From Natronosalvus caseinilyticus (lineage in GTDB: Archaea > Halobacteriota > Halobacteria > Halobacteriales > Natrialbaceae), in assembly GCF_017357105.1 (NCBI RefSeq), contig NZ_CP071596.1, positions 3,286,001-3,350,000 of the forward strand: 64,000 bases of DNA. Direction: 5' to 3'. The notes under the pieces were generated by a model that made no database searches, had not been told where the DNA came from, and saw nothing but the letters and a program-made list of their open reading frames with translations. Numbering within the stretch: position 1 is the first letter of the stretch; each line of letters starts with the position of its first letter. Made by a program: the position numbers and the translations under genes. Below are positions 1 through 64,000 of the stretch, piece after piece.

Positions 1-325
1 CCTTCGACCGCAACTCTTCGGCCTTCTCGCGGACGTTCAGCAGGACGAGCGTTCGTCGACCGCGCATCGCCGCGAAGAGCAGCGTCACGAACGCGGGCCG
101 GGTCGTCAGGACGACGCCGAGTCGATCACCTGACGTGCCTGGCGGTCGCTCGAGGAGGGCGTCCACGGCTCGGTCGAGGTCCCCGTAGCTGTATCGAGTG
201 CCCTCGTCGGCGTCGATCAACGCTGTCCGCTCGGGCGTCGTCGCCGTTCGCCGTGCGAGGAGGTCTTCGGTCGCCCACTCGAGTCCCGCCGGGTCGCCTG
301 CACCCGCTGAGCCACCTGCGCCCAT
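1..325 (-). CDS. menE: O-succinylbenzoate--CoA ligase, N-terminal part (partial at left edge)
   Basis: MenE activates o-succinylbenzoate with ATP and CoA in menaquinone synthesis. Only the first 108 codons are in the window and the frame stays open to base 1. The visible part matches the N-terminal region of acyl-adenylating enzymes: an ER(T)AL..D(A)..TR(Y)SY.(D)L stretch near residues 33-50, followed by a hydrophobic VLLTTRPAFVTLLFAAMRG-type segment. The ATG at 325 overlaps the menC stop (ATGA), so translation is probably coupled. The assignment rests largely on position after menC. The nucleotide-binding and catalytic motifs lie outside the window. Confidence 0.8.
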   Translation of the reverse strand, partial: MGAGGSAGAGDPAGLEWATEDLLARRTATTPERTALIDADEGTRYSYGDLDRAVDALLERPPGTSGDRLGVVLTTRPAFVTLLFAAMRGRRTLVLLNVREKAEELRSK

Positions 326-1368
326 CACGTCGCCCCCCACACGTCGTCGATGCCGAGCCCCTTCGCCTGCGGGACGACGGCGGCACCCTTCTCGAAGAGC
401 ACGGGGTCGCGACCGAGATCCGTCTGCAGCAACTCGCCCGTTGCCAGGCCACAGGGCGGGACGTCGGGAACCGCAGCCGCGAGGTGAACCGCTGCCGTCC
501 GCGCCACGACGCCGTCGATGGTCGTCGTCACCAGGCTCTCGAGGCCGAGTTCGCCGGTCCAGGTGACGACCTCTCGAGCGACGTCCAGGCCGCCGAGGGC
601 CATCGGTTTCAGGATCAGCACGTCGGCGGCACTCGCCTCGCAGATCGCGTCGACGCCGTGCTCGAGCAGGCCCTCGTCCAGGGCGATCTTCGGACCGCGG
701 CCGCGGAGGTCGGCGTGTCCCTCGAGCGCCCCGGCTGGCAGCGGTTGTTCGACGATCGAGACGTCCGCGTCGTCGAGTCCGCAGATGGCCTCGACGGCCT
801 CGTCGAACGTCCACGACCCGTTCGCGTCGACCCGCAACTCGACGTCGTCACCGACGGCCTCCCGGACGCGCTCGACGCGCGTTACGTCCTCGTCGACTGA
901 GCGCCGGCCGACCTTGAGTTTGCACGAGCGAAATCCGCGGTCGACGGCGTCGCGTGCGGCCGCCGCGGTCGCGTCCGCGTCGTCGTCGCCGACGGTCGAA
1001 TTGACCGGAACCCTGGCGACTCGAGAGCCGTCGCCGAGATACTGGTAGAGCGGGCGCGCCCCGCGGGTCGCGTAGCAGTCGGAAATCGCCAGCGAGACGC
1101 CGTGTCTGGCCGCCGCCGTGTCCTCGACCGCGTCGAGGGCAGCGCCCGACCCGTCGTCGGCGGCGTCGACGGCTTCCTCGAGCGCACGTTCGCAGTCCTC
1201 GAGGGATTCGGTCCAGCCCGGAAGCGGGGTCGCCTCGCCGATGCCGACGACCCCCTGGAACTCGGCGCGGATCAGGAACCCCTCGCGGGTCGTGATCGTC
1301 GCGTCGCCCGACTCGAAGGGCTCCTCGAGTTCGAGTTCGAAGGGGCGAAACCGGAGGTCGAGGCCCAT
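325..1368 (-). CDS. menC: o-succinylbenzoate synthase
   Basis: 347 aa enolase-superfamily enzyme that dehydrates SHCHC to o-succinylbenzoate in menaquinone synthesis. The catalytic set is visible: KLK at 150-152, Asp181 in DAN, Glu207 in VEQP, Asp231 in LDE and Lys254 in LKP. The N-terminal capping domain fills roughly residues 1-110. The ATG at 1368 overlaps the menA stop and the stop overlaps the menE ATG, so the gene sits inside a tightly coupled menA-menC-menE unit. Dipeptide epimerases share the fold, but the context favours MenC. Confidence 0.93.
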   Translation of the reverse strand: MGLDLRFRPFELELEEPFESGDATITTREGFLIRAEFQGVVGIGEATPLPGWTESLEDCERALEEAVDAADDGSGAALDAVEDTAAARHGVSLAISDCYATRGARPLYQYLGDGSRVARVPVNSTVGDDDADATAAAARDAVDRGFRSCKLKVGRRSVDEDVTRVERVREAVGDDVELRVDANGSWTFDEAVEAICGLDDADVSIVEQPLPAGALEGHADLRGRGPKIALDEGLLEHGVDAICEASAADVLILKPMALGGLDVAREVVTWTGELGLESLVTTTIDGVVARTAAVHLAAAVPDVPPCGLATGELLQTDLGRDPVLFEKGAAVVPQAKGLGIDDVWGAT

Positions 1369-2336
1369 CAGAGCCCCACCCCGGTTCCGACCACGGGTCC
1401 GGCCTCGAGGGCGATGCCGACCGCGAACAGGAGCGCGTGGCCCGCCAGCAGTTTCCCGGTCTGCTCGAGGGCCGGGTTCAGCGCCTCGCCGTCGGTTCTG
1501 GTCCAGACCGTGCGGATGACCGCGAGCGCGTACGGGGCGGTGAGGAGCGGCAAGAGGACCGAGCCGGAGAACCCCCAGCCGAGCCAGAACCAGAGCGGGA
1601 CGACGTACGCGAGGGAAACGAGCGCCGCGAACTCGAGGCGACTGAACCGGTAGCCCAGTCGCACGGCCAGCGTGCGCTTGCCCGTCTCGGCGTCGGTCTC
1701 GAGGTCGCGGACGTTGTTGACGACGAGAATCGCCGTCGAGAGGCCGGCGATGGGGAGGCTCGCCACGAACGCCTCGAGTGGCATCGTCCCTGTCGGAATC
1801 GTCGTGATCAGGGGCTCGATGTGGGCGGCCGCCTGGACGTAGAAGGTGCCGACGACGGCGACGACGCCGAAGAAGACGAAGACGAAGAGGTCTCCGAGGC
1901 CGTGGTAGCCGAGGGGATAGGGGCCGCCGGTGTACGCCCAGCCACAGAAGACGCTCACCAGGCCGATGACGAGGATCGGGAGGCCGCCGACGTAGACGAG
2001 GTAGACGCCCGAGAGAATGGCCGCGGCGAAGGCGACGAGCGTCGCGAATTTGACCGCTCCGGCGTCGATCAGCCCCGACTGGGTGACTCGGGTGAACCCC
2101 TCGCGATCGTCCGTGTCGGCACCCTTTACGGCGTCGTAATAGTCGTTGGCGAAGTTCGTTCCGATCTGGATCAACGCGGCCCCGACGAAGGCCATCAGCG
2201 CGGGGAGCGCCGCGAACACGCCCTCGGAAACGGCGAGACCCGTTCCCACGAGCACTGGCGCGGCGGCCGCCGGCAGCGTCTGGGGACGAGCGGCCATCAC
2301 CCAGGCCTTCGTTCGAGACACCTCTGCCGTACTCAT
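1368..2336 (-). CDS. menA: 1,4-dihydroxy-2-naphthoate polyprenyltransferase
   Basis: 322 aa UbiA-family membrane prenyltransferase that attaches the polyprenyl chain to dihydroxynaphthoate. The first Asp-rich motif, NFANDYYD, is at residues 61-68. A second metal-site motif, NNVRDLETD, is near residue 206. About eight to nine hydrophobic helices follow one another. The N-terminus ([14 protein letters not shown]) is typical of MenA. A 114 bp gap to thiE upstream may hold its own promoter. The stop overlaps the menC start. Confidence 0.94.
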
Positions 2337-2450
2337 TGTTCGAACGTGCCACTCGAGAGAGTGTTAACGTTGGCATTGCGGCCGCGGTGGCGCCTTTCGG
2401 TGGCTGTCAGTGATGGCCCGCGGTCTCGACAGCGACGGCATACGGTCCCA

Positions 2451-3101
2451 TCAACGCCGAACTGCCGCCGCCAGTCGCTCGCTCGCCGCTTTCGGATCGT
2501 CGGCGGCCGTGATCTCGCTGATCACCGCGACGCCGACCGCACCGGCCTCGACGACGGGACTCGCGTTCTCAGCGGTGATCCCGCCGATGCCGATCACGGG
2601 GATCGAGACGGCGTCGACGACGCTGGCGATTCGCGCCGGCCCGACGCCCGATTCGTCGGGGTCGACGTCCTTCGAGGACGTGGCGTAGACGGCGCCGACG
2701 CCCAGGTAGTCCGCGCCGTCGGCTTCCGCCCGCTTCGCGTCGGCGACCGTTGAGGCCGAACAGCCGACGACCGCGTCGGGACCCAGGATGTCTCGAGCGA
2801 CCGCCACTGGGAGGTCGGACTGACCGACGTGGACGCCGTCGGCGTCGATCGCCAGCGCGAGGTCGATTCGATCGTTGACGATCAAGGGGACGTCCGCGTC
2901 CGCTGTTCGCTCGCGGAGTTCGAGCCCGAGTTCGTACCGACGGCGGGCACTCGCGCCCTTCTCCCTGAGCTGAATCACGTCCACGCCGCCCTCGAGTGCC
3001 GCGTCGACGACCTCGAGGGTCGATCTCCCGGCCGAGACCGACTCCTGGGTGACGAGGTAGGTGCGCCACTCGCCGGGATCCGTTGCGCTCGAGTCAATCA
3101 T
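2451..3101 (-). CDS. thiE: Thiamine-phosphate synthase
   Basis: 216 aa TIM-barrel enzyme that couples HMP-PP with thiazole phosphate to make thiamine phosphate. Visible family motifs are YLVTQ at the N-terminus, VIQLREK near residue 39, LIVNDRIDLALAIDADGVHVGQ around 74-96, and the C-terminal GIGGIT plus GVAVIS phosphate-binding loops. Length is normal for a single-domain ThiE. It lies between menB and menA in the same direction. The link is probably positional, although MenD is itself thiamine-diphosphate dependent. Confidence 0.95.
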   Translation of the reverse strand: MIDSSATDPGEWRTYLVTQESVSAGRSTLEVVDAALEGGVDVIQLREKGASARRRYELGLELRERTADADVPLIVNDRIDLALAIDADGVHVGQSDLPVAVARDILGPDAVVGCSASTVADAKRAEADGADYLGVGAVYATSSKDVDPDESGVGPARIASVVDAVSIPVIGIGGITAENASPVVEAGAVGVAVISEITAADDPKAASERLAAAVRR

Positions 3102-3115
3102 CGTCGCTCTCGGGC

Positions 3116-3155
3116 TAGTAGTGCCACAGGTACTGTTAGTAGTGCCACGGATACT
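3116..3155 (-). repeat. 21-bp-period tandem repeat duplicating the menB C-terminal codons and stop
   Basis: Two 19 bp copies, 3116-3134 and 3137-3155, differ at two positions. Read on the minus strand they give YPWHY-stop, then QYLWHY-stop in the same frame. The menB tail and its stop are therefore duplicated directly behind the gene. Confidence 0.8.
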
Positions 3156-4023
3156 CCGAGAAGTCCGGTTCTCGCCCCTCGTTGAAGGCGTCTCGGCCCT
3201 CCTTGGCCTCGTCGGTCATGTAGCCCAGTCTCGTCGCTTCGCCGGCGAACACCTGCTGCCCCACGAAGCCGTCGTCGGCCATGTTGAACGCGTACTTGAG
3301 CATCCGCATCGCGTTCGGGCTCTTGGCGTTGATTTCGGCGGCCCACTCGAGGGCGGTCTCCTCGAGGTCCTCGTGGGGGACGGTCTCGTTCACCATCCCC
3401 ATCTCCGCGGCCTCCTCGGCGGAGTAGGTTTTCCCGAGGAAGAACACCTCGCGGGCCTTCTTCTGGCCGATCTGGCGGGCAAGATAGGCGGAGCCGAAGC
3501 CGGCGTCGTAGCTCCCCACGTCGGGATCGGTCTGGAGGAACTTCGCGTGCTCCTCACTCGCGAGCGTGAGGTCACAGACGACGTGCAGGGAGTGGCCGCC
3601 GCCGACGGCCCAGCCCGGAACGACGCAGACGACGATTTTCGGAATGTGGCGGATCAGGCGCTGGACCTCGAGGATGTGCAGTCGACCCTGTTCGGACGCG
3701 CGCGTTTCGTCGCCCTCGTACTCGTAGCCAGCGTCGCCGCGAATCGACTGGTCGCCGCCCGAACAGAAGGCCCAGCCGCCGTCTTTGGGCGAGGGCCCGT
3801 TTCCCGTCAGCAGGACGCACCCGACGTCGGTCTGGCGCTTGGCGTGGTCCAGGACGTCGTACAGTTCGTCGACGGTCCCGGGCCGGAAGGCGTTGCGCAC
3901 TTCGGGGCGGTCGAACGCGATGCGGACGGTCCCCGACTCGAGCGACCGGTGGTACGTGATATCGCGGAAGTCGAACCCCTCGACCGGCTCCCACCGGTCG
4001 GGGTCGAACGTTTCCGAAACCAT
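3136..4023 (-). CDS. menB: 1,4-dihydroxy-2-naphthoyl-CoA synthase
   Basis: 295 aa crotonase-fold enzyme that cyclises o-succinylbenzoyl-CoA. Motifs include FCSGGDQ, the oxyanion-hole segment PGWAVGGGHSLH, and QTDPDVGSYDAGFGSAYLAR. The Asp in TDPDVG sits where bicarbonate-dependent MenBs carry Gly, so this looks like the bicarbonate-independent type (inference from known family classes). The start was set at MVSETFDP (4023). An in-frame upstream ATG at 4146 would add a basic tail not expected in a haloarchaeal protein. The 3' end is followed by a 21 bp in-frame near-copy of its last codons and stop. Confidence 0.95.
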   Translation of the reverse strand: MVSETFDPDRWEPVEGFDFRDITYHRSLESGTVRIAFDRPEVRNAFRPGTVDELYDVLDHAKRQTDVGCVLLTGNGPSPKDGGWAFCSGGDQSIRGDAGYEYEGDETRASEQGRLHILEVQRLIRHIPKIVVCVVPGWAVGGGHSLHVVCDLTLASEEHAKFLQTDPDVGSYDAGFGSAYLARQIGQKKAREVFFLGKTYSAEEAAEMGMVNETVPHEDLEETALEWAAEINAKSPNAMRMLKYAFNMADDGFVGQQVFAGEATRLGYMTDEAKEGRDAFNEGREPDFSEYPWHY

Positions 4024-4120
4024 GGTTCGACGTGGGTTCGAGGTCGTGAAATAGGTTCTCGTCTCCCGCTGCTCTCGTTCCCGTGTACGGATTCGCTCCC
4101 CGACGGACCGTTGCGCTCGA

Positions 4121-5359
4121 TCAATCGACCTCGAGATCGAGATCATCCATGAAGACGAGTTCGCCGGACCGCTCGAGCCACTCGACGCCCAGCTTGACCG
4201 TCGGCGGGACGAGCGCCGTGGTGAAAATCGCCGTGAAGACCAGAATGGAGAAGAGCTCCTCGCCGATGACGCCCGCGGAGAGCGCGATCGAGACGATGAC
4301 GATCTCGACGGTGCCGCGGCCGTTCATCCCGAACCCGATGACGAGGCCCTCCCTCGAGGTGAGTTTCGTCGGAAGGGTAAACAGCCAGCTCCCGAGAATT
4401 TTGCTGAGAAATGCGCTCGCGACGATGAGCGCGAGGAGTCCCAGGCTGTCGGTGAACACGTCGAGCGTGAGGTCGAACGCGATGGTGACGAAGAAAATCG
4501 GCGCGAACAGCCCCATCGCCAGGTCGTACATCACGTCGTACATGTGCTCGTAGATGTCCGGCTCGAGCTGTGCCTGGCGAAGGAACAGTCCGGCGATGAA
4601 TCCGCCGATGATCATGTGGAGTTCGACGAGCGCTGCGAAGAACGCAAAGATGAGGGCGACGATGAGCGCGACGGTGAACGCGGACGTCTTGTCGACGAAT
4701 CGGTGACGTTCCATCCAGTCTTCCATCCTGACCCAGACGTACGGCAGGAATCGGTTGCCGAAGACGAGTGCCGCCGCGAAGTACAACAGGGCCTCACCGA
4801 CGACCAATCCGAGGCCCAGCGGTGTGACGGTTCCCGTTTCGACGAAGCTCATGACACCGGTGAACACCACCATCACCCCCACGTCGGACAGCAGGGCACC
4901 GCCGAGAAGCACCCCCGCGATCCGCGTGTCGAGGATGTCGAGGTCGACGAGAATTCGGGATTTCGTGGCCAGGGAGGTTGCAGCCATCGCGATGCCGATG
5001 AAGAGCGCCTGTTCGATCGACACGCCGATGAAGACGCCGACCAGGTAGCCGAGTCCGAACGGGGCGATGAAGCCGCCGAACGCGACCATCAGCGCCTGCG
5101 GTCCGAGTTCGAACAGGTCGTTAATGTCGACCTCCATGCCGACGTAGATCATCAGCAAAAAGACGCCGAACTCGGCGAAGACGTCGAGCGTCTCGCTCGG
5201 GTGTAAGAGTCCCAGCAGTGCGGGCCCGAAGAGGATTCCCGCGAGGATCTCCCCCATCAGGGCGGGATAGCCGGCACGCTCGACGAGGAGGCCGAATATC
5301 CACGCGAGCGTGAGTACCAGCAGCAGGTTCAGGAGATCGATACCGGCGGCTTCGACCAT
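4121..5359 (-). CDS. CPA2-type cation:proton antiporter (KefB-like)
   Basis: 412 aa integral membrane protein, hydrophobic over nearly its full length with about 12-13 helices. The N-terminus (LLVERAGYPALMGEILAGILFGPALLG) and FGVFLLMIYVGMEVD match monovalent cation:proton antiporter-2 proteins. GFGMNGRGTVEIVI near the C-terminus is the family's conserved late helix. There is no C-terminal TrkA-N (RCK) domain. The gene lies between menD and menB on the same strand, 97 bp from menB and 88 bp from menD. The ion (Na+ or K+) cannot be read from sequence. A link to respiratory energetics is possible but unproven. Confidence 0.9.
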   Translation of the reverse strand: MVEAAGIDLLNLLLVLTLAWIFGLLVERAGYPALMGEILAGILFGPALLGLLHPSETLDVFAEFGVFLLMIYVGMEVDINDLFELGPQALMVAFGGFIAPFGLGYLVGVFIGVSIEQALFIGIAMAATSLATKSRILVDLDILDTRIAGVLLGGALLSDVGVMVVFTGVMSFVETGTVTPLGLGLVVGEALLYFAAALVFGNRFLPYVWVRMEDWMERHRFVDKTSAFTVALIVALIFAFFAALVELHMIIGGFIAGLFLRQAQLEPDIYEHMYDVMYDLAMGLFAPIFFVTIAFDLTLDVFTDSLGLLALIVASAFLSKILGSWLFTLPTKLTSREGLVIGFGMNGRGTVEIVIVSIALSAGVIGEELFSILVFTAIFTTALVPPTVKLGVEWLERSGELVFMDDLDLEVD

Positions 5360-5447
5360 CGATAGTCTCGAGTAATCCGCCTAGCGGCAAGAGGATTGGT
5401 AACGAGGCATATACTCGGGTCGTACCGGCAACGGTCTCAATGGACTC

Positions 5448-7274
5448 TTACTCGAGGTCGCGATTCGATACCAGGTCGCGGACCGCCTCGAGCACGCGCT
5501 CCTCGAGCGCTTCGCGCTGTCGGTGACTGGCTTCGGCGTCGAACGACACCAAGAGTAGTTGGGTGCCGGACGCGGCGAGTGACTCGCGGTAGGCGTCTTC
5601 GAATTCGACGGGATCGACGTGGCGGACGTCGAACCCGTACAGCTCCCCCAGTGAATCGAACTCGAGGCCGTGGGGTGTCCTGAACTGCTCGGTGAAGGGC
5701 GGATCGAACGACTCGATCGGGAGCTTGTGGAAGATGCCGCCACCGTCGTTGTCGAGCAGGACGATTGTCGCGTCGACGCCGCAGCGCTCGAGCGCGAGCA
5801 GACCGTTCGAGTCGTGGTAGAGCGCGAGGTCGCCGGTGACGGCCACCAGCGGATCGTCGGTCGCGCTGCCAGCTCCGAGTGCCGTGCTCACGATCCCGTC
5901 GATCCCGCTGGCTCCCCGGTTCGCGAGAACGGTGAGGTCCGCGTCTCGGGGCTCGCCAAAGCGGTCAGCGTCCCGAATCGGCATGCTGTTCGAGACGAAG
6001 ACGGTCGACGGGTCGGGCGCGTGCTCGAGCACCGTCGCGAGGATGGCCCCCTCGAAGGAGGCAGACTCGAGGCTCGATCGGGACCGGGTCGTTCTGCACA
6101 GGTCCCAGTGGTGCGCCTCGGCGGCCGCGAGCGTCTCGAGCCAGTCTCTTTCGACGCTTTTGCGCGCCGTCTCGACCTCGAGTTCGCTCGAGACGGCCTC
6201 GAAGAGGGGTGTGGGCTCGGAAACGACGAGATCGGTCGCGGTGAACGTCGCCTCGCGCCACTCGCCCGCGGGGTCGACCAGGAACTGCCGGCAGTCGGCG
6301 TCCTGCAGCGCGCATCGGAGGGGTTTCGACGTTGGAGAGGCACCGAACCGGACGACGACGTCGGGGTCCGGAACGGCCTCGACGTAGGCGTCGTAGCCGC
6401 CGTAGACGACCGGTTCGTCCTCAGCCGTCCACTCGAGGTGCGGCCCGAACCGCAGCGTCGACAACGGGTCTGCGAAGACCGGCGCGCCGACGGCTGTCGC
6501 GACCTCGACGACGGCGCTCGTTTCGGGTTCACCGATCGGCGGGTCCGCTGGCCCCGCAACGATCAGCGGCCGGGCGGCGTCTTCGAGCGCTCGAGCGATC
6601 CGTTCGGGTGCTCGCGAGTCCGCCGGTGACGTCGTTTCCCCCGCCGACACCCGAACGAACGGCCCGTCTCGACCCCGTCCAGCCAGCGTGTCCTCGAGCG
6701 CCGCCGGCACGGCGTTGGGAACCGGCGTCGGCTCGAGTGGCTTACGGAACGGGCAATTCAGGTGAACCGGGCCAGCCGGCGTCGGCGTACCCGAGGTCCG
6801 GGCGAGCGCTCGAGCGGCCGTCGTCCGCAGCGAGCGAAGTGCGCGCTCGTCGGGTTCGGGCACCGGGAGTTCGGCGTACCAGCGAACGGCGTCGCCGTAG
6901 AGCTTCACCTGATCGACCGTCTGATTCGCCCCGCTGTCGCGCAGTTCGGGCGGACGGTCGGCGGTCAGGACGAGCAACGGCACGCGGGCCTGGCTCGCTT
7001 CGATCACCGCCGGGTGAAAGTTCGCCGCGGCCGTCCCCGAAGTGCAGACGAGCGCGGTCGGTTCGCCGATTCGACGCGCGCGTCCGAGAGCGAAAAAGGC
7101 CGCCGAGCGCTCGTCGAGGTGGGAGTACGTCTCGACCTCGGGATGTTCGGCGAACGCCACCGTCAGCGGCGTCGACCGACTGCCGGGCGCGAGACAGACG
7201 GCCTCGAGGCCCCCAGCGGCCAGTTCGTCGACGAGCGTGCGAGCCCAGAGCGTCGCGCGGTTCGGTGCCGTCAT
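5448..7274 (-). CDS. menD: SEPHCHC synthase
   Basis: 608 aa thiamine-diphosphate enzyme that joins isochorismate and 2-oxoglutarate, the first committed step of the menaquinone pathway. The N-terminus has VCLAPGSRSTPLT and the catalytic-domain HLDERSAAFFALG. The C-terminal TPP-binding region reads VTGDLALYHDSNGLL with LDNDGGGIFHKLP downstream. Length agrees with the family. The start lies 4 bp after the menF stop, so the two are co-transcribed. Confidence 0.96.
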   Translation of the reverse strand: MTAPNRATLWARTLVDELAAGGLEAVCLAPGSRSTPLTVAFAEHPEVETYSHLDERSAAFFALGRARRIGEPTALVCTSGTAAANFHPAVIEASQARVPLLVLTADRPPELRDSGANQTVDQVKLYGDAVRWYAELPVPEPDERALRSLRTTAARALARTSGTPTPAGPVHLNCPFRKPLEPTPVPNAVPAALEDTLAGRGRDGPFVRVSAGETTSPADSRAPERIARALEDAARPLIVAGPADPPIGEPETSAVVEVATAVGAPVFADPLSTLRFGPHLEWTAEDEPVVYGGYDAYVEAVPDPDVVVRFGASPTSKPLRCALQDADCRQFLVDPAGEWREATFTATDLVVSEPTPLFEAVSSELEVETARKSVERDWLETLAAAEAHHWDLCRTTRSRSSLESASFEGAILATVLEHAPDPSTVFVSNSMPIRDADRFGEPRDADLTVLANRGASGIDGIVSTALGAGSATDDPLVAVTGDLALYHDSNGLLALERCGVDATIVLLDNDGGGIFHKLPIESFDPPFTEQFRTPHGLEFDSLGELYGFDVRHVDPVEFEDAYRESLAASGTQLLLVSFDAEASHRQREALEERVLEAVRDLVSNRDLE

Positions 7275-7278
7275 GAGA

Positions 7279-8631
7279 TCACTCGCGAAGTTCGTCCAGG
7301 ATCGGTCGGTACTTGAGCACGACCTCGTCCCACTCGTCGTCGGGGTCGCTGTCGGCGACGATGCCGTTGCCGGCGAACAGCGTCACCGTGTCCTCGTGAG
7401 CGACTCCCGAGCGGATGCCGACGGCGAACTCGCCGTCGCCGGCGGCGTCGAACCAGCCGATCGGTGCCGCGTACCACCCCCGGTCGAACGTCTCGACGTC
7501 GCGGATCGTCTCCCAGGCGGCTTCGGGAGGAATGCCGCCCACCGCGGGCGTCGGGTGCAGGGCCTCCACGACGTCGAGCACGTGGTGGTCTGACTCGAGC
7601 GTCGCCTCGATTGGGGTCCAGCAGTGTTGAATCGTGGCCAGCCGTTTGACCCGTCGCTTCTCGACTTCAATGTCGGCCGCGAGCGCCTCGAGCTGGCTGC
7701 GAATCGTGTCGACGACGATGCCGTGTTCCCGCCGGATCTTCTCGCTGTCGAGGAGTCGGTCGGCCAGCTCCTCGTCGGCCTCCCTGGAGTCGCCCCGGGG
7801 GGCCGACCCCGCGAGCGCCTCCGTCCGGACGTCGGCGCCGGACTTCCCGACCAGGCGCTCCGGCGGGGCGCCGAAGAACGTGCCGCTCTCGCCGTCCCGA
7901 AAGAGAAACCGGTAGCAGTTCGGGTACTGTCGGCGCAGTCGCTCGAGACAGGCTGGCACGTCGAGGGGCCCCTCGAGGTCGACCTCGAGGGCCTGGGCCA
8001 GGACGACCTTCTCGAGGACGCCGTCCGCGATGCGCTCGAGGGCCGTCTCGACGCCCTCGGTCCACTGTTCGCGCGTCGTCGTTCGTCGAGTGTCGTCGAT
8101 TCCGGGACCCGTCCCGCTCGAGCGCATCGCGGGTCCGCCCGAAAGTCGGTCGTGCCAGGACTCGAGTGCCGCCGTCGCGTCGTCGTCGCTCGTGTCGACC
8201 GTAGTGAGCCACGTTCCCTCGTCGGTTCGCGCGAGAACCACCGACGGAACGACGAACGTCGCCGCGGCGAACGACGTCCAGGGGTCGCGCGGTTCGTGGC
8301 CGTCGTGGAAGGCGAATCCGCCGAACGCTCGCGGGCGGGCGACGGCGGGGCCGTCGTGGTCGACGCCGTCGAACGCCGCCGTCGCTTGCGCCCGGATCTC
8401 GTCGAACCGATCCGGTCCGCTCGCGGTCAACCGGGCGGTCTCGCCCCAGCCGACCAGTTCGAGGCCGTCGGCCGTCGCCCACTGCGCCCGCGTTCCCTGG
8501 GCGTGCTCCAGAATCGTGCCGAACGAGACGTCGCCGATTGGACGACTTCGGCTCACCAGTCGGCCATCGGCAACGGCCGTCGTCGCCCGCCCGCTCGCGT
8601 CGACTCGTCCCTGTCCCGACGGTCGATCCAT
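7279..8631 (-). CDS. menF: Isochorismate synthase
   Basis: 450 aa chorismate-utilising enzyme that converts chorismate to isochorismate. The C-terminal chorismate-binding domain shows KVVLAQALEVDL, TFFGAPPERLV, TEALAGSAPRG, LHPTPAVGGIP and FAGNGIVADSDPDDEWDEVVLK, all characteristic of MenF/EntC. It is the first gene of the men unit and is divergent from the P-type ATPase, with 193 bp between the two starts. An isochorismate-specific rather than anthranilate or salicylate role is inferred from the menD neighbour. Confidence 0.95.
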   Translation of the reverse strand: MDRPSGQGRVDASGRATTAVADGRLVSRSRPIGDVSFGTILEHAQGTRAQWATADGLELVGWGETARLTASGPDRFDEIRAQATAAFDGVDHDGPAVARPRAFGGFAFHDGHEPRDPWTSFAAATFVVPSVVLARTDEGTWLTTVDTSDDDATAALESWHDRLSGGPAMRSSGTGPGIDDTRRTTTREQWTEGVETALERIADGVLEKVVLAQALEVDLEGPLDVPACLERLRRQYPNCYRFLFRDGESGTFFGAPPERLVGKSGADVRTEALAGSAPRGDSREADEELADRLLDSEKIRREHGIVVDTIRSQLEALAADIEVEKRRVKRLATIQHCWTPIEATLESDHHVLDVVEALHPTPAVGGIPPEAAWETIRDVETFDRGWYAAPIGWFDAAGDGEFAVGIRSGVAHEDTVTLFAGNGIVADSDPDDEWDEVVLKYRPILDELRE

Positions 8632-8824
8632 TGGCGCATTTCGGAGTGGGGGCGCCTTCAGCGTTTCGAGGTCGCTCTCTCGAGGTCCAATTTCGAACTC
8701 GTTTAACGGCTCGCGTCCCTACGGTCGCCAATGGTCTCGAGATCGGGCAGCCGACGTAGCCCCGTCGAGCGGCTCGCACGGACCCGCGAACAGGGGTGGA
8801 TCGCCGACCGCCCGGTGGTCTGCA

Positions 8825-11611
8825 GTGGCTGAGGACGACCAGGCGCCAGCGGCAATCGCGTGTTCGCTGTGTGGCCGCGCGGTCGAGGAGCCGTCGCCCG
8901 GAGAGAAGGCGACGCTCGAGGACGAGGCGACGTTCTGTTCACCGGGTTGTCGGCGCGTCTGGGAGGCGCTCGAGCCGGACCCATCGGCGGATCTCGCGGT
9001 GGAATCGGGACCCCCGAATCTTTCGACCGACGTGCGCGATGAGCCCCTCGAGGCGGCGGACGAAGACGGTGAGTCGGAGGGTCCGCTGAAAGACGCCACG
9101 GGTGAAGCCAAAGAGGCGCTGAGAGACGCCGACGTCGAGAACGAGGGCAGCCCAGACGATGCCGACGGTGACCCAACTGAAGGCGAGAACGAGACCTCGC
9201 CGGAAGCCGAGGCCGACGAAGGGAGCGACCAGGACGACCAGGACGAAGGGGGCGACCAGCGCGACCAGGACGAGGGGGACGAACAGGACGACCGCCCGCC
9301 GATACGCACCCACCTCCGGGTCGACGGCATGCACACCGCCACCTGCGAGGCCTACCTCGAGTCCGTCGCGACCGACCTCGACGGCGTTCTCGAGGCCGAG
9401 GCGAGTTACGTGACGGAGTCGGTTCGCGTCGATCACGATCCGACGGCGGTGGCACCGGAGGAACTTCGGGACGCCCTGAGCATCACGGGGTACACGGCGT
9501 ACCTCCGTGAGGATGCGGGATCACAGATACAGGCGGACCAGACCGGGAAGAGCCGCCGCTCGCGCGAGATGAGCGGCGTCCGCAAGCGACGAACCGACGA
9601 CATGCGCCAGGTCCGGTACGTCCTGGGGGTCGTCTTCGGGTCGTTCCTGCTCTTGCCCTACGTCGTGATGCTCTACCCGTCGTACATGGCGGACATGGCG
9701 CCCATCGGCCCGCTCTCGTCGTTCCAGACGATCTTCACCGACGGCGGCATCATGTTCATGCGGGTCTACTTCGTCCTGACGGGGATCGTCCTCTACGTCA
9801 CCGGAATGCCGCTGCTCCGGGGGGCCTACGTCAGCCTCAAGCTCCGACGCCCGAACACGGACCTCCTCGCGGCGATGACCATCGTCGGTGCCTACCTCTA
9901 CAGCTCCGTCGCCGTCTTCGTGACCAGCCCGAACGTCTACTTCGACCTCGTGCTCGTCGTCGCCTCCGCCGTCATGGGCGCGATCCTCTACGAGTCGATG
10001 GTCAAACAGCGCGCGATGGACCGGCTGACCGAACTCACGATCTCCCAGGTCGACAGCGCACGCCGGTACGAGGCCGACGGCTCGACGACCGACGTCGACG
10101 TTGCCGACCTCGAGGCCGGGGACACCGTCCTCATCAAGCAGGGCGAACGCATCCCGATCGACGGCGTCCTCGCGGAGGGGGCCTGTACGGTCGACGAAGC
10201 GATCGTGACCGGCGAGTCCGTTCCAATCGCCAAGGCGGCAGGCGACGAGGTCGTCGGCGGCTCGATCGTGACTGCGGACGCCGCCGTAATCGAAGTCGAC
10301 GATCGCGGCTCGAGCAGCCTCGAGCGCCTCACCGACACGGTCTGGAACCTCCAGACGGCCGTCCACGGGGCCCAGCGGCGGGTCGACGACCTGGCCGATC
10401 GACTCGTTCGACCGCTCGTCGGCACCGCAATCGTCGCCGGCGTCGTCGCGCTCGTCCTCGGGCGCGGTCCAGGCGAGGCGACCCTCTGGTCGCTGACGGT
10501 CGTCCTGGTCGGCACCCCCTGGCTGCTCGGCGTGGCGACGCCACTATCCATCGCGACGACCATCGAGGCGGTGTTGGAGCGCGGCATCGTCGTCTTCGAC
10601 GAGACCGTCTTCGAGCGGCTCCGAGCGATCGACACGATCGTCTTCGACAAGACCGGAACGCTCACCCGCGGCGAGATGACCGTCCTCGAGGCCGAGGCGC
10701 CCGACGAACTCCTGTCTGCGGCGGGAGCGCTCGAGCAGCGGGCGTCCCACCCCGCTGCGGACGCCATTGCTCGAGCCTACGGCGCGGGCGGGTCCGACTC
10801 GACTGGTACCGACCACGGCGACGACACTGCGACTCGCCCCGACGGCGGCGCAGCCGGCGAACACGCCACTGTGAACCGGGTGTCGGACTTCGAGAGCCAC
10901 GGAAACGCGGTCGAGGGGGCCGTCGGCGACAGTCGCGTGCTCGTCGGCCACCCCGACGCGTTCGTCGACCGGGGATGGACGCTGGGTGCGGACGTCGAAA
11001 CCCGCGCGAGCGAGGCGCGCGGCTTCGGACGCCTCCCCGTCGTCGTCGGTCGAGACGGAACAGCCGAGGGCGTAATCGTCGTCGGCGACGAGGTCCGCGG
11101 CGGCTGGGAGGAGACGCTCTCGGGACTCGAGGCGCGCGGCATGGACGTCGTCGTGTTGACCGGCGACGATCCGGAGGCCACGGACGCGTTCGAGGCTCAC
11201 CCGGCGGTCTCCCACGCGTTTGCGGGCGTCCCACCCGAGGGGAAGGTCGCGACGGTTCGCCACCTCCGGGAACGCGGGCAGGTGGCGATGGTCGGCGACG
11301 GGACGAACGACGCGCCCGCGCTGGCCGAGGCTGACCTCGGGATTTCGCTGGGGAGCGGCACCGACCTGGCCTCCGACGCCTCCGACCTGGCGATCGTGGA
11401 GGACGACCTCGCGTCGATCGAGACGGCGTTCGAACTGGCCGCCGCCGCCCGGAAACGGGTCGAACAAAACGAGCGGCTGGCCTTCTCGTACAACGTGCTC
11501 ACGATCCCCGCCGCCGCTGCAGGACTATTGAACCCGCTCGTGGCGATCCTCGCGAGCGTCGTCGGGCTCGGCCTGCTGGGCGGGAATTGCCTTCGATCGC
11601 TCCTCGAGTAG
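8825..11611 (+). CDS. P1B-type metal-transporting ATPase, FixI/CopA-like, with atypical metal-site residues
   Basis: 928 aa with a GTG start chosen because no start codon lies between it and a CxxC motif at residues 13-16. Residues 13-42 have the CxxC...FCSPGC pattern of the zinc-ribbon-like N-terminal domain of FixI/CcoI ATPases. A very acidic Asp/Glu/Gln-rich linker (about 60-155) follows. An HMA-like domain near 160-230 reads GMHTATC, so the first cysteine of GMxCxxC is lost. Membrane helices, the phosphatase-loop TGES, phosphorylated Asp608 in DKTGTLT and GDGTNDAPAL are intact. The membrane motif normally CPC reads TPW at 564-566. Export of a soft metal is therefore uncertain; the cargo may differ or the protein may serve cytochrome oxidase assembly. 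Confidence 0.88.
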   Translation: MAEDDQAPAAIACSLCGRAVEEPSPGEKATLEDEATFCSPGCRRVWEALEPDPSADLAVESGPPNLSTDVRDEPLEAADEDGESEGPLKDATGEAKEALRDADVENEGSPDDADGDPTEGENETSPEAEADEGSDQDDQDEGGDQRDQDEGDEQDDRPPIRTHLRVDGMHTATCEAYLESVATDLDGVLEAEASYVTESVRVDHDPTAVAPEELRDALSITGYTAYLREDAGSQIQADQTGKSRRSREMSGVRKRRTDDMRQVRYVLGVVFGSFLLLPYVVMLYPSYMADMAPIGPLSSFQTIFTDGGIMFMRVYFVLTGIVLYVTGMPLLRGAYVSLKLRRPNTDLLAAMTIVGAYLYSSVAVFVTSPNVYFDLVLVVASAVMGAILYESMVKQRAMDRLTELTISQVDSARRYEADGSTTDVDVADLEAGDTVLIKQGERIPIDGVLAEGACTVDEAIVTGESVPIAKAAGDEVVGGSIVTADAAVIEVDDRGSSSLERLTDTVWNLQTAVHGAQRRVDDLADRLVRPLVGTAIVAGVVALVLGRGPGEATLWSLTVVLVGTPWLLGVATPLSIATTIEAVLERGIVVFDETVFERLRAIDTIVFDKTGTLTRGEMTVLEAEAPDELLSAAGALEQRASHPAADAIARAYGAGGSDSTGTDHGDDTATRPDGGAAGEHATVNRVSDFESHGNAVEGAVGDSRVLVGHPDAFVDRGWTLGADVETRASEARGFGRLPVVVGRDGTAEGVIVVGDEVRGGWEETLSGLEARGMDVVVLTGDDPEATDAFEAHPAVSHAFAGVPPEGKVATVRHLRERGQVAMVGDGTNDAPALAEADLGISLGSGTDLASDASDLAIVEDDLASIETAFELAAAARKRVEQNERLAFSYNVLTIPAAAAGLLNPLVAILASVVGLGLLGGNCLRSLLE

Positions 11612-11677
11612 GTATTTCGGTCGCTCCGGTCGCTCCTCGAGTAGACGTTCCAGATGCCCCGGTCGCTCCTCGAGTAG
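11597..11677 (+). repeat. 33-bp tandem repeat carrying the ATPase C-terminal codons and stop three times
   Basis: Three identical 15 bp cores start at 11597, 11630 and 11663, exactly 33 bp apart, with diverged filler between. Each core encodes SLLE-stop (preceded by Arg) in the same frame as the ATPase, so the gene's end including TAG occurs three times in phase. Confidence 0.9.
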
Positions 11678-11753
11678 GCGCCCCCTTTCGCCGATTCCCA
11701 CGCAGTGAGAACGTGGCGAACGATTCGAATCTCACGGCAAAATAGAGCCGACG

Positions 11754-12113
11754 ATGGCACCACAAGTCTACGCCAAAATCGGCGGACGGAAAGCCGTCGA
11801 ATCGGTCGTCACGGACTTCTACGACATGGTTCTCGCGGACGATCAGCTCGCGGGCTACTTCGACGGCTACGACATGGAGGAACTGTACGCCCACCAGGTC
11901 CAGTTCATCAGTTCGGTCGCCGGTGGCCCCGTCACGTACACGGGTGCAGACATGCGCGAGGCGCACGCGGACCTGGATCTCGATCCCGCCGACTTCGACG
12001 CCGTCGCAGCCTACCTCGAGACGGCCCTCCTCGAAAACGGCGTCGACGAGGACCACGTCGAGGCGATTCTCGCGGAAGTGGGTGAACTCGAGGAACCGAT
12101 CCTCGGTCGGTAG
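11754..12113 (+). CDS. Group I truncated hemoglobin
   Basis: 119 aa 2-on-2 globin. The pattern F-Y at the B helix (VVTDFYDMVL), the E-helix segment LYAHQVQFISSVAGGPVTYTG and the proximal (F8) histidine in MREAH match the group I family. Expected roles are heme-based O2 or NO binding and detoxification in the cytoplasm. It stands alone, 142 bp behind the ATPase and its tail repeats and 101 bp before the ABC exporter genes. Confidence 0.93.
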   Translation: MAPQVYAKIGGRKAVESVVTDFYDMVLADDQLAGYFDGYDMEELYAHQVQFISSVAGGPVTYTGADMREAHADLDLDPADFDAVAAYLETALLENGVDEDHVEAILAEVGELEEPILGR

Positions 12114-12214
12114 CAGACCCCTCGAGAGCCACGGCCACGAGATGCTCCGGATTCTCTCAGGTAACTGGTATCACCACCAGTACAACCAAATGGCCGTGCT
12201 GAGTAGCCTCGAGT

Positions 12215-13231
12215 ATGGCCGTCATCGAACTCGAGGGGCTCACGAAGGACTACGGCGACGTGCGAGCGGCCGACGACCTCACGCTCACCGTCGACCGCGG
12301 CGAAATCTTCGGCTACCTCGGTCCCAACGGGGCGGGCAAGACCACGACGATTCGCATGCTGCTCGGCTTCATCTCGCCGACGGCAGGATCGGCTCAGGTC
12401 CTCGGCGCGGATATCCGCAACCGGAAGGCATTGCTCGAGGCCCGCCGGCGAATCGGCTACCTCTCGGACGACCCCGGGTTCGACGAGGAGGCGACCGGAA
12501 CTGAAATCCTCGACCTCCACGCCGCGGTGAAAGGGGGCGAGCGCAGGGACGAACTGCTCGAGTTGTTCGACCCGCCGCTCGACCGCCAGGTGCGCGAGTA
12601 CTCCCGCGGGAACGTCCAGAAACTCGGGATCGTCACGACGTTCATGCACGACCCCGACCTCGTGATCCTGGACGAACCGACCAGCGGGCTCGACCCGCTC
12701 ATGAAACAGCGCTTCTCGGAGTTCCTGCGATCAGAGCGGGATCGAGGTGTGACCACGTTCTTCTCCTCGCACATCCTGAGCGAGGTTCGCCGGCTCTGTG
12801 ACCGCGTCGGGATCATCCGCAACGGGCGACTGGTGACCGTGGACCCCATCGAGACCCTGCTGACCCGGAGTGGGAAAGTCGTCCGCATCCACGCCAACGA
12901 CTCGATCCCCGTAGACACGCTCGACCTCGAGGGCGTTCACGGGCTCGAGACGAACGCCAGCGGCGAGGGTGGTGGCGGTGCCGGAGGTACCAACGGACCC
13001 GGAGGTGACAGAGGCGACGATGGCGGCAATGGCGACGGACACAGCGAGGGTAGCCCGGCCGTCGCGAGCGAACAGACGGCGCACTTCACCGAGTGTGCAT
13101 TCACCTTCACCGGCGACATCAACGCCCTGCTCGAGCGCCTCTCGCCGTACGACCTGCTGGACCTCTCGATCGAGGAGGCGCCGCTCGAGGACGTCTTCAT
13201 GCGGTTCTACGGAGGCGAGGACGATGTTTGA
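12215..13231 (+). CDS. ABC-2 type exporter, ATP-binding subunit
   Basis: 338 aa ATPase. Walker A GPNGAGKTT is at 36-44, a YSRGNVQKLGI signature is near 128, and Walker B plus D-loop read LVILDEPTSGLDP. The C-terminal domain contains a Gly/Asp-rich low-complexity insertion at about 248-280 that is not conserved in such proteins. The layout fits CcmA/NatA-type drug, antibiotic or Na+ exporters. It overlaps the permease gene by 8 bp, so the two form a transporter unit. The substrate is unknown. Confidence 0.93.
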   Translation: MAVIELEGLTKDYGDVRAADDLTLTVDRGEIFGYLGPNGAGKTTTIRMLLGFISPTAGSAQVLGADIRNRKALLEARRRIGYLSDDPGFDEEATGTEILDLHAAVKGGERRDELLELFDPPLDRQVREYSRGNVQKLGIVTTFMHDPDLVILDEPTSGLDPLMKQRFSEFLRSERDRGVTTFFSSHILSEVRRLCDRVGIIRNGRLVTVDPIETLLTRSGKVVRIHANDSIPVDTLDLEGVHGLETNASGEGGGGAGGTNGPGGDRGDDGGNGDGHSEGSPAVASEQTAHFTECAFTFTGDINALLERLSPYDLLDLSIEEAPLEDVFMRFYGGEDDV

Positions 13232-14009
13232 ATTCCTCCGGTACGAGGCCCGAAAGCGAGTGAAAGGCAGCCTCTACCTCTCGCTCGGGATGATCGCGCT
13301 GGCCGCGATGATCGTCTGGGTCTATCCGTCCTTCCGGAACTCGTTCCAGGAGGACGAACTCCTCGATGCGTACCCGCCGCAGATCCTCCAGCTGTTCGAC
13401 GTCGAGACGATGGCGTCGCTCGAGGGCTTTCTCGCCTTCGAGTTCTACGTCTTCGGCTGGGTCATCCTCCTCGGACTCTACCTGGCCTACAGCGGCGCCG
13501 GACTGATCGCCGACGACGTCGACCGCGGCCGGATGGACACCATCCTGGCGATGCCGGTTTCGCGACCGCAACTGGTCGTCGAGAAGTTCGCCGCCCTCGC
13601 CGTGCCCATCGTCTCGGTGAACCTCCTCCTCCCGCCGGTGATCCTCGCGGGCGGGTGGCTCATCGACGAGTCGCTCTCCGTGGCGGACGTCTTCGCGGTC
13701 CACCTGCTGTCGATCCCCTACCTTTTCGCCTGCGCCGGGATCGGGCTCTGCTGTTCGGTCGTCTTCGACCGAGTGGGGATCGCCCAGCGCGCCGCCCTCG
13801 GAATCACCTTCGGAATCTTCCTCGTCGAATCGCTGCTCGAGGGAACCGGCTACGAGTTCCTCGGCGCAATCGTCCCGATGCGCTACTACGATCCGAACGA
13901 CGTTCTCCTCCAGGGCGAGTACGACTTCGTCGGCGTCGCGATTCTCGTCGCGATCACGCTCGTCCTAGTTCTCGCCAGCAGCGCCTGGTTCACGCGAAAA
14001 GACGTCTGA
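13224..14009 (+). CDS. ABC-2 type exporter, permease subunit
   Basis: 261 aa membrane protein with six hydrophobic segments. The short cytoplasmic N-terminus (FLRYEARKRVKGSL), the LIADDVDRGRMDTILAMPVSRPQLVVEKF loop and the end SSAWFTRKDV are typical of NosY/ABC-2 permeases. ATG 13224 lies inside the end of the ATPase gene. The stop is one base away from the convergent sulfite-oxidase-like gene. It partners the upstream ATPase; substrate unknown. Confidence 0.92.
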   Translation: MFEFLRYEARKRVKGSLYLSLGMIALAAMIVWVYPSFRNSFQEDELLDAYPPQILQLFDVETMASLEGFLAFEFYVFGWVILLGLYLAYSGAGLIADDVDRGRMDTILAMPVSRPQLVVEKFAALAVPIVSVNLLLPPVILAGGWLIDESLSVADVFAVHLLSIPYLFACAGIGLCCSVVFDRVGIAQRAALGITFGIFLVESLLEGTGYEFLGAIVPMRYYDPNDVLLQGEYDFVGVAILVAITLVLVLASSAWFTRKDV

Positions 14010-14010
14010 T

Positions 14011-14601
14011 CTAGCTGTACCGCTCTTCCTGCCAGGGATCGGCCGTCTCGGAGTACCCCCGTCGTTCCCAGTATCCCAGTTCCGGTTCGGTCAGGAATTC
14101 GACGCCGGTGACCCACTTCGCCCCCTTGTAGGCGTAGCGGTGTGGCGTCACGACTCGAAGTGGCCCACCGTGTTCGCGCGCGATCGGTTCTCCGTCGAAG
14201 GCCCACGCGAAGAGCACCTCGTCGCGGAGGCAGTCCTCGAGCGGGAGGTCCGTCGTGTAGTCGTCGAGGGCCGCGAACATGACGTGGACCGCGTCGTCCG
14301 TCACCCCGGCGCGCTCGGTCAGTTCGGTGAAGGGCACCCCGGTAAATTCGCAGTCGAATTTGCTCCACCCGGTGACGCAGTGAAAGTCCTGGCGCTGGGT
14401 TTCGGCCGGCAGATCGCGGAACTCCTCCCACGTGAACGAGAGGGGGTTCTCGACGGCGCCGGTGACGGTAAACTCCCAGGTGTCGGGGTCCCACGGCGGC
14501 GTCTCGCCCTTCGAGAGGACCGGGAACTTCGACGTCTCGCGCTGTCCGGGCGGCAACCGTTCGTCGCCGAACTCCTGGTAGAGGTTCGTGACGTCCTTCA
14601 T
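14011..14601 (-). CDS. Sulfite oxidase-like molybdopterin oxidoreductase
   Basis: 196 aa protein of the oxidoreductase molybdopterin-binding (YedY/SuoX core) fold. The HCVTGWSKFD segment near residue 70 supplies the cysteine that ligates Mo in this family. Other family segments are GVPFTELTERAGV, DDYTTDLPLEDCLRDEVLFAWAFDGEPI, HGGPLRVVTPHRYAYKGAKWV and the C-terminal GYWERRGYS. The start was set at MKDVTNLYQEF (14601) because the upstream extension to 14814 is basic and would run into the divergent promoter. There is no Tat signal, so it is probably cytoplasmic. The substrate is unknown. Confidence 0.9.
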   Translation of the reverse strand: MKDVTNLYQEFGDERLPPGQRETSKFPVLSKGETPPWDPDTWEFTVTGAVENPLSFTWEEFRDLPAETQRQDFHCVTGWSKFDCEFTGVPFTELTERAGVTDDAVHVMFAALDDYTTDLPLEDCLRDEVLFAWAFDGEPIAREHGGPLRVVTPHRYAYKGAKWVTGVEFLTEPELGYWERRGYSETADPWQEERYS

Positions 14602-14762
14602 CGTCGACTCGTCCGTGCGGGACGACCGTAACCGTACCGCTCGAGGTCGACGGGCGCTCCGTTTCGCGCAGTAAATCCGAGATTCCCCGCCCGTTGACCC
14701 CAATGGAACCGGATGGAACGAACGCCCCAGGGAACCAATCCCTCGGTACCGAGGGATACGCG

Positions 14763-14770
14763 CTTTATAA
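14763..14770 (+). promoter_or_regulatory. TATA-box-like element upstream of the 14802 gene
   Basis: CTTTATAA lies about 35 bp before the ATG, the right place for an archaeal TATA box giving a very short leader. Confidence 0.6.
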
Positions 14771-14801
14771 CCAATACGAACGTGGGCGATGGGGCAATCG
14801 C

Positions 14802-15095
14802 ATGGCGAGTACACAACGACTCACAGAGCGAGAGACGAGTGGCGAGATGGAAACGAAGGGATCCCAGGCCATGGGACCTGCGGTTATGGCTGCAGCCGCG
14901 TCGGTCGGCCTCTCGTGGTACTACTTCTTCGCGCGAGGAGACAAGGAGCGAGGACTCTTCGTCGGCCTCTGGCCACCGACGATCCTGGCGTTCGCGAGCT
15001 ACTTCAACCAGCGGAAAATGACCCAACAACTGGACATGCTGGCGAAGCCGGCCTCGTCGATCAAGAACACGCTCGAGTCGATGATGAGCAAGTAG
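14802..15095 (+). CDS. Conserved haloarchaeal small membrane protein
   Basis: 97 aa, function not recognised. The first 33 residues are polar. Two hydrophobic stretches follow, about 34-52 (AVMAAAASVGLSWYYFFA) and 60-73 (LFVGLWPPTILAFASYF). The C-terminal tail is polar and partly amphipathic. ATG 14802 was chosen over ATG 14694 because a TATA-like box sits between them. It is divergent from the sulfite-oxidase-like gene. Confidence 0.75.
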   Translation: MASTQRLTERETSGEMETKGSQAMGPAVMAAAASVGLSWYYFFARGDKERGLFVGLWPPTILAFASYFNQRKMTQQLDMLAKPASSIKNTLESMMSK

Positions 15096-15184
15096 CGGGC
15101 GCCGACGTTTCTGACGCACGTATTTTTCACCGCTACACCGTCGCGAGCGACTGCACCGTGGACGCCCATTCCCGGCCCCGTCAA

Positions 15185-15192
15185 TCTTAAAT
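15185..15192 (+). promoter_or_regulatory. TATA-box-like element of the 15218 gene
   Basis: CTTAAATA lies 26-33 bp before the ATG, consistent with leaderless transcription. Confidence 0.65.
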
Positions 15193-15217
15193 ACCCCCTC
15201 ACCGAAACCCGAATCAG

Positions 15218-15430
15218 ATGCCGAAAGTAGAGATCACGATACCGGAACATCTCGAGATGCAGATCGCGCAGATGGTGGAACGCGGCGAGTTCGTCAACCG
15301 CGAAGAAGCGATCGAAGACCTGCTCTCGACGGGGATCAAGGCGTACAAGACGAGTGGCCCGATGGACGAGGAGGAACCGGGCCTCGAGAACGACGGGATG
15401 ATGGGCCACGACGACGAGTACGTTTTCTGA
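15218..15430 (+). CDS. Small ribbon-helix-helix-like protein (CopG/Arc type)
   Basis: 70 aa. Residues 1-45 (PKVEITIPEHLEMQIAQMVERGEFVNREEAIEDLLSTGIKAY) have the strand-helix-helix pattern of ribbon-helix-helix proteins: a short beta strand, a helix ending before a glycine, a positional FVNREEAI turn, and a second helix. The C-terminal 25 residues are acidic and methionine-rich. It probably binds DNA as a dimer, or serves as an antitoxin-like regulator, although no toxin gene is adjacent. Typical of short haloarchaeal DUF-class RHH proteins. Confidence 0.8.
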   Translation: MPKVEITIPEHLEMQIAQMVERGEFVNREEAIEDLLSTGIKAYKTSGPMDEEEPGLENDGMMGHDDEYVF

Positions 15431-15462
15431 CTCTCTCCGGTGGCTGTGGTGGCCTCCGACGC

Positions 15463-15475
15463 CGTTTTTTAATTA
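15463..15475 (+). terminator. T-rich terminator
   Basis: A run of six T followed by AATTATA begins 34 bp after the stop of the RHH gene, as expected of archaeal U-tract termination. Confidence 0.55.
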
Positions 15476-15623
15476 TAGTGCAGTGTTCGCTCACGGTCGA
15501 GCCACCGGAATTTCCTGTATTTGGCGTGGTGTGCTCAGCGTGATGTGTTCGACGTGGCGTGCTCGAGAGAATCGCGAGCCTCGGGCGACGGCGAAAACGC
15601 GGATGGCAGGTAGCGGTTGGCAG

Positions 15624-15806
15624 TTAGAACAGACCCATCGGGATCGCGAGAGTGATCGCGACGCCGATGACCATCACGACGAACCCGAACGCCGCATCGC
15701 GCGGCGAGAAGGGGCTCATCGGCGCGGTCGTTCGCTCGTCCTCGAGGTCGTGGCCGACGGTGGCCCCCGAATCCTCGTCGTGGGTGGGTTCCGTCTCGTC
15801 TGTCAT
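15624..15806 (-). CDS. Small single-TM haloarchaeal protein
   Basis: 60 aa. The first 32 residues are highly acidic and polar. Residues 38-58 (AAFGFVVMVIGVAITLAIPMGLF) form one membrane helix that ends the protein, so it is a C-tail-anchored protein with a cytosolic acidic head. A longer reading from 16733 would run antisense to hisF and is not credible. Function unknown. Confidence 0.7.
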   Translation of the reverse strand: MTDETEPTHDEDSGATVGHDLEDERTTAPMSPFSPRDAAFGFVVMVIGVAITLAIPMGLF

Positions 15807-15989
15807 ACGTGAGTGTTTCTGACTCGAGCACTTAAGCGCTACTAGACGACGGAAGAGGGAAGATGGATGGCGGGCGGCGGATGATGAATCACGGATCGTG
15901 AGCGACTGACCATGGACGCTGAGAACGCAGACGCGGGCACCTGCCGTGGTCGAAACCGTCAAACCCCGGTCGGCCCAACCTCGAGTCAG

Positions 15990-16802
15990 ATGCTCACCAA
16001 GCGAATTATCCCGTGTATCGACGTCGACGTCGACGACGACGGGAACCCGGCGGTCTACACCGGCGTTCACTTCGAGGACCTCGAGTACACCGGCGACCCC
16101 GTCGAGATGGCTCGCGCGTACAACGAGGCCGGGGCCGACGAGTTCGTCTTCCTCGACATCACCGCCTCCGCCGAGGGACGGGAGACCATGCTCTCGGTCG
16201 TCGAGCGAGTCGCCGACGAGGTGTTCATCCCGCTGACCGTCGGCGGCGGCATTCGGACCGCCGACGACATCAAGGAGACCCTGCGCGCGGGGGCCGACAA
16301 GGTCTCGATCACCACGGGCGCCCTCGAGCGCCCCGACCTCATAAACGAGGGCGCCCGCGCGTTCGGCAGCCAGTGCATCGTCATCAGCGTCGACGCGCGG
16401 CGACGGTTCGACGAGGGCGGCGAACACTACGTCGACGTCGACGGCGAGTCCTGCTGGTTCGAGTGCACGAAGAAAGGGGGCCGCGAGAGGACCGGCATCG
16501 ACGTCGTCAAGTGGGCCCAGGAGGCTCAGTCTCGAGGCGCCGGCGAACTGTTCGTCAACTCGATCGATGCCGACGGGACGAAAGACGGCTACGACGTGCC
16601 TCTGATGAAGGCCGTCTCCGAGGCGGTCGACACGCCGGTCATCGCCTCCTCGGGCTGTGGCGGTCCCGAGGACATGTACGAGGTGTTCACCGAGGCAGAC
16701 GCCGATGCCGGCCTCGCGGCTTCCATCTTCCACTTCGGAGAGTACTCGATCGAGGAAGTCAAGCGCTACCTCGACGAGCGCGACGTGCCGGTCAGGCTGT
16801 AA
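15990..16802 (+). CDS. hisF: Imidazole glycerol phosphate synthase, cyclase subunit
   Basis: 270 aa TIM barrel that uses ammonia from HisH to close the imidazole ring and release [18 protein letters not shown] with catalytic Asp11, the second catalytic Asp in VISVDARR near 131, LTVGGGIRT and [13 protein letters not shown] are visible. The start at MLTKRII (15990) fits all HisF proteins; the ATG at 15912 would add 26 non-conserved residues. No other his gene is adjacent, the scattered arrangement normal in haloarchaea. Confidence 0.97.
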
Positions 16803-17077
16803 CGGCTCGCAGTCACCGCCGTCACTTTCAGGACTGAACGATCGCGTTCGATTTCAGGTCGTATTCGGTGTCTCGAGGCGGCGCAGGCATCGCGTCGGTA
16901 CCTCGAGTTGAGCGATCCAGGTCGGCCGACGCTGTTCGCACGGCTCGCTTGGGTCATCCGGATGGTTCAGTTCGTAGACTCGCACGGTTTGCCTGACTCG
17001 AGTCGTCCGACTCACAGCTCACGACGGACCACGTGCTACCAGTCCGTCGAACCAGGTTGAGAACAGCAGCGAGATCC

Positions 17078-17362
17078 TCAAACCGCCGCTTCGAACGCGT
17101 CGCGGAACGCCGCCGTCTTCGACCGAACGTCGCCGGCCGCCTCCTCGAGCGCGTCGAGCGGTTCGACGTCGCCCTCGGTCTTGATCGTCAGGATGGGATC
17201 GGTCTGACCGCCCGACTGTTCTGGGTTCATGTCGTACGTTGCCGCGCTCACGTCGTCGTGCTCGAGCAACGCACCCTTGAGTACGTTCATAAACGTGTGA
17301 TCCTCGCCGACGATTTCGATCGAGAGTTCGTTCTCGCTGCTCTCGGTGACCCGCAGTTCCAT
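17078..17362 (-). CDS. rpoL: DNA-directed RNA polymerase subunit L
   Basis: 94 aa, the normal length for archaeal RpoL (the AC19/Rpb11 homologue), which pairs with subunit D in polymerase assembly. The conserved core [27 protein letters not shown] followed by [20 protein letters not shown] is clear. The start was placed at [17 protein letters not shown] (17362) because the 34-residue upstream extension is basic and unconserved. It converges with hisF across 275 bp without visible features. Confidence 0.96.
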
Positions 17363-17518
17363 GTCCCACTCTCCGGCCGTTGGCCGCTTGTACCTTTCGA
17401 AGCCGCTGGCATCGGCCTCACTCGTCGGCTGCCGCGGCTCCCCTCGCCACAAACCAGACGGCACTTGAGCCCCTGTAAAGAGGGAAATCCCTATACGGCT
17501 CCCCCCTTACCAGCAGAT

Positions 17519-19369
17519 ATGAACTGGCTGACGACCGGACTCACTGCACTCGTCGTCCTGACGGTGCTCGGCTCGCTATTCGTCGTCAGCCGACTCGATC
17601 CGCGGGAGCGACGCTGGCGGGAGGTCCTCGAGGACCGGTTCGTCCTCGGCGTGCCGTGGGGAACGCTGGTCGTCGTCGGCTTCGTGATCACCGTCTACCT
17701 CTTCGTCCAGGACGGGATCACCGACTTCGACAACCCCGTCGTAACGCCGTTTCGCGCGTGGTCATTCTTCTATCCGCTGGGCATCCTCACCGCTCCGTTC
17801 GCTCACGCCTACCCGGGTCACCTCACTGGGAACCTCACCGGCGCCGTCGTCGTGGCGCCCATCGCCGAGTACGCGTGGGGGCACTACGCGAACGGGAGTC
17901 GAACTCGAACCGTCGAGTCGAACTCGAGCACCTCGAGCACCTCGAGCACCTCAAGTACCTTGGGCGGCCTCGCCTCGACCCTCCTGACGAATCCCTGGCT
18001 TCGTGCCCTCGTCGTCTTCCCCACGGGCGTCCTCGCCGTCGGCGTGATCACCGGCCTCTTCGCGCTGGGCCCCGTCATCGGCTTCTCGGGCGTCGTCTTC
18101 GCCTTCGCGGGCTTCGCGATCGTTCGGTACCCCATCGTCACGCTCATCGGCGCCATCGGCGTCCACGGCACCCTGTCGACGATCTACGGCGCCCTCCAGC
18201 GGCCGATCGGGTGGTACGTCGTCCAGCCCCGGCCGCCGTCGGCCCCGTGGTGGGCGTCGACGGCCATCCAGGGTCACGCCCTCGGGTTCTTCGTCGGCCT
18301 CGTCGTCGCACTCGTGATTTTCGACCGCCGGGACGACGGCTACCGGCCGGACCCGCTCGCGATCTGGCTCGCCGTCCTCATCTACGGCTTCTCGAAGTCG
18401 CTCTGGGCGATCTACTGGTTCGACGGCGCGAACCGGTACGTCCTGTTTCGGGGCCCCGGCGTCGTCGTCGTCATCGCGCTCGCGCTCGTGATCACCATCG
18501 CGGTCGCTGGCTCCCAGCGATCGATCCTCCCAGCCCGTCTCGAGCGTCGGCTCTCGCGGCCGACCGCGCCGATACTCGAGGACGGCGGCCTCCTCTCCCG
18601 ATTACTCGCGAACGACGCGGCGACCAACGATCGACTCCACGAACTCGTCGCGCACCCGAAATCCCGGGTCCCATCGCTCGCGAGGACCTCGCGCCAGTAC
18701 GCGGCGGTCGTGGTCGTCTTCGTCGTTCTCGCGGCGATTTGCGGGCCAGCGATTCCGGTCAACCTGTTCGTCCTCGACGGGGACGACGCAGGCTCGACGG
18801 AAGGCACGCTCACCGTCGAGGACTACTCGATCACATATGCCGAACGCGCACAGAACCCGATCGCCTCCGTCGTCGACCTCGAGGCGTTCGACGCGGGAGG
18901 GGTCGAGGGCAGCGGCGTGATCGTCTCGAGTCCCGACCGTCACATCTGGTCGGAGTCCGTCTCCGCCCAGCGCCTAGCCTTCAGCGGCTCGGAAACCGTC
19001 CACGTCGGCGGCCCCGGCTGGCGGGAGTCGATCACCGCCACTCGCGCGGGGTGGACCCCCGTCGGGAACGACACCGTCTACCAGGTCTGGCTCGAGCACG
19101 ACGACCGGCGGGTGCTCGCCCACGCCTCGGAGCCGTCGACGGCTAATGCGATAATCGACGGCAAGAACGTCACGATCGTACCCGACGACGGCGCGTTCGT
19201 CCTCGAGGTCAGGGAGAACGAATCAGCCGACCCGGCCAGAGCCGACATTCCGGCAGCCGACGAGTCGGTCACGGTCGACGGCCTGGAGTTCACTCGTCTC
19301 AGGAACGACCTGTTCGTGACCACCGGCGAGACGACGGTTCAGATCGCGAGCAAGGAGACGTACAACTGA
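17519..19369 (+). CDS. Rhomboid-family intramembrane serine protease with C-terminal exported domain
   Basis: 616 aa. Residues 1-340 hold multiple membrane helices with the rhomboid marks: HLTGN near residue 102, GFSG with Ser190 as nucleophile, and GHALGFFVG with His253 as base. A Ser/Thr-rich linker at 131-147, encoded by 9 bp repeats, separates the HLTGN helix from the next one. After a last helix near 400-420 (VVVFVVLAAICGPAIPVNLFVL) a polar domain of about 190 residues follows, probably outside the cell. Substrates are unknown. The ATG lies just behind a GC-rich leader, and the gene is divergent from rpoL. Confidence 0.88.
   Translation: MNWLTTGLTALVVLTVLGSLFVVSRLDPRERRWREVLEDRFVLGVPWGTLVVVGFVITVYLFVQDGITDFDNPVVTPFRAWSFFYPLGILTAPFAHAYPGHLTGNLTGAVVVAPIAEYAWGHYANGSRTRTVESNSSTSSTSSTSSTLGGLASTLLTNPWLRALVVFPTGVLAVGVITGLFALGPVIGFSGVVFAFAGFAIVRYPIVTLIGAIGVHGTLSTIYGALQRPIGWYVVQPRPPSAPWWASTAIQGHALGFFVGLVVALVIFDRRDDGYRPDPLAIWLAVLIYGFSKSLWAIYWFDGANRYVLFRGPGVVVVIALALVITIAVAGSQRSILPARLERRLSRPTAPILEDGGLLSRLLANDAATNDRLHELVAHPKSRVPSLARTSRQYAAVVVVFVVLAAICGPAIPVNLFVLDGDDAGSTEGTLTVEDYSITYAERAQNPIASVVDLEAFDAGGVEGSGVIVSSPDRHIWSESVSAQRLAFSGSETVHVGGPGWRESITATRAGWTPVGNDTVYQVWLEHDDRRVLAHASEPSTANAIIDGKNVTIVPDDGAFVLEVRENESADPARADIPAADESVTVDGLEFTRLRNDLFVTTGETTVQIASKETYN
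17922..17957 (+). repeat. 9-bp tandem repeat encoding Ser/Thr linker
   Basis: About four copies of a CTCGAGCAC-type unit give repeated Ser-Ser-Thr inside the rhomboid gene; the last copy is diverged. Confidence 0.75.
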
Positions 19370-19387
19370 CCGCATTCCGAACCCGAA

Positions 19388-20086
19388 CTACGACCGCGAC
19401 TCCCGTCCCCGCCACTCGATCCGAAACACCTCGGCCTCGAGCACCGCCCGCTCGCGGTCGTGGAAGGCGAATCGGTGGTCGACCGGGAACTCGGCTCCGA
19501 ACGCATGGGTGACGGTGCCGCCCTCGTCGGCCGCGAACGACTCGACGAACGCCTGGCTCCCCTCGTTGTGGATGGTGTAGGAGACGTCGGCCAGGTCGGC
19601 GGCGGCCTCGAGGAACCGCCGATCTGCGTGGCGGTTACCTCGCTGGGCACCGAACGGCGGGTTCGAGAGGACGGTGACGGGCGCGGAGAGTCTCCCCCGC
19701 TCGAGTGGGAGTCGAGACGCGTCCGCGCGAATCCATTCGTAGCCCGAACTCGGTCCGACGCTCGAGGTGGCGCCGACCTCGCGAGCCGCCTCGCCGACGG
19801 TCCCCTCGTTGCGTCTCGCCTGGGTCAGGGCGTCGGCGTCGACGTCGACCCCGACGACGCCGTCGGGGGCGTACTGGCCCGCAGCCAGCGCCAGCATCCC
19901 CGTTCCGGTTCCAAGGTCGAGCACCATCGCGCCGGTCAGGTCACCCTGGACGGCGGCCAGGTGACCGAGGTGAGCGGCGAGCTCCGCGGGCGTGAGGTAC
20001 TGCTCGAGGTCGATGTCGGGAGCGGGAAAATCGGCAACTGACTCGAGAACGCGGGCGAGTTGTCGGCGGGAGAGCCCCGAGGGCAT
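19388..20086 (-). CDS. METTL5-family rRNA/DNA N6-adenine methyltransferase
   Basis: 232 aa Rossmann-fold methyltransferase. SAM motif I is VLDLGTGTGMLALAAG near residue 55. Acidic motif II is VVGVDVDADAL. The catalytic tetrapeptide NPPF is in VLSNPPFGAQRGNRHADRRFL, a form specific to METTL5-like N6-adenine enzymes. The usual substrate in the family is a single adenine of small-subunit rRNA; the archaeal target is inferred. It is 3 bp downstream of the next gene (20090-20497), so both are probably one transcript. Confidence 0.9.
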   Translation of the reverse strand: MPSGLSRRQLARVLESVADFPAPDIDLEQYLTPAELAAHLGHLAAVQGDLTGAMVLDLGTGTGMLALAAGQYAPDGVVGVDVDADALTQARRNEGTVGEAAREVGATSSVGPSSGYEWIRADASRLPLERGRLSAPVTVLSNPPFGAQRGNRHADRRFLEAAADLADVSYTIHNEGSQAFVESFAADEGGTVTHAFGAEFPVDHRFAFHDRERAVLEAEVFRIEWRGRESRS

Positions 20087-20089
20087 CGC

Positions 20090-20497
20090 CTACGCTTCGC
20101 GGTCGAGGGTAATGGGTGCGTCGAGTTCGAACGAGAGCCCTTCCCGGTCGGCGCGTTCGGCACAGGCCTCGAGCGCGGGACGGACCTTCTCGGCGTTCGC
20201 GACGTCGTCGCAATCGACGGTCACGGTGCCGACGCCGAGGAACGCGCCGGCGCGAACGTAGCTTCGAATACGATCGATTTCGGCTTGCGTGTCGAGCGAA
20301 CAGTCCTCCGCGAAACAGGCGTCGACCGTCAGGCCGGCCGGGAAGAGGTCGTTTCGCGTGAACTCGCGCTTGAGGTCGCGCAGGTACTCGGGGGCCGTCG
20401 AGTCGAGATCCGAGGCGTCGAGCGCCACGGGAGTGACGTCGGTCGGCCGACAGCGGTCGATCGTTCGCTCGAACTGGGGGGACGAAGTGGTGCTCAT
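20090..20497 (-). CDS. Conserved haloarchaeal protein upstream of METTL5-like gene
   Basis: 135 aa, acidic, soluble, function not recognised. The second half (VRAGAFLGVGTVTVDCDDVANAEKVRPALEACAERADREGLSFELDAP) looks like an alternating alpha/beta domain. Two cysteines near residue 70 (CFAEDC) may be structural. Start ATG 20497 is preceded by an AT-rich region suited to a promoter; the extension to 20629 has no haloarchaeal character. Its tight pairing with the METTL5 gene suggests a shared rRNA- or translation-related role (inference). It may be a DUF5813-type protein, but I am not certain. Confidence 0.7.
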   Translation of the reverse strand: MSTTSSPQFERTIDRCRPTDVTPVALDASDLDSTAPEYLRDLKREFTRNDLFPAGLTVDACFAEDCSLDTQAEIDRIRSYVRAGAFLGVGTVTVDCDDVANAEKVRPALEACAERADREGLSFELDAPITLDREA

Positions 20498-20658
20498 ACG
20501 ACGGCATACACAGGCCGCATACAAATAGTTTTGCAAATGCTTAGTAGTAATATAGTTTGGGGTCGAACGACAATAGTTCGCCGTGAGCGCCGGTGTCAGT
20601 GTCAGCGCCAGCGGACGGAGAACATACACTTAAGATAGCTGCCTGTCATGCCGTAGCC

Positions 20659-20829
20659 ATGGACGACTGCCCACGGTGCCAGGCTCCACTCGAGCGGCTC
20701 ACGCTGGGGGAGGTCACGACGATCGCGTGCAATCGGTGCGGATTCGCGGACGTACCCGTCGAACACGAGAGCCGAGAGATGGCGTACGAATCCTGGCAGG
20801 ACGCGTTCAACCGCTTTTACGAAACGTAG
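20659..20829 (+). CDS. Small zinc-ribbon protein
   Basis: 56 aa. Two CxxC knuckles, CPRCQAP at residues 4-10 and CNRCGF near 24, define a treble-clef or rubredoxin-like zinc site. The C-terminal helix is ESWQDAFNRFYET. Start at MDDCPRC; a TATA-like CTTAAGAT lies about 25-32 bp upstream. Small zinc-ribbon proteins of this type are common in haloarchaea, mostly without known function. Confidence 0.8.
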   Translation: MDDCPRCQAPLERLTLGEVTTIACNRCGFADVPVEHESREMAYESWQDAFNRFYET

Positions 20830-20927
20830 CGATCGCTGACGACCGTCGAACTCGAGGGAAACGCTATCGAAGAAAAACGCGAATTGGGACTCGAGAACCG
20901 GAACTCGAGAACCGGGAACCGGACGAG

Positions 20928-21953
20928 CTACTCGCTCGCAGCCGTCGCTTCGGCTTCCTCTTCCTCGTAATCGACGTCCTCGTCCGAACGAGCGGCGACG
21001 AGTCCACCGCGAGCGACGCTGTACAGCGGCTCGTCGGCGTGGCTCACACCACTGATCGAGAACGGGATCGCCGCGTCCTGCAAGTGGTCGCGGAACAGGG
21101 CCTCGAAGCCGTTGGGGCTCGAGGTCCCGCCGGTGACGACCACGGGCACGTCGAGGCCTTCCTCGACGTCCTCGTCGTCGACTTCCTTGACGATGTTCTC
21201 GATGACGTAGTCGAGGAGGTTCTCGTAGTAAATCGAGAGCGCACCCTCGACGCCGCCAACGTCGGTTGTGAAGTCGAGTTCGAAGTTGTCCTCCTTGATG
21301 GAGGTGACCTTGTCGACCGGGGTACCAGTCGCGCGGGCGGCCTGCTCGTCGATCCAGTCGCCACCGCGGGCGACGGAGAACTTCATGACCGGGACCGCGT
21401 AGTACGCGAGACAGACGTTCGTCATCCCGGCGCCGAAACTGATGCCGAGGCCGGTGAAGTTGTTGTCCGCGAGTTCCGAGTAGATGACAGACATCCCCTC
21501 GTTGATCGGTTCGGCATCGTAGCCGATGTCGTTGAGGAACGACTCGATCGTCTTCTGGTGGTAGAGCGTCGAGAGATCGTCGTCGATCGGATCGGCGGGG
21601 GTCGAGAAGTAGAGTTTCTCGTCGGGGTAGGACGGTTCGCCGACGACCTGCTCGATGATGAGCTTCATCATCGGGATCGCGCTCTTCTCGTCGGCCGAGA
21701 GGATGCCGTGTTTCATCGGCCGACGGGTTTCTTTGTTGAAGATGTTCGCGAAGTTGAGCGCGTCGTCACCGACGACGTACACCTTGTCGTCCTTTCGGAT
21801 GTGAAGGACTTCGCTCCGCGAGAGCATCTGCTCCGCCATATCGGAGTATTCGATTTCCACGAAGGAGTTACGCTGCTGCACAAATACGGTATCGGAACCA
21901 TCCTGCTGTGCCGACAGGATGTTCATTGTTCCAACGTCTAGGCCTTTGGCCAT
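20928..21953 (-). CDS. Salactin-like actin homologue (MreB-related filament protein)
   Basis: 341 aa actin-fold ATPase. Phosphate-1 loop [12 protein letters not shown] is at residues 4-15, phosphate-2-like [16 protein letters not shown] near 170, and the adenosine loop [13 protein letters not shown] near 276. The C-terminal tail is acidic. Length and motif wording agree with salactin, the dynamically unstable haloarchaeal actin described in Halobacterium salinarum (established knowledge). It should form cytoplasmic filaments involved in shape or DNA/cell-content partition. Start at the ATG 27 bp behind a TATA box, so the transcript is leaderless. Confidence 0.88.
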
Positions 21954-21975
21954 GTTTCCTCAACTCCACTGACGG

Positions 21976-21984
21976 ATTATAAAT
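21976..21984 (-). promoter_or_regulatory. TATA box of the salactin-like gene
   Basis: ATTTATAAT on the minus strand is centred about 27 bp before the ATG at 21953, the classic leaderless spacing. Confidence 0.7.
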
Positions 21985-22049
21985 CTATGTGCGTTTATTT
22001 CCGGTACCGCTAGGTGTTATAAGCCCGGATTGCTCCACCGGTCAGCGCG

Positions 22050-22958
22050 TTAATTACGATTTACCAGCGAACGCAAACGCTCGAGCAGCCCCGAAAACGG
22101 GTTCGCAATGCGACGACCCTCGGCCTCTTTAGCGGCCTGTTCCTTGCGTCGCTGTTCTCGCAGTTCCTTGAGCTTCTGGGTCTGGTCGTCGACCGACGAC
22201 TCCGAGACGGCGGTCTTCTTCTCCCCACCCTTGAGCCCCTTGAGGCCCGCGACCTGCGCGTCGACGCCGCTCGAGCGCGTCGTCTTCGTCGCCATGTTCG
22301 TGTCCAGGTTTTCACTGTCGAACTCGTGGTCGGAAAACGTCAGTCGCTTGTGCTCGGACTTCTCGACGCCACCCCAGGAGAGTTCGACACCCTCCATCGC
22401 GGCGTCGATGTCGTCTCGAATTTCCTCGTCAGAGTAGGTGAGTTCCTCGCTGTTTTCATCCGATTTCGCGTCGTCGACGGCTCGGGCCATCTCGAGATAG
22501 TGCGCGATCAGCGCCGCCCCCGTCGAAGCGGTGACGCCGGCGAGTCCGACGGCGTAGACCGCGACGATCTGGGCGGTGTAATCGTTCCCGTACCCGTTCC
22601 AGTGATCGGGGTAGGCGTACAAGAATCCACCGACGGCCACGACCGTGACGGCGAGGCCGGCGATCGAGGTGTACAGGACACGTCGTTCCGACGGGAGCAA
22701 GACCACGATTCCCAGCATCAGGACGGGAAGCGAGATCATCGCGACGGAGTACGCCGGCTCTACCCATGCGAGGTGCGCCGGGGAGCGAGGCTCGAGTGTG
22801 CTACTCCACAGGTAAATGAGTAGCGCGACGGTCGCGAATCCGATACCACCGAGAAACAGTCCGAACCCGACGTACACATCGGTCCGGTCGTCCGGTTCGC
22901 CGATGTAGCGCCGGTAGAGGTCGAACAGGTACCCATCTGCAGGGTCTTCGGCTGCCAT
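22050..22958 (-). CDS. Four-TM membrane protein with cytoplasmic disordered tail (possibly CdpA-like)
   Basis: 302 aa. After a short soluble N-terminus (YLFDLYRRYIGEPDDRTDVYVG) come four hydrophobic helices between about residues 26 and 160. A charged cytosolic tail of 140 residues follows, ending in a Lys/Arg-rich coil (KELREQRRKEQAAKEAEGRR) and an amphipathic end. The layout resembles haloarchaeal proteins linked to cell division (CdpA / DUF7139 type), known to connect FtsZ to the membrane; this identity is a tentative recollection. Start MAAEDPADGY fits a GC-rich coding bias. It lies directly upstream of the salactin gene, same strand, with a 96 bp gap. Confidence 0.65.
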   Translation of the reverse strand: MAAEDPADGYLFDLYRRYIGEPDDRTDVYVGFGLFLGGIGFATVALLIYLWSSTLEPRSPAHLAWVEPAYSVAMISLPVLMLGIVVLLPSERRVLYTSIAGLAVTVVAVGGFLYAYPDHWNGYGNDYTAQIVAVYAVGLAGVTASTGAALIAHYLEMARAVDDAKSDENSEELTYSDEEIRDDIDAAMEGVELSWGGVEKSEHKRLTFSDHEFDSENLDTNMATKTTRSSGVDAQVAGLKGLKGGEKKTAVSESSVDDQTQKLKELREQRRKEQAAKEAEGRRIANPFSGLLERLRSLVNRN

Positions 22959-23077
22959 TGACCTCCATTTACCCTCCAGTATTATGACTGTTGGGACGAA
23001 AATTACTCGCTTCGTTCGCGATTGGTTCGAGCGGAACGCGAGTGACCAGAACGGTGGTTCAGGTCGGTGGAGGCCGC

Positions 23078-23470
23078 TCAGTCGTGACAACAGCCGCCAG
23101 CCTCGCTGCCGAAGTCCACCGCGAGCGGGTCCGAAATCGCCCGGTTGATCGACTCGAGACGCGCCGTCAGGTCGCCTTTCGCCTCGAGGAAGTCGGCCAT
23201 CGGCTCCATCGCGTGCAGTTCCTGCTGGGTCTCCTGGAGGTGTTGTAAGTCCTCCTGGGAGGCCGTCCCCGTCTGGCGGGCCATCATGAACTCCTGGCGC
23301 ACGCGCTCGAATTCGTCGATTTTCGTCTGAACTTCTTCGTCCGTTTCGACGGCGCGCTGGGCCTCCTCGAAGGCCTCGTACTCGGGCAGGGTCGTGATAG
23401 CTTCGCCGAGTGCTTCGCCGAGGGATTCGACGTCAGTCTCGGTCGGGTCGGGGGCGGTTTCGACGCTCAT
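23078..23470 (-). CDS. YlbF/YmcA-family regulator-like protein
   Basis: 130 aa, almost entirely helical. The pattern LGEAITTLPEYEAFEEAQRAVETDEEVQTKIDEFERVRQEFMMARQTG matches YlbF/YmcA proteins, which in Bacillus form a complex that controls RNase Y. The C-terminus GGCCHD has adjacent cysteines, which may bind a metal or an iron-sulfur cluster as in the bacterial complex. Start MSVETAPDP; the longer reading to 23626 overlaps the divergent dph2 promoter. RNase Y is not known in archaea, so the partner here is unknown. Confidence 0.8.
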   Translation of the reverse strand: MSVETAPDPTETDVESLGEALGEAITTLPEYEAFEEAQRAVETDEEVQTKIDEFERVRQEFMMARQTGTASQEDLQHLQETQQELHAMEPMADFLEAKGDLTARLESINRAISDPLAVDFGSEAGGCCHD

Positions 23471-23567
23471 GAACCCAGGTTGGGACGCGGGCCGTTTGTA
23501 TGTGCCGGATCCGCCATCGGCGCCGGAAACCCGCGTCGTTTTACGTCCGCGTCCGTAATATCGTCCA

Positions 23568-24617
23568 ATGAGCCAGGAGTCGGAGTACAGCGAGGGTGAC
23601 CTCCGGAACACGGGAATGTCCCTCAAACACGACCGGGAGTGGGACTACGAACTCGAGCGAATCGTCGAGGCCGTCGAGGAGAAGGACGCGAAGAAAATTG
23701 GGTTGCAGTTTCCCGAGGGATTGAAACGCCGCGGGCCGAAGGTGGCCGACGACCTCCGGGAACTGGTCCCCGAGGACGCGACGATCATGCTCTCGGGCCA
23801 GCCCTGCTACGGGGCCTGCGACCTCGACACCTACCTGATGAAACGCACCGACGTGTTCGTCCACTTCGGCCACTCGCCGATGAAGGACACGGACAAGGTC
23901 ATCTACGTCCCGCTGTTCTCGAACGTCGAGGTGACGCCGATCATCGAGGAAGCCCTCGAGACCCTCGAGCCGGCCGAGGAGACGCCGGACGTCGGACTCG
24001 TCACCACCGCCCAGCACATGAACCGGTTCGAGGAGATGCGCGTGTACCTCGAAGATCGCGGCTACGACGTGAAGACGCGTCGCGGCGACGACCGCCTGAC
24101 CCACGAAGGGCAGGTGCTGGGGTGCAACTACGCCAGCGCGGACGTCCCCGCCGACCAGGTGCTCTACGTCGGCGGCGGCAAGTTCCACCCGCTGGGGCTG
24201 GCGATGGAACACCCGGACAAGCACGTCGTCATCGCCGACCCGGTCAACAACGTCGTCACCGTCGCCGATACGGAGAAGTTCATGAAACAGCGCTACGGCG
24301 CCGTCCACCGCGCGATGGACGCCGAAAAGTGGGGCGTCATCTTCTGTACCAAAATCGGGCAGGGCCGCTGGGAGATGGCCCAGGAGATCCTCGAGGGCAA
24401 CGACGACGCCTACCTCATCACGATGGACGAAGTCACCCCCGACCGCCTGCGCAACTTCGATATGGACGCCTTCGTCAACACCGGCTGTCCCCGGATCACG
24501 ACCGACGATGGGCCGCGATTTCACAAGCCGATGCTGACCCCCGGCGAGTACGAAATCGCCGTCGGAAACGAACCCCTCGAGAGCCTCGAGTTCGACACGT
24601 TCCACGGGACCTGGTAG
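23568..24617 (+). CDS. dph2: Diphthamide biosynthesis enzyme Dph2
   Basis: 349 aa 4Fe-4S enzyme that transfers the aminocarboxypropyl group of SAM to the histidine of elongation factor 2. Cluster cysteines are spread over three domains: Cys80 (SGQPCYGACD), the Cys of VLGCNYASAD near 186, and the Cys of NTGCPRI near 306. KKIGLQFPEGL and YVGGGKFHPLG are family hallmarks. Length is standard for archaeal Dph2. Confidence 0.96.
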   Translation: MSQESEYSEGDLRNTGMSLKHDREWDYELERIVEAVEEKDAKKIGLQFPEGLKRRGPKVADDLRELVPEDATIMLSGQPCYGACDLDTYLMKRTDVFVHFGHSPMKDTDKVIYVPLFSNVEVTPIIEEALETLEPAEETPDVGLVTTAQHMNRFEEMRVYLEDRGYDVKTRRGDDRLTHEGQVLGCNYASADVPADQVLYVGGGKFHPLGLAMEHPDKHVVIADPVNNVVTVADTEKFMKQRYGAVHRAMDAEKWGVIFCTKIGQGRWEMAQEILEGNDDAYLITMDEVTPDRLRNFDMDAFVNTGCPRITTDDGPRFHKPMLTPGEYEIAVGNEPLESLEFDTFHGTW

Positions 24618-24673
24618 TCCACAGGACCTGTCGGTTCACGGGACCCAGTAACCGGACACCTGTTCGAGTCCGG

Positions 24674-25438
24674 TTAGCAGTTCTGTTTACAGTCTTCCGG
24701 TGGCCGAGCCTGGGCGTCGGTCGCCGCCTGGTGGTAACACGTGACACCGTCCCAGTCGACGACGTTCCACCACTCTTCGACGTAGGCCGACCGGTCGTTC
24801 TCGTACTGCAGGTAGTAGGCGTGCTCCCAGACGTCGAGCGCGAGGATCGGCACCGACCCCTGGTGAGCGAGGTCGTTCTGTCCCTCGAGCTGGCCGATCA
24901 CGAGTCCGTCCGCGAGCGGGTCGTAGAACAGCATCGCCCAGCCGCCGCCCTCGACGCCCTCGGCCGCCGCGGTGAACTCCGCGCGGAAGTTCTCGATCGA
25001 ACCGAAGTCGGCCTCGAGGGCCTCCCGCAACTCGCCGTCGGGGTCGCCGCCGCCGTTCGGACTCATCGTCTCCCAGAAGACGACGTGGTTGACGTGACCG
25101 GACAGGTTGAACGAGAAGTCGCGCTTCGCCGCCTGGATATCCTCGAAGTCGCCGTCGGCACGCATCTCCTCGAACGTCTCGAGGGCCTCGTTCGCGCCGT
25201 CGACGTACCCCTGGTGGTGTTTGCTGTGGTGCAGTTCCATAATGCGTTCGTCGATGTGCGGTTCGAGCGCGTCGTAGTCATAGGAGAGTTCGGGGAGTTC
25301 GTAGCTCATTTGCGTCTGTGAGTCCGCGTCGTGGTCGTCTGCCGAGACACCGGACGTCGTCGAGCCCAGTATCGCCGTGCCGGCCGCGATACCGAGCGTC
25401 TGGAGGACGGTTCGTCTGTCAGGTGTTGGCCGATGCAT
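24674..25438 (-). CDS. Superoxide dismutase (Fe/Mn type) with Tat signal
   Basis: 254 aa. Residues 1-34 form a twin-arginine signal (DRRTVLQTLGIAAGTAILG, then a small-residue cleavage region), so the enzyme is exported. The mature part from about residue 44 (MSYELPELSYDYDALEPHID) is a complete Fe/Mn-SOD. Metal ligands are in ELHHSKHHQGYV (first His), LSGHVNHVVFW (second His) and LDVWEHAYYLQY (Asp and His). The tail EDCKQNC adds two cysteines. Most haloarchaeal SODs are cytosolic. The internal Met44 could give a cytosolic form, but ATG 25438 keeps a full signal. Confidence 0.93.
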   Translation of the reverse strand: MHRPTPDRRTVLQTLGIAAGTAILGSTTSGVSADDHDADSQTQMSYELPELSYDYDALEPHIDERIMELHHSKHHQGYVDGANEALETFEEMRADGDFEDIQAAKRDFSFNLSGHVNHVVFWETMSPNGGGDPDGELREALEADFGSIENFRAEFTAAAEGVEGGGWAMLFYDPLADGLVIGQLEGQNDLAHQGSVPILALDVWEHAYYLQYENDRSAYVEEWWNVVDWDGVTCYHQAATDAQARPPEDCKQNC

Positions 25439-25581
25439 CAGGTGTGACTGTCACGAGTTTCTGAATGAATGTTCTGCAGGCGATAGACGGGTGGCGAAAT
25501 CCACCCCGTTGCAGCATTGACGTAGTAAACGTTTGGAACCGAACGACAACACTTACCCACCGCCCTCGCACAGACTCGAGC

Positions 25582-26424
25582 ATGGCAACGAGCGACTGGG
25601 GAGACTGGCTCCCGAACGCGATCGAATCGGCCGACCCCGACGGGGTCGCGATCTGGTACCTGGGCTGTAACGGCTTCGTCCTGAAGGGACGCGAGGGGAC
25701 GACCATCTACGTCGATCCCTACGTCGGCCTGGGCGACCCGCCACGGACGGTACGGATGGTTCCAGTCCCCTTCGACCCCGAGGACGTCGACCACGCCGAC
25801 GCCGTCCTGGTCACCCACGAACACACCGACCACGTCCATGGCCCGAGTCAGGCGCCGGTGCTGGCGAACTCGAGCGCCACGCTGTACGGCCCCGACGACA
25901 GCCTCGCGGTCGCGCGCGAAGACGAAGCGTGGACCGACAACTGGGACGTGAGGGACGACCAGTTCGCGGAAGTGACGGAGGGAGACACCGTCGAGATCGG
26001 CGAGTTCACGGTCCACGTCGAGGCGGCCAACGACCCCGACGCGACCCACCCCGTGAGCTACGTGATCGAACACGAGGCGGGCACGGTGTTCCACGGCGGC
26101 GACACCAAACCCCCCGAGGACGATTCGTTCGAGCGCATCGGCGAGGCGTACGACCTCGACCTCGGCATCCTCGCGTTCGGCACGGTCGGCACCATCCCCG
26201 ACAAGGAGACGGGCGAACCCGAGCGCACGCGATGGTACAACGACGAGAACCAGATTATCGAGTGTGCCGAGGTACTCGAGCTCGAGACCCTGCTCCCCAG
26301 TCACTGGGACATGTGGAAGGGGCTGACCGCCGATCCGAAAGTGCTCCACCACCACGCCCGGAGCTTCGATCACCCCGAGCGACTCGAGGTCGTCGAGATC
26401 GGCGATCGGGTCGATCTCGGCTGA
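25582..26424 (+). CDS. MBL-fold metal-dependent hydrolase (UlaG-like)
   Basis: 280 aa metallo-beta-lactamase fold. The zinc-binding HEHTDHVHG motif is near residue 80. IWYLGCNGFVLKG at the start, GTVFHGGDTKPPED and PSHWDMWKGLTADPK complete the pattern of UlaG-type lactonases, which open L-ascorbate-6-phosphate in bacteria. The actual haloarchaeal substrate is unknown. Start MATSDWGDW; the extension to 25465 would overlap the divergent SOD promoter. Confidence 0.88.
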   Translation: MATSDWGDWLPNAIESADPDGVAIWYLGCNGFVLKGREGTTIYVDPYVGLGDPPRTVRMVPVPFDPEDVDHADAVLVTHEHTDHVHGPSQAPVLANSSATLYGPDDSLAVAREDEAWTDNWDVRDDQFAEVTEGDTVEIGEFTVHVEAANDPDATHPVSYVIEHEAGTVFHGGDTKPPEDDSFERIGEAYDLDLGILAFGTVGTIPDKETGEPERTRWYNDENQIIECAEVLELETLLPSHWDMWKGLTADPKVLHHHARSFDHPERLEVVEIGDRVDLG

Positions 26425-26462
26425 GAAAGAGCCCGTTCGATCACCCGAACGAGCGCCCGTTC

Positions 26463-26470
26463 GTTTTAAG
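26463..26470 (+). promoter_or_regulatory. TATA box of the 26496 gene
   Basis: GTTTTAAG sits 26-33 bp before the ATG, indicating a leaderless mRNA. Confidence 0.65.
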
Positions 26471-26495
26471 GTAATGCTGAATTAACGTTGCTCGC

Positions 26496-28235
26496 ATGAG
26501 CGAAACCGCGGATGGTGAGAAAGTGGTCGAGGTGACCGACAGTGGGATAACGGTGCGAAAGTCGTTCACCGCAGACGAGTTCCCCGTGCCGGCCGTCCGG
26601 TTCGAATTCGAATCGACGAGAGACGAACCAGCGACAGTCCAACTCTCTGAGGACATTCCCGAATCGTTCCCCATGGACAGCGTCGGCTTTCACCCGGAGT
26701 ACCACAGCGAGAACTGGACGGCGTTCCAGGACAACCACGTCGAGTTCTCCGGCGTCGTCTCGCCCGGTGACCCGCTGGTCACGGTCTACGGCGTCCGCCT
26801 CGACGAGGAGACGGATCAGACCGACTTCCTGACCGAACCGACGATCGAGAGCGTGTCCACGGACGAGGACGGGGACGAGGATGCTGATGGGGGGCTGGAG
26901 GACGAAGCCGAGGTCGACGAGGAGGCGGCCGACCACCTCGACGAGACGATGATCGACGACATCATCGCCGACGATAGCAATCAGGTGGTCAAGGACATGC
27001 TGTCGGGAGAGGCCGACAGCGTGCCCGGCCTCGAGGACGACGAGGGTGGTGTGGACGATGGAGACGATGAGGAGTCGAGCGAAGCGGAGGACGAATCCGC
27101 GGAAGCCGAAGACGACAGGACCACAGAAGCTGAAAACGAGGACGAGTCGATCGACCTCGACTTCGACGAATCGGAAAGCGAGGATACGGCTTCCGACGAC
27201 GCTGACGACGCTGACGAAGACACCGGCGGCTTCCTCGACGAGGACGAAGGACTCGACCTCGACCTGGGCGACGTCGACACCGATCCGACCCCCGTCGAGG
27301 CGGATGAAGAAGACGACGAGGACGAGGACGCCCCCGACATCGACCTCGGTTTCGACGGCGATGAACTGCCGGATCCCGCAGACGAGGACGAAACGGAAGA
27401 CGACGACGCGCCGACGATCGAACTCGACCTCGAGGCGGCGGCCGCTGAGGCGGACGACGCAGACGATGCAGACGACGCGGTAGACGATACCGAAGACGCC
27501 GACGCCGAAGATGCCGAGGCAGAGGAACTGGACCTCGAGGATCCCACCGACGGCGATACGGACGCGGACGAAACCGACGTGACCGACGAGCAGACCACAG
27601 ACGCGGCGGCCGACGCTCGACCGCTTCCGACCGACGCCGCGTCCATCGGCGCGGCCCTCGCCGAAGAACTCCGCTCCGGTGAACTCGACGAGGACGACCG
27701 CGAGGCGATCCGGTCGGCCCTGGACGTTGAGGTCGACTCCGAACCACCGGAGGCCACCCTCTCGGGAAGCGACGCCGCGAAGATCGAGCACCTCCAGTCC
27801 CGGGTCGAAGAACTCGCCGCCTACACCGGCGCGCTCGAGGAGTTCCTCGACGAGAACGGGACCGGCGAACAGCTCATCACCGAGTTCACGGAGCTAGTCG
27901 ACTCGTTCGAGGCCGACCTCGAGGCGGTCAGCGAGACGGTCGAAACCGTCGACGAACGTACCGAGAACCTCGAGGACGAACTCGCTGATACCGATTCGAC
28001 GGTCGACGACCTCGAGGACGATCTGGAGCGCGTCGAAGGCCACCTCGAGGAAGTCGAAACCGATCTGCAGGAAGGTATCGACGACGTCGAATCGTCGGTC
28101 GAGGACGTCCAGTCGGACGTCGAGGATGTCCAATCGGACGTCGAAGACCTCGAGGAGGACCTCGAGGAGGTTCGAGACGAGGTCACGGACATCACGGAGT
28201 GGCGCGATCAGCTGGGTTCGATGTTTTCGGAGTAG
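26496..28235 (+). CDS. Very acidic coiled-coil protein, function unknown
   Basis: 579 aa in three parts. Residues 1-115 form a compact beta-rich domain (ITVRKSFTADEFPVPAVRFEFES; SVGFHPEYHSENWTAFQDNHVEFSG). Residues 120-370 are an extremely Asp/Glu-rich disordered stretch. Residues 385-579 are helical, with heptad-like repeats (VEDVQSDVEDVQSDVEDLEEDLEEV) that predict a long coiled coil. There is no signal or TM helix, so it is cytosolic. The design suggests a scaffold or filament-like structural protein. No known family was recognised. Confidence 0.8.
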   Translation: MSETADGEKVVEVTDSGITVRKSFTADEFPVPAVRFEFESTRDEPATVQLSEDIPESFPMDSVGFHPEYHSENWTAFQDNHVEFSGVVSPGDPLVTVYGVRLDEETDQTDFLTEPTIESVSTDEDGDEDADGGLEDEAEVDEEAADHLDETMIDDIIADDSNQVVKDMLSGEADSVPGLEDDEGGVDDGDDEESSEAEDESAEAEDDRTTEAENEDESIDLDFDESESEDTASDDADDADEDTGGFLDEDEGLDLDLGDVDTDPTPVEADEEDDEDEDAPDIDLGFDGDELPDPADEDETEDDDAPTIELDLEAAAAEADDADDADDAVDDTEDADAEDAEAEELDLEDPTDGDTDADETDVTDEQTTDAAADARPLPTDAASIGAALAEELRSGELDEDDREAIRSALDVEVDSEPPEATLSGSDAAKIEHLQSRVEELAAYTGALEEFLDENGTGEQLITEFTELVDSFEADLEAVSETVETVDERTENLEDELADTDSTVDDLEDDLERVEGHLEEVETDLQEGIDDVESSVEDVQSDVEDVQSDVEDLEEDLEEVRDEVTDITEWRDQLGSMFSE

Positions 28236-28479
28236 CTGTTCCGTTCTGCTGGCCGTTCCCTTCTGCCTACCGTTCTGCGCTCTCGTTTCGATCGATATCT
28301 GGCTGGCTCCGGACCCTACCGCAGCCACGACCGCCCTGGGTATTATGTCACGGCTGCCACGCCACCGTGGACACTAGGGTAGCCAGCCGCCACGGTCGCC
28401 ACAGCCGCCACGACACCACAGTCACGACAATCTCACCTGAAACGCAACCGGTTTAGCCGCCCGTCTCACAGCTACGCCA

Positions 28480-29409
28480 ATGGGCGAGCGCATTCCACTC
28501 GCGATACCGCGAAAAGGTCGGCCGCTCGAGTCGGTCCTCGACCTGCTGGCGCGTCGACTCGACGTACCGGAGCTCGCGGACGACGTCATCACGACGCTTC
28601 GACACGAGAAAGCCGTGACCAAGGGCTCCGTCGAGCCCGACCAGCCCGACGTCTACCATCGCCTCGCCACCTACAGCGCCGTCGACGATCCGACGGCACC
28701 CGAGTACACCCTGCTCCGGGACGATCGAGCCGGCAAGCCACGGCGGATCGTCTTCGACAGCGTCACGATCCCGCTCGAGGGCGTCGACGGCGTCTCCGAG
28801 GGAACGGAACTCGTCCTCGTCGGCCGCGAGGAGCCGTTTCGCGCCCTTCGAACCCACGAGTTCGCGCTCGGATTCGACAGCGCCGACCTCGTCCTCGAAG
28901 AGGTCGTCGACTTGCGCGCCGAACCGCTCGAACGCATCGCCGACGTCAACGCCCGGATCAATCCCGCAAACACCGACGTCCAGGTCGTTTCGGGTCTCGG
29001 TGACACAGTCTACCACACGCTGATGGCGACGCCCGAGGCGGCCCCCTCGAGCGAGCCGATCGATCGCGACTTCCTGCAGACTTACGAGGGGCCGCTGTGT
29101 ATCACGCCGCGGTACGAACGACTGGTTCGGGCCGTCCTCGGGACCGACAGTCTCGAGAACGTCCGGTTTCGATACCCCGACGAGGGCGTCGAGGAGGAGC
29201 GTGCCATCGCCGAAGCGGGCGTCGGCGTTTACCTCACCGTCACCGGCTCGACCGCCAGGGACCACGGATTGGTGCTGGGCGAGCAACTGTTCCCCAGCGA
29301 GACGGTGCTGATGGAGAACGCGGCCGAAATTTCCTCAGAAGTGGCCGCCGTACGGTCGCTACTTGCGGGTGACGACACGGAGACCGAACTCGAGGTCGCA
29401 CTCTCGTAG
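28480..29409 (+). CDS. HisG-like (ATP phosphoribosyltransferase-fold) protein
   Basis: 309 aa. The start LAIPRKGRPLESVLDLL resembles HisG (AVPNKGRL). The middle ALRTHEFALGFDSADLVLEE resembles the HisG segment for PRPP-dependent domain II. YLTVTGSTARDHGLVLGEQLFPSETVLMEN near 242-271 closely resembles the HisG IVxTGxTLRxxGL...ES.A.LI block. Several HisG core residues are altered, and an authentic hisG would be expected elsewhere in the genome. It may be a paralogue with a new phosphoribosyl or ligand-binding role. It is convergent with the deacetylase gene (41 bp). Confidence 0.6.
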   Translation: MGERIPLAIPRKGRPLESVLDLLARRLDVPELADDVITTLRHEKAVTKGSVEPDQPDVYHRLATYSAVDDPTAPEYTLLRDDRAGKPRRIVFDSVTIPLEGVDGVSEGTELVLVGREEPFRALRTHEFALGFDSADLVLEEVVDLRAEPLERIADVNARINPANTDVQVVSGLGDTVYHTLMATPEAAPSSEPIDRDFLQTYEGPLCITPRYERLVRAVLGTDSLENVRFRYPDEGVEEERAIAEAGVGVYLTVTGSTARDHGLVLGEQLFPSETVLMENAAEISSEVAAVRSLLAGDDTETELEVALS

Positions 29410-29450
29410 TCGTAACACCTCACCGAGCCTCCGGGTACGCCACGCACTCC

Positions 29451-30161
29451 TCAAACGCCGAGTCCGTCCAGATACGAATCGACGTGCGCACGCTGTCTCG
29501 TCGCGATTTCGGCGACGATGTCGGCCATCTGTCTGGGAGATTCTCCCCACAACCCCGGGTGAACCAGCAGTTGCATCCGCTCCGGTCGTCCCTCCGGGAA
29601 CGGCGGTTCGGAGCGCCACTTCTGGCTCGAGTCCGACCGGTAGGTCACCTCCGAGAAGTACGCCGGCTGGTAGGCGTTCTCGAAGCCATCGAAGTCGACG
29701 TCGAGCACCCACTCCGGTGGGCGGTGAAACGAGACGACGTCGACGTGGCGGTTGAGGATCGTCCCCAGCACGTCGCACTCCGCTCGCACCTGCGTGCGGA
29801 GTTCGTCGTTGCTCGGCCGGTCGTCCCAGTAGTGGTGGGTGTCGAAGTGAACCGCCACGTCGTGGCCCAGCGTCTGGATCTCGGCCAGGGCTTTCGACTG
29901 ATCGACCTCGAGCAGATTGTAAATCGGCGTCGTCACCAGCACGCAGTACGTCGACGAAATGTCGAGTGCGGCCTCGAGTCGTGCCATCTCGAGAGCCAGT
30001 TCCGGCGAGAGGTCGACGTCGTGGCGCAGGATCACCTCGTCGCGACCGAGCGGTCGGCCGAAGTCCACGAAGGAGACGCCATCTTCGAGCAACGTACGAA
30101 GGAGGTGTTCGTACTCCTCGAGCGTGTACTCGAGGCGCTCGAGGGTCGAGAGCTCAGGCAT
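29451..30161 (-). CDS. Polysaccharide deacetylase-like protein
   Basis: 236 aa. ILRHDVDLSPELALEMARLEAALDISSTYCVL near 48 is the NodB-homology first motif (HDVD). HDVAVHFDTHHYWDD near 105 and VVSFHRPPEW near 146 supply the further His residues. The distorted barrel layout is that of DUF-type deacetylases acting on amino sugars in lipids or glycans. The gene overlaps the upstream formyltransferase by 8 bp, so the two are translationally coupled. ATG 30161 was chosen because the longer frame to 30371 is only a shadow of the formyltransferase tail. Confidence 0.82.
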   Translation of the reverse strand: MPELSTLERLEYTLEEYEHLLRTLLEDGVSFVDFGRPLGRDEVILRHDVDLSPELALEMARLEAALDISSTYCVLVTTPIYNLLEVDQSKALAEIQTLGHDVAVHFDTHHYWDDRPSNDELRTQVRAECDVLGTILNRHVDVVSFHRPPEWVLDVDFDGFENAYQPAYFSEVTYRSDSSQKWRSEPPFPEGRPERMQLLVHPGLWGESPRQMADIVAEIATRQRAHVDSYLDGLGV

Positions 30162-31299
30162 TCCGGTCACCCTGATCTGAATTTGAATCCGAATCTGTGT
30201 TCGAACCCGAACCTGAATCCGAACCCGAACTCGAGAGATTCTCGTGGTGGTCGGGCCGGTCAACGCGATTCGGTTCGCCGCGGGACTCGAACCGATCGCC
30301 GACGGCGGGTTCCCAGTCCGAGTTCGAACTCGAGTCCACTTCCCACTCACGGACGAGCAAGGTTCCGTCACCGGTCGCGACGACGAACTCGTCGGTCCAG
30401 AAGACCTCGACGATCGTCCCGGGCGGAGGCGACTTCGCGAGGTCCGACGAGAACGGAATGGCGTCCCAGATCATGACCTGCTCGAGACCGTTTCGGGAGG
30501 CGTCGTCGTTGCTGGTCGCGTCGAGGTTCGAATCGCCGCCAACGTCGCCGTCGACGTCGACGTAGGTGAACGCGCCCGGGTAGGGATCGGCTACCGCTCG
30601 AACGAGATTGTACAGTTCTCGAGTCCCGTTCGCCCAGTGCAGCTCGCCGTCCTCGGGAGTGCGCTTCGGATAGTACGTCGGCTCTCCAGTCTGCGGTTCG
30701 AAGGGCCGCTCGCCCTCGAGAATCGGCTCGACGACCTCGACGAGCATCGCTTCGAGACACATCGAGACCTTGTAGTACAGCGTTTCGATTGTATCGAACT
30801 CGGTGATATCGAACTTTCTGGTCGTCACCACGTCCCCGGAGTCGGCGCCGGGGTCCAGTCGAATTACCGAGAGGAGGAACCGGTCGCGGTCCTCGATGAG
30901 CGACCAGTTGAGCGGCGAGCGGCCGCGACCCTTCGGCAGGCCGAACGCGCTGCCGTGATTTCCGAGCGCGCCGTAGGTAGCCGTCTCGAGGATCGCCTCC
31001 GGGATCAGTCGCTGCCAGCCGTTGACGATCAGGAGGTCGGGATCGATCGTCCGGAAGTGATCCAGGTCGGCCGCGTCGGTCATCGAGTACGTCCGAGGGT
31101 GGTACACCTCGAGATCGTGGGCTTCCGCGGTCGGTCGGAGGGAGGCGTAGCCAGAGACGGCGTTCGCCGCGGCCATCTCGGGGTCGATCGTCACGACCGA
31201 GTCGATGGGCAGGTCGTGCTCGAGGAGGGACTCGAGCACCTGGTTCCCGGGTGCGGTACACCCGACGTAGACGATCGAGTGTTCGCTGTCGGCGGTCAT
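30154..31299 (-). CDS. Methionyl-tRNA-formyltransferase-like (sugar N-formyltransferase) protein
   Basis: 381 aa. The formyltransferase core spans 1-215: Rossmann start IVYVGCTAPGNQVLESLLEHDL, DLLIVNGWQRLIPEAIL, then GALGNHGSAFGLPKGRGRSPLNW with catalytic Asn-His, and DPGADSGDVV with the Asp. Archaeal initiator tRNA is not formylated, so the likely acceptor is an amino sugar on a nucleotide or lipid, as in ArnA-type enzymes. The C-terminal 25 residues are Ser/Asp-rich and encoded by a hexanucleotide repeat. It overlaps the deacetylase gene. Confidence 0.85.
   Translation of the reverse strand: MTADSEHSIVYVGCTAPGNQVLESLLEHDLPIDSVVTIDPEMAAANAVSGYASLRPTAEAHDLEVYHPRTYSMTDAADLDHFRTIDPDLLIVNGWQRLIPEAILETATYGALGNHGSAFGLPKGRGRSPLNWSLIEDRDRFLLSVIRLDPGADSGDVVTTRKFDITEFDTIETLYYKVSMCLEAMLVEVVEPILEGERPFEPQTGEPTYYPKRTPEDGELHWANGTRELYNLVRAVADPYPGAFTYVDVDGDVGGDSNLDATSNDDASRNGLEQVMIWDAIPFSSDLAKSPPPGTIVEVFWTDEFVVATGDGTLLVREWEVDSSSNSDWEPAVGDRFESRGEPNRVDRPDHHENLSSSGSDSGSGSNTDSDSNSDQGDRNA
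30176..30235 (-). repeat. Hexanucleotide repeat in the end of the formyltransferase gene
   Basis: Repeated GAATCC/GAACCC/GAACCT-type units on the plus strand (TCxGA-type on the coding strand) encode the Ser-Asp/Gly-Ser tail. The tract is imperfect but clearly periodic. Confidence 0.7.
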
Positions 31300-31445
31300 G
31301 TCCGCAATGAAGATAGACGGTCACATTGTTAGATGCCGATTTCCATCACGTGGGCGATGCCTGCTCGAGCGATCGATGGCCCGCAGAGGGTGGTATCGTC
31401 GATGAAATCCCGATCTCACCTGGGCCGATCAGCCTCGGAAGGCGG

Positions 31446-31844
31446 TCAGGCGTCCCGTTCACTGCATAGCAAGACAGACCGGTTCGTGTTGAGGAACACA
31501 CCCTGGGCCACGCTGCCGAACAGTGCCTTTCCGGCCGGCGACCGTTTTCGACCGGCAATCGTAATGACATCCGCGTCGTGTTCGTCCGCGGCGTCGAGGA
31601 TTTCGTCGACGGGATCACCACTTCTCCCCTCCACCTCGACGTCGAACCCGGCGCCCTCGAGCACCGCCTTCGCTCGACGAACGGCACCGAGCTGTGTGAC
31701 GGACGCCCCTTCGGGATTATTGGTGAAGATGTGGACGACTCTGACTCGGGTTGACGCCGACTCGAGTTCGAGCTCGACGATGGACTCCGCTTGTGCGACC
31801 GCCCGGTCCTCGTCTCGATCGACTGCCAGCAGGATCGTGGACAT
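31446..31844 (-). CDS. Universal stress protein (UspA family)
   Basis: 132 aa single-domain USP. The N-terminus ILLAVDRDEDRAVAQAESIVEL carries the nucleotide-binding Asp. The C-terminal phosphate loop AGRKRSPAGKALFGSVAQGVFLNTNRSVLL fits the Gx2Gx9G(S/T) pattern of ATP-binding USPs. Start MSTILLAV; an A/T-rich stretch about 30 bp upstream (31871-31878) may be its TATA element. Confidence 0.9.
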   Translation of the reverse strand: MSTILLAVDRDEDRAVAQAESIVELELESASTRVRVVHIFTNNPEGASVTQLGAVRRAKAVLEGAGFDVEVEGRSGDPVDEILDAADEHDADVITIAGRKRSPAGKALFGSVAQGVFLNTNRSVLLCSERDA

Positions 31845-32472
31845 AGGTGGACAGTCACGACGCGGTGACAAATAGGTACGGTCGAAGGGTACCAGTCCGG
31901 AAGCGACCAGTTCGTGACTCAGTTCGTAACCCGGGCGAAACACACTCGAGAAACTCGAGAAACCGACTCCGATTATCACGGTGGCCACGCCGTCTGGCGA
32001 TACTCCTGGCGATACTCGAGTTCCCGTGACTGTTCCCAATAACGTCAATTCGATATAGCGGAATAGTGTTTATCCGTCGTGTACCAGTCCTCGGTTAGAC
32101 GGACCTTTTGACAAAATATTGGGATAAAATTCGCAACTACCACCAGTTCAGTCCAGGTTCGCCGGGGCCGGGAGGAGATACCGAGGGATCGAACCTCGTG
32201 TATTCCAGCCCGGAAATACGGACTGAACGAAAAATTGCACGAAAGGCTCAGGACGAGCAGCAATCGAACGCCTGGATCGGACGAGCCGACCACGTCCCCA
32301 TCGATATTCACGCTCACCGTCCACGAGGTACATCGACCGTTCCCGTCACCAGTTCCGAATCTATCGTGAGACGAACGGCGTGCTATGTTCGGTAGAAAAC
32401 GGCAGTAGCTGGACGCAGCACACCACCGGGACAGATCTGGATAAAGGGGCCGTCACCATGGCGTCGAACACC

Positions 32473-32517
32473 CTCACGGGCCGCGTGAGCGGTTCTCTGC
32501 CCCTCGAGAGATAGGGG
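32473..32517 (+). other. Two adjacent potential hairpins
   Basis: CTCACG pairs with CGTGAG (6 bp stem, 5-base loop), followed ten bases later by CCCCT pairing with AGGGG (8-base loop). They lie in gene-free DNA and could be part of a small RNA or a terminator. Confidence 0.4.
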
Positions 32518-33603
32518 TCGCCAAGCCCTCAACCCACCAGCTCTCACCCGTACACTGACCTCCGTACGCACTGTATGGAGCGAGGCCAGATTCGAACGGC
32601 TCGAGGTGACCTGGCCGAATTGAGGAATGCGCTCTCTCCACGACCGGGACGCGCTACCCCATCGACAAAACGATCAGCGCTGTCCTCGACTGCGTACTCC
32701 TCGAGGGATTCGGGTGCGATTCAATTGCAGTTCAGTCGCTACGAACGACGATTGGAGGAGTGTCGAGAGTACAGTGACACGAAAGGCCAGCCAATCCAGT
32801 CGACCGATGGAGATCGTCATCGAATACGGGGTGAGTTCCCGTTCTGGACAGTCACTATTCTCGCTCCAGCCACACGAAGGCTTCCCGACGCTGCTACAGC
32901 GTGGTCAGTACCGTCTCAGTGTCGCAATCGCCTCCAGACGGTGTCACTCGTAGAGCGAACGTACCTTCCGGACCCTCGTCTATAATCCCGGTGAAAACCC
33001 CTCTCGAACGGCATCAGCCGCCTCCCCATCCTGCAGAACGAGTCGTTTCCGCCTTCGGATGAGGTCGGATCGATAGCGTATTGGTTGTGATACGCAATCC
33101 GGATCCATGGGTTTCCTTCCGTCCTCACGTAGACGCTCGAGTCCGATCGGTAGATGGACACTGCCCTCTCGATACCGGGATGGTGTGCGTACTACGGCTG
33201 ATTTCTGGAATAGCTGACCTGCGAATCACTAGGCCAGCGGCTTCGCGCAGACGACCTGTCCCGCCGTCGCTCGCCACCCAGAGATGGATATCCCTCGCGA
33301 CGTCAGACGAACGCATTCATCGGCGCTCTTGAGCGAACGTTTGAAGGTCATTTGACCATCGTTCGATCACTTGCCAGGACCGGTTGTCGCTACCAGCTTC
33401 CGTTAGCTCGATTGCCGTCGAAATAACTCTCAAAAATCAGTGAAGTCCTGCTTCGGCTAACCAGAGATTTGGGACGTAAACGACATGGACGCTGAAGGAA
33501 GCGTCCCCAGTTCAGCTTCGTCACTCGCAACTCACCAGGCGAGTCTCCAAATGAAGCGGCAATCGGGTAGATAGTAATCTCGAGCCACGTACTCACCATG
33601 GAT

Positions 33604-33615
33604 AGATTATAATCT
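33604..33615. repeat. 12-bp perfect palindrome
   Basis: AGATTATAATCT is self-complementary and lies in AT-rich DNA about 140 bp before the DUF5805 gene. It could be a protein-binding site. Confidence 0.55.
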
Positions 33616-33690
33616 CAATTCATAGTGTATTGGGGTAGCAAATGTATAATAACATACTTAGATACAGGCGTAATTCAGGTGTTCGAGTTT

Positions 33691-33708
33691 AGATAAGGGC
33701 TCTTATCT
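33691..33708. promoter_or_regulatory. Inverted repeat upstream of the DUF5805-recombinase operon
   Basis: AGATAAG and CTTATCT form perfect 7 bp arms around a 4 bp spacer, 46 bp before the ATG and just upstream of the likely TATA element (GATTATC near 33724-33730). The position suits an operator, perhaps for autoregulation. Confidence 0.55.
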
Positions 33709-33753
33709 CGAGTAACAGCTAGATTGATTATCCTCGAGTACGGACCGTCGTTC

Positions 33754-34146
33754 ATGAGTGACGATCCGGGTTCCGAGACCGTCGTCGTCAGAACCTACGT
33801 GCCCAGCTACCAGAAAGAGAACTGGGCCGCCCACGCCGACGAACTCGACATGAGCCAGAGCGAGTATGTAAGGAGTATGGTACAAGCCGGCCGAAAGGGG
33901 TTCGAGTCGCCATCAGAGCAACCCCGTTCTCCGGACGCCACCCCTGGGGGTAGCGGCCTCGAAACACAGGTCCTCGAGCTGCTTCGTTCCGGGACGTATT
34001 CGTGGGAAGAATTGCTCGAGGCGGTGAGCGACGACATCGAGTCTCAACTCGACGAGACGCTCGAGCGTCTCCAGGCGACGAACCAGGTTCGATACAGCGG
34101 TCGCCACGGCGGGTACACCCTGAGTGGTGATATCGATGGCAACTGA
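33754..34146 (+). CDS. DUF5805-like RHH/winged-helix partner of the recombinase
   Basis: 130 aa. Residues 8-50 (TVVVRTYVPSYQKENWAAHADELDMSQSEYVRSMVQAGRKGF) have a ribbon-helix-helix-like pattern. Residues 65-125 look like a winged-helix domain (VLELLRSGTYSWEELLEAVSDDIESQLDETLERLQATNQVRYSGRHGGYTL). The combination matches the haloarchaeal DUF5805 family. It overlaps the recombinase gene by 11 bp, so it is probably a DNA-binding partner or regulator. Start MSDDPGSE; the ATG 30 bp upstream lies in the promoter. Confidence 0.82.
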   Translation: MSDDPGSETVVVRTYVPSYQKENWAAHADELDMSQSEYVRSMVQAGRKGFESPSEQPRSPDATPGGSGLETQVLELLRSGTYSWEELLEAVSDDIESQLDETLERLQATNQVRYSGRHGGYTLSGDIDGN

Positions 34147-35176
34147 CCGAGCGAGCGAGCCAGCCACGATCGAGGAGCCAGTATCCTACTTCCTCGAAGA
34201 GCAACGCTATCACGGCAAGAGCGAGCGGACGGTCGAGGCCTACGAACGCGTGCTCGGACAGTTCGAGTCGTTCGTCGAGGACGAGAGCGGTGTCTCGCCT
34301 GCGAACGCGACCCGACGGGAGTGTATGGCCTGGGTGCACTCCCTGCGAGGCCGTCTCGAGCCGAGTACGATCGCCACCTACGCCTCCTACGTCCACCGGT
34401 TTTACGACTACATGACCCGCGTCGAGGCCTTCGAGGGGAATCCGATGTCGCTGGTTGTCGAAGAGATGAACGAATCGATCGACACGAACCCGACCAGGCG
34501 TGAGATTTCGATTCCCGAAATGCGGTCGTTTGTCGGCGACCTCGCACACCCTCTCGAGCGTGCCGTGGTCGTCACCCTCCTCAAGACGGGAATGCGTGTC
34601 GGCGAACTCTGCAACCTGGATCTACGCGATCTCCACACCGATTTCGAGACGGTCGATCTCGAGTGGACGCCGCAGGTCCAGCTCGAGGCCCGTCCCGATT
34701 CGCTGTACGTCGACGAGAAGCCGGTTCGCGGTGCGGTCGTCAACGGAGAGGAGCGGACGGCGTCGAACAAGCGCAAGCGGGGGACCGTTATCCCGGTCGA
34801 TTCGGAGCTACAGGCGGTTCTCGCCGAGTGGCTGGCGATTCGACCCGACGCGCGGTCGACGGCCGAACCGCTCTTTCTGGACACTGGTGACAGCTGGGGA
34901 CGGCGCCTCGAGCCCTCGGACGTGCGCTATATCGTCGAGGAACACGCCCGCAGGCGAGGCTGGTATCGGACCGGCGGCGGCGCGAGCGAGAACGTGACGC
35001 CCCACTACTTCCGACACTTCTTCACGACCCATCTCCGCGACCGAACGGGAGACCGCGGGGTCGTCAAGTATCTGCGCGGGGACGTCGCGAGCGACGTCAT
35101 CGATACGTACACCCACGACTGGGGGGATCAAGTCCGAACGGTGTACGAAGCGAACATCTACTCGCTGGGAGTCTGA
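34136..35176 (+). CDS. Tyrosine recombinase (XerC/D-like, phage-integrase family)
   Basis: 346 aa. The N-terminal SAM-like core-binding domain spans 15-110 (YFLEEQRYHGKSERTVEAYERVLGQFESFV). The catalytic domain has Arg154 (TGMRVGEL), a basic NKRKRG loop at 211-216, His290-x-x-Arg293 (PHYFRHFF) and the nucleophile Tyr325 in IDTYTHD. All key residues appear present. It is co-transcribed with the DUF5805 gene. No att repeats or tRNA are visible nearby, so it may be a chromosomal resolvase or the remnant of an element. Confidence 0.92.
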   Translation: MATDRASEPATIEEPVSYFLEEQRYHGKSERTVEAYERVLGQFESFVEDESGVSPANATRRECMAWVHSLRGRLEPSTIATYASYVHRFYDYMTRVEAFEGNPMSLVVEEMNESIDTNPTRREISIPEMRSFVGDLAHPLERAVVVTLLKTGMRVGELCNLDLRDLHTDFETVDLEWTPQVQLEARPDSLYVDEKPVRGAVVNGEERTASNKRKRGTVIPVDSELQAVLAEWLAIRPDARSTAEPLFLDTGDSWGRRLEPSDVRYIVEEHARRRGWYRTGGGASENVTPHYFRHFFTTHLRDRTGDRGVVKYLRGDVASDVIDTYTHDWGDQVRTVYEANIYSLGV

Positions 35177-35299
35177 ACGGTCGATTTCCGGGCTTTTGAT
35201 TCGTAAATCGAAGATAAAAATGTTGTATTATTGTCCATACTGCCCGACCCACGCCAGACAAATAAATCGTATCTTGCTATATCGAACTCGAGTCGGATT

Positions 35300-36688
35300 T
35301 TACTGATCGGCGACGCCCCGTTCCACGACGAGAACTCGAAGATCGTTGACGTTCGTTCCAGTCGCTCCCGTCCGAATCAGCGCGTTGGCCGCCTCGAGCG
35401 TCGGATAGGCGTCGTTCCGCTCGAGCGCTCGTCGCGCTTTCAGCGGATCGAGTGAGCCGTCGCGGGAGACGGTTCGCTGGTCGGCGATGGCTCCCGCCGC
35501 GTCCGTCGCACCGTCGATGCCGTCGGTGTCGACGCTGGCGACGACCGCCGGGACCGCGAGTTCGAGCGCCCCACCGAGAACGAACTCCTGGTTCGGACCG
35601 CCTCGACCGTAATCGTCCACAAGCGTGACAGTGGTTTCCCCGCCCGAGAGGACGACGGCTGGTGGCTCTACTGGCTTCCCCGTCCGGGCAATTTCCTCGG
35701 CAATGGCGACCTGCGTTTTCGCGGCCTCGCGTGCTTCGCCTCGCACGGACGAGGATAGTACGAGCGGCGCGTAGCCGCGGTCGACGGCGACCTCGCGGGC
35801 TGCCTCGAGCGCCGTGTTCGCATTGGCGACGACGTGGCAGTCGACGTCGTCGAACGCGGGATCGTCGTCGGTTGGCGTCTCTCGTTCGTTGCCGTCGGCT
35901 CCGCGTCGGAGGTGCTCGAGAACCGACTTCGGAGCGCCGATGCCGTACCGCTCGAACACGTCGAGCGCGTCCGCGAAGGTCGTCTCGTCGGGCGAGAGCG
36001 GTCCGCTGGCGATCACGCTCTGGTCGTCTCCGGCGACGTCGCTGACGAGCAACCCGACGACGGTCGCAGGAGCCGCGGCGCGGGCGAGATTCCCGCCCTT
36101 GAACCTCGAGAGGTGTTTCCGGACGACGTTGAGCTCGTCGATGGGCGCACCGCTGGCGAGCAGTGCCTCGGTAGTTTTCCGGAGGTCCTCGAGCGAAACG
36201 TTCTCGGCGGGTGCCGGAAGGAGAGCGCTCCCACCCCCGGTGAGACAGCCGAGGACGAGGTCGTCCGGGCCAGCGTTCGCGGCCCGTTCGAGGACCGCGT
36301 TCGCCCCCTCGAGACCGCGTTCGGAGGGGACGGGGTGATCGCCGGGCATCACGTCGATCCGGTCGGTTTCGACGGGGTCGTCGGTGACCACGACGCCGCC
36401 GTCGATTCGATCCCCCAGTAGGGACTCGAGCGCCGCGGCCACGTGGCCTGCGGCGTTTCCGCCGCCGATAACGACGACGTCGTCGTACGCCTCGAGGTCG
36501 TAGGTTTGTGATGGGCCGGCGACCGGGGTGACAGTGAGGTGCTCGTCCTCGAGCGCGAGCGCGTCGAAGACGACCCGTCGTGGGTGGGTGGCATCGGTCC
36601 CCGCGATCAGACAGTCCAGAGCGACCGCTCGCGGTTCGCTCGAGGCGAGTGCGTCGTAGTCCTCGACGGTGATCCGTGGGACATCCAT
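35300..36688 (-). CDS. Glycerate 2-kinase (MOFRL/GckA family)
   Basis: 462 aa. The N-terminal DUF4147 domain has VVIGGGNAAGHVAAALE near 72, MPGDHPVPSERGLEGANAVLE and LTGGGSALLPAPAE near 148. KHLSRFKGGNLARAAAPATVVGLLVSDVAGDD is typical of the kinase. The C-terminal MOFRL domain has VLSGGETTVTLVDDYGRGGPNQEFVLG and SVDTDGIDGATDAAGAIAD. It phosphorylates D-glycerate to 2-phosphoglycerate, feeding lower glycolysis. It is the last gene of the sugar cluster, 9 bp after the GH15-like gene. Confidence 0.94.
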   Translation of the reverse strand: MDVPRITVEDYDALASSEPRAVALDCLIAGTDATHPRRVVFDALALEDEHLTVTPVAGPSQTYDLEAYDDVVVIGGGNAAGHVAAALESLLGDRIDGGVVVTDDPVETDRIDVMPGDHPVPSERGLEGANAVLERAANAGPDDLVLGCLTGGGSALLPAPAENVSLEDLRKTTEALLASGAPIDELNVVRKHLSRFKGGNLARAAAPATVVGLLVSDVAGDDQSVIASGPLSPDETTFADALDVFERYGIGAPKSVLEHLRRGADGNERETPTDDDPAFDDVDCHVVANANTALEAAREVAVDRGYAPLVLSSSVRGEAREAAKTQVAIAEEIARTGKPVEPPAVVLSGGETTVTLVDDYGRGGPNQEFVLGGALELAVPAVVASVDTDGIDGATDAAGAIADQRTVSRDGSLDPLKARRALERNDAYPTLEAANALIRTGATGTNVNDLRVLVVERGVADQ

Positions 36689-36697
36689 ATCGACACC

Positions 36698-38041
36698 TTA
36701 CTCGTTGGCCCGTTTGAGTAGCGCGGTCAAGAACTCGGCGTGACACCACGCCAGAGGTGCCGCAAAAGCGATGACCTCGCTCTCTTCGAGGGCCTCAGCC
36801 ATCCCGTCGTACGCCCTCCGCATGGACTCGAGTTCCTCGACGACACGGTCGAAGGGAACGTCGCGGAGCACGTCCGGGTCGAACTCCTTATCGAAGTCAA
36901 CGCCAGTGTTCCACTCCCGCGCTCGGAACTGTTCGAACCGGTCGCGCGTCGAGAGGTGCTCGGGGATGAAGCCATCGTCGTCCGCGTGACTAACGATCGT
37001 CGAAAGCACGTCGTCACCGCGATCGAGTTCGCCTCGATCGTACCGATACTGCGCATGCCACGCCGTGTACTGCATCCAGGGGCCTGTACCACCGTGCTGG
37101 TGGACTTCGTGGTCGCGGTGGAAGCCGCGGAATCGCTGGAGTCCCCCGAGTCGCGGATCTTCTAACCCCGCTGCGGCCCGTTCAGCGGCTCGAATCGCCT
37201 GATCTCCAAACAGATCCTCGAGGTCGAAGTACGTGGGTGCCAGAAGTGTGATATCGGGACGGTCGTCGCGCTCTCCGTCCGGCGTAAAGCGCCGGGGGAC
37301 TGGAACGTCGTCGACCGCGAAGCACCGCTTTACACCAGGCTCGAGACGGTTCAGAAATTCCTCGATATGGTCTCGCTCCGCATCGACTGCAATGTTTGTA
37401 GCGGCGTCGATCCGTTCGAAGGCGTCGAGTGCTTGCCGAAAGCCGGCAAGGAACGCGCAGTTGACCCAGAGGGTGTAGCCGGATTCGATCGCTCCCTCGT
37501 GAATACTCGTGGTGCTCTCGATCAGATGAGCGTTAGCGTCGTAGAGGTCGCGCCGCGCATGTGCCACTGCGGCGTCGATCGCCTCGACGGCCGCAGAGAG
37601 AAACGCCTCGTCGGCCGCTTCCAGACCTGTCACGGTCTCGAGGGCGACCACGGCGTGAGCGATAATTCGGATGCCGTGGGCGACGTTGTCCTCCTGCCGG
37701 TAGATGCCCTGTTCGGTCCCGTCGAGCGCGTATCGTTGATACCAGCGGCCGTCATCCTCGACGGCAATCATGAAACGGGCCGATTCGAGAATCCGGTTCA
37801 GACACTCCGTCGGTCGCACATCGTGTCGGATCGCCGTCAGCCACGCGCGGGTGATCGAGGCAATGTCACGCGGATATGCGTAGGGATACCGATTGTCCGG
37901 ATCGCTTGCGAGGGGTACCCCACCCTCGACCTCGGCTTCGTAGGTGAGTTCGTCCAGCACGTCGAGATGGAATTCTGGGTTCGCGATCGCTTTGGAGTGC
38001 TGAAAGGCGATACCGTCCGTCGTCTGCTGAGAACAGGTCAT
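36698..38041 (-). CDS. GH15-like glucoamylase/alpha-glucosidase
   Basis: 447 aa (alpha/alpha)6-barrel glycosidase. NRYPYAYPRDIASITRAWLTAIR near 51, DDGRWYQRYALDGTEQG near 100 and LIESTTSIHEGAIESGYTLWVNC near 172 resemble GH15 glucoamylases. In GH15 the two catalytic Glu residues lie in equivalent loops, but I cannot fix them here. There is no signal peptide, so it is cytosolic and acts on imported oligosaccharides. It lacks the N-terminal supersandwich domain of bacterial glucoamylases. Related clan members (GH63-type glucosylglycerate hydrolases of similar length) are an alternative. It is 8 bp from the MalK gene. Confidence 0.75.
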   Translation of the reverse strand: MTCSQQTTDGIAFQHSKAIANPEFHLDVLDELTYEAEVEGGVPLASDPDNRYPYAYPRDIASITRAWLTAIRHDVRPTECLNRILESARFMIAVEDDGRWYQRYALDGTEQGIYRQEDNVAHGIRIIAHAVVALETVTGLEAADEAFLSAAVEAIDAAVAHARRDLYDANAHLIESTTSIHEGAIESGYTLWVNCAFLAGFRQALDAFERIDAATNIAVDAERDHIEEFLNRLEPGVKRCFAVDDVPVPRRFTPDGERDDRPDITLLAPTYFDLEDLFGDQAIRAAERAAAGLEDPRLGGLQRFRGFHRDHEVHQHGGTGPWMQYTAWHAQYRYDRGELDRGDDVLSTIVSHADDDGFIPEHLSTRDRFEQFRAREWNTGVDFDKEFDPDVLRDVPFDRVVEELESMRRAYDGMAEALEESEVIAFAAPLAWCHAEFLTALLKRANE

Positions 38042-38049
38042 AAGAGATT

Positions 38050-39216
38050 TTACTTGCGGGTGAGCGGTTGGGTGTCGCTGCGTGTTTCGCCGAAACCGCG
38101 GGTCTTGATCGATGCCGTCGTGTCTGGATCGAACAGATAAATGTCGGCTGGAGCGATGGCAACTTCGATTTCGTCGCCAGTCTCCGGGTAGACCGAAGGC
38201 CTGACGCGAGCCGTCATCGAACGACCGTCGACGTCGAGGTAGACGAAGTTGTCGTTACCCTGGTATTCGGTAACCGAAACGGTGGCCAGGAAGTGGCTCC
38301 CGGTTTCGTTTTCGTCTTCGCCCCCAGCGTCGAGAGTGAGGTCCTCGGGTCGAACCCCAAACCGGATCGTCCGTCCCTCGAGATCGTCTTCGACGGACTC
38401 CTGGGGAACGCGGCCGAGCGTCGTCCCCTCGAGGTCGAACGCGTAGTGATCGCCTTCGGCGCGGACGATCACGTCGAAGACGTTCATCGCCGGACTCCCG
38501 AGGAAGCTCGCGACGAACTCGTTGACGGGATGTTCGTAGGCGACCTCCGGTGGATCGACCTGCTGGAGGACGCCGTCGTCCATGATGGCGATGCGATCCG
38601 CCATCGTCATCGCCTCGGTCTGATCGTGAGTCACGTACACCGCGGTCACGTCGAGATCGGCCTGAATCCGCTGGAGCTCGGTACGCATGTGCGATCGAAG
38701 TTTGGCGTCGAGGTTCGAGAGCGGCTCGTCGAGCAGGAATACGTCCGGATCTCGAACGAGTGCCCGCCCGAGTGCGACCCGCTGTTTTTGCCCGCCGCTC
38801 ATCGCCTCGGGTTTGTCCTCGAGCAACTCCTCGATGTCGAGGAGGGCGGCGGTCTCTTCGACCCGATTTGCTCGCTCGTCGGCGGCCATGTTGGTCGAGT
38901 GCTTGAGTCCGTAGCCCATGTTCTGACGGGCCGTCATGCGCTTGTACAGCGCATAGCTCTGAAACACCATCGCCACGTTTCGCTCGCTCGGTGCGAGTCG
39001 GTGAACCGTCCGGTCGTCGATGTTGATCGCGCCATCGGTTACCGTCTCGAGGCCCGCGATCATCCGGAGTGTGGTCGACTTCCCGCACCCCGATGGGCCG
39101 ACGAGAACGAGAAATTCTCCGTCTTCGACGGTTAGTGAGACGGAGTCGACCGCCGTGATTTCGCCGTCTGTATCGTCGTAGACTTTCGTAACGTCCTGTA
39201 GTGTGAGTTCAGCCAT
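38050..39216 (-). CDS. Sugar ABC transporter ATPase (MalK/UgpC type), copy 2
   Basis: 388 aa. Walker A GPSGCGKST is at 40-48, Q-loop MVFQSYALYKRM, signature MSGGQKQR, Walker B DVFLLDEPLSNLDAK and H-loop VTHDQTEAM are all present. The C-terminal TOBE/OB region (about 240-375) is the MalK-type regulatory domain. It overlaps the debranching-like gene by 8 bp. A second MalK lies three kilobases upstream in the same cluster, sharing the one visible pair of permeases. Confidence 0.92.
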   Translation of the reverse strand: MAELTLQDVTKVYDDTDGEITAVDSVSLTVEDGEFLVLVGPSGCGKSTTLRMIAGLETVTDGAINIDDRTVHRLAPSERNVAMVFQSYALYKRMTARQNMGYGLKHSTNMAADERANRVEETAALLDIEELLEDKPEAMSGGQKQRVALGRALVRDPDVFLLDEPLSNLDAKLRSHMRTELQRIQADLDVTAVYVTHDQTEAMTMADRIAIMDDGVLQQVDPPEVAYEHPVNEFVASFLGSPAMNVFDVIVRAEGDHYAFDLEGTTLGRVPQESVEDDLEGRTIRFGVRPEDLTLDAGGEDENETGSHFLATVSVTEYQGNDNFVYLDVDGRSMTARVRPSVYPETGDEIEVAIAPADIYLFDPDTTASIKTRGFGETRSDTQPLTRK

Positions 39217-41272
39217 CGATAGTCACCTCCGGGTGGGTGTCGCCGTCAACGTCTGGATCCGACTCGGAGTCCACGGTTCGCTCGATCGGTTGCGCTGAAA
39301 TCACGCCATCAGCGATCAACGCCGCCTGCGTGAAGCCGAACGCGCTTCCGGCGCTCCAGGCCGCTGGCTCGCACGAATCTGGGTGGCGAGCGCGTCCGGC
39401 GTCCACGGCGGGCTCGTCTAGGCCGACGAGCAATTCGGGAAAGCCCCACCGATCGGGACTGGCCTTGAGGCCGCTCGAGAGCGCACCCAGTCCGCGGTCG
39501 ACGAGTTCGTCCACGGCGTCCGCGCGGCCGTACCGCGCACACCCGAGCGCGGCGAGGCTGGAATCGTGGGGCCAGACGCTCCCACGATGGTAGGAGAGTG
39601 GATCGAACGCCGGGTGCGAGGACGAGTACGTTCGGACGCCGGCGTCGGCCAGCATGTCCGGCTCGAGCAGTCGATCGATCACGCTCTCTGCCCGTTCGGC
39701 CGGGACGATTCCCGACCACAGGGCGTGGCCCTGGTTGGAGGCGACCGCCTCGACCGGTCCGCCGGCGTCGAGCGCCAGGGCATAACTGTCTGCCCCGGGG
39801 AGCCAGAACGCCTCGTCGAACGCGCTCTGCAGGTTGCCGGCTCGTTCCTCGAGCGAGGCCGAACGGGCCTCGTCGTCGCGTGTACTGGCGAGACGGGCGA
39901 CGCCGCGAAGCGCCCGGTAGGCGTATCCCTGTACCTCCGTCAGCGCGATCGGTGGCGTCGCCGCGGTGCCGTCGGGATGAGCGATCGCTCGAGCGCTGTC
40001 CTTCCAGCCGAGGTGGGTGAGCCCGTACTCGTGATCGTGGGGCTCGTACCAGAGAAGTCCGTCTTCGTCGCCCGCCGAAATCGTCCACTCGACGGCCTCG
40101 ACGGCGGCGGCGTACAGGTCGTCCGAGACCGGGGATTCGCTGGATTCCGCGTAGGCAGCGACGAGCGCGGCGAACAGCGGCGTCGCGTCCACCGTTCCGT
40201 AGTACGGCCTGCGGATCGATCGACCGAGCGCCGGACGGTCCCCGAGACGCCCCTCGTGAGGTATCTTTCCGGGTTCTGCGCGGGTGTCGGTGTCGGTCGT
40301 CGACGCCTGTTGCTCGGCAAGGTACTCGAGGATTCGTTCGGTCAGCTCGGGTGCGAACGGCAGCGTCTGAAACCCGACGAGGAGGGCATCGCGTCCGAAC
40401 GGGGCGACGAAACGTGGGGCACCCGCAGCAGGGACGCCCTCGGGGAGCATCAACACCTGCAGGGTGGCTTCAGCGGCCTCGAGAACCTGCTCGAGGGGCG
40501 CGTTCGTAAGGGACGCTGGACTCGGATCCGTCTTCGACGCCGGGGGCGCGGTCGGGACCTCGAGGGACGTCACAGGGGACAGGTCGAACTCGGGAACAGG
40601 AATCGGTTCGCCACGCATCGGTCGTAGCGTCGCGGTGGCGACGACCGTTCGGTTCTCGCCGGCCGCCAGATCGATCGTCCGCTCGAACGTGGCTCGAGCG
40701 CCCTCGCCGGCAGAATCGACGCGTTCGAGACGGCATCCCTCGACGATAATCGCCGCCCTGCGAGAGGTCCCATCGGGCGAGGTACCAACGATGGCTACCG
40801 TCTCTTCGTGTTCGGAGGCGGTCGCGAAAATCTCCCGGTCGACCGGCTCACGCGGCGAAAAGAACCCAGGACACTCGAAGACGTGTCGGAACGCGCTACC
40901 GATTTCGAACTCGAGGTCGAGCACCCGCTCTTCGAGGGCGTGGTTTCGAACCGTCGTCTCGAGGACGACCGTAGCCTCCTCGATCGAGAGGCGCTTTTTC
41001 AGCACGAACTCACGAGCGTCCCCACGTCCGTCCCCAGGGGCGGCACCCATCAGAACGGTGGTGACGCCTCCGGGTCCAGCGCGTCGCTCCAGCCGATCCC
41101 AGCCTCGTCCGGGAGCGGTTCGGTCGGTTACTCGAACGCTGAACTGCCGGAGGTACTGGGTATCGTTCGCGTAGACCCCCGACTCATCAGGCTGGGTTCG
41201 CACGTCTCCGTCGGGACCGACGACGCAGACCACGCCGTTTCGAACCGTCAGTGCACAGTCCTGGGGGATCAT
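39209..41272 (-). CDS. Glycogen-debranching-enzyme-like glycosidase
   Basis: 687 aa. Residues 1-215 match the beta-rich N-terminal domain of debranching-like enzymes (FSVRVTDRTAPGRGWDRLERR; GVYANDTQYLRQFSV). Residues 260-660 form an (alpha/alpha)6 domain with APRFVAPFGRDALLVGFQ, GTVDATPLFAALVAAYAE, EVQGYAYRALRGVARLA, SNQGHALWSGIV and SYHRGSVWPHDSSLAALG. These suggest an alpha-1,6-glucosidase or related exo-glycosidase. It has no signal peptide. It overlaps the genes on both sides (4 and 8 bp), so it is part of one transcript with the transporter. Confidence 0.8.
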   Translation of the reverse strand: MIPQDCALTVRNGVVCVVGPDGDVRTQPDESGVYANDTQYLRQFSVRVTDRTAPGRGWDRLERRAGPGGVTTVLMGAAPGDGRGDAREFVLKKRLSIEEATVVLETTVRNHALEERVLDLEFEIGSAFRHVFECPGFFSPREPVDREIFATASEHEETVAIVGTSPDGTSRRAAIIVEGCRLERVDSAGEGARATFERTIDLAAGENRTVVATATLRPMRGEPIPVPEFDLSPVTSLEVPTAPPASKTDPSPASLTNAPLEQVLEAAEATLQVLMLPEGVPAAGAPRFVAPFGRDALLVGFQTLPFAPELTERILEYLAEQQASTTDTDTRAEPGKIPHEGRLGDRPALGRSIRRPYYGTVDATPLFAALVAAYAESSESPVSDDLYAAAVEAVEWTISAGDEDGLLWYEPHDHEYGLTHLGWKDSARAIAHPDGTAATPPIALTEVQGYAYRALRGVARLASTRDDEARSASLEERAGNLQSAFDEAFWLPGADSYALALDAGGPVEAVASNQGHALWSGIVPAERAESVIDRLLEPDMLADAGVRTYSSSHPAFDPLSYHRGSVWPHDSSLAALGCARYGRADAVDELVDRGLGALSSGLKASPDRWGFPELLVGLDEPAVDAGRARHPDSCEPAAWSAGSAFGFTQAALIADGVISAQPIERTVDSESDPDVDGDTHPEVTIDG

Positions 41273-42411
41273 TCGTCGATCACCTCCCCCTCCGGCCCGA
41301 ACCGGTGAATCGCGTCGGCGGAGAACTGCAGGGTCGCCGCCGATCCCGGCTCGGTCGTCTCGGGCCGGTGGCGCAAGCGAGCGGTGACGACCGTTCCGTC
41401 ACAGTCGAACTCGATCTCGTACGCGTTTCCGAGAGGCTCGACGACGAGCGTCTCGCCTTCCAGCTGGTAGGTCTGCCCCGAGTGGTGTGACTGCATTTGT
41501 TCATCTCCCTGTCGGTGTCGGTGGCCGTCTTCTTCGGCGACGGTGACGTCTTCGGGACGGACGCCGATCGTCGCCGCCCCAGAGAGCGAGTTCTCGCCGC
41601 TAATCGATTTCAATTGTTCGGGCTCGAGGAAGTTCATCGACGGCTCCCCCAGGAATCCCGCGACGAACTCGTTGACGGGATTCTCGTAGACCTCCTTTGG
41701 TGTGCCAACCTGCTGGAGGCGACCGTCGTTCATCACCGCGATGCGGTCGGCCAGACTCATCGCCTCCTCCTGATCGTGGGTGACGTAGATCGTCGTCGTT
41801 CCCAGTTGTTGCTGGAGGCGACGCAGTTCGGTTCGCGTCTGGACGCGAAGTTTCGCGTCGAGGTTCGACAGCGGTTCGTCCATCAGGAACGCCTTCGGCT
41901 CGCGGACGATGGTCCGTCCAAGTGCGACCCGCTGGCGTTGCCCGCCGCTCAACTGACCCGGTTTGTTGTCAAGCAGGTCGTCGATCTCGAGCAATTCGGC
42001 GGTTCGCCGGATTCGCGCCTCCATTTCATCGTCCTCGAGATCCAGCTTCTCGAGCGGGAACTCGAGGTTGCCTCTGACGGTTTTGTGCGGGTACAGCGCG
42101 TAGCTCTGGAAGACCATCGAGAGATCCCGCTTCTGGGGAAGCGTTTCGGTAACGTCCTGCTCTCCGATTTCGATGGTTCCTTCGGAGGGGATCTCGAGGC
42201 CGGCGATCATTCTGAGAGTGGTCGATTTGCCACAACCCGAAGGGCCGAGCAAGACGAGGAACTCGCCGTCCCGAATCGTCAGGTTAAGGTCGTCGACGGC
42301 CAGCAGGTCGCCGAAGTGCTTGGTGACGCCGTCGAGACGAATTTCGGAGAAGGCGTCGGTTCCGAGGCTGGTCGTTTCCGTCTCGGACTCGGAGAGTGTG
42401 TGCTCTGCCAT
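41269..42411 (-). CDS. Sugar ABC transporter ATPase (MalK/UgpC type), copy 1
   Basis: 380 aa. Walker A GPSGCGKST is at 56-64, signature LSGGQRQRVALGR, Walker B AFLMDEPLSNLDAK and H-loop VTHDQEEAM. A 20-residue acidic N-terminal extension precedes the domain. The C-terminal TOBE region is shorter than in copy 2. It lies one base after the MalG-like permease gene and overlaps the debranching-like gene by 4 bp (ATGA). Being directly next to the permeases, it is the more likely primary ATPase. Confidence 0.94.
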   Translation of the reverse strand: MAEHTLSESETETTSLGTDAFSEIRLDGVTKHFGDLLAVDDLNLTIRDGEFLVLLGPSGCGKSTTLRMIAGLEIPSEGTIEIGEQDVTETLPQKRDLSMVFQSYALYPHKTVRGNLEFPLEKLDLEDDEMEARIRRTAELLEIDDLLDNKPGQLSGGQRQRVALGRTIVREPKAFLMDEPLSNLDAKLRVQTRTELRRLQQQLGTTTIYVTHDQEEAMSLADRIAVMNDGRLQQVGTPKEVYENPVNEFVAGFLGEPSMNFLEPEQLKSISGENSLSGAATIGVRPEDVTVAEEDGHRHRQGDEQMQSHHSGQTYQLEGETLVVEPLGNAYEIEFDCDGTVVTARLRHRPETTEPGSAATLQFSADAIHRFGPEGEVIDE

Positions 42412-42412
42412 G

Positions 42413-43324
42413 CTATCCCTCCACCGCCCCGAAGGTGAGCCCTTCGACCATGAATTTCTCGAGATAGGTGAACATCACGATCAGCGGAATGCTCGTCAGC
42501 AACGACGCCGCCATGATCTGGCCCCAGACCTGACGGAAGCTCGAGGACAGTGCCTCGATCCCGATCGGCAGAGTGAACACGCTCTGGGACTGCAGGAAGA
42601 TGCTGGCGAACAGGTACTCGTTCCACGCGATCATGAACGTGAAGAAGAACACGGCCACGATCGCCGGCGCCGACAGCGGCAGCGTGATCTTGAAGATTAC
42701 CTCGAGACGGGAGTAGCCGTCCATGATAGCGGCTTCCTCGATCTCCTCCGGAATCGACCGGAAATAGTTGCCGAGCATGTACAGTGAGACGGGTAGCGTC
42801 TGGACGAGATACGTGATGAACAGGCTCGCCAGCGAGTCGACGAAGCCGAGCCAAACGATCACCTGAAACATCGGGACGACGAGTAGAATGCCCGAGAACA
42901 TGTAGACCATGAGGACGCCGCGGGAAAAGATTCCCCGGCCGCGGTAGTCCAGGCGGGCGAAGCTGTAGGCGCCGAAGGTGGCGATGACTACTGACGCTCC
43001 GGCGGTGACCACCGAGACGATGAAGCTGTTCTTGAAGTACGTGATGAACGGGAACGTCTCGGGCCCGAATACTGTTCGATAGTGCTCGAACGTGATTTCG
43101 GTCGGGATGAGAGTCGGTGGCAGCGTGTAGAGGGTCGATTCGGGCAAGAGGCTCGCGACGGTCATGTAGTAGAACGGAAAGAGCGTCACGAGCAAGGTCA
43201 AGCCCATCGCGAGATAGAATACGACCCGTTCGAAGAGCGACGTCTCGATGGTCGCCTCCCCGACGCCGAGTGCGTTCTTGAACGAGTCGACGACGTGTCG
43301 GTAGGTGGATTGCTTCGTACTCAT
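42413..43324 (-). CDS. Sugar ABC transporter permease (MalG type)
   Basis: 303 aa with six membrane helices. The EAA loop (EEIEEAAIMDGYSRLEVIFKITLPLSAPAI near 204-233) contacts the ATPase. The N-terminal cytosolic part (about 30 residues) and the LPPTLIPTEITFEHYRTVFG periplasmic loop are typical of MalG/carbohydrate permeases. It starts 4 bp after the MalF-like stop and pairs with it to form the channel. Confidence 0.94.
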   Translation of the reverse strand: MSTKQSTYRHVVDSFKNALGVGEATIETSLFERVVFYLAMGLTLLVTLFPFYYMTVASLLPESTLYTLPPTLIPTEITFEHYRTVFGPETFPFITYFKNSFIVSVVTAGASVVIATFGAYSFARLDYRGRGIFSRGVLMVYMFSGILLVVPMFQVIVWLGFVDSLASLFITYLVQTLPVSLYMLGNYFRSIPEEIEEAAIMDGYSRLEVIFKITLPLSAPAIVAVFFFTFMIAWNEYLFASIFLQSQSVFTLPIGIEALSSSFRQVWGQIMAASLLTSIPLIVMFTYLEKFMVEGLTFGAVEG

Positions 43325-43328
43325 CGTT

Positions 43329-44219
43329 TCACCAGTCTAGTGCCCACGCGACGTACCCGAGCACGAACACGATCAACGCCAGAAACAGCACCATCGAGAT
43401 CGCCGCCGCCTGTCCGTGCTGGTAGTTTGCGAACGCCACCTTGTACGCGTAGATCGGGAGGGTCTCGACCCGGCGGGTCAACAACCATATGTCCGCGAAC
43501 TTGTTAAAGTTCCAGATCCACCGAAGCAAGAACACCGTCGCGAGGATGTACTTGAGTTCCGGCAACGTGATGTCCTTGAACTGGGCAAATTTCGAGGCCC
43601 CGTCGATCTTCGCTGCCTCATACATGTCGCTCGGTATCGCCTGCACGCGAGCGATCAACATCAGGAACGCGAAGGGGAAGTACCGCCACGCGTCGATGAA
43701 CACGACGGACCAGAGCGCGGTGTCGCCGTTGCTCAACAGATCGACGTTGCCGTCGTAGAGCCCCAGGAGGTCGCTCCCGATGTAGGGGACGATTCCGTAC
43801 AGCGGGTCGAGCATGAACCGCCAGACGAACGCGACCGAGATCAGGGGTGCGACGTAGGGTAGCAACACGAGTCCGCGCACGTACCGTCGACCACGAAACG
43901 CACGATTGAACAGAAGTGCGGTTCCGAGACCCCCGAGGGTCGCCAGCGTCGTGCTGAAGAACGTGAATACGACCGTCGTCCACAACGCGCCCCAGAACTG
44001 ACTGCTCCCGAGCAGGGTGGAGTAGTGCTCGAGGCCGATCCACTGGGGAGACTCGTTGGGGTTGAGCGGGACAATCGTGAAACTGAGATAGACGTTGTAC
44101 AGGACCGGGTAGAGGATAACCGCCGCGATCAATACCAGGGCGGGGGCAATCAGCGCGTAACCCAGGAGCGCCTCCTTCTCCTCGATCGTCCGATCACCGC
44201 TACGGGTGAGTATGGCCAT
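43329..44219 (-). CDS. Sugar ABC transporter permease (MalF type)
   Basis: 296 aa with six helices, the first at 22-45 (IAPALVLIAAVILYPVLYNVYLSF). The EAA motif is seen in DMYEAAKIDGASKFAQFKDITLPELK near 200. There is no large periplasmic loop, so it belongs to the shorter UgpA-like class. It lies between the binding protein (15 bp) and MalG (4 bp). Confidence 0.94.
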   Translation of the reverse strand: MAILTRSGDRTIEEKEALLGYALIAPALVLIAAVILYPVLYNVYLSFTIVPLNPNESPQWIGLEHYSTLLGSSQFWGALWTTVVFTFFSTTLATLGGLGTALLFNRAFRGRRYVRGLVLLPYVAPLISVAFVWRFMLDPLYGIVPYIGSDLLGLYDGNVDLLSNGDTALWSVVFIDAWRYFPFAFLMLIARVQAIPSDMYEAAKIDGASKFAQFKDITLPELKYILATVFLLRWIWNFNKFADIWLLTRRVETLPIYAYKVAFANYQHGQAAAISMVLFLALIVFVLGYVAWALDW

Positions 44220-44234
44220 TGGTTCGAGTGGTGG

Positions 44235-45551
44235 TTAGTTGATCACGTCGCGCATCTCCTCGGCAACTTCGTCCGCGACGGTCTGGGCGTCTTCTCCTTC
44301 GGACACTCGTCTGACCGCTTTAGCGACGAGCGTGCGGCTGGTGATGTCCCCGAATTCGGGGATCATCTGGCCGTCGACGTAGCCGAAGCGTTCGATGTTG
44401 TCGAACGCGCCCGAGATGTTTCCGAGGGTCTCTTGCCCCCACTCCTGAAGCGTCTCGTTATCGCGGTACGCGTCGCTTTCGGCCGTCGACTGGAGTACTG
44501 GGTTCATACCCCCGGGCGCCATGTGAAGGAAGTCGACGTATTCCTCGCCAGTGAGAACGTGCTCAACGAAGCCCTGTGCGGTCTCCGTCTCGGTGTCGCT
44601 GGCGGTGTCGAGTACGTTGAACATGACGAGCTGACCGAACGAACTGCGCCGCTCATGCTCGATGTACGGTGCGAAGGAGGTGTCCTCTGCCAGTCCGTCC
44701 GCGTTGCTGGAGATGTCGCCCATGATGTACGAGGAGTACATGATGAGGTGACACTGGTCGTTGAGATACGTGTTATTCGCCGTGTCGAAGGTATCGGCCC
44801 CCGGTGGGCTATATTCGGCGAGTGAACCGTAGAACTCGAGCGCTTCGACCATCTCGTCGCTGTCGAAGACGATTTCGCCGTCGGCGTTGAATACGCGAGC
44901 CCCGTTCGACCGGGCGTAAGGCGTGAAACACTGCCGGGCGAACGGCGTCTCGTCGGAGCCGACGACGACCCCGTACTCGTCGTTGTCCGGATCGTGGAGC
45001 GTCTCCGCGGCCTCGAGGATGGCGTCCCACGTCGTAGGGGCGTCGAGTCCGGCGTCGTCGAACGCACTCTGTCGGTACCAGAATCCCTGCACCCAACCGT
45101 GAGCCGGAACCGCCAGCAGGTCGCCGTCGGCGGACGTCGCAAGCGATAGTGCGCCCTCGTAAAAGTCGTCTCGGCCAATTTCGTCGACGATCGACTCCGC
45201 CGTGTCGCTCGAGAGGAGTCCCTCGCTTCCGAGGTTCTGCATCGGGTCCAGCCCCCACTCCCCGAACGCCGGCAAGGTGTCCGATGCCTGTGCCGACGAA
45301 ATCTGCGTGGGGAGGTCGCCTTCCTCGACCGGGACCATGTCGATCTCTCCGCCGTCGTAGCTATCGATCAGCTTCTGCAGGACTTCCTGTCGATCCTGCT
45401 CGACGTTCGTCGTCCAGAACGTGGTTTCGTTGGTTCCGTCGTCACCCCCCGTGATGGTACTCAGACACCCTGCAGTCGCTCCGGCGGCTGCCGTTACCCC
45501 GATCCCCTGCAGTACCGCTCGCCGATCGAACCCGAGTTCTCGGTCTGTCAT
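44235..45551 (-). CDS. Tat-exported lipoprotein sugar-binding protein
   Basis: 438 aa extracellular solute-binding protein of ABC family 1. The signal FDRRAVLQGIGVTAAAGATAGC has a twin-Arg motif and a lipobox (TAGC), so the mature protein would be anchored via Cys near residue 30. The mature part has YDGGEIDMVPVEEGDLPTQIS and GWVQGFWYRQSAFDDAGLDAPTTWDAILEAAETL, typical of MalE-type proteins. Start MTDRELG (45551); the two ATG/GTG codons before it do not extend a conserved part. The ligand is unknown. Confidence 0.93.
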   Translation of the reverse strand: MTDRELGFDRRAVLQGIGVTAAAGATAGCLSTITGGDDGTNETTFWTTNVEQDRQEVLQKLIDSYDGGEIDMVPVEEGDLPTQISSAQASDTLPAFGEWGLDPMQNLGSEGLLSSDTAESIVDEIGRDDFYEGALSLATSADGDLLAVPAHGWVQGFWYRQSAFDDAGLDAPTTWDAILEAAETLHDPDNDEYGVVVGSDETPFARQCFTPYARSNGARVFNADGEIVFDSDEMVEALEFYGSLAEYSPPGADTFDTANNTYLNDQCHLIMYSSYIMGDISSNADGLAEDTSFAPYIEHERRSSFGQLVMFNVLDTASDTETETAQGFVEHVLTGEEYVDFLHMAPGGMNPVLQSTAESDAYRDNETLQEWGQETLGNISGAFDNIERFGYVDGQMIPEFGDITSRTLVAKAVRRVSEGEDAQTVADEVAEEMRDVIN

Positions 45552-45651
45552 GGTAGTCCATCCCAATATGGAGAATAATACTACTTAATGTTTTTGGGTG
45601 TCTTATTCACTAAGGTTACTACGGATGTCAGTGCGTGGTCGTCGTGGTGCG
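45552..45651 (-). promoter_or_regulatory. AT-rich gap with probable internal promoter for the transporter genes
   Basis: This is the only sizeable gap (100 bp) in the ten-gene cluster. It is AT-rich near 45575-45600 with a T-run and TTAAG/TATTATT-like elements on the minus strand, about 25-45 bp before the binding-protein ATG. It suggests separate expression of the highly needed binding protein. Confidence 0.45.
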
Positions 45652-47190
45652 TTACTCCGCTGGTGCACATCGCAGTCGCAAACGATACGAGGATCTCCCG
45701 TCGATTGCGAGTGAAACCGTTCCGTTCGAGAGCTGGAGTGATCCCTCGTCGACCGCCGCCTCGACGGCCTCGACGGTGAGGAGACCGGAACCGATCGACG
45801 CCTCCCGAGGCTCGTCGCTCACGTTCGAGAGAACGAGAACGATCCACCCGGAGCCGCGCGCGTCTCCCGCGTCTGGGAATCCAATAGGGTCCGCGTCGTC
45901 GGGTCGAACGTGGTGAACCAACACCGGTGGCTCGGGTAGGTCGAGGAAGCTCTGCGTCAGCCCGCGGGATCGCTCCTCGAGCGGCTTGGCCGTGGATTCA
46001 CCGGTTGTCTGGACCAGCGGCTCGTGGTGCTCGGCTTCCATTCCTAGCCGATGAGCTCTCGCTTCGTCGAACGAATCGGCGTGTAGCTGAAAGTGATACT
46101 GCGCACGCACGAGCCCCGGCTGACGGGCCCGAAAGTTCGTATCCCAGTAGTTGCTCGTCACCCAGCCCAACAGTAACGCCCGCTCGAGATCGGTGGTCGA
46201 ACGAGTCTCCGCGAAGTGATAGCCGCCGAACTGCACCATCGGGTTGAGCGGACAACCGACCGTGACGCTCCGTTCCTCGCCGCCGAAGGCGACCCACCGC
46301 TGTGCGGTGTAGTAGTCGTGGCACGTTCCGGACAACTGGTCGCGGCCGGGACGCATCGCGTGCCCGCCGACGTCGACGTACGGAGTAGGGCTGTCGAGGG
46401 CGAACGGGAACGTCAGGTACGTCGATTCGGGGTGCGTGTCCAGTCCCATCTCCCACGCCGCGTCGACGACCATCGAATCTCCGGAATCCTCGAGGAATAG
46501 CCGTAACGAAACGGGGGAGCGAAGCGTCGGTACGCGGAGACGCTGCCGGATCTCGAATCCGCCCGGGAGCGCCGAAACTCGATGACTGAGCACCTCGTTC
46601 GACCGTTCACGGCTGGCGCCCCAGTCGGCCCGAAATCCGTCGTACGTCCCGGTCGCACCCGTCGCTACGAGTCGACGATTCACGTCGGCGTCGTACCGAT
46701 AGAGCAACTGTCGGGGTCGCTCGTGCCCTTCGTCCGCGACTCGTTCGTGAACGATTCCTGCGAATCCCTCTTCACAGGAGCCGTCGATCCACTCTGTCTC
46801 GCGTTCGACGTCGTACCAACTCGAGACGCCGCCGCGCTCCAGGTCGAACGTTACCCGGTAGCCGCCGGTTTCGATTACCTCGCTTCGGTCGATTCGTTCA
46901 CCCTCGAGGATGCGCAGTTCGTCCGCCGAAACGACGACGTATCCGAATCCCGGAAGCTCCGTTGGCGGCAGCCAGTAGGCATTCGATCCGAAGACGGCCG
47001 AGTCGTCCCCGTTGTCGAACGCCGCAGGCGTCGAGCGCGATCGGTCCCGGTCCTGAAAGTGGCGGGCGGCCGTCGGATCGTCGACGATGCCGCGGGGACT
47101 GACGACGTGCCGCGAGATCGGGCCTAACTGGGTTCGTCGCCACGGAAGCGGGTTCACGACGAGCAGATCGGTCGACGGATTTTCACTCAT
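45652..47190 (-). CDS. GH38-type alpha-mannosidase, C-terminal half (separate protein)
   Basis: 512 aa, beta-rich. DLLVVNPLPWRRTQLGPISRHVV is the start of the GH38 C-terminal beta-sandwich region. FDLERGGVSSWYDVE near 123-137, GFEIRQRLRVPTLRSPVSLRLFLE and TYLTFPFALDSPTPYVDVGG also match. It lacks the catalytic HxD domain, which is in the gene just upstream. Start MSENPSTD at 47190 overlaps the upstream stop (ATGAGTGA, 8 bp). The two products probably assemble into one enzyme. No signal peptide is seen. Confidence 0.82.
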   Translation of the reverse strand: MSENPSTDLLVVNPLPWRRTQLGPISRHVVSPRGIVDDPTAARHFQDRDRSRSTPAAFDNGDDSAVFGSNAYWLPPTELPGFGYVVVSADELRILEGERIDRSEVIETGGYRVTFDLERGGVSSWYDVERETEWIDGSCEEGFAGIVHERVADEGHERPRQLLYRYDADVNRRLVATGATGTYDGFRADWGASRERSNEVLSHRVSALPGGFEIRQRLRVPTLRSPVSLRLFLEDSGDSMVVDAAWEMGLDTHPESTYLTFPFALDSPTPYVDVGGHAMRPGRDQLSGTCHDYYTAQRWVAFGGEERSVTVGCPLNPMVQFGGYHFAETRSTTDLERALLLGWVTSNYWDTNFRARQPGLVRAQYHFQLHADSFDEARAHRLGMEAEHHEPLVQTTGESTAKPLEERSRGLTQSFLDLPEPPVLVHHVRPDDADPIGFPDAGDARGSGWIVLVLSNVSDEPREASIGSGLLTVEAVEAAVDEGSLQLSNGTVSLAIDGRSSYRLRLRCAPAE

Positions 47191-48499
47191 CGGCCACCTC
47201 CTCGGAAGCGACTTCACGATCGGGCGTGCACTCGGCCTCGCGGTCGCGTTCCGCCGCAGTTTCCGCCCCGTCCGCGTCGAGAACGTAGCGGGCTACCTCT
47301 GCCACCGCATCCCGTCGTAGCGCGTTGCTGTCGTTGCGTGCCGAGTGGGCGTACTGGGCCTTGTGATTCCACTGGGTTCGCGTGTCTTCGCTCTGCGGGT
47401 CGCTTATCGCGGTGTCCGCACCCCACGTGTGCTCGTCGTAGTACGCGAGGTTCCGCCACGCGCGTTCTCGAGTACCGGCGCCCACGCGACGGTAGCGTGG
47501 CCGTTCGTTCCGCCCGTTGCCCAGCGCACCGAGGACCGCCTCCATCGCGTCTGCAGTCAGCAGTCTGCGCCGACTCTCACGGTTGATCCCCGTTTCGCGA
47601 GCGCTGCTGAGACAGCCGAAGTTCCAGTAATCCGTCCAATCGCCGCGTCGAATCGGCGCGTCTCCGAGGGCGTCGTCGACGGACTCCCACCACAGGGAGG
47701 GCGTCGACAGTTTGAGCCGTGGAGACCGCCCCTCGCGGACTGCTGGTCGGTCGTTCCACGCCTCGACGAACGCGCCGTACCGGTCGAACGGCGGCCCGTT
47801 GTCGCCGAACGGGTGGTACGCCGGGATCGGAAGCGTCGGCAAATCGTACCCCACGGCGTCGAGACGGTCGGCGACCGCCTCCCAGCGAGTTTGGAACGTC
47901 TCGAGGTCTCGTTCGATGCCGAGATTCCAACCCGCGGAGTAGTGATAGCCGTCGAGGGTCGGGATCGTTCGGCCGCTCGGCCCCTCCCAGCGAAACAACG
48001 ACGGTCGGTCGGTCGCGGCCGCGCCGAAGTGGTTGTTGATCCCCATCCAAAATCCCTCGATTCCGGCGTCCAGGAGTGCGTCGACGAGGGGCCAGTTCTG
48101 TCCGTTGACGTCGAAGTTCACAGCGTATCGGACGTCGAACCCGTACCGGTCTCGAAGAATTTCGACCGGGCGAAGCGACTCGACGGTTTCCGCGGGGCCG
48201 TACAGCGGCGTCGCGTTCGCCAGCATTCCCGTGATTTCGATCCGACCGGCCGACTCCGCGCGCTGGAGTGCTTTGATCCGCTCTGGCGGCGCCGATTCGA
48301 GCCAGTGCAGGAGCGGCGCGGTCGCCTCTACCGTCCACCGAAACGCTGCGGGTCCGTCGATGGCGAGATCCTCCTCTGCCAGGTCGATGGCTCGCTCGAG
48401 AAACCGGCAATGCAGGTCCCAGAGCGTCGGCTGATCGTGAGTGTACCCGACGTCGGTGTGTGAGAGGTGAACGACGTGTATTTCGTCAACAGTTGTCAT
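47183..48499 (-). CDS. GH38-type alpha-mannosidase, catalytic half (separate protein)
   Basis: 438 aa. HVVHLSHTDVGYTHDQPTLW at residues 7-26 carries the zinc-binding His-x-Asp of the GH38 barrel. FDVNGQNWPLVDALLDAGIEGFWMGIN near 133 probably includes the nucleophile Asp. EHTWGADTAISDP near 352 supplies a further His and closes the catalytic region. The C-terminal 40 residues are an acidic, unconserved tail, so the protein ends naturally before the beta domains that other GH38 enzymes carry. It is the first gene of the ten-gene cluster, with a TATA box 25 bp upstream. Its substrate may be a mannoside or mannosylglycerate; not determined. Confidence 0.85.
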   Translation of the reverse strand: MTTVDEIHVVHLSHTDVGYTHDQPTLWDLHCRFLERAIDLAEEDLAIDGPAAFRWTVEATAPLLHWLESAPPERIKALQRAESAGRIEITGMLANATPLYGPAETVESLRPVEILRDRYGFDVRYAVNFDVNGQNWPLVDALLDAGIEGFWMGINNHFGAAATDRPSLFRWEGPSGRTIPTLDGYHYSAGWNLGIERDLETFQTRWEAVADRLDAVGYDLPTLPIPAYHPFGDNGPPFDRYGAFVEAWNDRPAVREGRSPRLKLSTPSLWWESVDDALGDAPIRRGDWTDYWNFGCLSSARETGINRESRRRLLTADAMEAVLGALGNGRNERPRYRRVGAGTRERAWRNLAYYDEHTWGADTAISDPQSEDTRTQWNHKAQYAHSARNDSNALRRDAVAEVARYVLDADGAETAAERDREAECTPDREVASEEVADE

Positions 48500-48520
48500 A
48501 CGCAAGCGGTGTCTCACAAA

Positions 48521-48530
48521 GATATATAAG
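48521..48530 (-). promoter_or_regulatory. TATA box of the GH38-transporter cluster
   Basis: CTTATATATC on the minus strand is centred about 27 bp before the ATG at 48499, so the first mRNA is leaderless. Confidence 0.75.
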
Positions 48531-48549
48531 CATTTGCTACTGTGTAGGT

Positions 48550-48557
48550 ACTATAGT
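48550..48557. promoter_or_regulatory. Palindromic candidate operator between the divergent sugar operons
   Basis: ACTATAGT is a perfect 8 bp palindrome between the GH38 TATA box and the TrmB gene. TrmB regulators bind palindromic sites with TACT half-sites near promoters, and this one reads TACTATAGTG. Regulation by the adjacent gene is inferred. Confidence 0.5.
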
Positions 48558-48616
48558 GAAAATATATGTATCGTGTAATCGATCGTCGACCACCTCGTAC
48601 AGACAAAGGATAATCA

Positions 48617-48621
48617 GGTGA
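48617..48621 (+). promoter_or_regulatory. Shine-Dalgarno site of the TrmB gene
   Basis: GGTGA lies four bases before ATG 48626. It fixes this start and implies a transcript with a leader, unlike the divergent gene. Confidence 0.6.
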
Positions 48622-48625
48622 GAAG

Positions 48626-49726
48626 ATGAACGAAGACGACCTTCGATCCGGGCTTCAGGAAGCCGGCCTCTCCCAGTACGAGGCCGATGCCTACCTCGCA
48701 ATTCTCGAGCGCGGTACCGCACCAGCGGTCAAGATTGCCGAGCAGGCAGGGGTACCGAAATCAAGGATTTATGACGTACTCAGGGATCTCGAGCGGGACA
48801 ACTACATCGAAACCTTCGAGCAGGACTCGGCGCTAACAGCCCAGCCGCGCGATCCCGCGGACGTGATGGCCGATCTCGAGGAGCGAGCGAAGACGCTCTC
48901 GACGACCGCGAAGGCGATCGAAGAGCGCTGGGAACAGCCGGAGATCAGCGATCACAAAATCTCGATCGTCAAGCGCTTCGACTCGGTCATCGAGCAGTTC
49001 CAGATAGCAGCCGAAGCAGCGACCAATCGAATCCAGATCGCCGTCTCACCGTCGCAACTCGAGGCGGTCCGCCCGTCACTCGAGGACGCCGTCGAGCGCG
49101 GCGTCTTCGTGAAACTCTGTATCGCCACCGGGTTCGAGGAGCCCCACGTCGTCGAGGAGATTGACTTCGAGAGCGTGGCGACCGAGGCTCGACACCGGAC
49201 GTTGCCGGCGCCGTTTACCGCGCTCGTCGATCGGACCCACACGTTCTTTTCGTCTCAGTCGCACCCGAGTGACCAGTACGGAATTATCATCGACGACTTC
49301 ACGCTATCGTACGTGTTCCACTGGTACTTCCAGAGCGCACTCTGGGGAACGTGGCAACCAGTCTACGCCCCCGCTGCGGGCACCAAACGGGAATACGTCG
49401 ACGTGCGCGAATGTGTCCAGGACATCGCGCCGATCGTCAATGCTGGCACTGCGATACCGGCTACCGTTCGTGGGTTCGACACACAGACGGGCGAGAACGT
49501 AAGCCTCTCCGGGGAGATCACGGAGATTATCTCCGCAGGACGGCCCGACGAGGACGGGGCGCTGACGCTGACGCAACTGGCCGGACAGGCGACCCTCGTC
49601 CTCGAATCCGACGGTCTCGAGTACGGCATCGGCGGGCGAGGGGCGACCCTCGAGGACATCGAAGCGACGCGTGTGGTCATCGACCCACCCGAATCGATCG
49701 ATGGCGACGTGGGGGGTGAGACCTGA
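48626..49726 (+). CDS. TrmB-family sugar-sensing transcriptional regulator
   Basis: 366 aa. The winged-helix DNA-binding domain is at 5-75 (GLSQYEADAYLAILERGTAPAVKIAEQAGVPKSRIYDVLRDLERDNYIE). A coiled linker, a PLD-like or sugar-binding domain (about 110-250) and a C-terminal beta domain (GFDTQTGENVSLSGEITEI onward) complete the full-length TrmB layout. TrmB proteins respond to sugars and act as repressor or activator. It is divergent from the GH38-transporter cluster and heads the operon with the isomerase and dehydrogenase. Confidence 0.93.
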   Translation: MNEDDLRSGLQEAGLSQYEADAYLAILERGTAPAVKIAEQAGVPKSRIYDVLRDLERDNYIETFEQDSALTAQPRDPADVMADLEERAKTLSTTAKAIEERWEQPEISDHKISIVKRFDSVIEQFQIAAEAATNRIQIAVSPSQLEAVRPSLEDAVERGVFVKLCIATGFEEPHVVEEIDFESVATEARHRTLPAPFTALVDRTHTFFSSQSHPSDQYGIIIDDFTLSYVFHWYFQSALWGTWQPVYAPAAGTKREYVDVRECVQDIAPIVNAGTAIPATVRGFDTQTGENVSLSGEITEIISAGRPDEDGALTLTQLAGQATLVLESDGLEYGIGGRGATLEDIEATRVVIDPPESIDGDVGGET

Positions 49727-50538
49727 TGCGCTTCGGCCTCAACCAGAGCGGGTTCCCCGCGGACGATCTCGAAACGACCTGCGAGATCCTCTCAGCAGCG
49801 GGGTACGACGGCATCGAGCCGAACCTCGAGCGCGGCGGCCCGCTAACGACCGACGCCGGCCGGCGCGAGGTCGCAGCGACGATCGCGGACTATGGCCTCG
49901 AGGTGCCGGCAATTTCGACGATCGAGCACTGGGAGTACCCCCTTTCGAGTTCGGAGGACGAACGCCGCGAGGTCGGCATGGAACTCGCCAAAAACATGAT
50001 CGATGCCGCCGTCGCACTCGACGCCGAGAACGTGCTGATCGTCCCCGCCGTGATCGAGGACGGGCGCGAGTACGATCTCGGATACGACCAGGCGGTCGAG
50101 TCGGTCCGTGAACTGGCTGGATACGCCGAAGCACGGGACGTCACCCTGGCTCTCGAAAACGTCCAGAATAACTTTCTCCCGTCTCCCACCGAATTCGAAG
50201 CGTTCCTCGAGGAGGTTTCGGAAGCAGGACCCGTCGCGGCCTACTTCGACGTCGGAAACGCGCTCCGCTCGGGACTTCCGAGTCGCTGGCTGGCGACACT
50301 CCAGGGCCAAATTTCCAGAATCCACGTCAAGGACTGGCTGGTCGACAACCATCGTGTGACCTATCCACCACAAGGCGACGTCGACTGGGAGCGTGTTCGC
50401 GAGACGCTCTCGGAAATCGAGTACGACGGCTGGATCACCGCAGAGGTGCCGGCGTATCCGTCGTTCCCCGAGCGAATGCCTGTAGACGTGCTGGAGACGA
50501 TGCGATTTCTCTTCGGAGACGGGGGTGAGCGGGCGTGA
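49726..50538 (+). CDS. Sugar phosphate isomerase/epimerase (xylose-isomerase-like TIM barrel)
   Basis: 270 aa AP-endonuclease-2/hydroxypyruvate-isomerase fold. Metal ligands appear as Glu in LALENVQN near 144, Asp in AAYFDVGNAL near 173 and His in ISRIHVKDWLVDN near 196. A final Glu is in WITAEVPAYP near 237. The family includes hydroxypyruvate isomerase, inosose dehydratase and tagatose epimerase. The start shares one base with the TrmB stop (TGATG). The exact reaction is unknown. Confidence 0.9.
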   Translation: MRFGLNQSGFPADDLETTCEILSAAGYDGIEPNLERGGPLTTDAGRREVAATIADYGLEVPAISTIEHWEYPLSSSEDERREVGMELAKNMIDAAVALDAENVLIVPAVIEDGREYDLGYDQAVESVRELAGYAEARDVTLALENVQNNFLPSPTEFEAFLEEVSEAGPVAAYFDVGNALRSGLPSRWLATLQGQISRIHVKDWLVDNHRVTYPPQGDVDWERVRETLSEIEYDGWITAEVPAYPSFPERMPVDVLETMRFLFGDGGERA

Positions 50539-51551
50539 CCAGATCCATCGTCGTCGGGCCGCTGTTCGAAGACGTCTGGCCGCTGGCCGCCGACCACCTT
50601 CGAACGTTGTGGACCGAGCGCGGTCCCGTCGACTATTATCGGCTCGAGGAGACACCCGATCGGCTAACGGCGGTCCTCGACGAACCCGGGTCCATAACCG
50701 AGATCGCTGCCCTCGGCGTTCCGGTCACCGATGCAGACATCGAAGCCCTTTCTGGGCTCGAGTCGGCGTTCGTCATGACCGATTCGATGTACGCGGTCGA
50801 CGAGTCGGTTCACGACCGCCTGCGCGAGCGCGGGGTCACCGTCCTCGATCACACGAACGAAGGGTTCTGGGCGCAGTCGGTTGCAGAGTTCGGCATCGGT
50901 CTCACTATCGATGCGCTCCGCCAGATCCCGCAGAAACACTCTCGAATGATCGAGAGCCACGATCCCTGGGATCTCGACCAGCTCGACAACGACGTGCCGG
51001 GTGCGAACGGTCACCAATTCGCTGACGATCCCCGGTTCACTAACGGTACCGTCGCCGGAACTCGAGTCCGCGTCGCCGGAGTCGGGAACATCGGAAGCAC
51101 CTACGCTGACGTCGCGAACGTCCTCGGCGCGGACGTTGCCGCCTACGACCCCTACGCCGACGAACCGTGCTTCCACCGTACCGGCGCGCGGCGCGTTCAC
51201 TCGCTCGAGGCGCTGGTCGCGGACGCCGAGGTGTTCGCGCCTACGGTTCCCCTGACCGACGCCACCGAGGGACTGATCACGGCCGACCTGATTCACGCGC
51301 TACCCGAGGGCTGTGTCGTCGTCCTGATCACGCGCGCTGGCGTCGTCGACATGGACGCGGTTCGCGAGCGCGTCCTCGCCGACGAGATCGCCCTCGCGGC
51401 GGACGTTTGGGACGAAGAACCACTGGCTCTCGAGGATCCACTGCTCGACCGGCACAACGTCGTTCACACCCCCCACATCGCGGGACGAACGCGGGACGCC
51501 AACGAGTCGTGGGCCGAGTTGCTAGACGCTCACTTTCGGGCCGCGGAGTAA
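50535..51551 (+). CDS. D-isomer-specific 2-hydroxyacid dehydrogenase
   Basis: 338 aa NAD(P)-dependent dehydrogenase. The dinucleotide-binding motif is VAGVGNIGSTYADV near 177. Catalytic Arg lies in LITRAGVVD, Glu in DVWDEEPLALED and His in HTPHIAGRT. GTG start at 50535, overlapping the isomerase stop (GTGA). The family includes glyoxylate/hydroxypyruvate reductases and 3-phosphoglycerate dehydrogenase. With a glycerate kinase in the neighbouring cluster, a hydroxypyruvate/glycerate or related sugar-acid reaction is plausible but unproven. Confidence 0.9.
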   Translation: MTRSIVVGPLFEDVWPLAADHLRTLWTERGPVDYYRLEETPDRLTAVLDEPGSITEIAALGVPVTDADIEALSGLESAFVMTDSMYAVDESVHDRLRERGVTVLDHTNEGFWAQSVAEFGIGLTIDALRQIPQKHSRMIESHDPWDLDQLDNDVPGANGHQFADDPRFTNGTVAGTRVRVAGVGNIGSTYADVANVLGADVAAYDPYADEPCFHRTGARRVHSLEALVADAEVFAPTVPLTDATEGLITADLIHALPEGCVVVLITRAGVVDMDAVRERVLADEIALAADVWDEEPLALEDPLLDRHNVVHTPHIAGRTRDANESWAELLDAHFRAAE

Positions 51552-51622
51552 TCGTTCCTCCTCTACGGCACCTGTACGCGAGTGTTCCTGGAGCACCCGA
51601 CGACGCCATCTACTCAATTCAT

Positions 51623-51640
51623 TACTATACACCTATAGTA
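51623..51640. repeat. AT-rich inverted repeat (TACTATA/TATAGTA)
   Basis: Perfect 7 bp arms surround a 4-base loop (CACC) in the convergent gap between the dehydrogenase and the hydrolase. It could act as a transcription terminator on both strands. Its half-site resembles the palindrome at 48550. Confidence 0.65.
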
Positions 51641-51643
51641 TAA

Positions 51644-51660
51644 ACTACAAGATCTGTAGT
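51644..51660. repeat. Second inverted repeat (ACTACA/TGTAGT)
   Basis: Six-base perfect arms with a 5-base spacer lie three bases from the previous inverted repeat, so two hairpins stand in tandem between converging genes. Confidence 0.6.
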
Positions 51661-51704
51661 GATATGCCAGCCGGATTGGTACAGCTTCTCGTGAGGACGC
51701 TACG

Positions 51705-52655
51705 TTACCGCACGAACCGCAAACGGATCCGGTCGGTGAGCTTCTCCATCGCCTCGGCCGACCGCTCGACCTCGTCGGCCAGGCTCAACGCACCGTGGGG
51801 CAACGAAGGGTAATGGTGATGGCTCACGGGCACGCCTGCATCTTCGAGCGCCTCGGCGTAAGCGATTCCCTCGTCACGAAGTGGGTCGTGGCCACAGGTG
51901 ACGACAGTAGTGGGCGGAAGCCTATCGAAGGAGGACGCCCGCAGGACCGACGCGTAGGGGTTCACGCCGTCGACCGGGTGTCGGAGGTACTGGTTCCAGA
52001 ACCAGCGCATGTCCGCGCGGGTGAGCAGTGGGCTGTCCGCGTTCTCCACGTACGACGGCGTGTCAAACGCGTGGTCGGTGATCGGATAGCAGAGCACCTG
52101 CTGGGCGAGCACGTCGTCTCCCCTGTGGGCGTCCCACCGGGCGACAGCGGCCGCGAGGTTGGCCCCCGCGCTCGAGCCACAGACCCCGATTCGATCCGGG
52201 TCGCCGCCGATGGCTGCCGCGTGTTCGCGGACCCACTCGAGGGCGGCGATGGCGTCCTCGAGCGGTGCCGGAAACGGGTGTTCGGGGGCGAGTCGATAGT
52301 CGACCGAGACGACCAGCGACTCGGTCTCTGCGGCGAAGGCCCGGCAGAGGTCGTCGGCGGAGTCGAGCGTGCCGAGCGTCCAGCCGCCGCCGTGATAGAA
52401 GAGGAGTACCGGGAGGTCGTGGGCCTCGAGCGGGCGGTAGACGCGAATCGGAATCTCGCTTCCGGCGTCAGCTCCGGGAATCGCGGTGTCTGTCACCTCG
52501 GGGAGCGAAATCGTCGGCTCGCCGCCGAAGACATCGTCCTCGAGTCGCCGGGCCGCCTCGACCGAGAGGGCGTGCCACGGCGGAAGCGATTGGTAGGTCG
52601 GTTCGGCGAGCAGGGCCGCGACCTGCGGATCGAGGTCGGTCCGTCGAGCGTCCAT
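51705..52655 (-). CDS. Alpha/beta hydrolase (HSL-type carboxylesterase)
   Basis: 316 aa. The oxyanion-hole motif FYHGGGWTLG is near 81. The nucleophile Ser is in CGSSAGANLA near 156. Asp lies in the GHDPLRDEG region and His in the HGALSL region. These mark the hormone-sensitive-lipase family of esterases. ATG 52655 was chosen; a GTG 21 bases upstream is possible. It is divergent from kynureninase with 55 bp between starts, so a role as kynurenine formamidase, which in eukaryotes is an HSL-like hydrolase, can be considered. It converges with the dehydrogenase. Confidence 0.88.
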   Translation of the reverse strand: MDARRTDLDPQVAALLAEPTYQSLPPWHALSVEAARRLEDDVFGGEPTISLPEVTDTAIPGADAGSEIPIRVYRPLEAHDLPVLLFYHGGGWTLGTLDSADDLCRAFAAETESLVVSVDYRLAPEHPFPAPLEDAIAALEWVREHAAAIGGDPDRIGVCGSSAGANLAAAVARWDAHRGDDVLAQQVLCYPITDHAFDTPSYVENADSPLLTRADMRWFWNQYLRHPVDGVNPYASVLRASSFDRLPPTTVVTCGHDPLRDEGIAYAEALEDAGVPVSHHHYPSLPHGALSLADEVERSAEAMEKLTDRIRLRFVR

Positions 52656-52702
52656 GACGGCCCTTTGCCGCGGCACAAAGATGAATGGGGGTGGCCCCGA
52701 AG

Positions 52703-52708
52703 GGGAGG
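52703..52708 (+). promoter_or_regulatory. Shine-Dalgarno site of kynU
   Basis: GGGAGG lies just before ATG 52711 and decides this start over the ATG at 52654. Confidence 0.65.
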
Positions 52709-52710
52709 AT

Positions 52711-54015
52711 ATGAGCGACCCCGAGGCCGGATCCGGACCGGATAGCGACCGGGAGTTCGACGCGAGCGAGTCGACGGCCCGCGAACTTGACGCGAGCGAT
52801 CCGCTCGAGGGCTTCCGCGACCGCTTCGACGTACCCGATACGTGCTACCTCGACGGCAACTCGCTCGGCCCGGCGAGCGACGAGGCCGTCGCCACCCTCG
52901 AGCACGTCGTCGAGGAGTGGCGTACCCTCGGCGTACGCGGCTGGACCGAGGGCGACCCGCCGTGGTTCTGGTACGGTGAGCGCCTCGGTGAGCGACTGGC
53001 GCCGATGGTCGGCGCGAATCCCGACGAAGTCGTCGTCGGTAACTCGACGACGGTCAACATCCACACGCTGATCGGAACGTTCCTCGAGGCGGCCGACGGC
53101 GACACCGTCGTGGTCAACGAACTCGACTTTCCGACCGACCACTACGCCATCGCCTCCCAGCTTCGGGCGCGCGGACTTGACCCCAACGAGCACCTCGTCC
53201 GCGTCGAGAGCGAGGACGGCCGAACCATCGAGGAAGACGCGATCCGCGAGGCCGTCGACGACGAGACGGCCATCGTCTTCTTCCCCTCGGTGCTCTACCG
53301 GAGCGGTCAGTTGTTCGACCTCGAGGCACTCACCGAGGTCGCCCACGAGCACGACGCGTTCGCGGGATTCGACCTGGCCCACTCGGTCGGCGCGATGGCT
53401 CACGACCTCTCGGGAATCGGCGCGGACTTCGCCGTCTGGTGTCACTACAAGTACTGCAACGCCGGCCCCGGTGCTGTCGCCGGCCTCTACGTCAATGAAC
53501 GCCACTTCGGGACGCGTCCTGGACTCGCCGGCTGGTGGGGCCACGAGAAGGAGACCCAGTTCGACCTGAACCTCGAGTACACGTCCGCCACGTCTGCGGG
53601 CGCCTGGCAGATCGGCACGATTCCGATCTTCGCCGCCGCACCGCTCGACGGCGCGCTGTCGGTCCTGGAGGAGGCCGGACTCGAAGCCATCAGGCGGAAG
53701 TCGGTCGCGCTCACCGAGTACCTCATCGCGCTCACCGACGAACGCCTGAGCGAGTACGGCGTCGACGTCGGCACCCCTCGCGAGACCGACCGCCGCGGCG
53801 GCCACGTCGCCCTCGAGCACGAGCAGGCCTATGCCCTCGGTGCAGCCCTCCGGGAGCGCGGCTACGTCGTCGACGTCCGACCGCCGAACGTGGTTCGAGT
53901 GTGCCCTGCACCGCTATATCTGGGCTATCACGACGTCTGGGCCTTCGTGGACGTCGTGGAGACGCTGTTCGACGAGGATTCGCTCGAGGCAGTCAACCCC
54001 GATGCCGTGACCTGA
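52711..54015 (+). CDS. kynU: Kynureninase
   Basis: 434 aa PLP-dependent fold-type I enzyme that cleaves kynurenine to anthranilate and alanine. LDGNSLGPASDEA near 47 and EGDPPWFWYGERLGERLAP fit the family. The PLP site is visible as AGFDLAHSVGAM (Asp) and the lysine-bearing VWCHYKYCNAGPGAVAGLYVNERH near 248. GWWGH and QIGTIPIFAAAPLDGAL also match. Start MSDPEAG lies three bases after a GGGAGG ribosome-binding site. The first 30 residues are acidic and variable. Confidence 0.95.
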   Translation: MSDPEAGSGPDSDREFDASESTARELDASDPLEGFRDRFDVPDTCYLDGNSLGPASDEAVATLEHVVEEWRTLGVRGWTEGDPPWFWYGERLGERLAPMVGANPDEVVVGNSTTVNIHTLIGTFLEAADGDTVVVNELDFPTDHYAIASQLRARGLDPNEHLVRVESEDGRTIEEDAIREAVDDETAIVFFPSVLYRSGQLFDLEALTEVAHEHDAFAGFDLAHSVGAMAHDLSGIGADFAVWCHYKYCNAGPGAVAGLYVNERHFGTRPGLAGWWGHEKETQFDLNLEYTSATSAGAWQIGTIPIFAAAPLDGALSVLEEAGLEAIRRKSVALTEYLIALTDERLSEYGVDVGTPRETDRRGGHVALEHEQAYALGAALRERGYVVDVRPPNVVRVCPAPLYLGYHDVWAFVDVVETLFDEDSLEAVNPDAVT

Positions 54016-54054
54016 GAATCCGGCGGTTCTCGAATGGTCCAGGTCCACCTCGCC

Positions 54055-55812
54055 TCAGTCGCTGGCCGACCCACCACTTTCGCGAGACCGAAGTCGTCGT
54101 TGCTCCTGTAACCGCTGCTCGAGCGTCCACTGGACCTCGAGCGCTCTCTCGGCGTCGATGTCGTGGGCCGTCGCGGACCGTCCGAGGAGGGTCGCCGAAC
54201 TGGCCGTGTCCGCCGTCACGCTCGCGAGCCGACGCCGGCGCTGGAACACCGTCTGTGCGTACAGGACGGACTGCACCCGGTAGGCGGGGACGATTTTCGT
54301 CGAACGTCGCCAGAAGCCAGTTCGCGCGTAAAAGTACGCCTCGTCCACCCGATAGCCACGGTTGCGCCACTTCAGGTGGGCGGCGGGCGGGACGAGGAAG
54401 AGCAGTGGCGCGAACGCGTGCCAGTCGCGCACGATTTCGGTTCGAACGGCCAGGACGTAGCCGGCGGCGAGCACCACGGTGATGACCGCGATGTACCGGA
54501 CGGCGTAGCGTTCGCGGGCCCTGAGCGGCGGTCGCTCGAGCGATGGGAGGTCATTGTCGTGTGAGTCGTCAGCAGGTGCGTCGATTGCGTCGGTGGGAGC
54601 GTCGATGGTGTCGGCAGGAGTGGCGACACCGCCGATATCCTCGAAGGCAGGCCCCGTGGAATCAGCCATCTCGGCCCGCTCGGTCGCCCCGGTCGCTTCA
54701 CCCGTCTCGCTCGTCTCGCTCGGCCCGAACGGCTCGATCGACCTGGCCAGCGCGACGACGCGCCCGAACTCGGCCAGCGGAATCGCCGACTCGGTCCCGC
54801 GAGACCCGGACTGTTCGGGACCGTAGCCGGCAGTCTCGACCGCCAGTGAGGCGTACCCGAACCACCGGTAGGGGACGGACTCGGTAATCGTGAGCGTCTG
54901 GACCTTCTCGAGCGGGATGGTCCCGCTGTAGCGCTGGAGCAGGCCGCGTTCGTAGTAGAGTTCGTCGCCGACTCGCGTCAGCCGGAAGCCGTAGTAACGC
55001 GTCAGCGTGAGGAGCGCACTCAGCACCCAGGCGGCGAGGAGAAAGAGGAATCCCGCCCAGAGGACGGCCACCAGTCCCGTCCCGGGGAGGTCGCTCTCGA
55101 GGAGGTCGATTGGGACGAGCGTCGTCGGATCGAACCCGCTCGCGAACGAGAGGATGAGGCCTCCGAGGAGGCTCGCGCCGGGATCGATCGTAAAGACGCT
55201 GAGGATGGCGAGTTCCTTGGGTTTGATCCGAAAGAGGGTCCGTTCGGCGTCCTGGTGGCGCTCTCTCGCAAGTCCGTTGGCTGATTCTCGAGTCGCGTGG
55301 CCAGCGTCAGTGTCAGCGCTCGCCGGCCCTTCGTAATCGGCGCCACCGTCCTCCCCCTCGACTTCGGCCTCGGCCTCAGCACCCGTTCGAAGACGACGGG
55401 TGAGCGCTCGAGCCTCCGCCTCGTCGACGTAGCGGAGCGTGATCTCGGTCCGACTTCCGCCGGCCGTCTCCACGTGAACCGCCGCGATGCCGAACAGGCG
55501 GTGGAGCGCCGTCTGGCGAACGTCGACGTTCTGGACCCGGTGGAGGGGAACTTCGCGGTCGCGTCGCGAGACGACCCCCGAGACGACGTCGAAGGTGTCG
55601 TCGGTGACCGCGTACCGGAACCGCTCGTAGTAAGCCAGTTCGTAGAGGACGCCGACGAGGATTCCGCCCAGGACGAACACGCCGACGACGAAGAGGTTCG
55701 GTCCGGCCGCCCCGGGAGACGTGACGAGGCCGACGACGAAGAAGAGAAAGCCGAGGTTGAGACTCCGCGAGAGCGAGCGGACGATCACCGACGACGGATG
55801 GAGGCGCTTCAT
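54055..55812 (-). CDS. Membrane protein with three bacterial PH (bPH2) domains, YdbT-like
   Basis: 585 aa. Three repeated units each consist of membrane helices followed by a bPH2 domain. Typical cores are RYAVTDDTFDVVSGVVSRRDREVPLHRVQNVDVRQ near 70, FRLTRVGDELYYERGLLQRYSGTIPLEKVQTLTI near 276, and YRVDEAYFYARTGFWRRSTKIVPAYRVQSVLYAQ near 485. Acidic or low-complexity linkers separate them. YdbS/YdbT-type proteins occur as a pair in bacteria, function still poorly known. It overlaps the short partner gene by 4 bp. Confidence 0.88.
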   Translation of the reverse strand: MKRLHPSSVIVRSLSRSLNLGFLFFVVGLVTSPGAAGPNLFVVGVFVLGGILVGVLYELAYYERFRYAVTDDTFDVVSGVVSRRDREVPLHRVQNVDVRQTALHRLFGIAAVHVETAGGSRTEITLRYVDEAEARALTRRLRTGAEAEAEVEGEDGGADYEGPASADTDAGHATRESANGLARERHQDAERTLFRIKPKELAILSVFTIDPGASLLGGLILSFASGFDPTTLVPIDLLESDLPGTGLVAVLWAGFLFLLAAWVLSALLTLTRYYGFRLTRVGDELYYERGLLQRYSGTIPLEKVQTLTITESVPYRWFGYASLAVETAGYGPEQSGSRGTESAIPLAEFGRVVALARSIEPFGPSETSETGEATGATERAEMADSTGPAFEDIGGVATPADTIDAPTDAIDAPADDSHDNDLPSLERPPLRARERYAVRYIAVITVVLAAGYVLAVRTEIVRDWHAFAPLLFLVPPAAHLKWRNRGYRVDEAYFYARTGFWRRSTKIVPAYRVQSVLYAQTVFQRRRRLASVTADTASSATLLGRSATAHDIDAERALEVQWTLEQRLQEQRRLRSRESGGSASD

Positions 55813-56297
55813 ACGGCGTCTTCACCGTTGGTTTCGATCGTGAGTTCGCGGAGCCGTTCCTGTAACGCCTCGGCCCGGTCGGGCGTAAGGCCGGGAATCG
55901 CCACGTCGGCGTTCCTGGACCCTGCCGTGTAGACCACGAGCGTCCCGAGTCCGAGGGCTCGCTCGAGCGGCGACCGCCTGGAGTCGACGTGTTGAACGCG
56001 GACGTAGGGGATTACGGTCTTGATCCGGGTGAAGACGCCGCGCTCGATGTACAGCGACTGGTCGCGGAGCGTGAAGCCGAACACGGCGTACCGGCGCCAG
56101 GCGACGGCGGCCCGGACGAGGGAGACGAGGACGGCGAGGGCGACGGTTCCGAGAAGAATCCGATCCATTCCGATCGCCAGCACTTCGCGAGTCTGTAACG
56201 CCGCCAGGAGGCCGCCGAGGACGGTGCCCAGTATCGCGGTTCGAACGACGGCAGCGACGATCCAGACCCAACGAATCCTCGGCTCGAGTCGTTCCAT
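55809..56297 (-). CDS. Short PH-domain membrane protein, YdbS-like
   Basis: 162 aa with two N-terminal helices (about 10-32 and 44-65) and one bPH2 domain (AVFGFTLRDQSLYIERGVFTRIKTVIPYVRVQHVDSRRSPLERALGLGTLVVYTAGS). It is the usual partner of the long YdbT-like protein just downstream and overlaps it by 4 bp. Paralogue of the gene at 60052-60513. Confidence 0.88.
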   Translation of the reverse strand: MERLEPRIRWVWIVAAVVRTAILGTVLGGLLAALQTREVLAIGMDRILLGTVALAVLVSLVRAAVAWRRYAVFGFTLRDQSLYIERGVFTRIKTVIPYVRVQHVDSRRSPLERALGLGTLVVYTAGSRNADVAIPGLTPDRAEALQERLRELTIETNGEDAV

Positions 56298-56420
56298 CGG
56301 GTCGGGATTCGATGGACAGCCCGATAAAGCGTCTGACAGCGGGCAGAAATTGAGAGGAGTGGCCGCAGCGATTAGAGGGGCAGCCAGTCAGACGGTCAGT
56401 GGAGTAGTCGATTCAGTCGA

Positions 56421-56654
56421 TCAGTGGGTTGCCTTGCGAATCGCGTCGATTTCGTAGAGGTCCTCGTGGAGTCCCTCGCCGTCACAGTCCGCCGTCGGGC
56501 ACGCGTAGTGCCACCCGTCTCGAGTCGCGTCGCGTTCCCGGAATCGCTCCCCACAGACCTGACAGTACAGTTGCCCTTTCTCACACGAGTCCCGGTGGAT
56601 CTCGAGGGCGAGCGACGTCTGGAACGACTGGTTGCAGTTACGACAGGTGTGCAT
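56421..56654 (-). CDS. Small zinc-finger protein
   Basis: 77 aa. CRNCNQSFQTSLALEIHRDSC at residues 4-24 is a C2HC zinc finger. YCQVCGERFRERDATRDGWHYACPTADCDG provides a second, treble-clef-like site with CxxC and CxxxxC. Start MHTCRNC; the upstream ATG at 56681 would add nine residues. It may bind nucleic acid or a protein. Related small zinc-finger proteins are common in haloarchaea without known roles. Confidence 0.78.
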   Translation of the reverse strand: MHTCRNCNQSFQTSLALEIHRDSCEKGQLYCQVCGERFRERDATRDGWHYACPTADCDGEGLHEDLYEIDAIRKATH

Positions 56655-56888
56655 ACTAGAAGTGACGTGAACCCAGGCCAAAAATTACGTGGGTTCGTTT
56701 ATTTCACCGTATCCACTGCCGATTGGGCGGCTATCGGTCGATTTTGGCGTCGTATTCGAGGAAAAATGAGCGTCACGATCCGACGAACGTGATGCGATCC
56801 TATCAATTTCGATTACAGGTCGACTCGAGAAAACGAGGGAAAACCGCGGTGGAAAAACGCTACTCGAACTATATCGAGTTCCTGGTAG

Positions 56889-58295
56889 TTACTCGTCGCC
56901 GAGGATGCCGCGCTCGGTCATCTTCCGCGGGTCGAGCACCTCGTCAGCCTCGTCCTCCGTGAGGTAGCCCTTCTCGAGGGCGACCTCCCGAACCGTCTTG
57001 TTCTCCTTGAGCGCCGTCTTCGCGACCTCGCTGGCCTTGTCGTAGCCGATGTGGACGTTGAGGGAGGTGGCGAGCGCCATCGACTGCTCGACCTGCCGTT
57101 CACAGAACTCCCGGTTGGCCTCGAGTTTGCGGACGAAGCGGTCGGCGAATACCGTGCTCGCGTTCGAGAGGAGTTCGGCGGACTCGAGGAAGTTGTGTGC
57201 GAGGACGGGCTTGTAGAGGTTGAGGTCGATCTGGCCCTCGGCAGCGCCGGCAGCGATGGCAGCGTCGTTACCGACGACCTGTTTGTGGACCTGATTCACG
57301 GCCTCGGCGACGACGGGGTTGATCTTGCCGGGCATGATCGACGAGCCGGGCTGGTTCTCGGGCTGTTCGATTTCGCCGAGCCCGTTTCGAGGGCCGGAGG
57401 CCAGCAGTCGGAGGTCGTTGGCGATCTTGTTGAGCGAGCCCGCGACGACGCGAAGCGCACCGTGGGCCTCCGACATGGCGTCGTGGGCGGCCTGGGCCTC
57501 GAAGTGGTCGTCGGCTTCGCGGAACTGGACGCCAGTCTCTTTCGTGATGTACTCGGCGGCACGTCCGGGGAATTCGGGGTGGGTGTTCAGCCCTGTACCC
57601 ACCGCGGTTCCGCCGAGGGCGAGCTCCGCGAGGTGCTCGCGAGTCTTGTCGACGCGGGCGAGCCCCTTCGCGACCTGGGTTCGGTAGCCGCCGAACTCCT
57701 GGCCGAGGGTCACGGGTGTGGCGTCCTGGAGGTGCGTCCGGCCAGTCTTGACGACGTCGTCGAACTCCGCCTCTTTGGCCTCGAGCGCCTGACGAAGCGT
57801 GTCGAGGCCTGGAATGACGTCCTTCTCGACGGCTTCGAGGCTCGCAACGTGCATTGCCGTCGGGATCACGTCGTTGCTCGACTGGCCGAAGTTGACGTGG
57901 TCGTTCGGGTGGACGACGCGGTCACCGATCTCCGATCCCATGATCTCGGCGGCGCGGTTGGCGATGACCTCGTTGGCGTTCATGTTCGAGGAGGTGCCAG
58001 ACCCGGTCTGGAACACGTCGACGGGGAACTGGTCGTCCAGTTCGCCGGCGATAACCTCGTCGGCCGCCTCGACGATGGCGTCGGCAATCTCGTCGTCGAT
58101 CAACTCGAGGTCGCGGTTGGCCTGGGCTGCGGCCTTCTTGACGACGCCGAGGGCGCGAACGAACCGGCGGCCGAACGTGATCCCCGAGATGGGGAAGTTC
58201 TCGACCGCGCGCTGGGTCTGTGCGCCCCAGTAGGCGTCGGCCGGGACCTGCATCTCGCCGAGACTGTCCTCCTCCATGCGAAACTCGTCTCCCAT
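56889..58295 (-). CDS. fumC: Class II fumarate hydratase
   Basis: 468 aa TCA-cycle enzyme that interconverts fumarate and malate. Signature GSSIMPGKINPV near 317, N-terminal VPADAYWGAQTQRAVENFPISG, TGSGTSSNMNANEVIANRA near 97 (B-site region), HPNDHVNFGQSSND near 129 and GRTHLQDATPVTLGQEFGGY near 176. Length matches tetrameric FumC. The first residues up to MEEDSLGEM may be trimmed to a second ATG six codons in. Confidence 0.96.
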   Translation of the reverse strand: MGDEFRMEEDSLGEMQVPADAYWGAQTQRAVENFPISGITFGRRFVRALGVVKKAAAQANRDLELIDDEIADAIVEAADEVIAGELDDQFPVDVFQTGSGTSSNMNANEVIANRAAEIMGSEIGDRVVHPNDHVNFGQSSNDVIPTAMHVASLEAVEKDVIPGLDTLRQALEAKEAEFDDVVKTGRTHLQDATPVTLGQEFGGYRTQVAKGLARVDKTREHLAELALGGTAVGTGLNTHPEFPGRAAEYITKETGVQFREADDHFEAQAAHDAMSEAHGALRVVAGSLNKIANDLRLLASGPRNGLGEIEQPENQPGSSIMPGKINPVVAEAVNQVHKQVVGNDAAIAAGAAEGQIDLNLYKPVLAHNFLESAELLSNASTVFADRFVRKLEANREFCERQVEQSMALATSLNVHIGYDKASEVAKTALKENKTVREVALEKGYLTEDEADEVLDPRKMTERGILGDE

Positions 58296-58315
58296 ACCCT
58301 AGCGGTTCGTGGGCG

Positions 58316-60055
58316 TCAGGTAAAATCCACCGAAAACCGTGGCCCCTCGTCCGTCGCGTCGCGGCGCTCGCCCAGGGCGGTCTGCAACCGTTTTCGGCCC
58401 GTCGAGGCGACGGCACGGCCGTCCTCGAGGTCGACGTCGTAGATGGTCGGCGTCTTCCAGACGAACGTCTGAGAGCTAGCCGTGTCGACGACGACCGAGG
58501 TCAGCCCGAGTCGACGCTGGAAGATCGACCGGCGATTCGATACGGTTTGGATCCGGTAGTACGGAATCACGGTCGTTCGCCGCCGCCAGAAGCCCCGGCG
58601 GATCACGAGGTGGTCGTCGCCGACGTGATAGCCGAGGTTGACGTAGCGCAGGTGGGCTGCAGGGGGCACCGCGAAGAAGATGGCTGCCGAGAGATACCAG
58701 TACTCCGTCCCGAAGCCGGTCAGGTTCGAAATTCCGAACGCGACCCCCACGAGAACTGCCGCGGCGAGCGCGTAGCGCACGAGGTAGCGTCGACGAGCGA
58801 CTGTCGGTGGCGACTCGAATCGCGGGGGTTCGGTGCCCGTGAGGTTCTCTGCGAACGTCTGGACCCGCTCGACCCTCGCCAGCGGGACGGCGGACGTGCT
58901 TCCACTGCTCGAGTCCGGGCCGTAACCGGCGGTTTCGACCCAGAGGCCGGCGTAGCCGAGGACGCGCTGGAGCGGATTGTCGGTGATCGTCACCGACTGG
59001 ACCTTCTCGGCTGGAACTGAGCCGCTATAGCGCTGGAGCAGGCCGCGCTCGTAGACGAAGTCGTCGCCGGCACGGCCAAGCCGGAAGTCGTAGTAGGTGG
59101 CGAAGGTGTAGGCGACGCTGACGGCGTAGGTGACGACGACAGCGTTGATCACCGAGGCGATCCCCAGGGCGACGTACCCTGTGGGCGTCGCATCCGTGAA
59201 CGAGGCAGGCCCGCCGAACGGCTGAGCCGTCGCGAGCAACAGCGCCCCCACCTGGTCGGTGAAGAAGAACGCGAGCGCGAGGACGCCGGCGGCCGCCGCT
59301 GGACGAACGGTCGTGAACGCGTAGAGCAACAGCTCTCGGGCGTCAAGTGCGAACAGTAGCGTCGGCCGGTCGTCCTCGAACGGCGCCTCTGTCCCCGTCT
59401 CCGCCTCCGTCGTCTCCGTGGTCGATGCCTCGAGACCCGAGTCCGTGGAGGCCGAGGTCTGGCCGCTCGAGAGGTGCTCGGACCCGCTCCCACGGTCGCG
59501 GTCGTGCTCGCGCTGGTCGGTTTCGTCCGGCGTGCTCGTGGAGCGTGGAGCTGGAGCGGACGTACCGGTGGCGGCCTCGGTCTCACCGACTCGTCTGGCG
59601 GTTCGTCGCCGAATTTCGCGTTGGAGCCGTTTCGCTTCGTCCTCGCCGACGAAGTCGAGTGCCGCTTCCGTCTCGCCACCGCCCGCGGTTTCGATCGAGA
59701 CGACGGCGAGTCCCACCACGCGGTGGAACACCCCCTGGCGCACGTCGACGTTCTGGATGCGTCGGTAGGGGATCTCTCGAGCGCGCCGGGAGAAGACGCC
59801 GGAGGCGACGTCGACCGTGTCGTTGGTGAGCGCGTACTCGAACCGGTAGTAGTACGCGAGGCCGTATCCGGCGCCGACGAGCAGTCCGACGGGCGCGAGA
59901 TAGAGGGCCCAGGTGACGGAGACAGCGTCGAAGACGGCGCTCAGTACGCTCACGAAGAAGAACGGCATCGAGAGCCCGACGACGGCCGACCGGAGCGTGG
60001 TCGTGAGCGCGCTCAACGGGTGGAGGCGATGGATACTCGAGTCCGACATAGTCAT
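58316..60055 (-). CDS. Membrane protein with three bacterial PH domains, YdbT-like, copy 2
   Basis: 579 aa, same design as 54055-55812. bPH2 cores are FEYALTNDTVDVASGVFSRRAREIPYRRIQNVDVRQG near 72, FRLGRAGDDFVYERGLLQRYSGSVPAEKVQSVTI near 330, and YHVGDDHLVIRRGFWRRRTTVIPYYRIQTVSNRRS near 494. Ser/Thr/Glu-rich linker at 165-225. It is 20 bp after fumC in the opposite sense of reading order and overlaps the short partner by 4 bp. Its closeness to the first copy (over 2 kb) suggests local duplication. Confidence 0.88.
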   Translation of the reverse strand: MTMSDSSIHRLHPLSALTTTLRSAVVGLSMPFFFVSVLSAVFDAVSVTWALYLAPVGLLVGAGYGLAYYYRFEYALTNDTVDVASGVFSRRAREIPYRRIQNVDVRQGVFHRVVGLAVVSIETAGGGETEAALDFVGEDEAKRLQREIRRRTARRVGETEAATGTSAPAPRSTSTPDETDQREHDRDRGSGSEHLSSGQTSASTDSGLEASTTETTEAETGTEAPFEDDRPTLLFALDARELLLYAFTTVRPAAAAGVLALAFFFTDQVGALLLATAQPFGGPASFTDATPTGYVALGIASVINAVVVTYAVSVAYTFATYYDFRLGRAGDDFVYERGLLQRYSGSVPAEKVQSVTITDNPLQRVLGYAGLWVETAGYGPDSSSGSTSAVPLARVERVQTFAENLTGTEPPRFESPPTVARRRYLVRYALAAAVLVGVAFGISNLTGFGTEYWYLSAAIFFAVPPAAHLRYVNLGYHVGDDHLVIRRGFWRRRTTVIPYYRIQTVSNRRSIFQRRLGLTSVVVDTASSQTFVWKTPTIYDVDLEDGRAVASTGRKRLQTALGERRDATDEGPRFSVDFT

Positions 60056-60513
60056 ACGCCGTCGTCGGCCTCGCTCTCGACGGCCAGTTCGCGGAGCGTG
60101 TCCTGCAGCCGACGGGCGCGTTCGGGGGTGAGTCCCGGGACCCGCACGTCCGCGTTTCGTGAGCCGGCCGTGTAGACCACGACGCTCGAGAGGCCCAGTG
60201 CGCGCTCGACGGGGCCGAACTGCGTGTCGACGTGCTGGACGCGGACGAACGGGACGGCCGTCTCGACGAACGTCACGACGCCCCGCTCGAGGTAGAGCGC
60301 GTCCTCCTGGAGGTCGAAGTGCCAGCGCCCGTAGAGGACGACGGCGTAGACGACGCCGAGAACGAGTGCGAGCGCGACGACGGCGACCGTCACGGCGACC
60401 GGGATCGAGTACAGCCACTGGTCGACCGCGCTGACGGCGACGCCGAGGAGGGTCGCCAGCAGCACCCACCGAGCGATCCACACCAGGCGAATGCGCGGAT
60501 GCAACGATTCCAT
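60052..60513 (-). CDS. Short PH-domain membrane protein, YdbS-like, copy 2
   Basis: 153 aa with two helices and one bPH2 domain (WHFDLQEDALYLERGVVTFVETAVPFVRVQHVDTQFGPVERALGLSSVVVYTAGSRNADVRVPGLTPERARRLQDTLRELA). It shares the ending VVYTAGSRNADV.VPGLTP(D/E)RA with the first copy, which is clear evidence of paralogy. Likely forms a complex with its long neighbour. Confidence 0.88.
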   Translation of the reverse strand: MESLHPRIRLVWIARWVLLATLLGVAVSAVDQWLYSIPVAVTVAVVALALVLGVVYAVVLYGRWHFDLQEDALYLERGVVTFVETAVPFVRVQHVDTQFGPVERALGLSSVVVYTAGSRNADVRVPGLTPERARRLQDTLRELAVESEADDGV

Positions 60514-60694
60514 AGCCGAACCCTCACACCTGGGTCGGATAAACGTGCGGATTGGTGGTACGTTCGGTCTCGATACGTTGCGCTCGAGCGTTCAATCACT
60601 GGGCCGTTTCGGTCGAGCGCCGGGATTCGGGCCGTCGTCGAGTGTCGGGTCTCGAGTCGTGGCTGTCGAGCGCGTAGCCGGAAGCGACGAGCGT

Positions 60695-60952
60695 TCAGTC
60701 GTCGACGCGCTCGGCGTACTCCGCGGGCGTATACGTCGACAGTTCGAGGGCGTGTATGTCCGTCGTCATGTGGCCCTCGAGGGCGTCGTAGACGCGCTGG
60801 TGTTGCTGGACGAGGGGGAGGCCTTCGAACGCCGGCGAGACGACCGTCGCCGCCAGGTGATCGTCGTCGTGGTCGCCGCGGGCGCGACCGACGGTCACGT
60901 CGGCGTCCTCGAGTTCGGATTCGATGAGGGATTCGACGGCTTCGGGTTCCAT
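60695..60952 (-). CDS. BolA-family protein
   Basis: 85 aa. MEPEAVESLIESELEDADVTVGRARGDHDDDHLAATVVSPAFEGLPLVQQHQRVYDALEGHM has the class II KH-like BolA fold, with the conserved F-G-L...Q-x-R-V-Y segment. BolA proteins partner monothiol glutaredoxins in iron handling. Start ATG 60952 is the family-like start. A longer frame to 61165 adds a Gly/Asn/Asp low-complexity leader over the promoter of the divergent gene. Confidence 0.88.
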   Translation of the reverse strand: MEPEAVESLIESELEDADVTVGRARGDHDDDHLAATVVSPAFEGLPLVQQHQRVYDALEGHMTTDIHALELSTYTPAEYAERVDD

Positions 60953-61163
60953 GTCCGGTTCATCGTCCGATGTGCTCAAAAGCGCCCCGGTCTCGTCGCC
61001 TCTGGCACCGCCTCCCGTGTCGACGTCTTCGTTGCCGTTGCCGTTCCCGTTATCGTCGCCTCCATTACTACGATTTCTATAGTCATCGTCTCCGTTACTA
61101 CCCGTACCGATTCCCTCGCCGTCGGCCGGCGCGTTTATACTGGTCGCCTCCAGACCGCCGACC

Positions 61164-61643
61164 ATGTCACTCGCAGCCGACACGCGACGGGCGGTCGACG
61201 CCCACCCGTTTCTCCACACCGCGCTCCGTGCAGGCGTGGTGAACTACACTGCCGCCGCTCGTTTTCTCGCAGTGGACGGCGAAGCCGATGCGATCGCGAC
61301 GGCGCTCAGACGCTACGCCGACGAACTCGAACCGCTCGAGTCGGACGAGCGGGGCGTCCGCGTTCGCATGCAAAGCGGCGTCGGGCCGGTCGACGATCCC
61401 GACGAAGCGCTCCTGGCAGTCGGCTCGACCGTCCTCGGCACCGGGGGCAACTCGAGTCCGTATACGGTCATCGTCGCGACGGGTGCGGTGGATGCATGGG
61501 CGGTTTCGACGGCACTCGCGTCGCTGACCATCGCCGGTATCGAGGTGGTCGCCGTCGGGTTCGAACCCGGAACGCTGCTCGTCGCGGTCGAGCGTCTCGA
61601 TGGGGCGAACACCGTTCGAGCGGTCGAGAGGACGCTCGAGTGA
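61164..61643 (+). CDS. Conserved haloarchaeal protein, function unknown
   Basis: 159 aa soluble protein. Residues 1-60 are helical (RRAVDAHPFLHTALRAGVVNYTAAARFLAVDGEADAIATALRRYADEL). Residues 85-155 look like a regulatory beta-alpha-beta or ACT-like domain (YTVIVATGAVDAWAVSTALASLTIAGIEVVAVGFEPGTLLVAVERLD). It is divergent from bolA and convergent with the phosphate transporter. I do not recognise a function. Confidence 0.75.
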   Translation: MSLAADTRRAVDAHPFLHTALRAGVVNYTAAARFLAVDGEADAIATALRRYADELEPLESDERGVRVRMQSGVGPVDDPDEALLAVGSTVLGTGGNSSPYTVIVATGAVDAWAVSTALASLTIAGIEVVAVGFEPGTLLVAVERLDGANTVRAVERTLE

Positions 61644-61727
61644 ACAGGAGCACGTCGAAACCCGAGTGAACTGGAACGCATCGAAACTCGAGTGAGCAAG
61701 AACGCCTCCAGCCTCGTGTCTCCGCGC

Positions 61728-62876
61728 TCAGTAGACCGGTGCGACGGAAAACACGACGTAGGCACTGGCGGTCGCGACGCCGGGGAGCACGTGCTGGAGG
61801 GTGACGACTCGGGCACTCTCGAGCGGATCGAAGTCCAGTTCGCGTTCGGGCTCGCCGTCTCCTGTCGGCGTGAGGGCACCGTGTTTCTCGGCTGGCTCGA
61901 CACCACCGTCACCCACGGGTGTCGAGAGCCTGTTCTCGGAATCGCCGTCGCCTCGAAGCGTTCGGCTCCAGCCGAGTCCGGCGATGGAGACCGTCGCGAC
62001 GACGACGAAACTGGCGGGAATCCCCAGTAACGAGAGCACGACAATGATCGTCGCGCTGACCGTCGAGGCGACGAGCGCGGCAGGGAGCGGCAGTTCGACG
62101 ATGTCACTCCCTAGCGTCTCGAGGGTCCGACGGGCGATCGTCAGTGCACCCAGGGCGACAGCGGCCGAGCCAAGACCGATCCCGATCGGCATCTCGATCA
62201 CGCCGCCGCCGATCAACGGGGCGACGACGTTCGCGATGTTAGACGTGCCCGAACTGAACGCCATGAGACAGCCGACCCCGACGACGATCACACCGGCCAG
62301 CAACTCGTCGCGCTGGCTCGAGGTGACGGTCACCGTCGGGATCGTTCCCGATCGGTCGATCGCGAACAGCGGCTCGTCTGCACTCGATGACGAGATCCAG
62401 TCGGCGACTCGCTGGTAGTAGACGTAACCGACGACTACCGAGACGGCGAACCCAGCGATCGGGGCGACGACCCACCAGAACAGGATTTCACGCATCGTCG
62501 CCCACTGCAGCTCGCCGCTGGCCACGCCGAGACCCGCGATCACCCCGACGGTCGTCATCGAGGTCGAGGCCGGAACGCCAGTCCGATTCCCGGCGAACAG
62601 CGCGAGGCCGACGAGGCCGAGAATAACGATGCTCGACTCGAGCGTGAAGAGCGACGAATCGTGGAGTACCTGCTGTCCGAGCGTGTCGACGACGCGACGG
62701 CCGATCGTTGCGGCACCGAGGCCGAAGAAGACGGCCATCAACCCCCCAGCGACGACTTTCGGGACGAGCGACGCCCCGACAGCGGGTCCGAACGCCGGCG
62801 CCGTCGTCGAGCCTCCAATGTTGAATCCGACGAAGACGGCGATGAGAATAGCAAAAATCAGCAGTGGCTCGGGCAT
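61728..62876 (-). CDS. Inorganic phosphate transporter (PiT family)
   Basis: 382 aa with about ten to eleven helices. The two PiT repeats are visible: VGFNIGGSTTAPAFGPAVGASL near 13-34 in the N-terminal half and FSSGTSNIANVVAPLIGGG near 212 in the C-terminal half. A hydrophilic loop near 325-355 precedes the last helix. It probably imports phosphate with H+ or Na+. Start MPEPLLIFAIL; the extension to 63026 is non-hydrophobic and overlaps the cysS promoter. Confidence 0.9.
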   Translation of the reverse strand: MPEPLLIFAILIAVFVGFNIGGSTTAPAFGPAVGASLVPKVVAGGLMAVFFGLGAATIGRRVVDTLGQQVLHDSSLFTLESSIVILGLVGLALFAGNRTGVPASTSMTTVGVIAGLGVASGELQWATMREILFWWVVAPIAGFAVSVVVGYVYYQRVADWISSSSADEPLFAIDRSGTIPTVTVTSSQRDELLAGVIVVGVGCLMAFSSGTSNIANVVAPLIGGGVIEMPIGIGLGSAAVALGALTIARRTLETLGSDIVELPLPAALVASTVSATIIVVLSLLGIPASFVVVATVSIAGLGWSRTLRGDGDSENRLSTPVGDGGVEPAEKHGALTPTGDGEPERELDFDPLESARVVTLQHVLPGVATASAYVVFSVAPVY

Positions 62877-63000
62877 TGTCTCAACGTTTCGAAATCCGTT
62901 GATAACGCTTCTTCCAAAATAGCTTGGTGAGGGAGAGCGTGAATCGCGAGCGGTCGGCCCGTCGAGCGGGCCCGTGTTGACGGTCGACATCCCATCCGAC

Positions 63001-63010
63001 GCTTTAAGGT
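63001..63010 (+). promoter_or_regulatory. TATA box of cysS
   Basis: GCTTTAAGGT lies 24-33 bp before ATG 63034, suited to a leaderless transcript. Confidence 0.65.
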
Positions 63011-63033
63011 CCGCCCGCGAGGACACTCGAGTA

Positions 63034-64000
63034 ATGACCCTGCACGTGACGAATACGTTGACGGGCGAGACGGAGCCGTTCGAGCCACAGGATCCCGATA
63101 ACGTCCTCCTCTACTACTGTGGCCTGACGGTTTCGGACCCGCCCCACCTCGGGCACGCCCGCTCGTGGGTGCACGTCGACGTGATGCACCGCTGGCTCGA
63201 GCACCTCGGCTACGGCGTCCGTCACGTCGAGAACTTCACCGACGTCAACGAGAAGATCGTCGCCCGCGTCGGCCAGGACGACCTCGGCGACGACGAAGCC
63301 GCAGTCGCCGAAACCTACGTCCAACGGACGATCGAAGACATGCGCTCGCTGAACCTCCTGCGCGCGGAGGTCTACCCCAGGGTATCGGAGCACATCCCCG
63401 AGATCATCGACCTCGTGGAGACGCTGGTCGAGTCGGGCTACGCCTACGAATCCAACGGCTCGGTCTACTTCGACGTGACGACGTTCGAGAACTACGGCGC
63501 GCTCTCGAACCAGGACATCGAGTCGATCGAAGCCCAGGGCGAACCCGACGAACAGGCCGAGAAGCGCCACCCGGCCGACTTCGCGCTCTGGAAGGCAGGT
63601 CCGGTCTCGGAGGAGGCGGTCCACGAACACAGCAAGGGCGCGACCTGGGAGGAGACGCCGACCGGCCAGACCTGGGACTCGCCGTGGGGCGAGGGCCGAC
63701 CGGGCTGGCACATCGAGTGTTCGGCGATGAGCATGACCCACCTCGGGGAGACCCTCGACGTTCACGTCGGCGGCCGGGACCTCGTCTTTCCCCACCACGA
63801 GAACGAAATCGCCCAGAGCGAGGCCGCGACGGGCCACCGGTTCGCCCGCTACTGGCTCCACTGCGAGCTGTTCCAGATGGGCGAGACGAAGATGTCCTCG
63901 AGTCTGGGTAACTTCGTCACCGTCGACGAGGCCGTCGAGACGTGGGGGGCCAACGTCCTTCGCACGTTCCTCACCGCGGGCGCGTACAACAGCCAGCAAC
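63034..64000 (+). CDS. cysS: Cysteine--tRNA ligase, N-terminal part (partial at right edge)
   Basis: The first 322 codons of a class I aminoacyl-tRNA synthetase are in the window; the frame is open at base 64000. [20 protein letters not shown] near 27-46 gives the first zinc cysteine and the HIGH-like [17 protein letters not shown] near 224 gives another zinc Cys, [14 protein letters not shown] near 250 the further ligands, and [12 protein letters not shown] near 288 is the KMSKS motif. The anticodon-binding domain lies outside. It is divergent from the phosphate transporter. Confidence 0.97.

Follow-up and report, generated by a model that had tools for sequence, protein, structure and literature searches.

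A conserved haloarchaeal importer and glycosidase cluster that may serve the uptake and breakdown of glycosylglycerates

We analysed a window of 64,000 nucleotides from Natronosalvus caseinilyticus (contig NZ_CP071596.1, positions 3,286,001 to 3,350,000; positions below are those of the window) and found that one of its operons belongs to a gene cluster conserved among haloarchaea, which this genome appears to have received from outside. With a probability of roughly 60%, its task is to take up and break down an alpha-glycosyl-glycerate (glucosyl-, mannosylglycerate or a disaccharide form), a compatible solute that other microbes release. A sugar-glycerate substrate is favoured because glycerate kinases linked to the cluster fall in two clades and because bacterial relatives of its binding protein are encoded beside genes of the mannosylglycerate/glucosylglycerate hydrolase (MgH/GgH) family or relatives of glucosylglycerate phosphorylase (GGaP), in two cases with a glycerate kinase. 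What speaks against it is that two of the glycosidases appear nearest to alpha-1,6-acting enzymes, and that the kinase is linked to the cluster in only six of 21 loci.

Ten co-directional genes lie on the minus strand: a glycerate kinase (GK), a GH15-like glycosidase (GAM), a MalK, a debranching-like glycosidase (GDE), a second MalK, MalG, MalF, a solute-binding protein (SBP) and a GH38 enzyme split over two genes. In this order, the spacings are 9, 8, -8, -4, 1, 4, 15, 85 and -35 bp. All ORFs of both operons were found at the coordinates given in the earlier note, and its picture of closely packed genes, overlapping or at most 15 bp apart except at one gap, is borne out; the gap before the SBP is 85 bp, or the 100 bp of the note if the SBP starts at its choice, the ATG at 45551. 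The importer is of the CUT1 type. It combines the SBP with two permeases with BPD_transp_1 domains, MalG-like (42413..43324) and MalF-like (43329..44219), and two ATPases with ABC_tran and TOBE_2 domains, MalK2 (38050..39216) and MalK1 (41269..42411), all on the minus strand. Rfam and tRNA searches of the 64-kb window gave no matches.

The earlier note had proposed a search for the same gene order in other haloarchaea. It showed the same genes, arranged alike, in further haloarchaeal genera, so the architecture is beyond chance. GAM is present in 12 of 391 Halobacteria genomes, as a remnant in G194 and partially in G244. The segment 36670..51723 (no strand assigned) is absent from the congeners G277 and G250, as seen from collinear flanks and break points. 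A glucose-dehydrogenase-type SDR or an enzyme similar to D-mannose isomerase is encoded in some sister clusters, and the best-scoring model for two haloarchaeal AGE genes is that of D-mannose isomerase (239 and 255 bits against a cut-off of 600). Glucosylglycerate synthesis by the host itself was rejected, since the genome has only sub-threshold matches to GpgS models, 13 in number. Among the matches listed from the open-access literature, no title or abstract names such a haloarchaeal cluster, although it may still have been published.

The SBP (44235..45566, minus strand; SBP_bac_1) carries a twin-arginine motif and an AGC lipobox. Its best solved relatives are 8ula (E 1e-64), YcjN (8vqk, 3e-57) and 7v09 (4e-53), after which the E-value drops to 2e-13; this large gap to other sugar-binding proteins places it in the YcjN subfamily. 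Relatives were found in bacteria, and none on the viral contigs searched. We studied ten bacterial contexts, six hand-picked among the best 40 of 474 records and four from a search with the Limimaricola SBP. The other records among the best 40 were mostly near-identical Enterobacter plasmids, and Listeria records were left out. At E<=1e-25 the Limimaricola search returned only nine plasmid records, six bacterial SBPs, two of which were already among the six contexts picked, and three SBPs of haloarchaeal clusters. In nine of the ten contexts the SBP gene adjoins a gene for an MgH/GgH-family hydrolase or a glucosylglycerate-phosphorylase relative; Enterobacter hormaechei shows neither. The phosphorylase is of the YcjM type in E. 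coli, Pseudalkalibacillus and Priestia, while in Paroceanicella it is a GH13 protein with 43% identity to YcjM. An MGH1 hydrolase relative lies within 3 kb of the SBP in Limimaricola, Thalassospira, Ruegeria, Maritalea and Nonomuraea, and the best solved relatives of the Limimaricola hydrolase are Thermus TTHA0978 (2z07/4wva, 7e-104) and mycobacterial hydrolase entries. A GK is also present in the Limimaricola and Maritalea loci. According to PMC7178133, the specificity of glucosylglycerate phosphorylase was itself inferred from neighbours such as glycerate kinase.

That the cluster is an archaeal variant of known bacterial operons for glycerate-glycoside import and degradation is partly supported by these comparisons. 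The E. coli glucosylglycerate/kojibiose phosphorylase operon ycjMNOPQRSTU and its counterparts in Bacillales share with it the SBP subfamily (about 30% identity), CUT1 permeases and a TIM-barrel epimerase-like gene. However, they have phosphorylases where the window has hydrolases, the stretches examined hold no GK, the ycj operon has the dehydrogenases YcjQ and YcjS instead of the 2-hydroxyacid dehydrogenase found here, and the TIM barrels are only about 22% alike. The alphaproteobacterial operons of the order SBP, MalF, MalG, MGH1 hydrolase, MalK (Limimaricola, Maritalea, Ruegeria, Thalassospira) share the SBP, the permeases and the ATPase, with a GK in two of the four, and the Limimaricola locus contains a D-mannose-isomerase-like gene, as do some haloarchaeal sister clusters. 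They differ in having one MgH/GgH-family hydrolase in place of GAM, GDE and GH38, bacterial regulators and a single MalK in the operon. Haloarchaeal CUT1 importers, for example the mannitol/sorbitol importer of Haloarcula hispanica as described in PMC11519228, likewise place an SBP and a MalF/G/K-type importer beside catabolic genes but use other SBP subfamilies; among 61 relatives, a comparison that does not include the H. hispanica SBP, only the SBPs of the window and G130 reach an E-value better than 1.6e-22.

The split GH38 enzyme consists of a catalytic half, GH38N (47183..48517, minus strand), which scores 38.6 bits to Glyco_hydro_38N (PF01074, cut-off 25), and a C-terminal half, GH38C (45652..47217, minus strand, with a start near 47190 also possible), for which no Pfam family scores above cut-off. 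H20, D22, D136 and H363 of GH38N are invariant in six sequences, and we take them to be the conserved His/Asp ligands of the GH38 catalytic domain, which assigns it to this alpha-mannosidase family. In an 870-residue single-chain Arthrobacter relative, residues 1-392 match GH38N (33%) and residues 455-866 match GH38C (23%, E 5e-29), in agreement with a GH38 in two parts as previously noted.

The label debranching-like is likewise appropriate for GDE (39209..41272, minus strand; MGH1-like_GH, GDE_N_bis and GDE_C), whose nearest solved relative is the amylo-alpha-1,6-glucosidase of Thermococcus gammatolerans, 7vma (E 1.1e-74, or 9.6e-97 with a family profile). It is the only protein of the genome recognised by PF22422, the domain of the Thermus mannosylglycerate hydrolase and the M. 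hassiacum glucosylglycerate hydrolase, and the match is partial (61.9 bits, profile positions 126-324 of 356). The substrate motif YPxQWNWD is invariant, except for x, in four aligned MgH/GgH relatives, whereas GDE has GAPRFxAPFGRD (register by eye) and an extra N-terminal domain. With the motif absent, the PF22422 match partial and hhalign aligning only residues 453-618, GDE was rejected as an MgH/GgH. In Thermus and Deinococcus, the relatives of GDE sit with other sugar importers whose SBPs do not belong to the YcjN subfamily, and no GK is listed there. The relatives in Thermomicrobium and Microvirga have unrelated gene surroundings.

GAM (36698..38041, minus strand), which is specific to the cluster, gave no Pfam match at 0.001, no PDB sequence match and no PDB profile match at 1, and thus does not belong to GH15 by sequence profile; it points to a glycosidase family that has no sequence match in Pfam or PDB at these cut-offs. 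Its AlphaFold model (pLDDT 78, pTM 0.85) matches GH15-like (alpha/alpha)6 barrels (Foldseek E 2e-6, VIA Z 27-29.5; other barrel families also score high), so the earlier label GH15-like agrees with the model. GH15 enzymes use one Glu in the alpha5-alpha6 loop as general acid and another in the alpha11-alpha12 loop as general base; in GAM, E182, E186 and E361 are invariant in 18 sequences, the model loop 179-186 being of low confidence. GAM relatives were found in haloarchaea only, a provisional result because the contig scan used two peptide patterns.

GDE and GAM form the basis of the main rival, that alpha-1,6-linked gluco-oligosaccharides (isomaltose, panose, branched maltodextrin) are imported, GAM being an isomaltose glucohydrolase, GDE an amylo-1,6-glucosidase and GK part of ordinary sugar breakdown. 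The relationship of GDE to 7vma fits this, as do the top structural matches of the GAM model, dextran dextrinase and the glycosidase 5z3x, the entry 5Z3A being an isomaltose glucohydrolase according to PMC12446779. Haloarchaeal GK has also been placed in a branched Entner-Doudoroff pathway (PMC2063504). However, a common fold proves no substrate, and GH125 alpha-mannosidases nearly tie with 5z3x for the GAM model (Z 26.8 against 27.6). The two-clade GK linkage, the mannose-isomerase-like neighbour, the split GH38 and the kinship of the SBP to glycerate-glycoside loci are left unexplained, and we consider this substrate unlikely. Less probable still is an alpha-glucoside of a similar kind whose aglycone is not glycerate, for example glucosylglycerol or kojibiose. 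Loci of the ycj type also hold GH65 genes, named kojibiose phosphorylase in the E. coli operon of YcjN (PMC11543891), and a dihydroxyacetone kinase gene lies within 9 kb of the SBP in Paroceanicella and Ruegeria; yet YcjN gave no thermal shift with kojibiose in that study, and glycerol or disaccharide aglycones would need no GK.

The GK (35300..36688, minus strand) is a MOFRL (class II) glycerate 2-kinase with DUF4147 (PF13660, 254 bits) and MOFRL (PF05161, 106 bits) above cut-off, and it matches the NCBIfam glycerate 2-kinase equivalogs with scores under their cut-offs. It is the sole MOFRL match of the genome. The earlier note considered a glycerate kinase unusual in this setting, an argument that is weak alone since 372 of 391 Halobacteria genomes have one; as an unusual gene in itself it was rejected. 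Linkage was counted over 21 loci, that is the 12 GAM genomes, six named loci covering about 10 kb either side of GAM (L052-L057), H. caseinilyticus, Halomarina PSR21 and, by annotation only, Halomarina BND7; Haladaptatus pallidirubidus was left out. An intact linked GK occurs in the window, G178, G325, Haladaptatus litoreus and Haladaptatus DYF46; the one in G384 is degenerate. In the trees, the intact ones fall into two separate clades, G325/litoreus/DYF46 (support 100/100) and window/G277/G250/G178 (99/94). The 40 background GKs came from the best-scoring part of the 372 genomes listed, which under-represents distant GKs. From the second tree, 12 of the 40, the second DYF46 copy and the degenerate G384 gene were removed. 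At this site the congeners G045, G046 and G253 lack a GK, and the one that they hold elsewhere is 51-55% identical; therefore, the window GK came together with the cluster or close to it and takes the place of that type. In a tree with long branches, the AU test rejects grouping the window and congener GKs in one clade (p-AU 1.6e-6), which together with the absence from these congeners rules against a vertical resident of the site. Hence an insertion of the operon upstream of a resident housekeeping GK, where glycerate need not be a product, is very improbable, although GK is so widespread and G277 and G250 keep it at the same site without the operon: the window GK groups with the cluster-linked one of G178, kinases of a second clade accompany the cluster in Haladaptatus and G325, and a naive binomial gives 3e-6 for linkage in 4 of 12 genomes and 0.005 for 2 of 12, ignoring shared ancestry and with one of the four degenerate.

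If the substrate is a glycosylglycerate, the SBP, a TAT-exported lipoprotein, would capture it and the MalF/MalG importer with its two MalK ATPases would bring it into the cell. In the cytosol the sugar or sugars would be cleaved off by GAM and GDE, joined in this strain by the split GH38, GK would convert the freed glycerate to 2-phosphoglycerate, as is known for its family, and the hexose would enter haloarchaeal sugar pathways. The claim of a complete pathway does not hold, as the cluster has neither an MgH/GgH nor a glucosylglycerate phosphorylase and both barrel glycosidases resemble alpha-1,6-acting enzymes; a scan of the cluster proteins gave no Alpha-amylase family match, and thus no GH13_18 gene typical of GGaP or ycj-type operons. 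The suggestion that the imported compound releases glycerate stands in part, with the GK linkage and the bacterial SBP neighbourhoods for it and the lack of an MgH/GgH or YcjM-like gene against it. Disaccharide glycerate solutes include mannosyl-glucosyl- and glucosyl-glucosylglycerate. A tentative and on balance doubtful extension is that haloarchaea have their own route for sugar-glycerate solutes, disaccharide forms included. In this route the outer sugar would be removed by the split GH38 and GDE, and GAM would be a glycosylglycerate hydrolase of a new kind, with an origin separate from that of MgH/GgH and GGaP. If the glycosylglycerate reading is true, haloarchaea of the 'salt-in' type live in part on the organic compatible solutes that 'salt-out' organisms around them produce, and the cluster would supply candidates for an archaeal importer and for hydrolases of glycosylglycerates. 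It would also offer a route to what YcjN-type binding proteins bind, a published ligand screen having yielded nothing (PMC11543891).

The divergent plus-strand operon is present with the domains expected from the earlier note: a TrmB-family sugar-sensing regulator (48626..49726; PF11495, 1e-48, and PF01978), which probably regulates both operons, an AP_endonuc_2 TIM-barrel isomerase/epimerase (49726..50538) and a D-2-hydroxyacid dehydrogenase (50535..51551; PF02826, 2-Hacid_dh_C). The last has no NCBIfam model above cut-off and might, as a guess, interconvert glycerate and hydroxypyruvate. The TIM barrel was previously described as of hydroxypyruvate-isomerase type, an identity that the scores do not support: that equivalog gives 20.6 bits, and its cut-off is 353; epimerase models score higher, none above its cut-off. 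The known haloarchaeal TrmB motif is TACT-N7/8-GAGTA, which is absent from the divergent promoter and has one match in the window, at 59835. A candidate operator at 48548..48560 (minus strand) in this promoter resembles TTCACTnnAGTGAA with one mismatch, which is not above chance (2 occurrences, a number attained in 21 of 100 shuffles). In several other loci, palindromes like TTCACTnnAGTGAA lie close to the TATA box.

The best single explanation of the window cluster is the catabolism of a sugar-glycerate, to which we assign a probability of about 0.6. Its ten minus-strand and three divergent plus-strand genes (35300-51551) lie where the earlier note placed them and belong to the families it named, apart from the AP_endonuc_2 TIM barrel (TIM), which is not recognisable as a hydroxypyruvate isomerase. 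The spacing is that of an operon, with overlaps or gaps of at most 15 bp throughout, except for 85 bp before the binding protein gene, SBP (100 bp when counted from the SBP ATG). The division of the GH38 enzyme into two parts is borne out, as both halves are covered by one fused Arthrobacter protein of 870 aa; residues H20, D22, D136 and H363 do not vary among six relatives. The description of GAM as GH15-like holds for the predicted fold, an (alpha/alpha)6 barrel, and fails at the level of sequence.

The same gene set is present in further haloarchaeal genomes and plasmids, in two arrangements (G and L numbers denote Halobacteria genomes and opened loci). GAM was found in 12 of 391 Halobacteria genomes. 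Ten of these, including that of the window, keep SBP, MalF, MalG, two MalKs, GAM, the TrmB regulator and the debranching-like gene GDE, and eight of the ten retain TIM and the 2-hydroxyacid dehydrogenase (HADH); the cluster is partial in G244 and a remnant in G194. Six further named loci (Natronococcus pandeyae, four Haladaptatus, Halegenticoccus), and plasmids of H. caseinilyticus and two Halomarina, have this set in full or for the most part. In type 1 (window, G130, G134, G178, G263, G270, G297, G384) the two MalKs flank GDE, and TrmB is followed by TIM-HADH. In type 2 (G304, G325, H. litoreus, Haladaptatus DYF46, H. caseinilyticus, Halomarina PSR21) GDE is behind TrmB, and at most type 2 loci GAM is followed by TIM-HADH. 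Three other type 2 loci (H. halobius, H. salinisoli, Halegenticoccus) have no GDE detected in their 10 kb flanks, and in Halomarina BND7, also type 2, it lies ~6 kb beyond HADH. An AGE-family gene is found in G244, G304, G325, H. litoreus, DYF46, H. caseinilyticus and Halomarina PSR21. Intact copies of the GH38 pair within this cluster are confined to the window and G134, and G130 and G270 keep remnants; the remaining opened copies are on haloarchaeal plasmids, away from the GAM/SBP cluster. On Haloprofundus, Halomontanus and Haladaptatus plasmids (L010, L011, L012) the split pair forms two adjoining genes, a second setting of the enzyme. Its neighbours there are a further GH38 gene in L011, and sulfatase, Gfo/Idh/MocA and sugar isomerase genes in L010 and L012.

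The solved structures closest to the window SBP are 8ula, E. coli YcjN and 7v09 (E 1e-64 to 4e-53; the next 2e-13). It matches bacterial YcjN-type proteins at 8e-71 to 3e-63 (blastp, small set), and the best non-cluster haloarchaeal SBP from 61 genomes at 1.6e-22. By this comparison, a rough one as the database sizes differ, its sequence is nearer to the bacterial YcjN-type than to other haloarchaeal SBPs. For YcjN itself a published screen found no ligand; kojibiose, maltose and others caused no shift (PMC11543891). In the bacterial contexts opened, the SBP genes accompany YcjM-type genes, the glucosylglycerate phosphorylase (GGaP) type, in E. coli, Pseudalkalibacillus (44.5% identity to YcjM) and Priestia (55.5%), a GH13 gene 43% identical to YcjM in Paroceanicella, and an MGH1 hydrolase relative in Limimaricola, Thalassospira, Ruegeria, Maritalea and Nonomuraea. 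Enterobacter hormaechei has neither type and differs from the other contexts: on its plasmid (L128) the genes beside the YcjN-family SBP encode a LacI regulator and a member of the ADP-ribosylglycohydrolase family. For the hydrolase of Limimaricola the E values are 7e-121 with PF22422, 7e-104 with Thermus TTHA0978 (2z07, 4wva) and about 1e-63 with mycobacterial hydrolase entries, 5ohz among them; its match to the NCBIfam model for glucosylglycerate hydrolase stays under the cut-off. We take 4wva to be a mannosylglycerate hydrolase (MgH) and 5ohz the glucosylglycerate hydrolase (GgH) of M. hassiacum. The Thermus and M. hassiacum enzymes are both described in the GgH paper (PMC6608630). In Limimaricola and Maritalea a glycerate kinase is inside or adjoins the SBP operon. 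Neighbouring genes, glycerate kinase among them, were the route by which glucosylglycerate phosphorylase was identified (PMC7178133).

The glycerate kinase (GK), which had been offered as a clue, occurs in 372 of the 391 Halobacteria genomes, so its presence alone is uninformative, and only its position beside the cluster keeps its value. The haloarchaeal kinase has been placed in a branched ED pathway (PMC2063504). GK is linked to the cluster at 6 of the 21 loci examined; the linked gene is degenerate in G384 and intact in the other five (the window, G178, G325, H. litoreus, DYF46). The linked copy is the only kinase found in the window genome, G178, G325 and DYF46; H. litoreus and G384 have an additional, unlinked one. 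The kinases of G325, H. litoreus and DYF46 form their own clade (100/100), separate from the window type. We infer that the linkage arose at least twice in haloarchaea and once more in bacteria. In G384 the operon end is in decay: downstream of GAM (contig C5, L034) a second TIM-barrel gene is split into two frames and the linked kinase is degenerate, and an intact kinase sits on a different contig.

The main rival, uptake of alpha-1,6-gluco-oligosaccharides, draws its strongest case from GAM, GDE and the contexts of GDE relatives. The GAM model matches dextran dextrinase (Z 29.5), followed by the 5z3x glycosidase (27.6) and GH125 alpha-mannosidases (26.8), these two tied; 5Z3A is the Kribbella isomaltose glucohydrolase (PMC12446779). 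GDE is closest to the amylo-alpha-1,6-glucosidase of T. gammatolerans (7vma) and lacks the MgH/GgH motif YPxQWNWD. Its Thermus and Deinococcus relatives are in sugar-importer operons that have SBPs outside the YcjN subfamily and no GK listed. These findings would also suit outer alpha-1,6-glucosyl units on a glucosylglycerate, a type of solute known from the literature. For the sugar-glycerate reading, the cluster would function like the bacterial glycosylglycerate operons, although by gene content it belongs to neither the MgH nor the GGaP type. No GpgS exceeds the cut-off in the window genome; gpgS without gpgP is reported for Natrinema and about half of Haloarcula species (PMC12029414). Two type 2 AGE genes score highest as D-mannose isomerase, below its cut-off, and the Deinococcus and Arthrobacter GH38-like relatives adjoin mannose-6-phosphate isomerase and ROK genes, which together point to mannose as one product. 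G178 has two additional genes between GAM and GK, encoding a second TIM barrel and an SDR; the SDR scores above the cut-off for the glucose 1-dehydrogenase subfamily, among many SDR models.

The segment 36670-51723 is cleanly absent from the congeners G277 and G250, which align with the window at 31,359-36,669 and 51,724-60,351 and retain at the site a glycerate kinase 88-89% identical to the window GK. The window, G277 and G250 kinases form one clade (99/94) with the cluster-linked kinase of G178, a genome of another family. Kinase and cluster thus appear to have come together, the cluster being lost later by G277 and G250; alternatively, the kinase may have arrived at the site before the cluster. 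A single clade of all congener kinases was rejected (p-AU 1.6e-6, some congener branches being long). In G045, G046 and G253 a stretch of 0.2-0.4 kb, free of any kinase, separates the integrase-like gene from the hydrolase; in G282 the distance is 7.8 kb, and neither a kinase nor any cluster gene was detected there. The sole kinase of these four lies elsewhere, 51-55% identical. G+C gives no mark of an island (63.0% vs 63.3 and 66.5% in the measured flanks). The integrase/recombinase-like gene adjoining the kinase (34124-35176) is in all six congeners examined, and is therefore a site marker rather than a sign of recent mobility.

At 48518-48625 and in the equivalent intergenic region of several clusters, a TATATAA-like box is followed by a TTCACTnnAGTGAA-like palindrome, and G384 and G134 have another copy ahead of SBP. 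The palindrome is a possible TrmB operator, unlike the Halobacterium motif. Further along, 54055-55812 and 55809-56297 form a gene pair whose longer member has bacterial PH domains (bPH_2), and a second, related pair lies beyond a fumarase-type gene in congeners.

Follow-up and report, generated by a model that had tools for sequence, protein, structure and literature searches.

A GH38-type glycosidase appears to be encoded in two pieces in Natronosalvus caseinilyticus. The 64,000-nucleotide stretch that was analysed (contig NZ_CP071596.1, positions 3,286,001 to 3,350,000; here called the window) contains two overlapping open reading frames, raising the question of whether the pair represents a two-subunit enzyme or a gene broken by a frameshift or a sequencing error. 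The original prediction had described a 438 aa product (N) and a 512 aa product (C), with the ATG of C inside an 8-nt overlap, and these lengths and coordinates were found exactly as claimed (Table 1). It had also described the family as normally single-chain, which agrees with bacterial relatives that are single chains of 870-922 aa and with conventional one-chain GH38s carried by the same Halomontanus plasmids as the split pair.

Table 1. Coordinates of the gene pair and neighbouring features in the window
Feature	Coordinates	Strand	Remarks
N subunit gene, 438 aa	47183..48499	-	ATG 48499, TGA 47183; GH38 catalytic alpha/beta barrel and helical bundle, from Pfam and conservation in 13 haloarchaeal copies
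C subunit gene, 512 aa	45652..47190	-	ATG 47190, stop 45652; beta-sandwich part; fused relatives match Glyco_hydro38C2; paired fold match
8-nt overlap ATGAGTGA, C start and N stop	47183..47190	-	Only 8- or 4-nt overlaps in relatives
Shine-Dalgarno-like GGAGGTG, a few nt upstream of C start, within N gene	47191..47205	-	dG -14.9 with AUCACCUCCU
ABC sugar-binding protein (SBP_bac_1)	44235..45566	-	First importer gene, downstream of pair
Two ABC sugar permeases	42413..44219	-	43329-44219 and 42413-43324
MalK-type ATPase, 687-aa GDE/MGH1-like glucosidase, second MalK-type ATPase, 447-aa orphan	36698..42411	-	
TrmB-type sugar regulator, sugar isomerase-like AP_endonuc_2 protein, 2-hydroxyacid dehydrogenase	48626..51551	+	Divergent; syntenic in L013, L017 and L019

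Relationship of the pair to known GH38 enzymes

The N protein matched Pfam Glyco_hydro_38N above the gathering score (1e-9; 38.6 bits vs a cut-off of 25) and carries the sole such match in the 4.2 Mb haloarchaeal genome that includes the window. The Pfam score for the alpha-mannosidase middle domain was below the cut-off in the pair, and C alone had no Pfam match above threshold and none in NCBIfam or PHROGs. H14, D16, D130, D233 and H357 of N are invariant in the aligned haloarchaeal copies, and their order and spacing are those of the Zn ligands, nucleophile and acid/base of SpGH38 (H13, D15, D125, D232 and H351), as judged by motif and not by superposition. The His ligand of N is followed by Thr358, for which the SpGH38 counterpart by motif spacing is the substrate-binding Asp352, making mannose specificity uncertain, and the exact sugar may differ. 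C begins just before an NPLPW motif, which opens the C-terminal region of fused relatives, and residues invariant in those relatives are kept in C, including the stretch NYWxTNFRAxQPG.

The window's N and C were modelled with AF2 as one tethered chain (P0004), with the junction read through via a one-word code. The model, which represents a tethered chain rather than a true complex and was built from an alignment of 16 rows (window and genome-locus) with only three other full-length chains, reached a pTM of 0.84 and a pLDDT of 77, with a disordered junction (424-441). Its best PDB matches in Foldseek were whole GH38 alpha-mannosidases (2wyi; E 4.5e-28, TM 0.64/0.67). C modelled alone gave a pTM of 0.70 and a pLDDT of 67 and, as its alignment was also smaller, this lower confidence hints only weakly that C needs N. 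A PDB sequence search with the close N profile gave no match, and the wider profile A3 found a weak match to jack bean alpha-mannosidase in both halves.

The modelled likeness to GH38 alpha-mannosidases (SpGH38 2wyi, Bl_Man38A-C, jack bean 6b9o and GMII) extends to the overall fold across both halves, but the known enzymes are encoded as one chain, share ~12% identity with the haloarchaeal pair and have Asp rather than Thr after the His ligand. The jack bean and lysosomal alpha-mannosidases resemble the haloarchaeal pair in consisting of several chains, but these come from one gene and are cut after translation, not from two genes. LacLM is the heterodimeric GH2 beta-galactosidase of lactobacilli. 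It is a heterodimeric glycosidase encoded by two overlapping genes (PMC4358714), like N and C, but it is bacterial and belongs to an unrelated family. As jack bean alpha-mannosidase consists of 44 and 66 kDa subunits (PMC7083800), the GH38 fold tolerates a break.

Distribution and origin of the split

The pair is rare. Of 391 genomes sampled from the class, four had full copies (that of the window, G225, G167 and G201, which has two), and no other full copy was present among the family genomes searched (n=125). Further copies were identified in G418 and G419 and on plasmids of Haloprofundus halobius, Halomontanus rarus and Haladaptatus. The split point is identical in all 13 intact haloarchaeal copies, lying between ...ELARRV and ...NPLPW, and the two genes are always adjacent. 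Because L027 and L028, and likewise L029 and L030, are near copies, the 13 amount to about 11 independent ones. The N stop and C start overlap by 8 nt in five copies (the window, L027, L028, L031 and L032) and by 4 nt in eight (L013, L014, L015, L016, L029, L030, L042 and L043), and C starts with ATG in 12 and with TTG in one. C was seen only in genomes or records also holding N. Both genes carry only the label 'hypothetical protein' in those plasmid records that are annotated, so that recognition of the split GH38 names an enzyme that annotation misses. In G201, the Haloprofundus plasmid with the two intact split pairs also carries a fragment of a third N gene (L018:3570-3872).

A conserved two-gene GH38-type enzyme is present in haloarchaea. 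As every intact haloarchaeal copy examined has the same split, a broken gene or a sequencing error can be dismissed and the pair taken as a genuine two-part enzyme. Ka was well below Ks in both N and C in the four pairs compared, indicating purifying selection on both, with C evolving somewhat faster than N in three of the four. The view that the gene pair is intact is thus upheld by the shared split, by this selection and by a conserved Shine-Dalgarno (SD)-like motif. The acidic tail said to end N is long only in the window and is present in shorter form in L013, but the other copies end a few residues past the conserved ...ELARRV.

Single chains collinear with the pair and belonging to the same subfamily were found in the Chloroflexota (Caldilineaceae L010, 922 aa; Anaerolineales L011, 879 aa), Deinococcus (L033, 875 aa) and 'Arthrobacter citreus' (L034, 870 aa). 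In these fused relatives the Pfam cut-off was reached by Glyco_hydro38C2, and GH38C fell below it. The conventional GH38s on the Halomontanus plasmids are single chains with all four GH38 Pfam domains, indicating that splitting is a trait of this subfamily and not of haloarchaea generally.

In a tree of N+C, made without the misframed row L038, the split copies formed one clade (94 bootstrap/98 SH-aLRT, just under the tool's star threshold), sister to the fused Chloroflexota pair and with the other fused bacterial chains outside. A tree of N only, which included that row, was less resolved and had the fused Chloroflexota copies branching within the split group. As the split copies form one clade, a single ancient fission in the haloarchaeal line is most likely. 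The tree implies three or more changes of overlap class (8 vs 4 nt), with the overlap itself retained, and a topology holding the 8-nt copies together as one group was rejected (p-AU 2e-8).

Two further sequences were noted among the bacterial records. On a plasmid of Deinococcus sp. AJ005 (L037:4001-6177), a fused relative is broken within the N part and is annotated only as a 260-aa piece. A DUF5054 protein with weak GH38N similarity (L010:10675-12678) is encoded two genes downstream of the fused Caldilineaceae homologue, and DUF5054 proteins look like distant GH38 kin.

Translation of the second gene

In all 13 copies the C start is preceded by an SD-like motif that ranks among the best 3.5% of 15-mers in the N gene concerned, and that of the window is the strongest 15-mer of its N gene, the pairing being calculated with an assumed anti-SD sequence rather than one from the genome's own 16S. 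At the N starts such a motif is weak or absent in 12 of the 13 copies, the exception being L043, with none before the N start in the window, a pattern that fits mostly leaderless first genes. The C frame is +1 relative to the N frame in the window, where an alternative GTG start at 47217 would give a 521-aa C. The ATG at 47190 is favoured, as the strongest anti-SD pairing in the N gene lies directly upstream of it and relatives start at the equivalent position.

Among overlapping genes in Haloferax, -4 is the commonest spacing (354 pairs) and -8 is frequent (62), such pairs are tightly coupled via termination-reinitiation, and haloarchaeal SD motifs serve mainly reinitiation (PMC6728339, PMC10666635). 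Complex subunits make up 45% of close pairs vs 5.6% of distant pairs in Haloferax, an 8-fold enrichment (PMC6728339, PMC10666635). The window pair shows features expected of a translationally coupled pair, namely the same strand, a spacing within the range -8 to +6 nt and an intragenic SD motif, and translation of N and C is probably coupled. Ribosomes finishing N would reinitiate at the SD-equipped ATG of C, yielding near-equal amounts of the two chains. The evidence overall strongly suggests that the two products form a complex.

Two explanations would instead make the pair a single chain. A one-base change could in principle unite the frames, and the bacterial homologues are single chains, as expected if an intact gene had suffered a sequencing error or recent frameshift, but the split is identical in 13 copies from independent assemblies, the SD-like motif and C start are conserved and both halves are under purifying selection; this explanation can effectively be excluded. 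Programmed frameshifting could alternatively fuse both ORFs, as in the alpha-L-fucosidase gene fucA of Saccharolobus (PMC8037382), also an interrupted archaeal glycosidase in two overlapping ORFs, and in several copies, including the window, no stop codon interrupts the C frame for a considerable distance upstream of the C start. However, fucA has a 40-nt overlap and an A-AAA-AAT slippery site at which a -1 frameshift generates a single product (PMC8037382), whereas no -1 slippery heptamer was found in the 11 copies scanned, and the stretch open in both frames is just 7-10 nt in L014, L042 and L015. The frame relation also varies among copies (+1 vs +2), which a single frameshift mechanism cannot fit, and each C ORF comes with a start and an SD-like motif of its own, leaving frameshifting very improbable.

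It may also be asked whether N alone is the enzyme, with C a separate protein in another role. All of the catalytic residues lie in N, and C is unrecognised by Pfam on its own and is the faster-evolving half in most pairs. However, the residues retained in C are those invariant in the fused relatives, and C was not found without N. Furthermore, the beta domains contribute to the active centre in solved GH38s, SpGH38 among them (PMC2815779), so C is expected to be needed. A separate role for C is therefore considered unlikely, though less so than frameshifting.

The predicted enzyme and its genetic context

The pair quite probably specifies a cytoplasmic two-subunit GH38-type glycosidase that is produced by coupled termination-reinitiation and serves the ABC sugar-uptake operon, its ancestral chain having been split once in haloarchaea. 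The ancestor would have been a retaining, Zn-dependent, alpha-mannosidase-like GH38, with the break falling where the helical bundle gives way to the beta domain. The N and C chains would associate non-covalently to form a single active site, in which the Zn ligands, nucleophile and acid/base would come from the barrel and the beta part would complete the substrate pocket. As no signal peptide was seen in N, the enzyme probably acts in the cytoplasm, where it is predicted to trim an oligosaccharide brought in by the neighbouring TrmB-linked ABC transporter; this substrate would be alpha-linked and likely contain mannose. The activity is predicted to be mannosidase-like, and the guess of a mannose-containing substrate comes from the fused bacterial relatives, whose gene neighbours include ABC importers, ROK kinases and mannose-6-phosphate isomerase.

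The literature searched, which covered few subscription papers, contained no report of a genetically split GH38. On balance, we favour the view that this is the first genetically split GH38-type enzyme, an obligate heteromer arising from a single haloarchaeal fission, in which the overlap was kept though its length and frame changed several times, pointing to selection for coupled, co-translational assembly. The pair gives a textbook glycosidase family a gene architecture undescribed in the literature searched, and it offers a clear natural example of fission, with single-chain bacterial sisters available for comparison. As the overlap class has switched repeatedly without loss of the overlap, the idea that short overlaps are retained for co-translational assembly of complex subunits can also be tested directly here.

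The GH38 pair is located directly upstream of the sugar-uptake operon in the window, and the same arrangement was found in L013 with L055. In the related genomes G105 and G088 the operon is kept, and between the TrmB gene and the binding protein gene there is only a stop-riddled N remnant of 70-90 codons (L017:7351-7605 in G105; L019:8810-9007 in G088) and no C. Loss of the pair with retention of the operon indicates that the pair is dispensable, and is a point against the favoured reading. Other haloarchaeal copies adjoin genes for sulfatases, fucosidases and Gfo/Idh/MocA oxidoreductases, and these differing neighbours suggest that substrates may vary between clades.

A glycerate 2-kinase-like gene (35300-36688) ends the operon in the window and, together with the MGH1-like match of the 687-aa protein (39209-41272), suggested a mannosylglycerate operon. 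This was dropped as the main reading, as no glycerate kinase match was present in the downstream stretches fetched from three relatives (L055, L056 and L057), and the 687-aa protein is closest to the archaeal amylo-alpha-1,6-glucosidase 7vma (1.1e-74). The operon includes two different MalK-type ATPases (38050-39216 and 41269-42411) with a single permease pair. The 447-aa protein (36698-38041) has no Pfam, NCBIfam or PDB sequence match, and is found with ~70% identity in the operon of three relatives.
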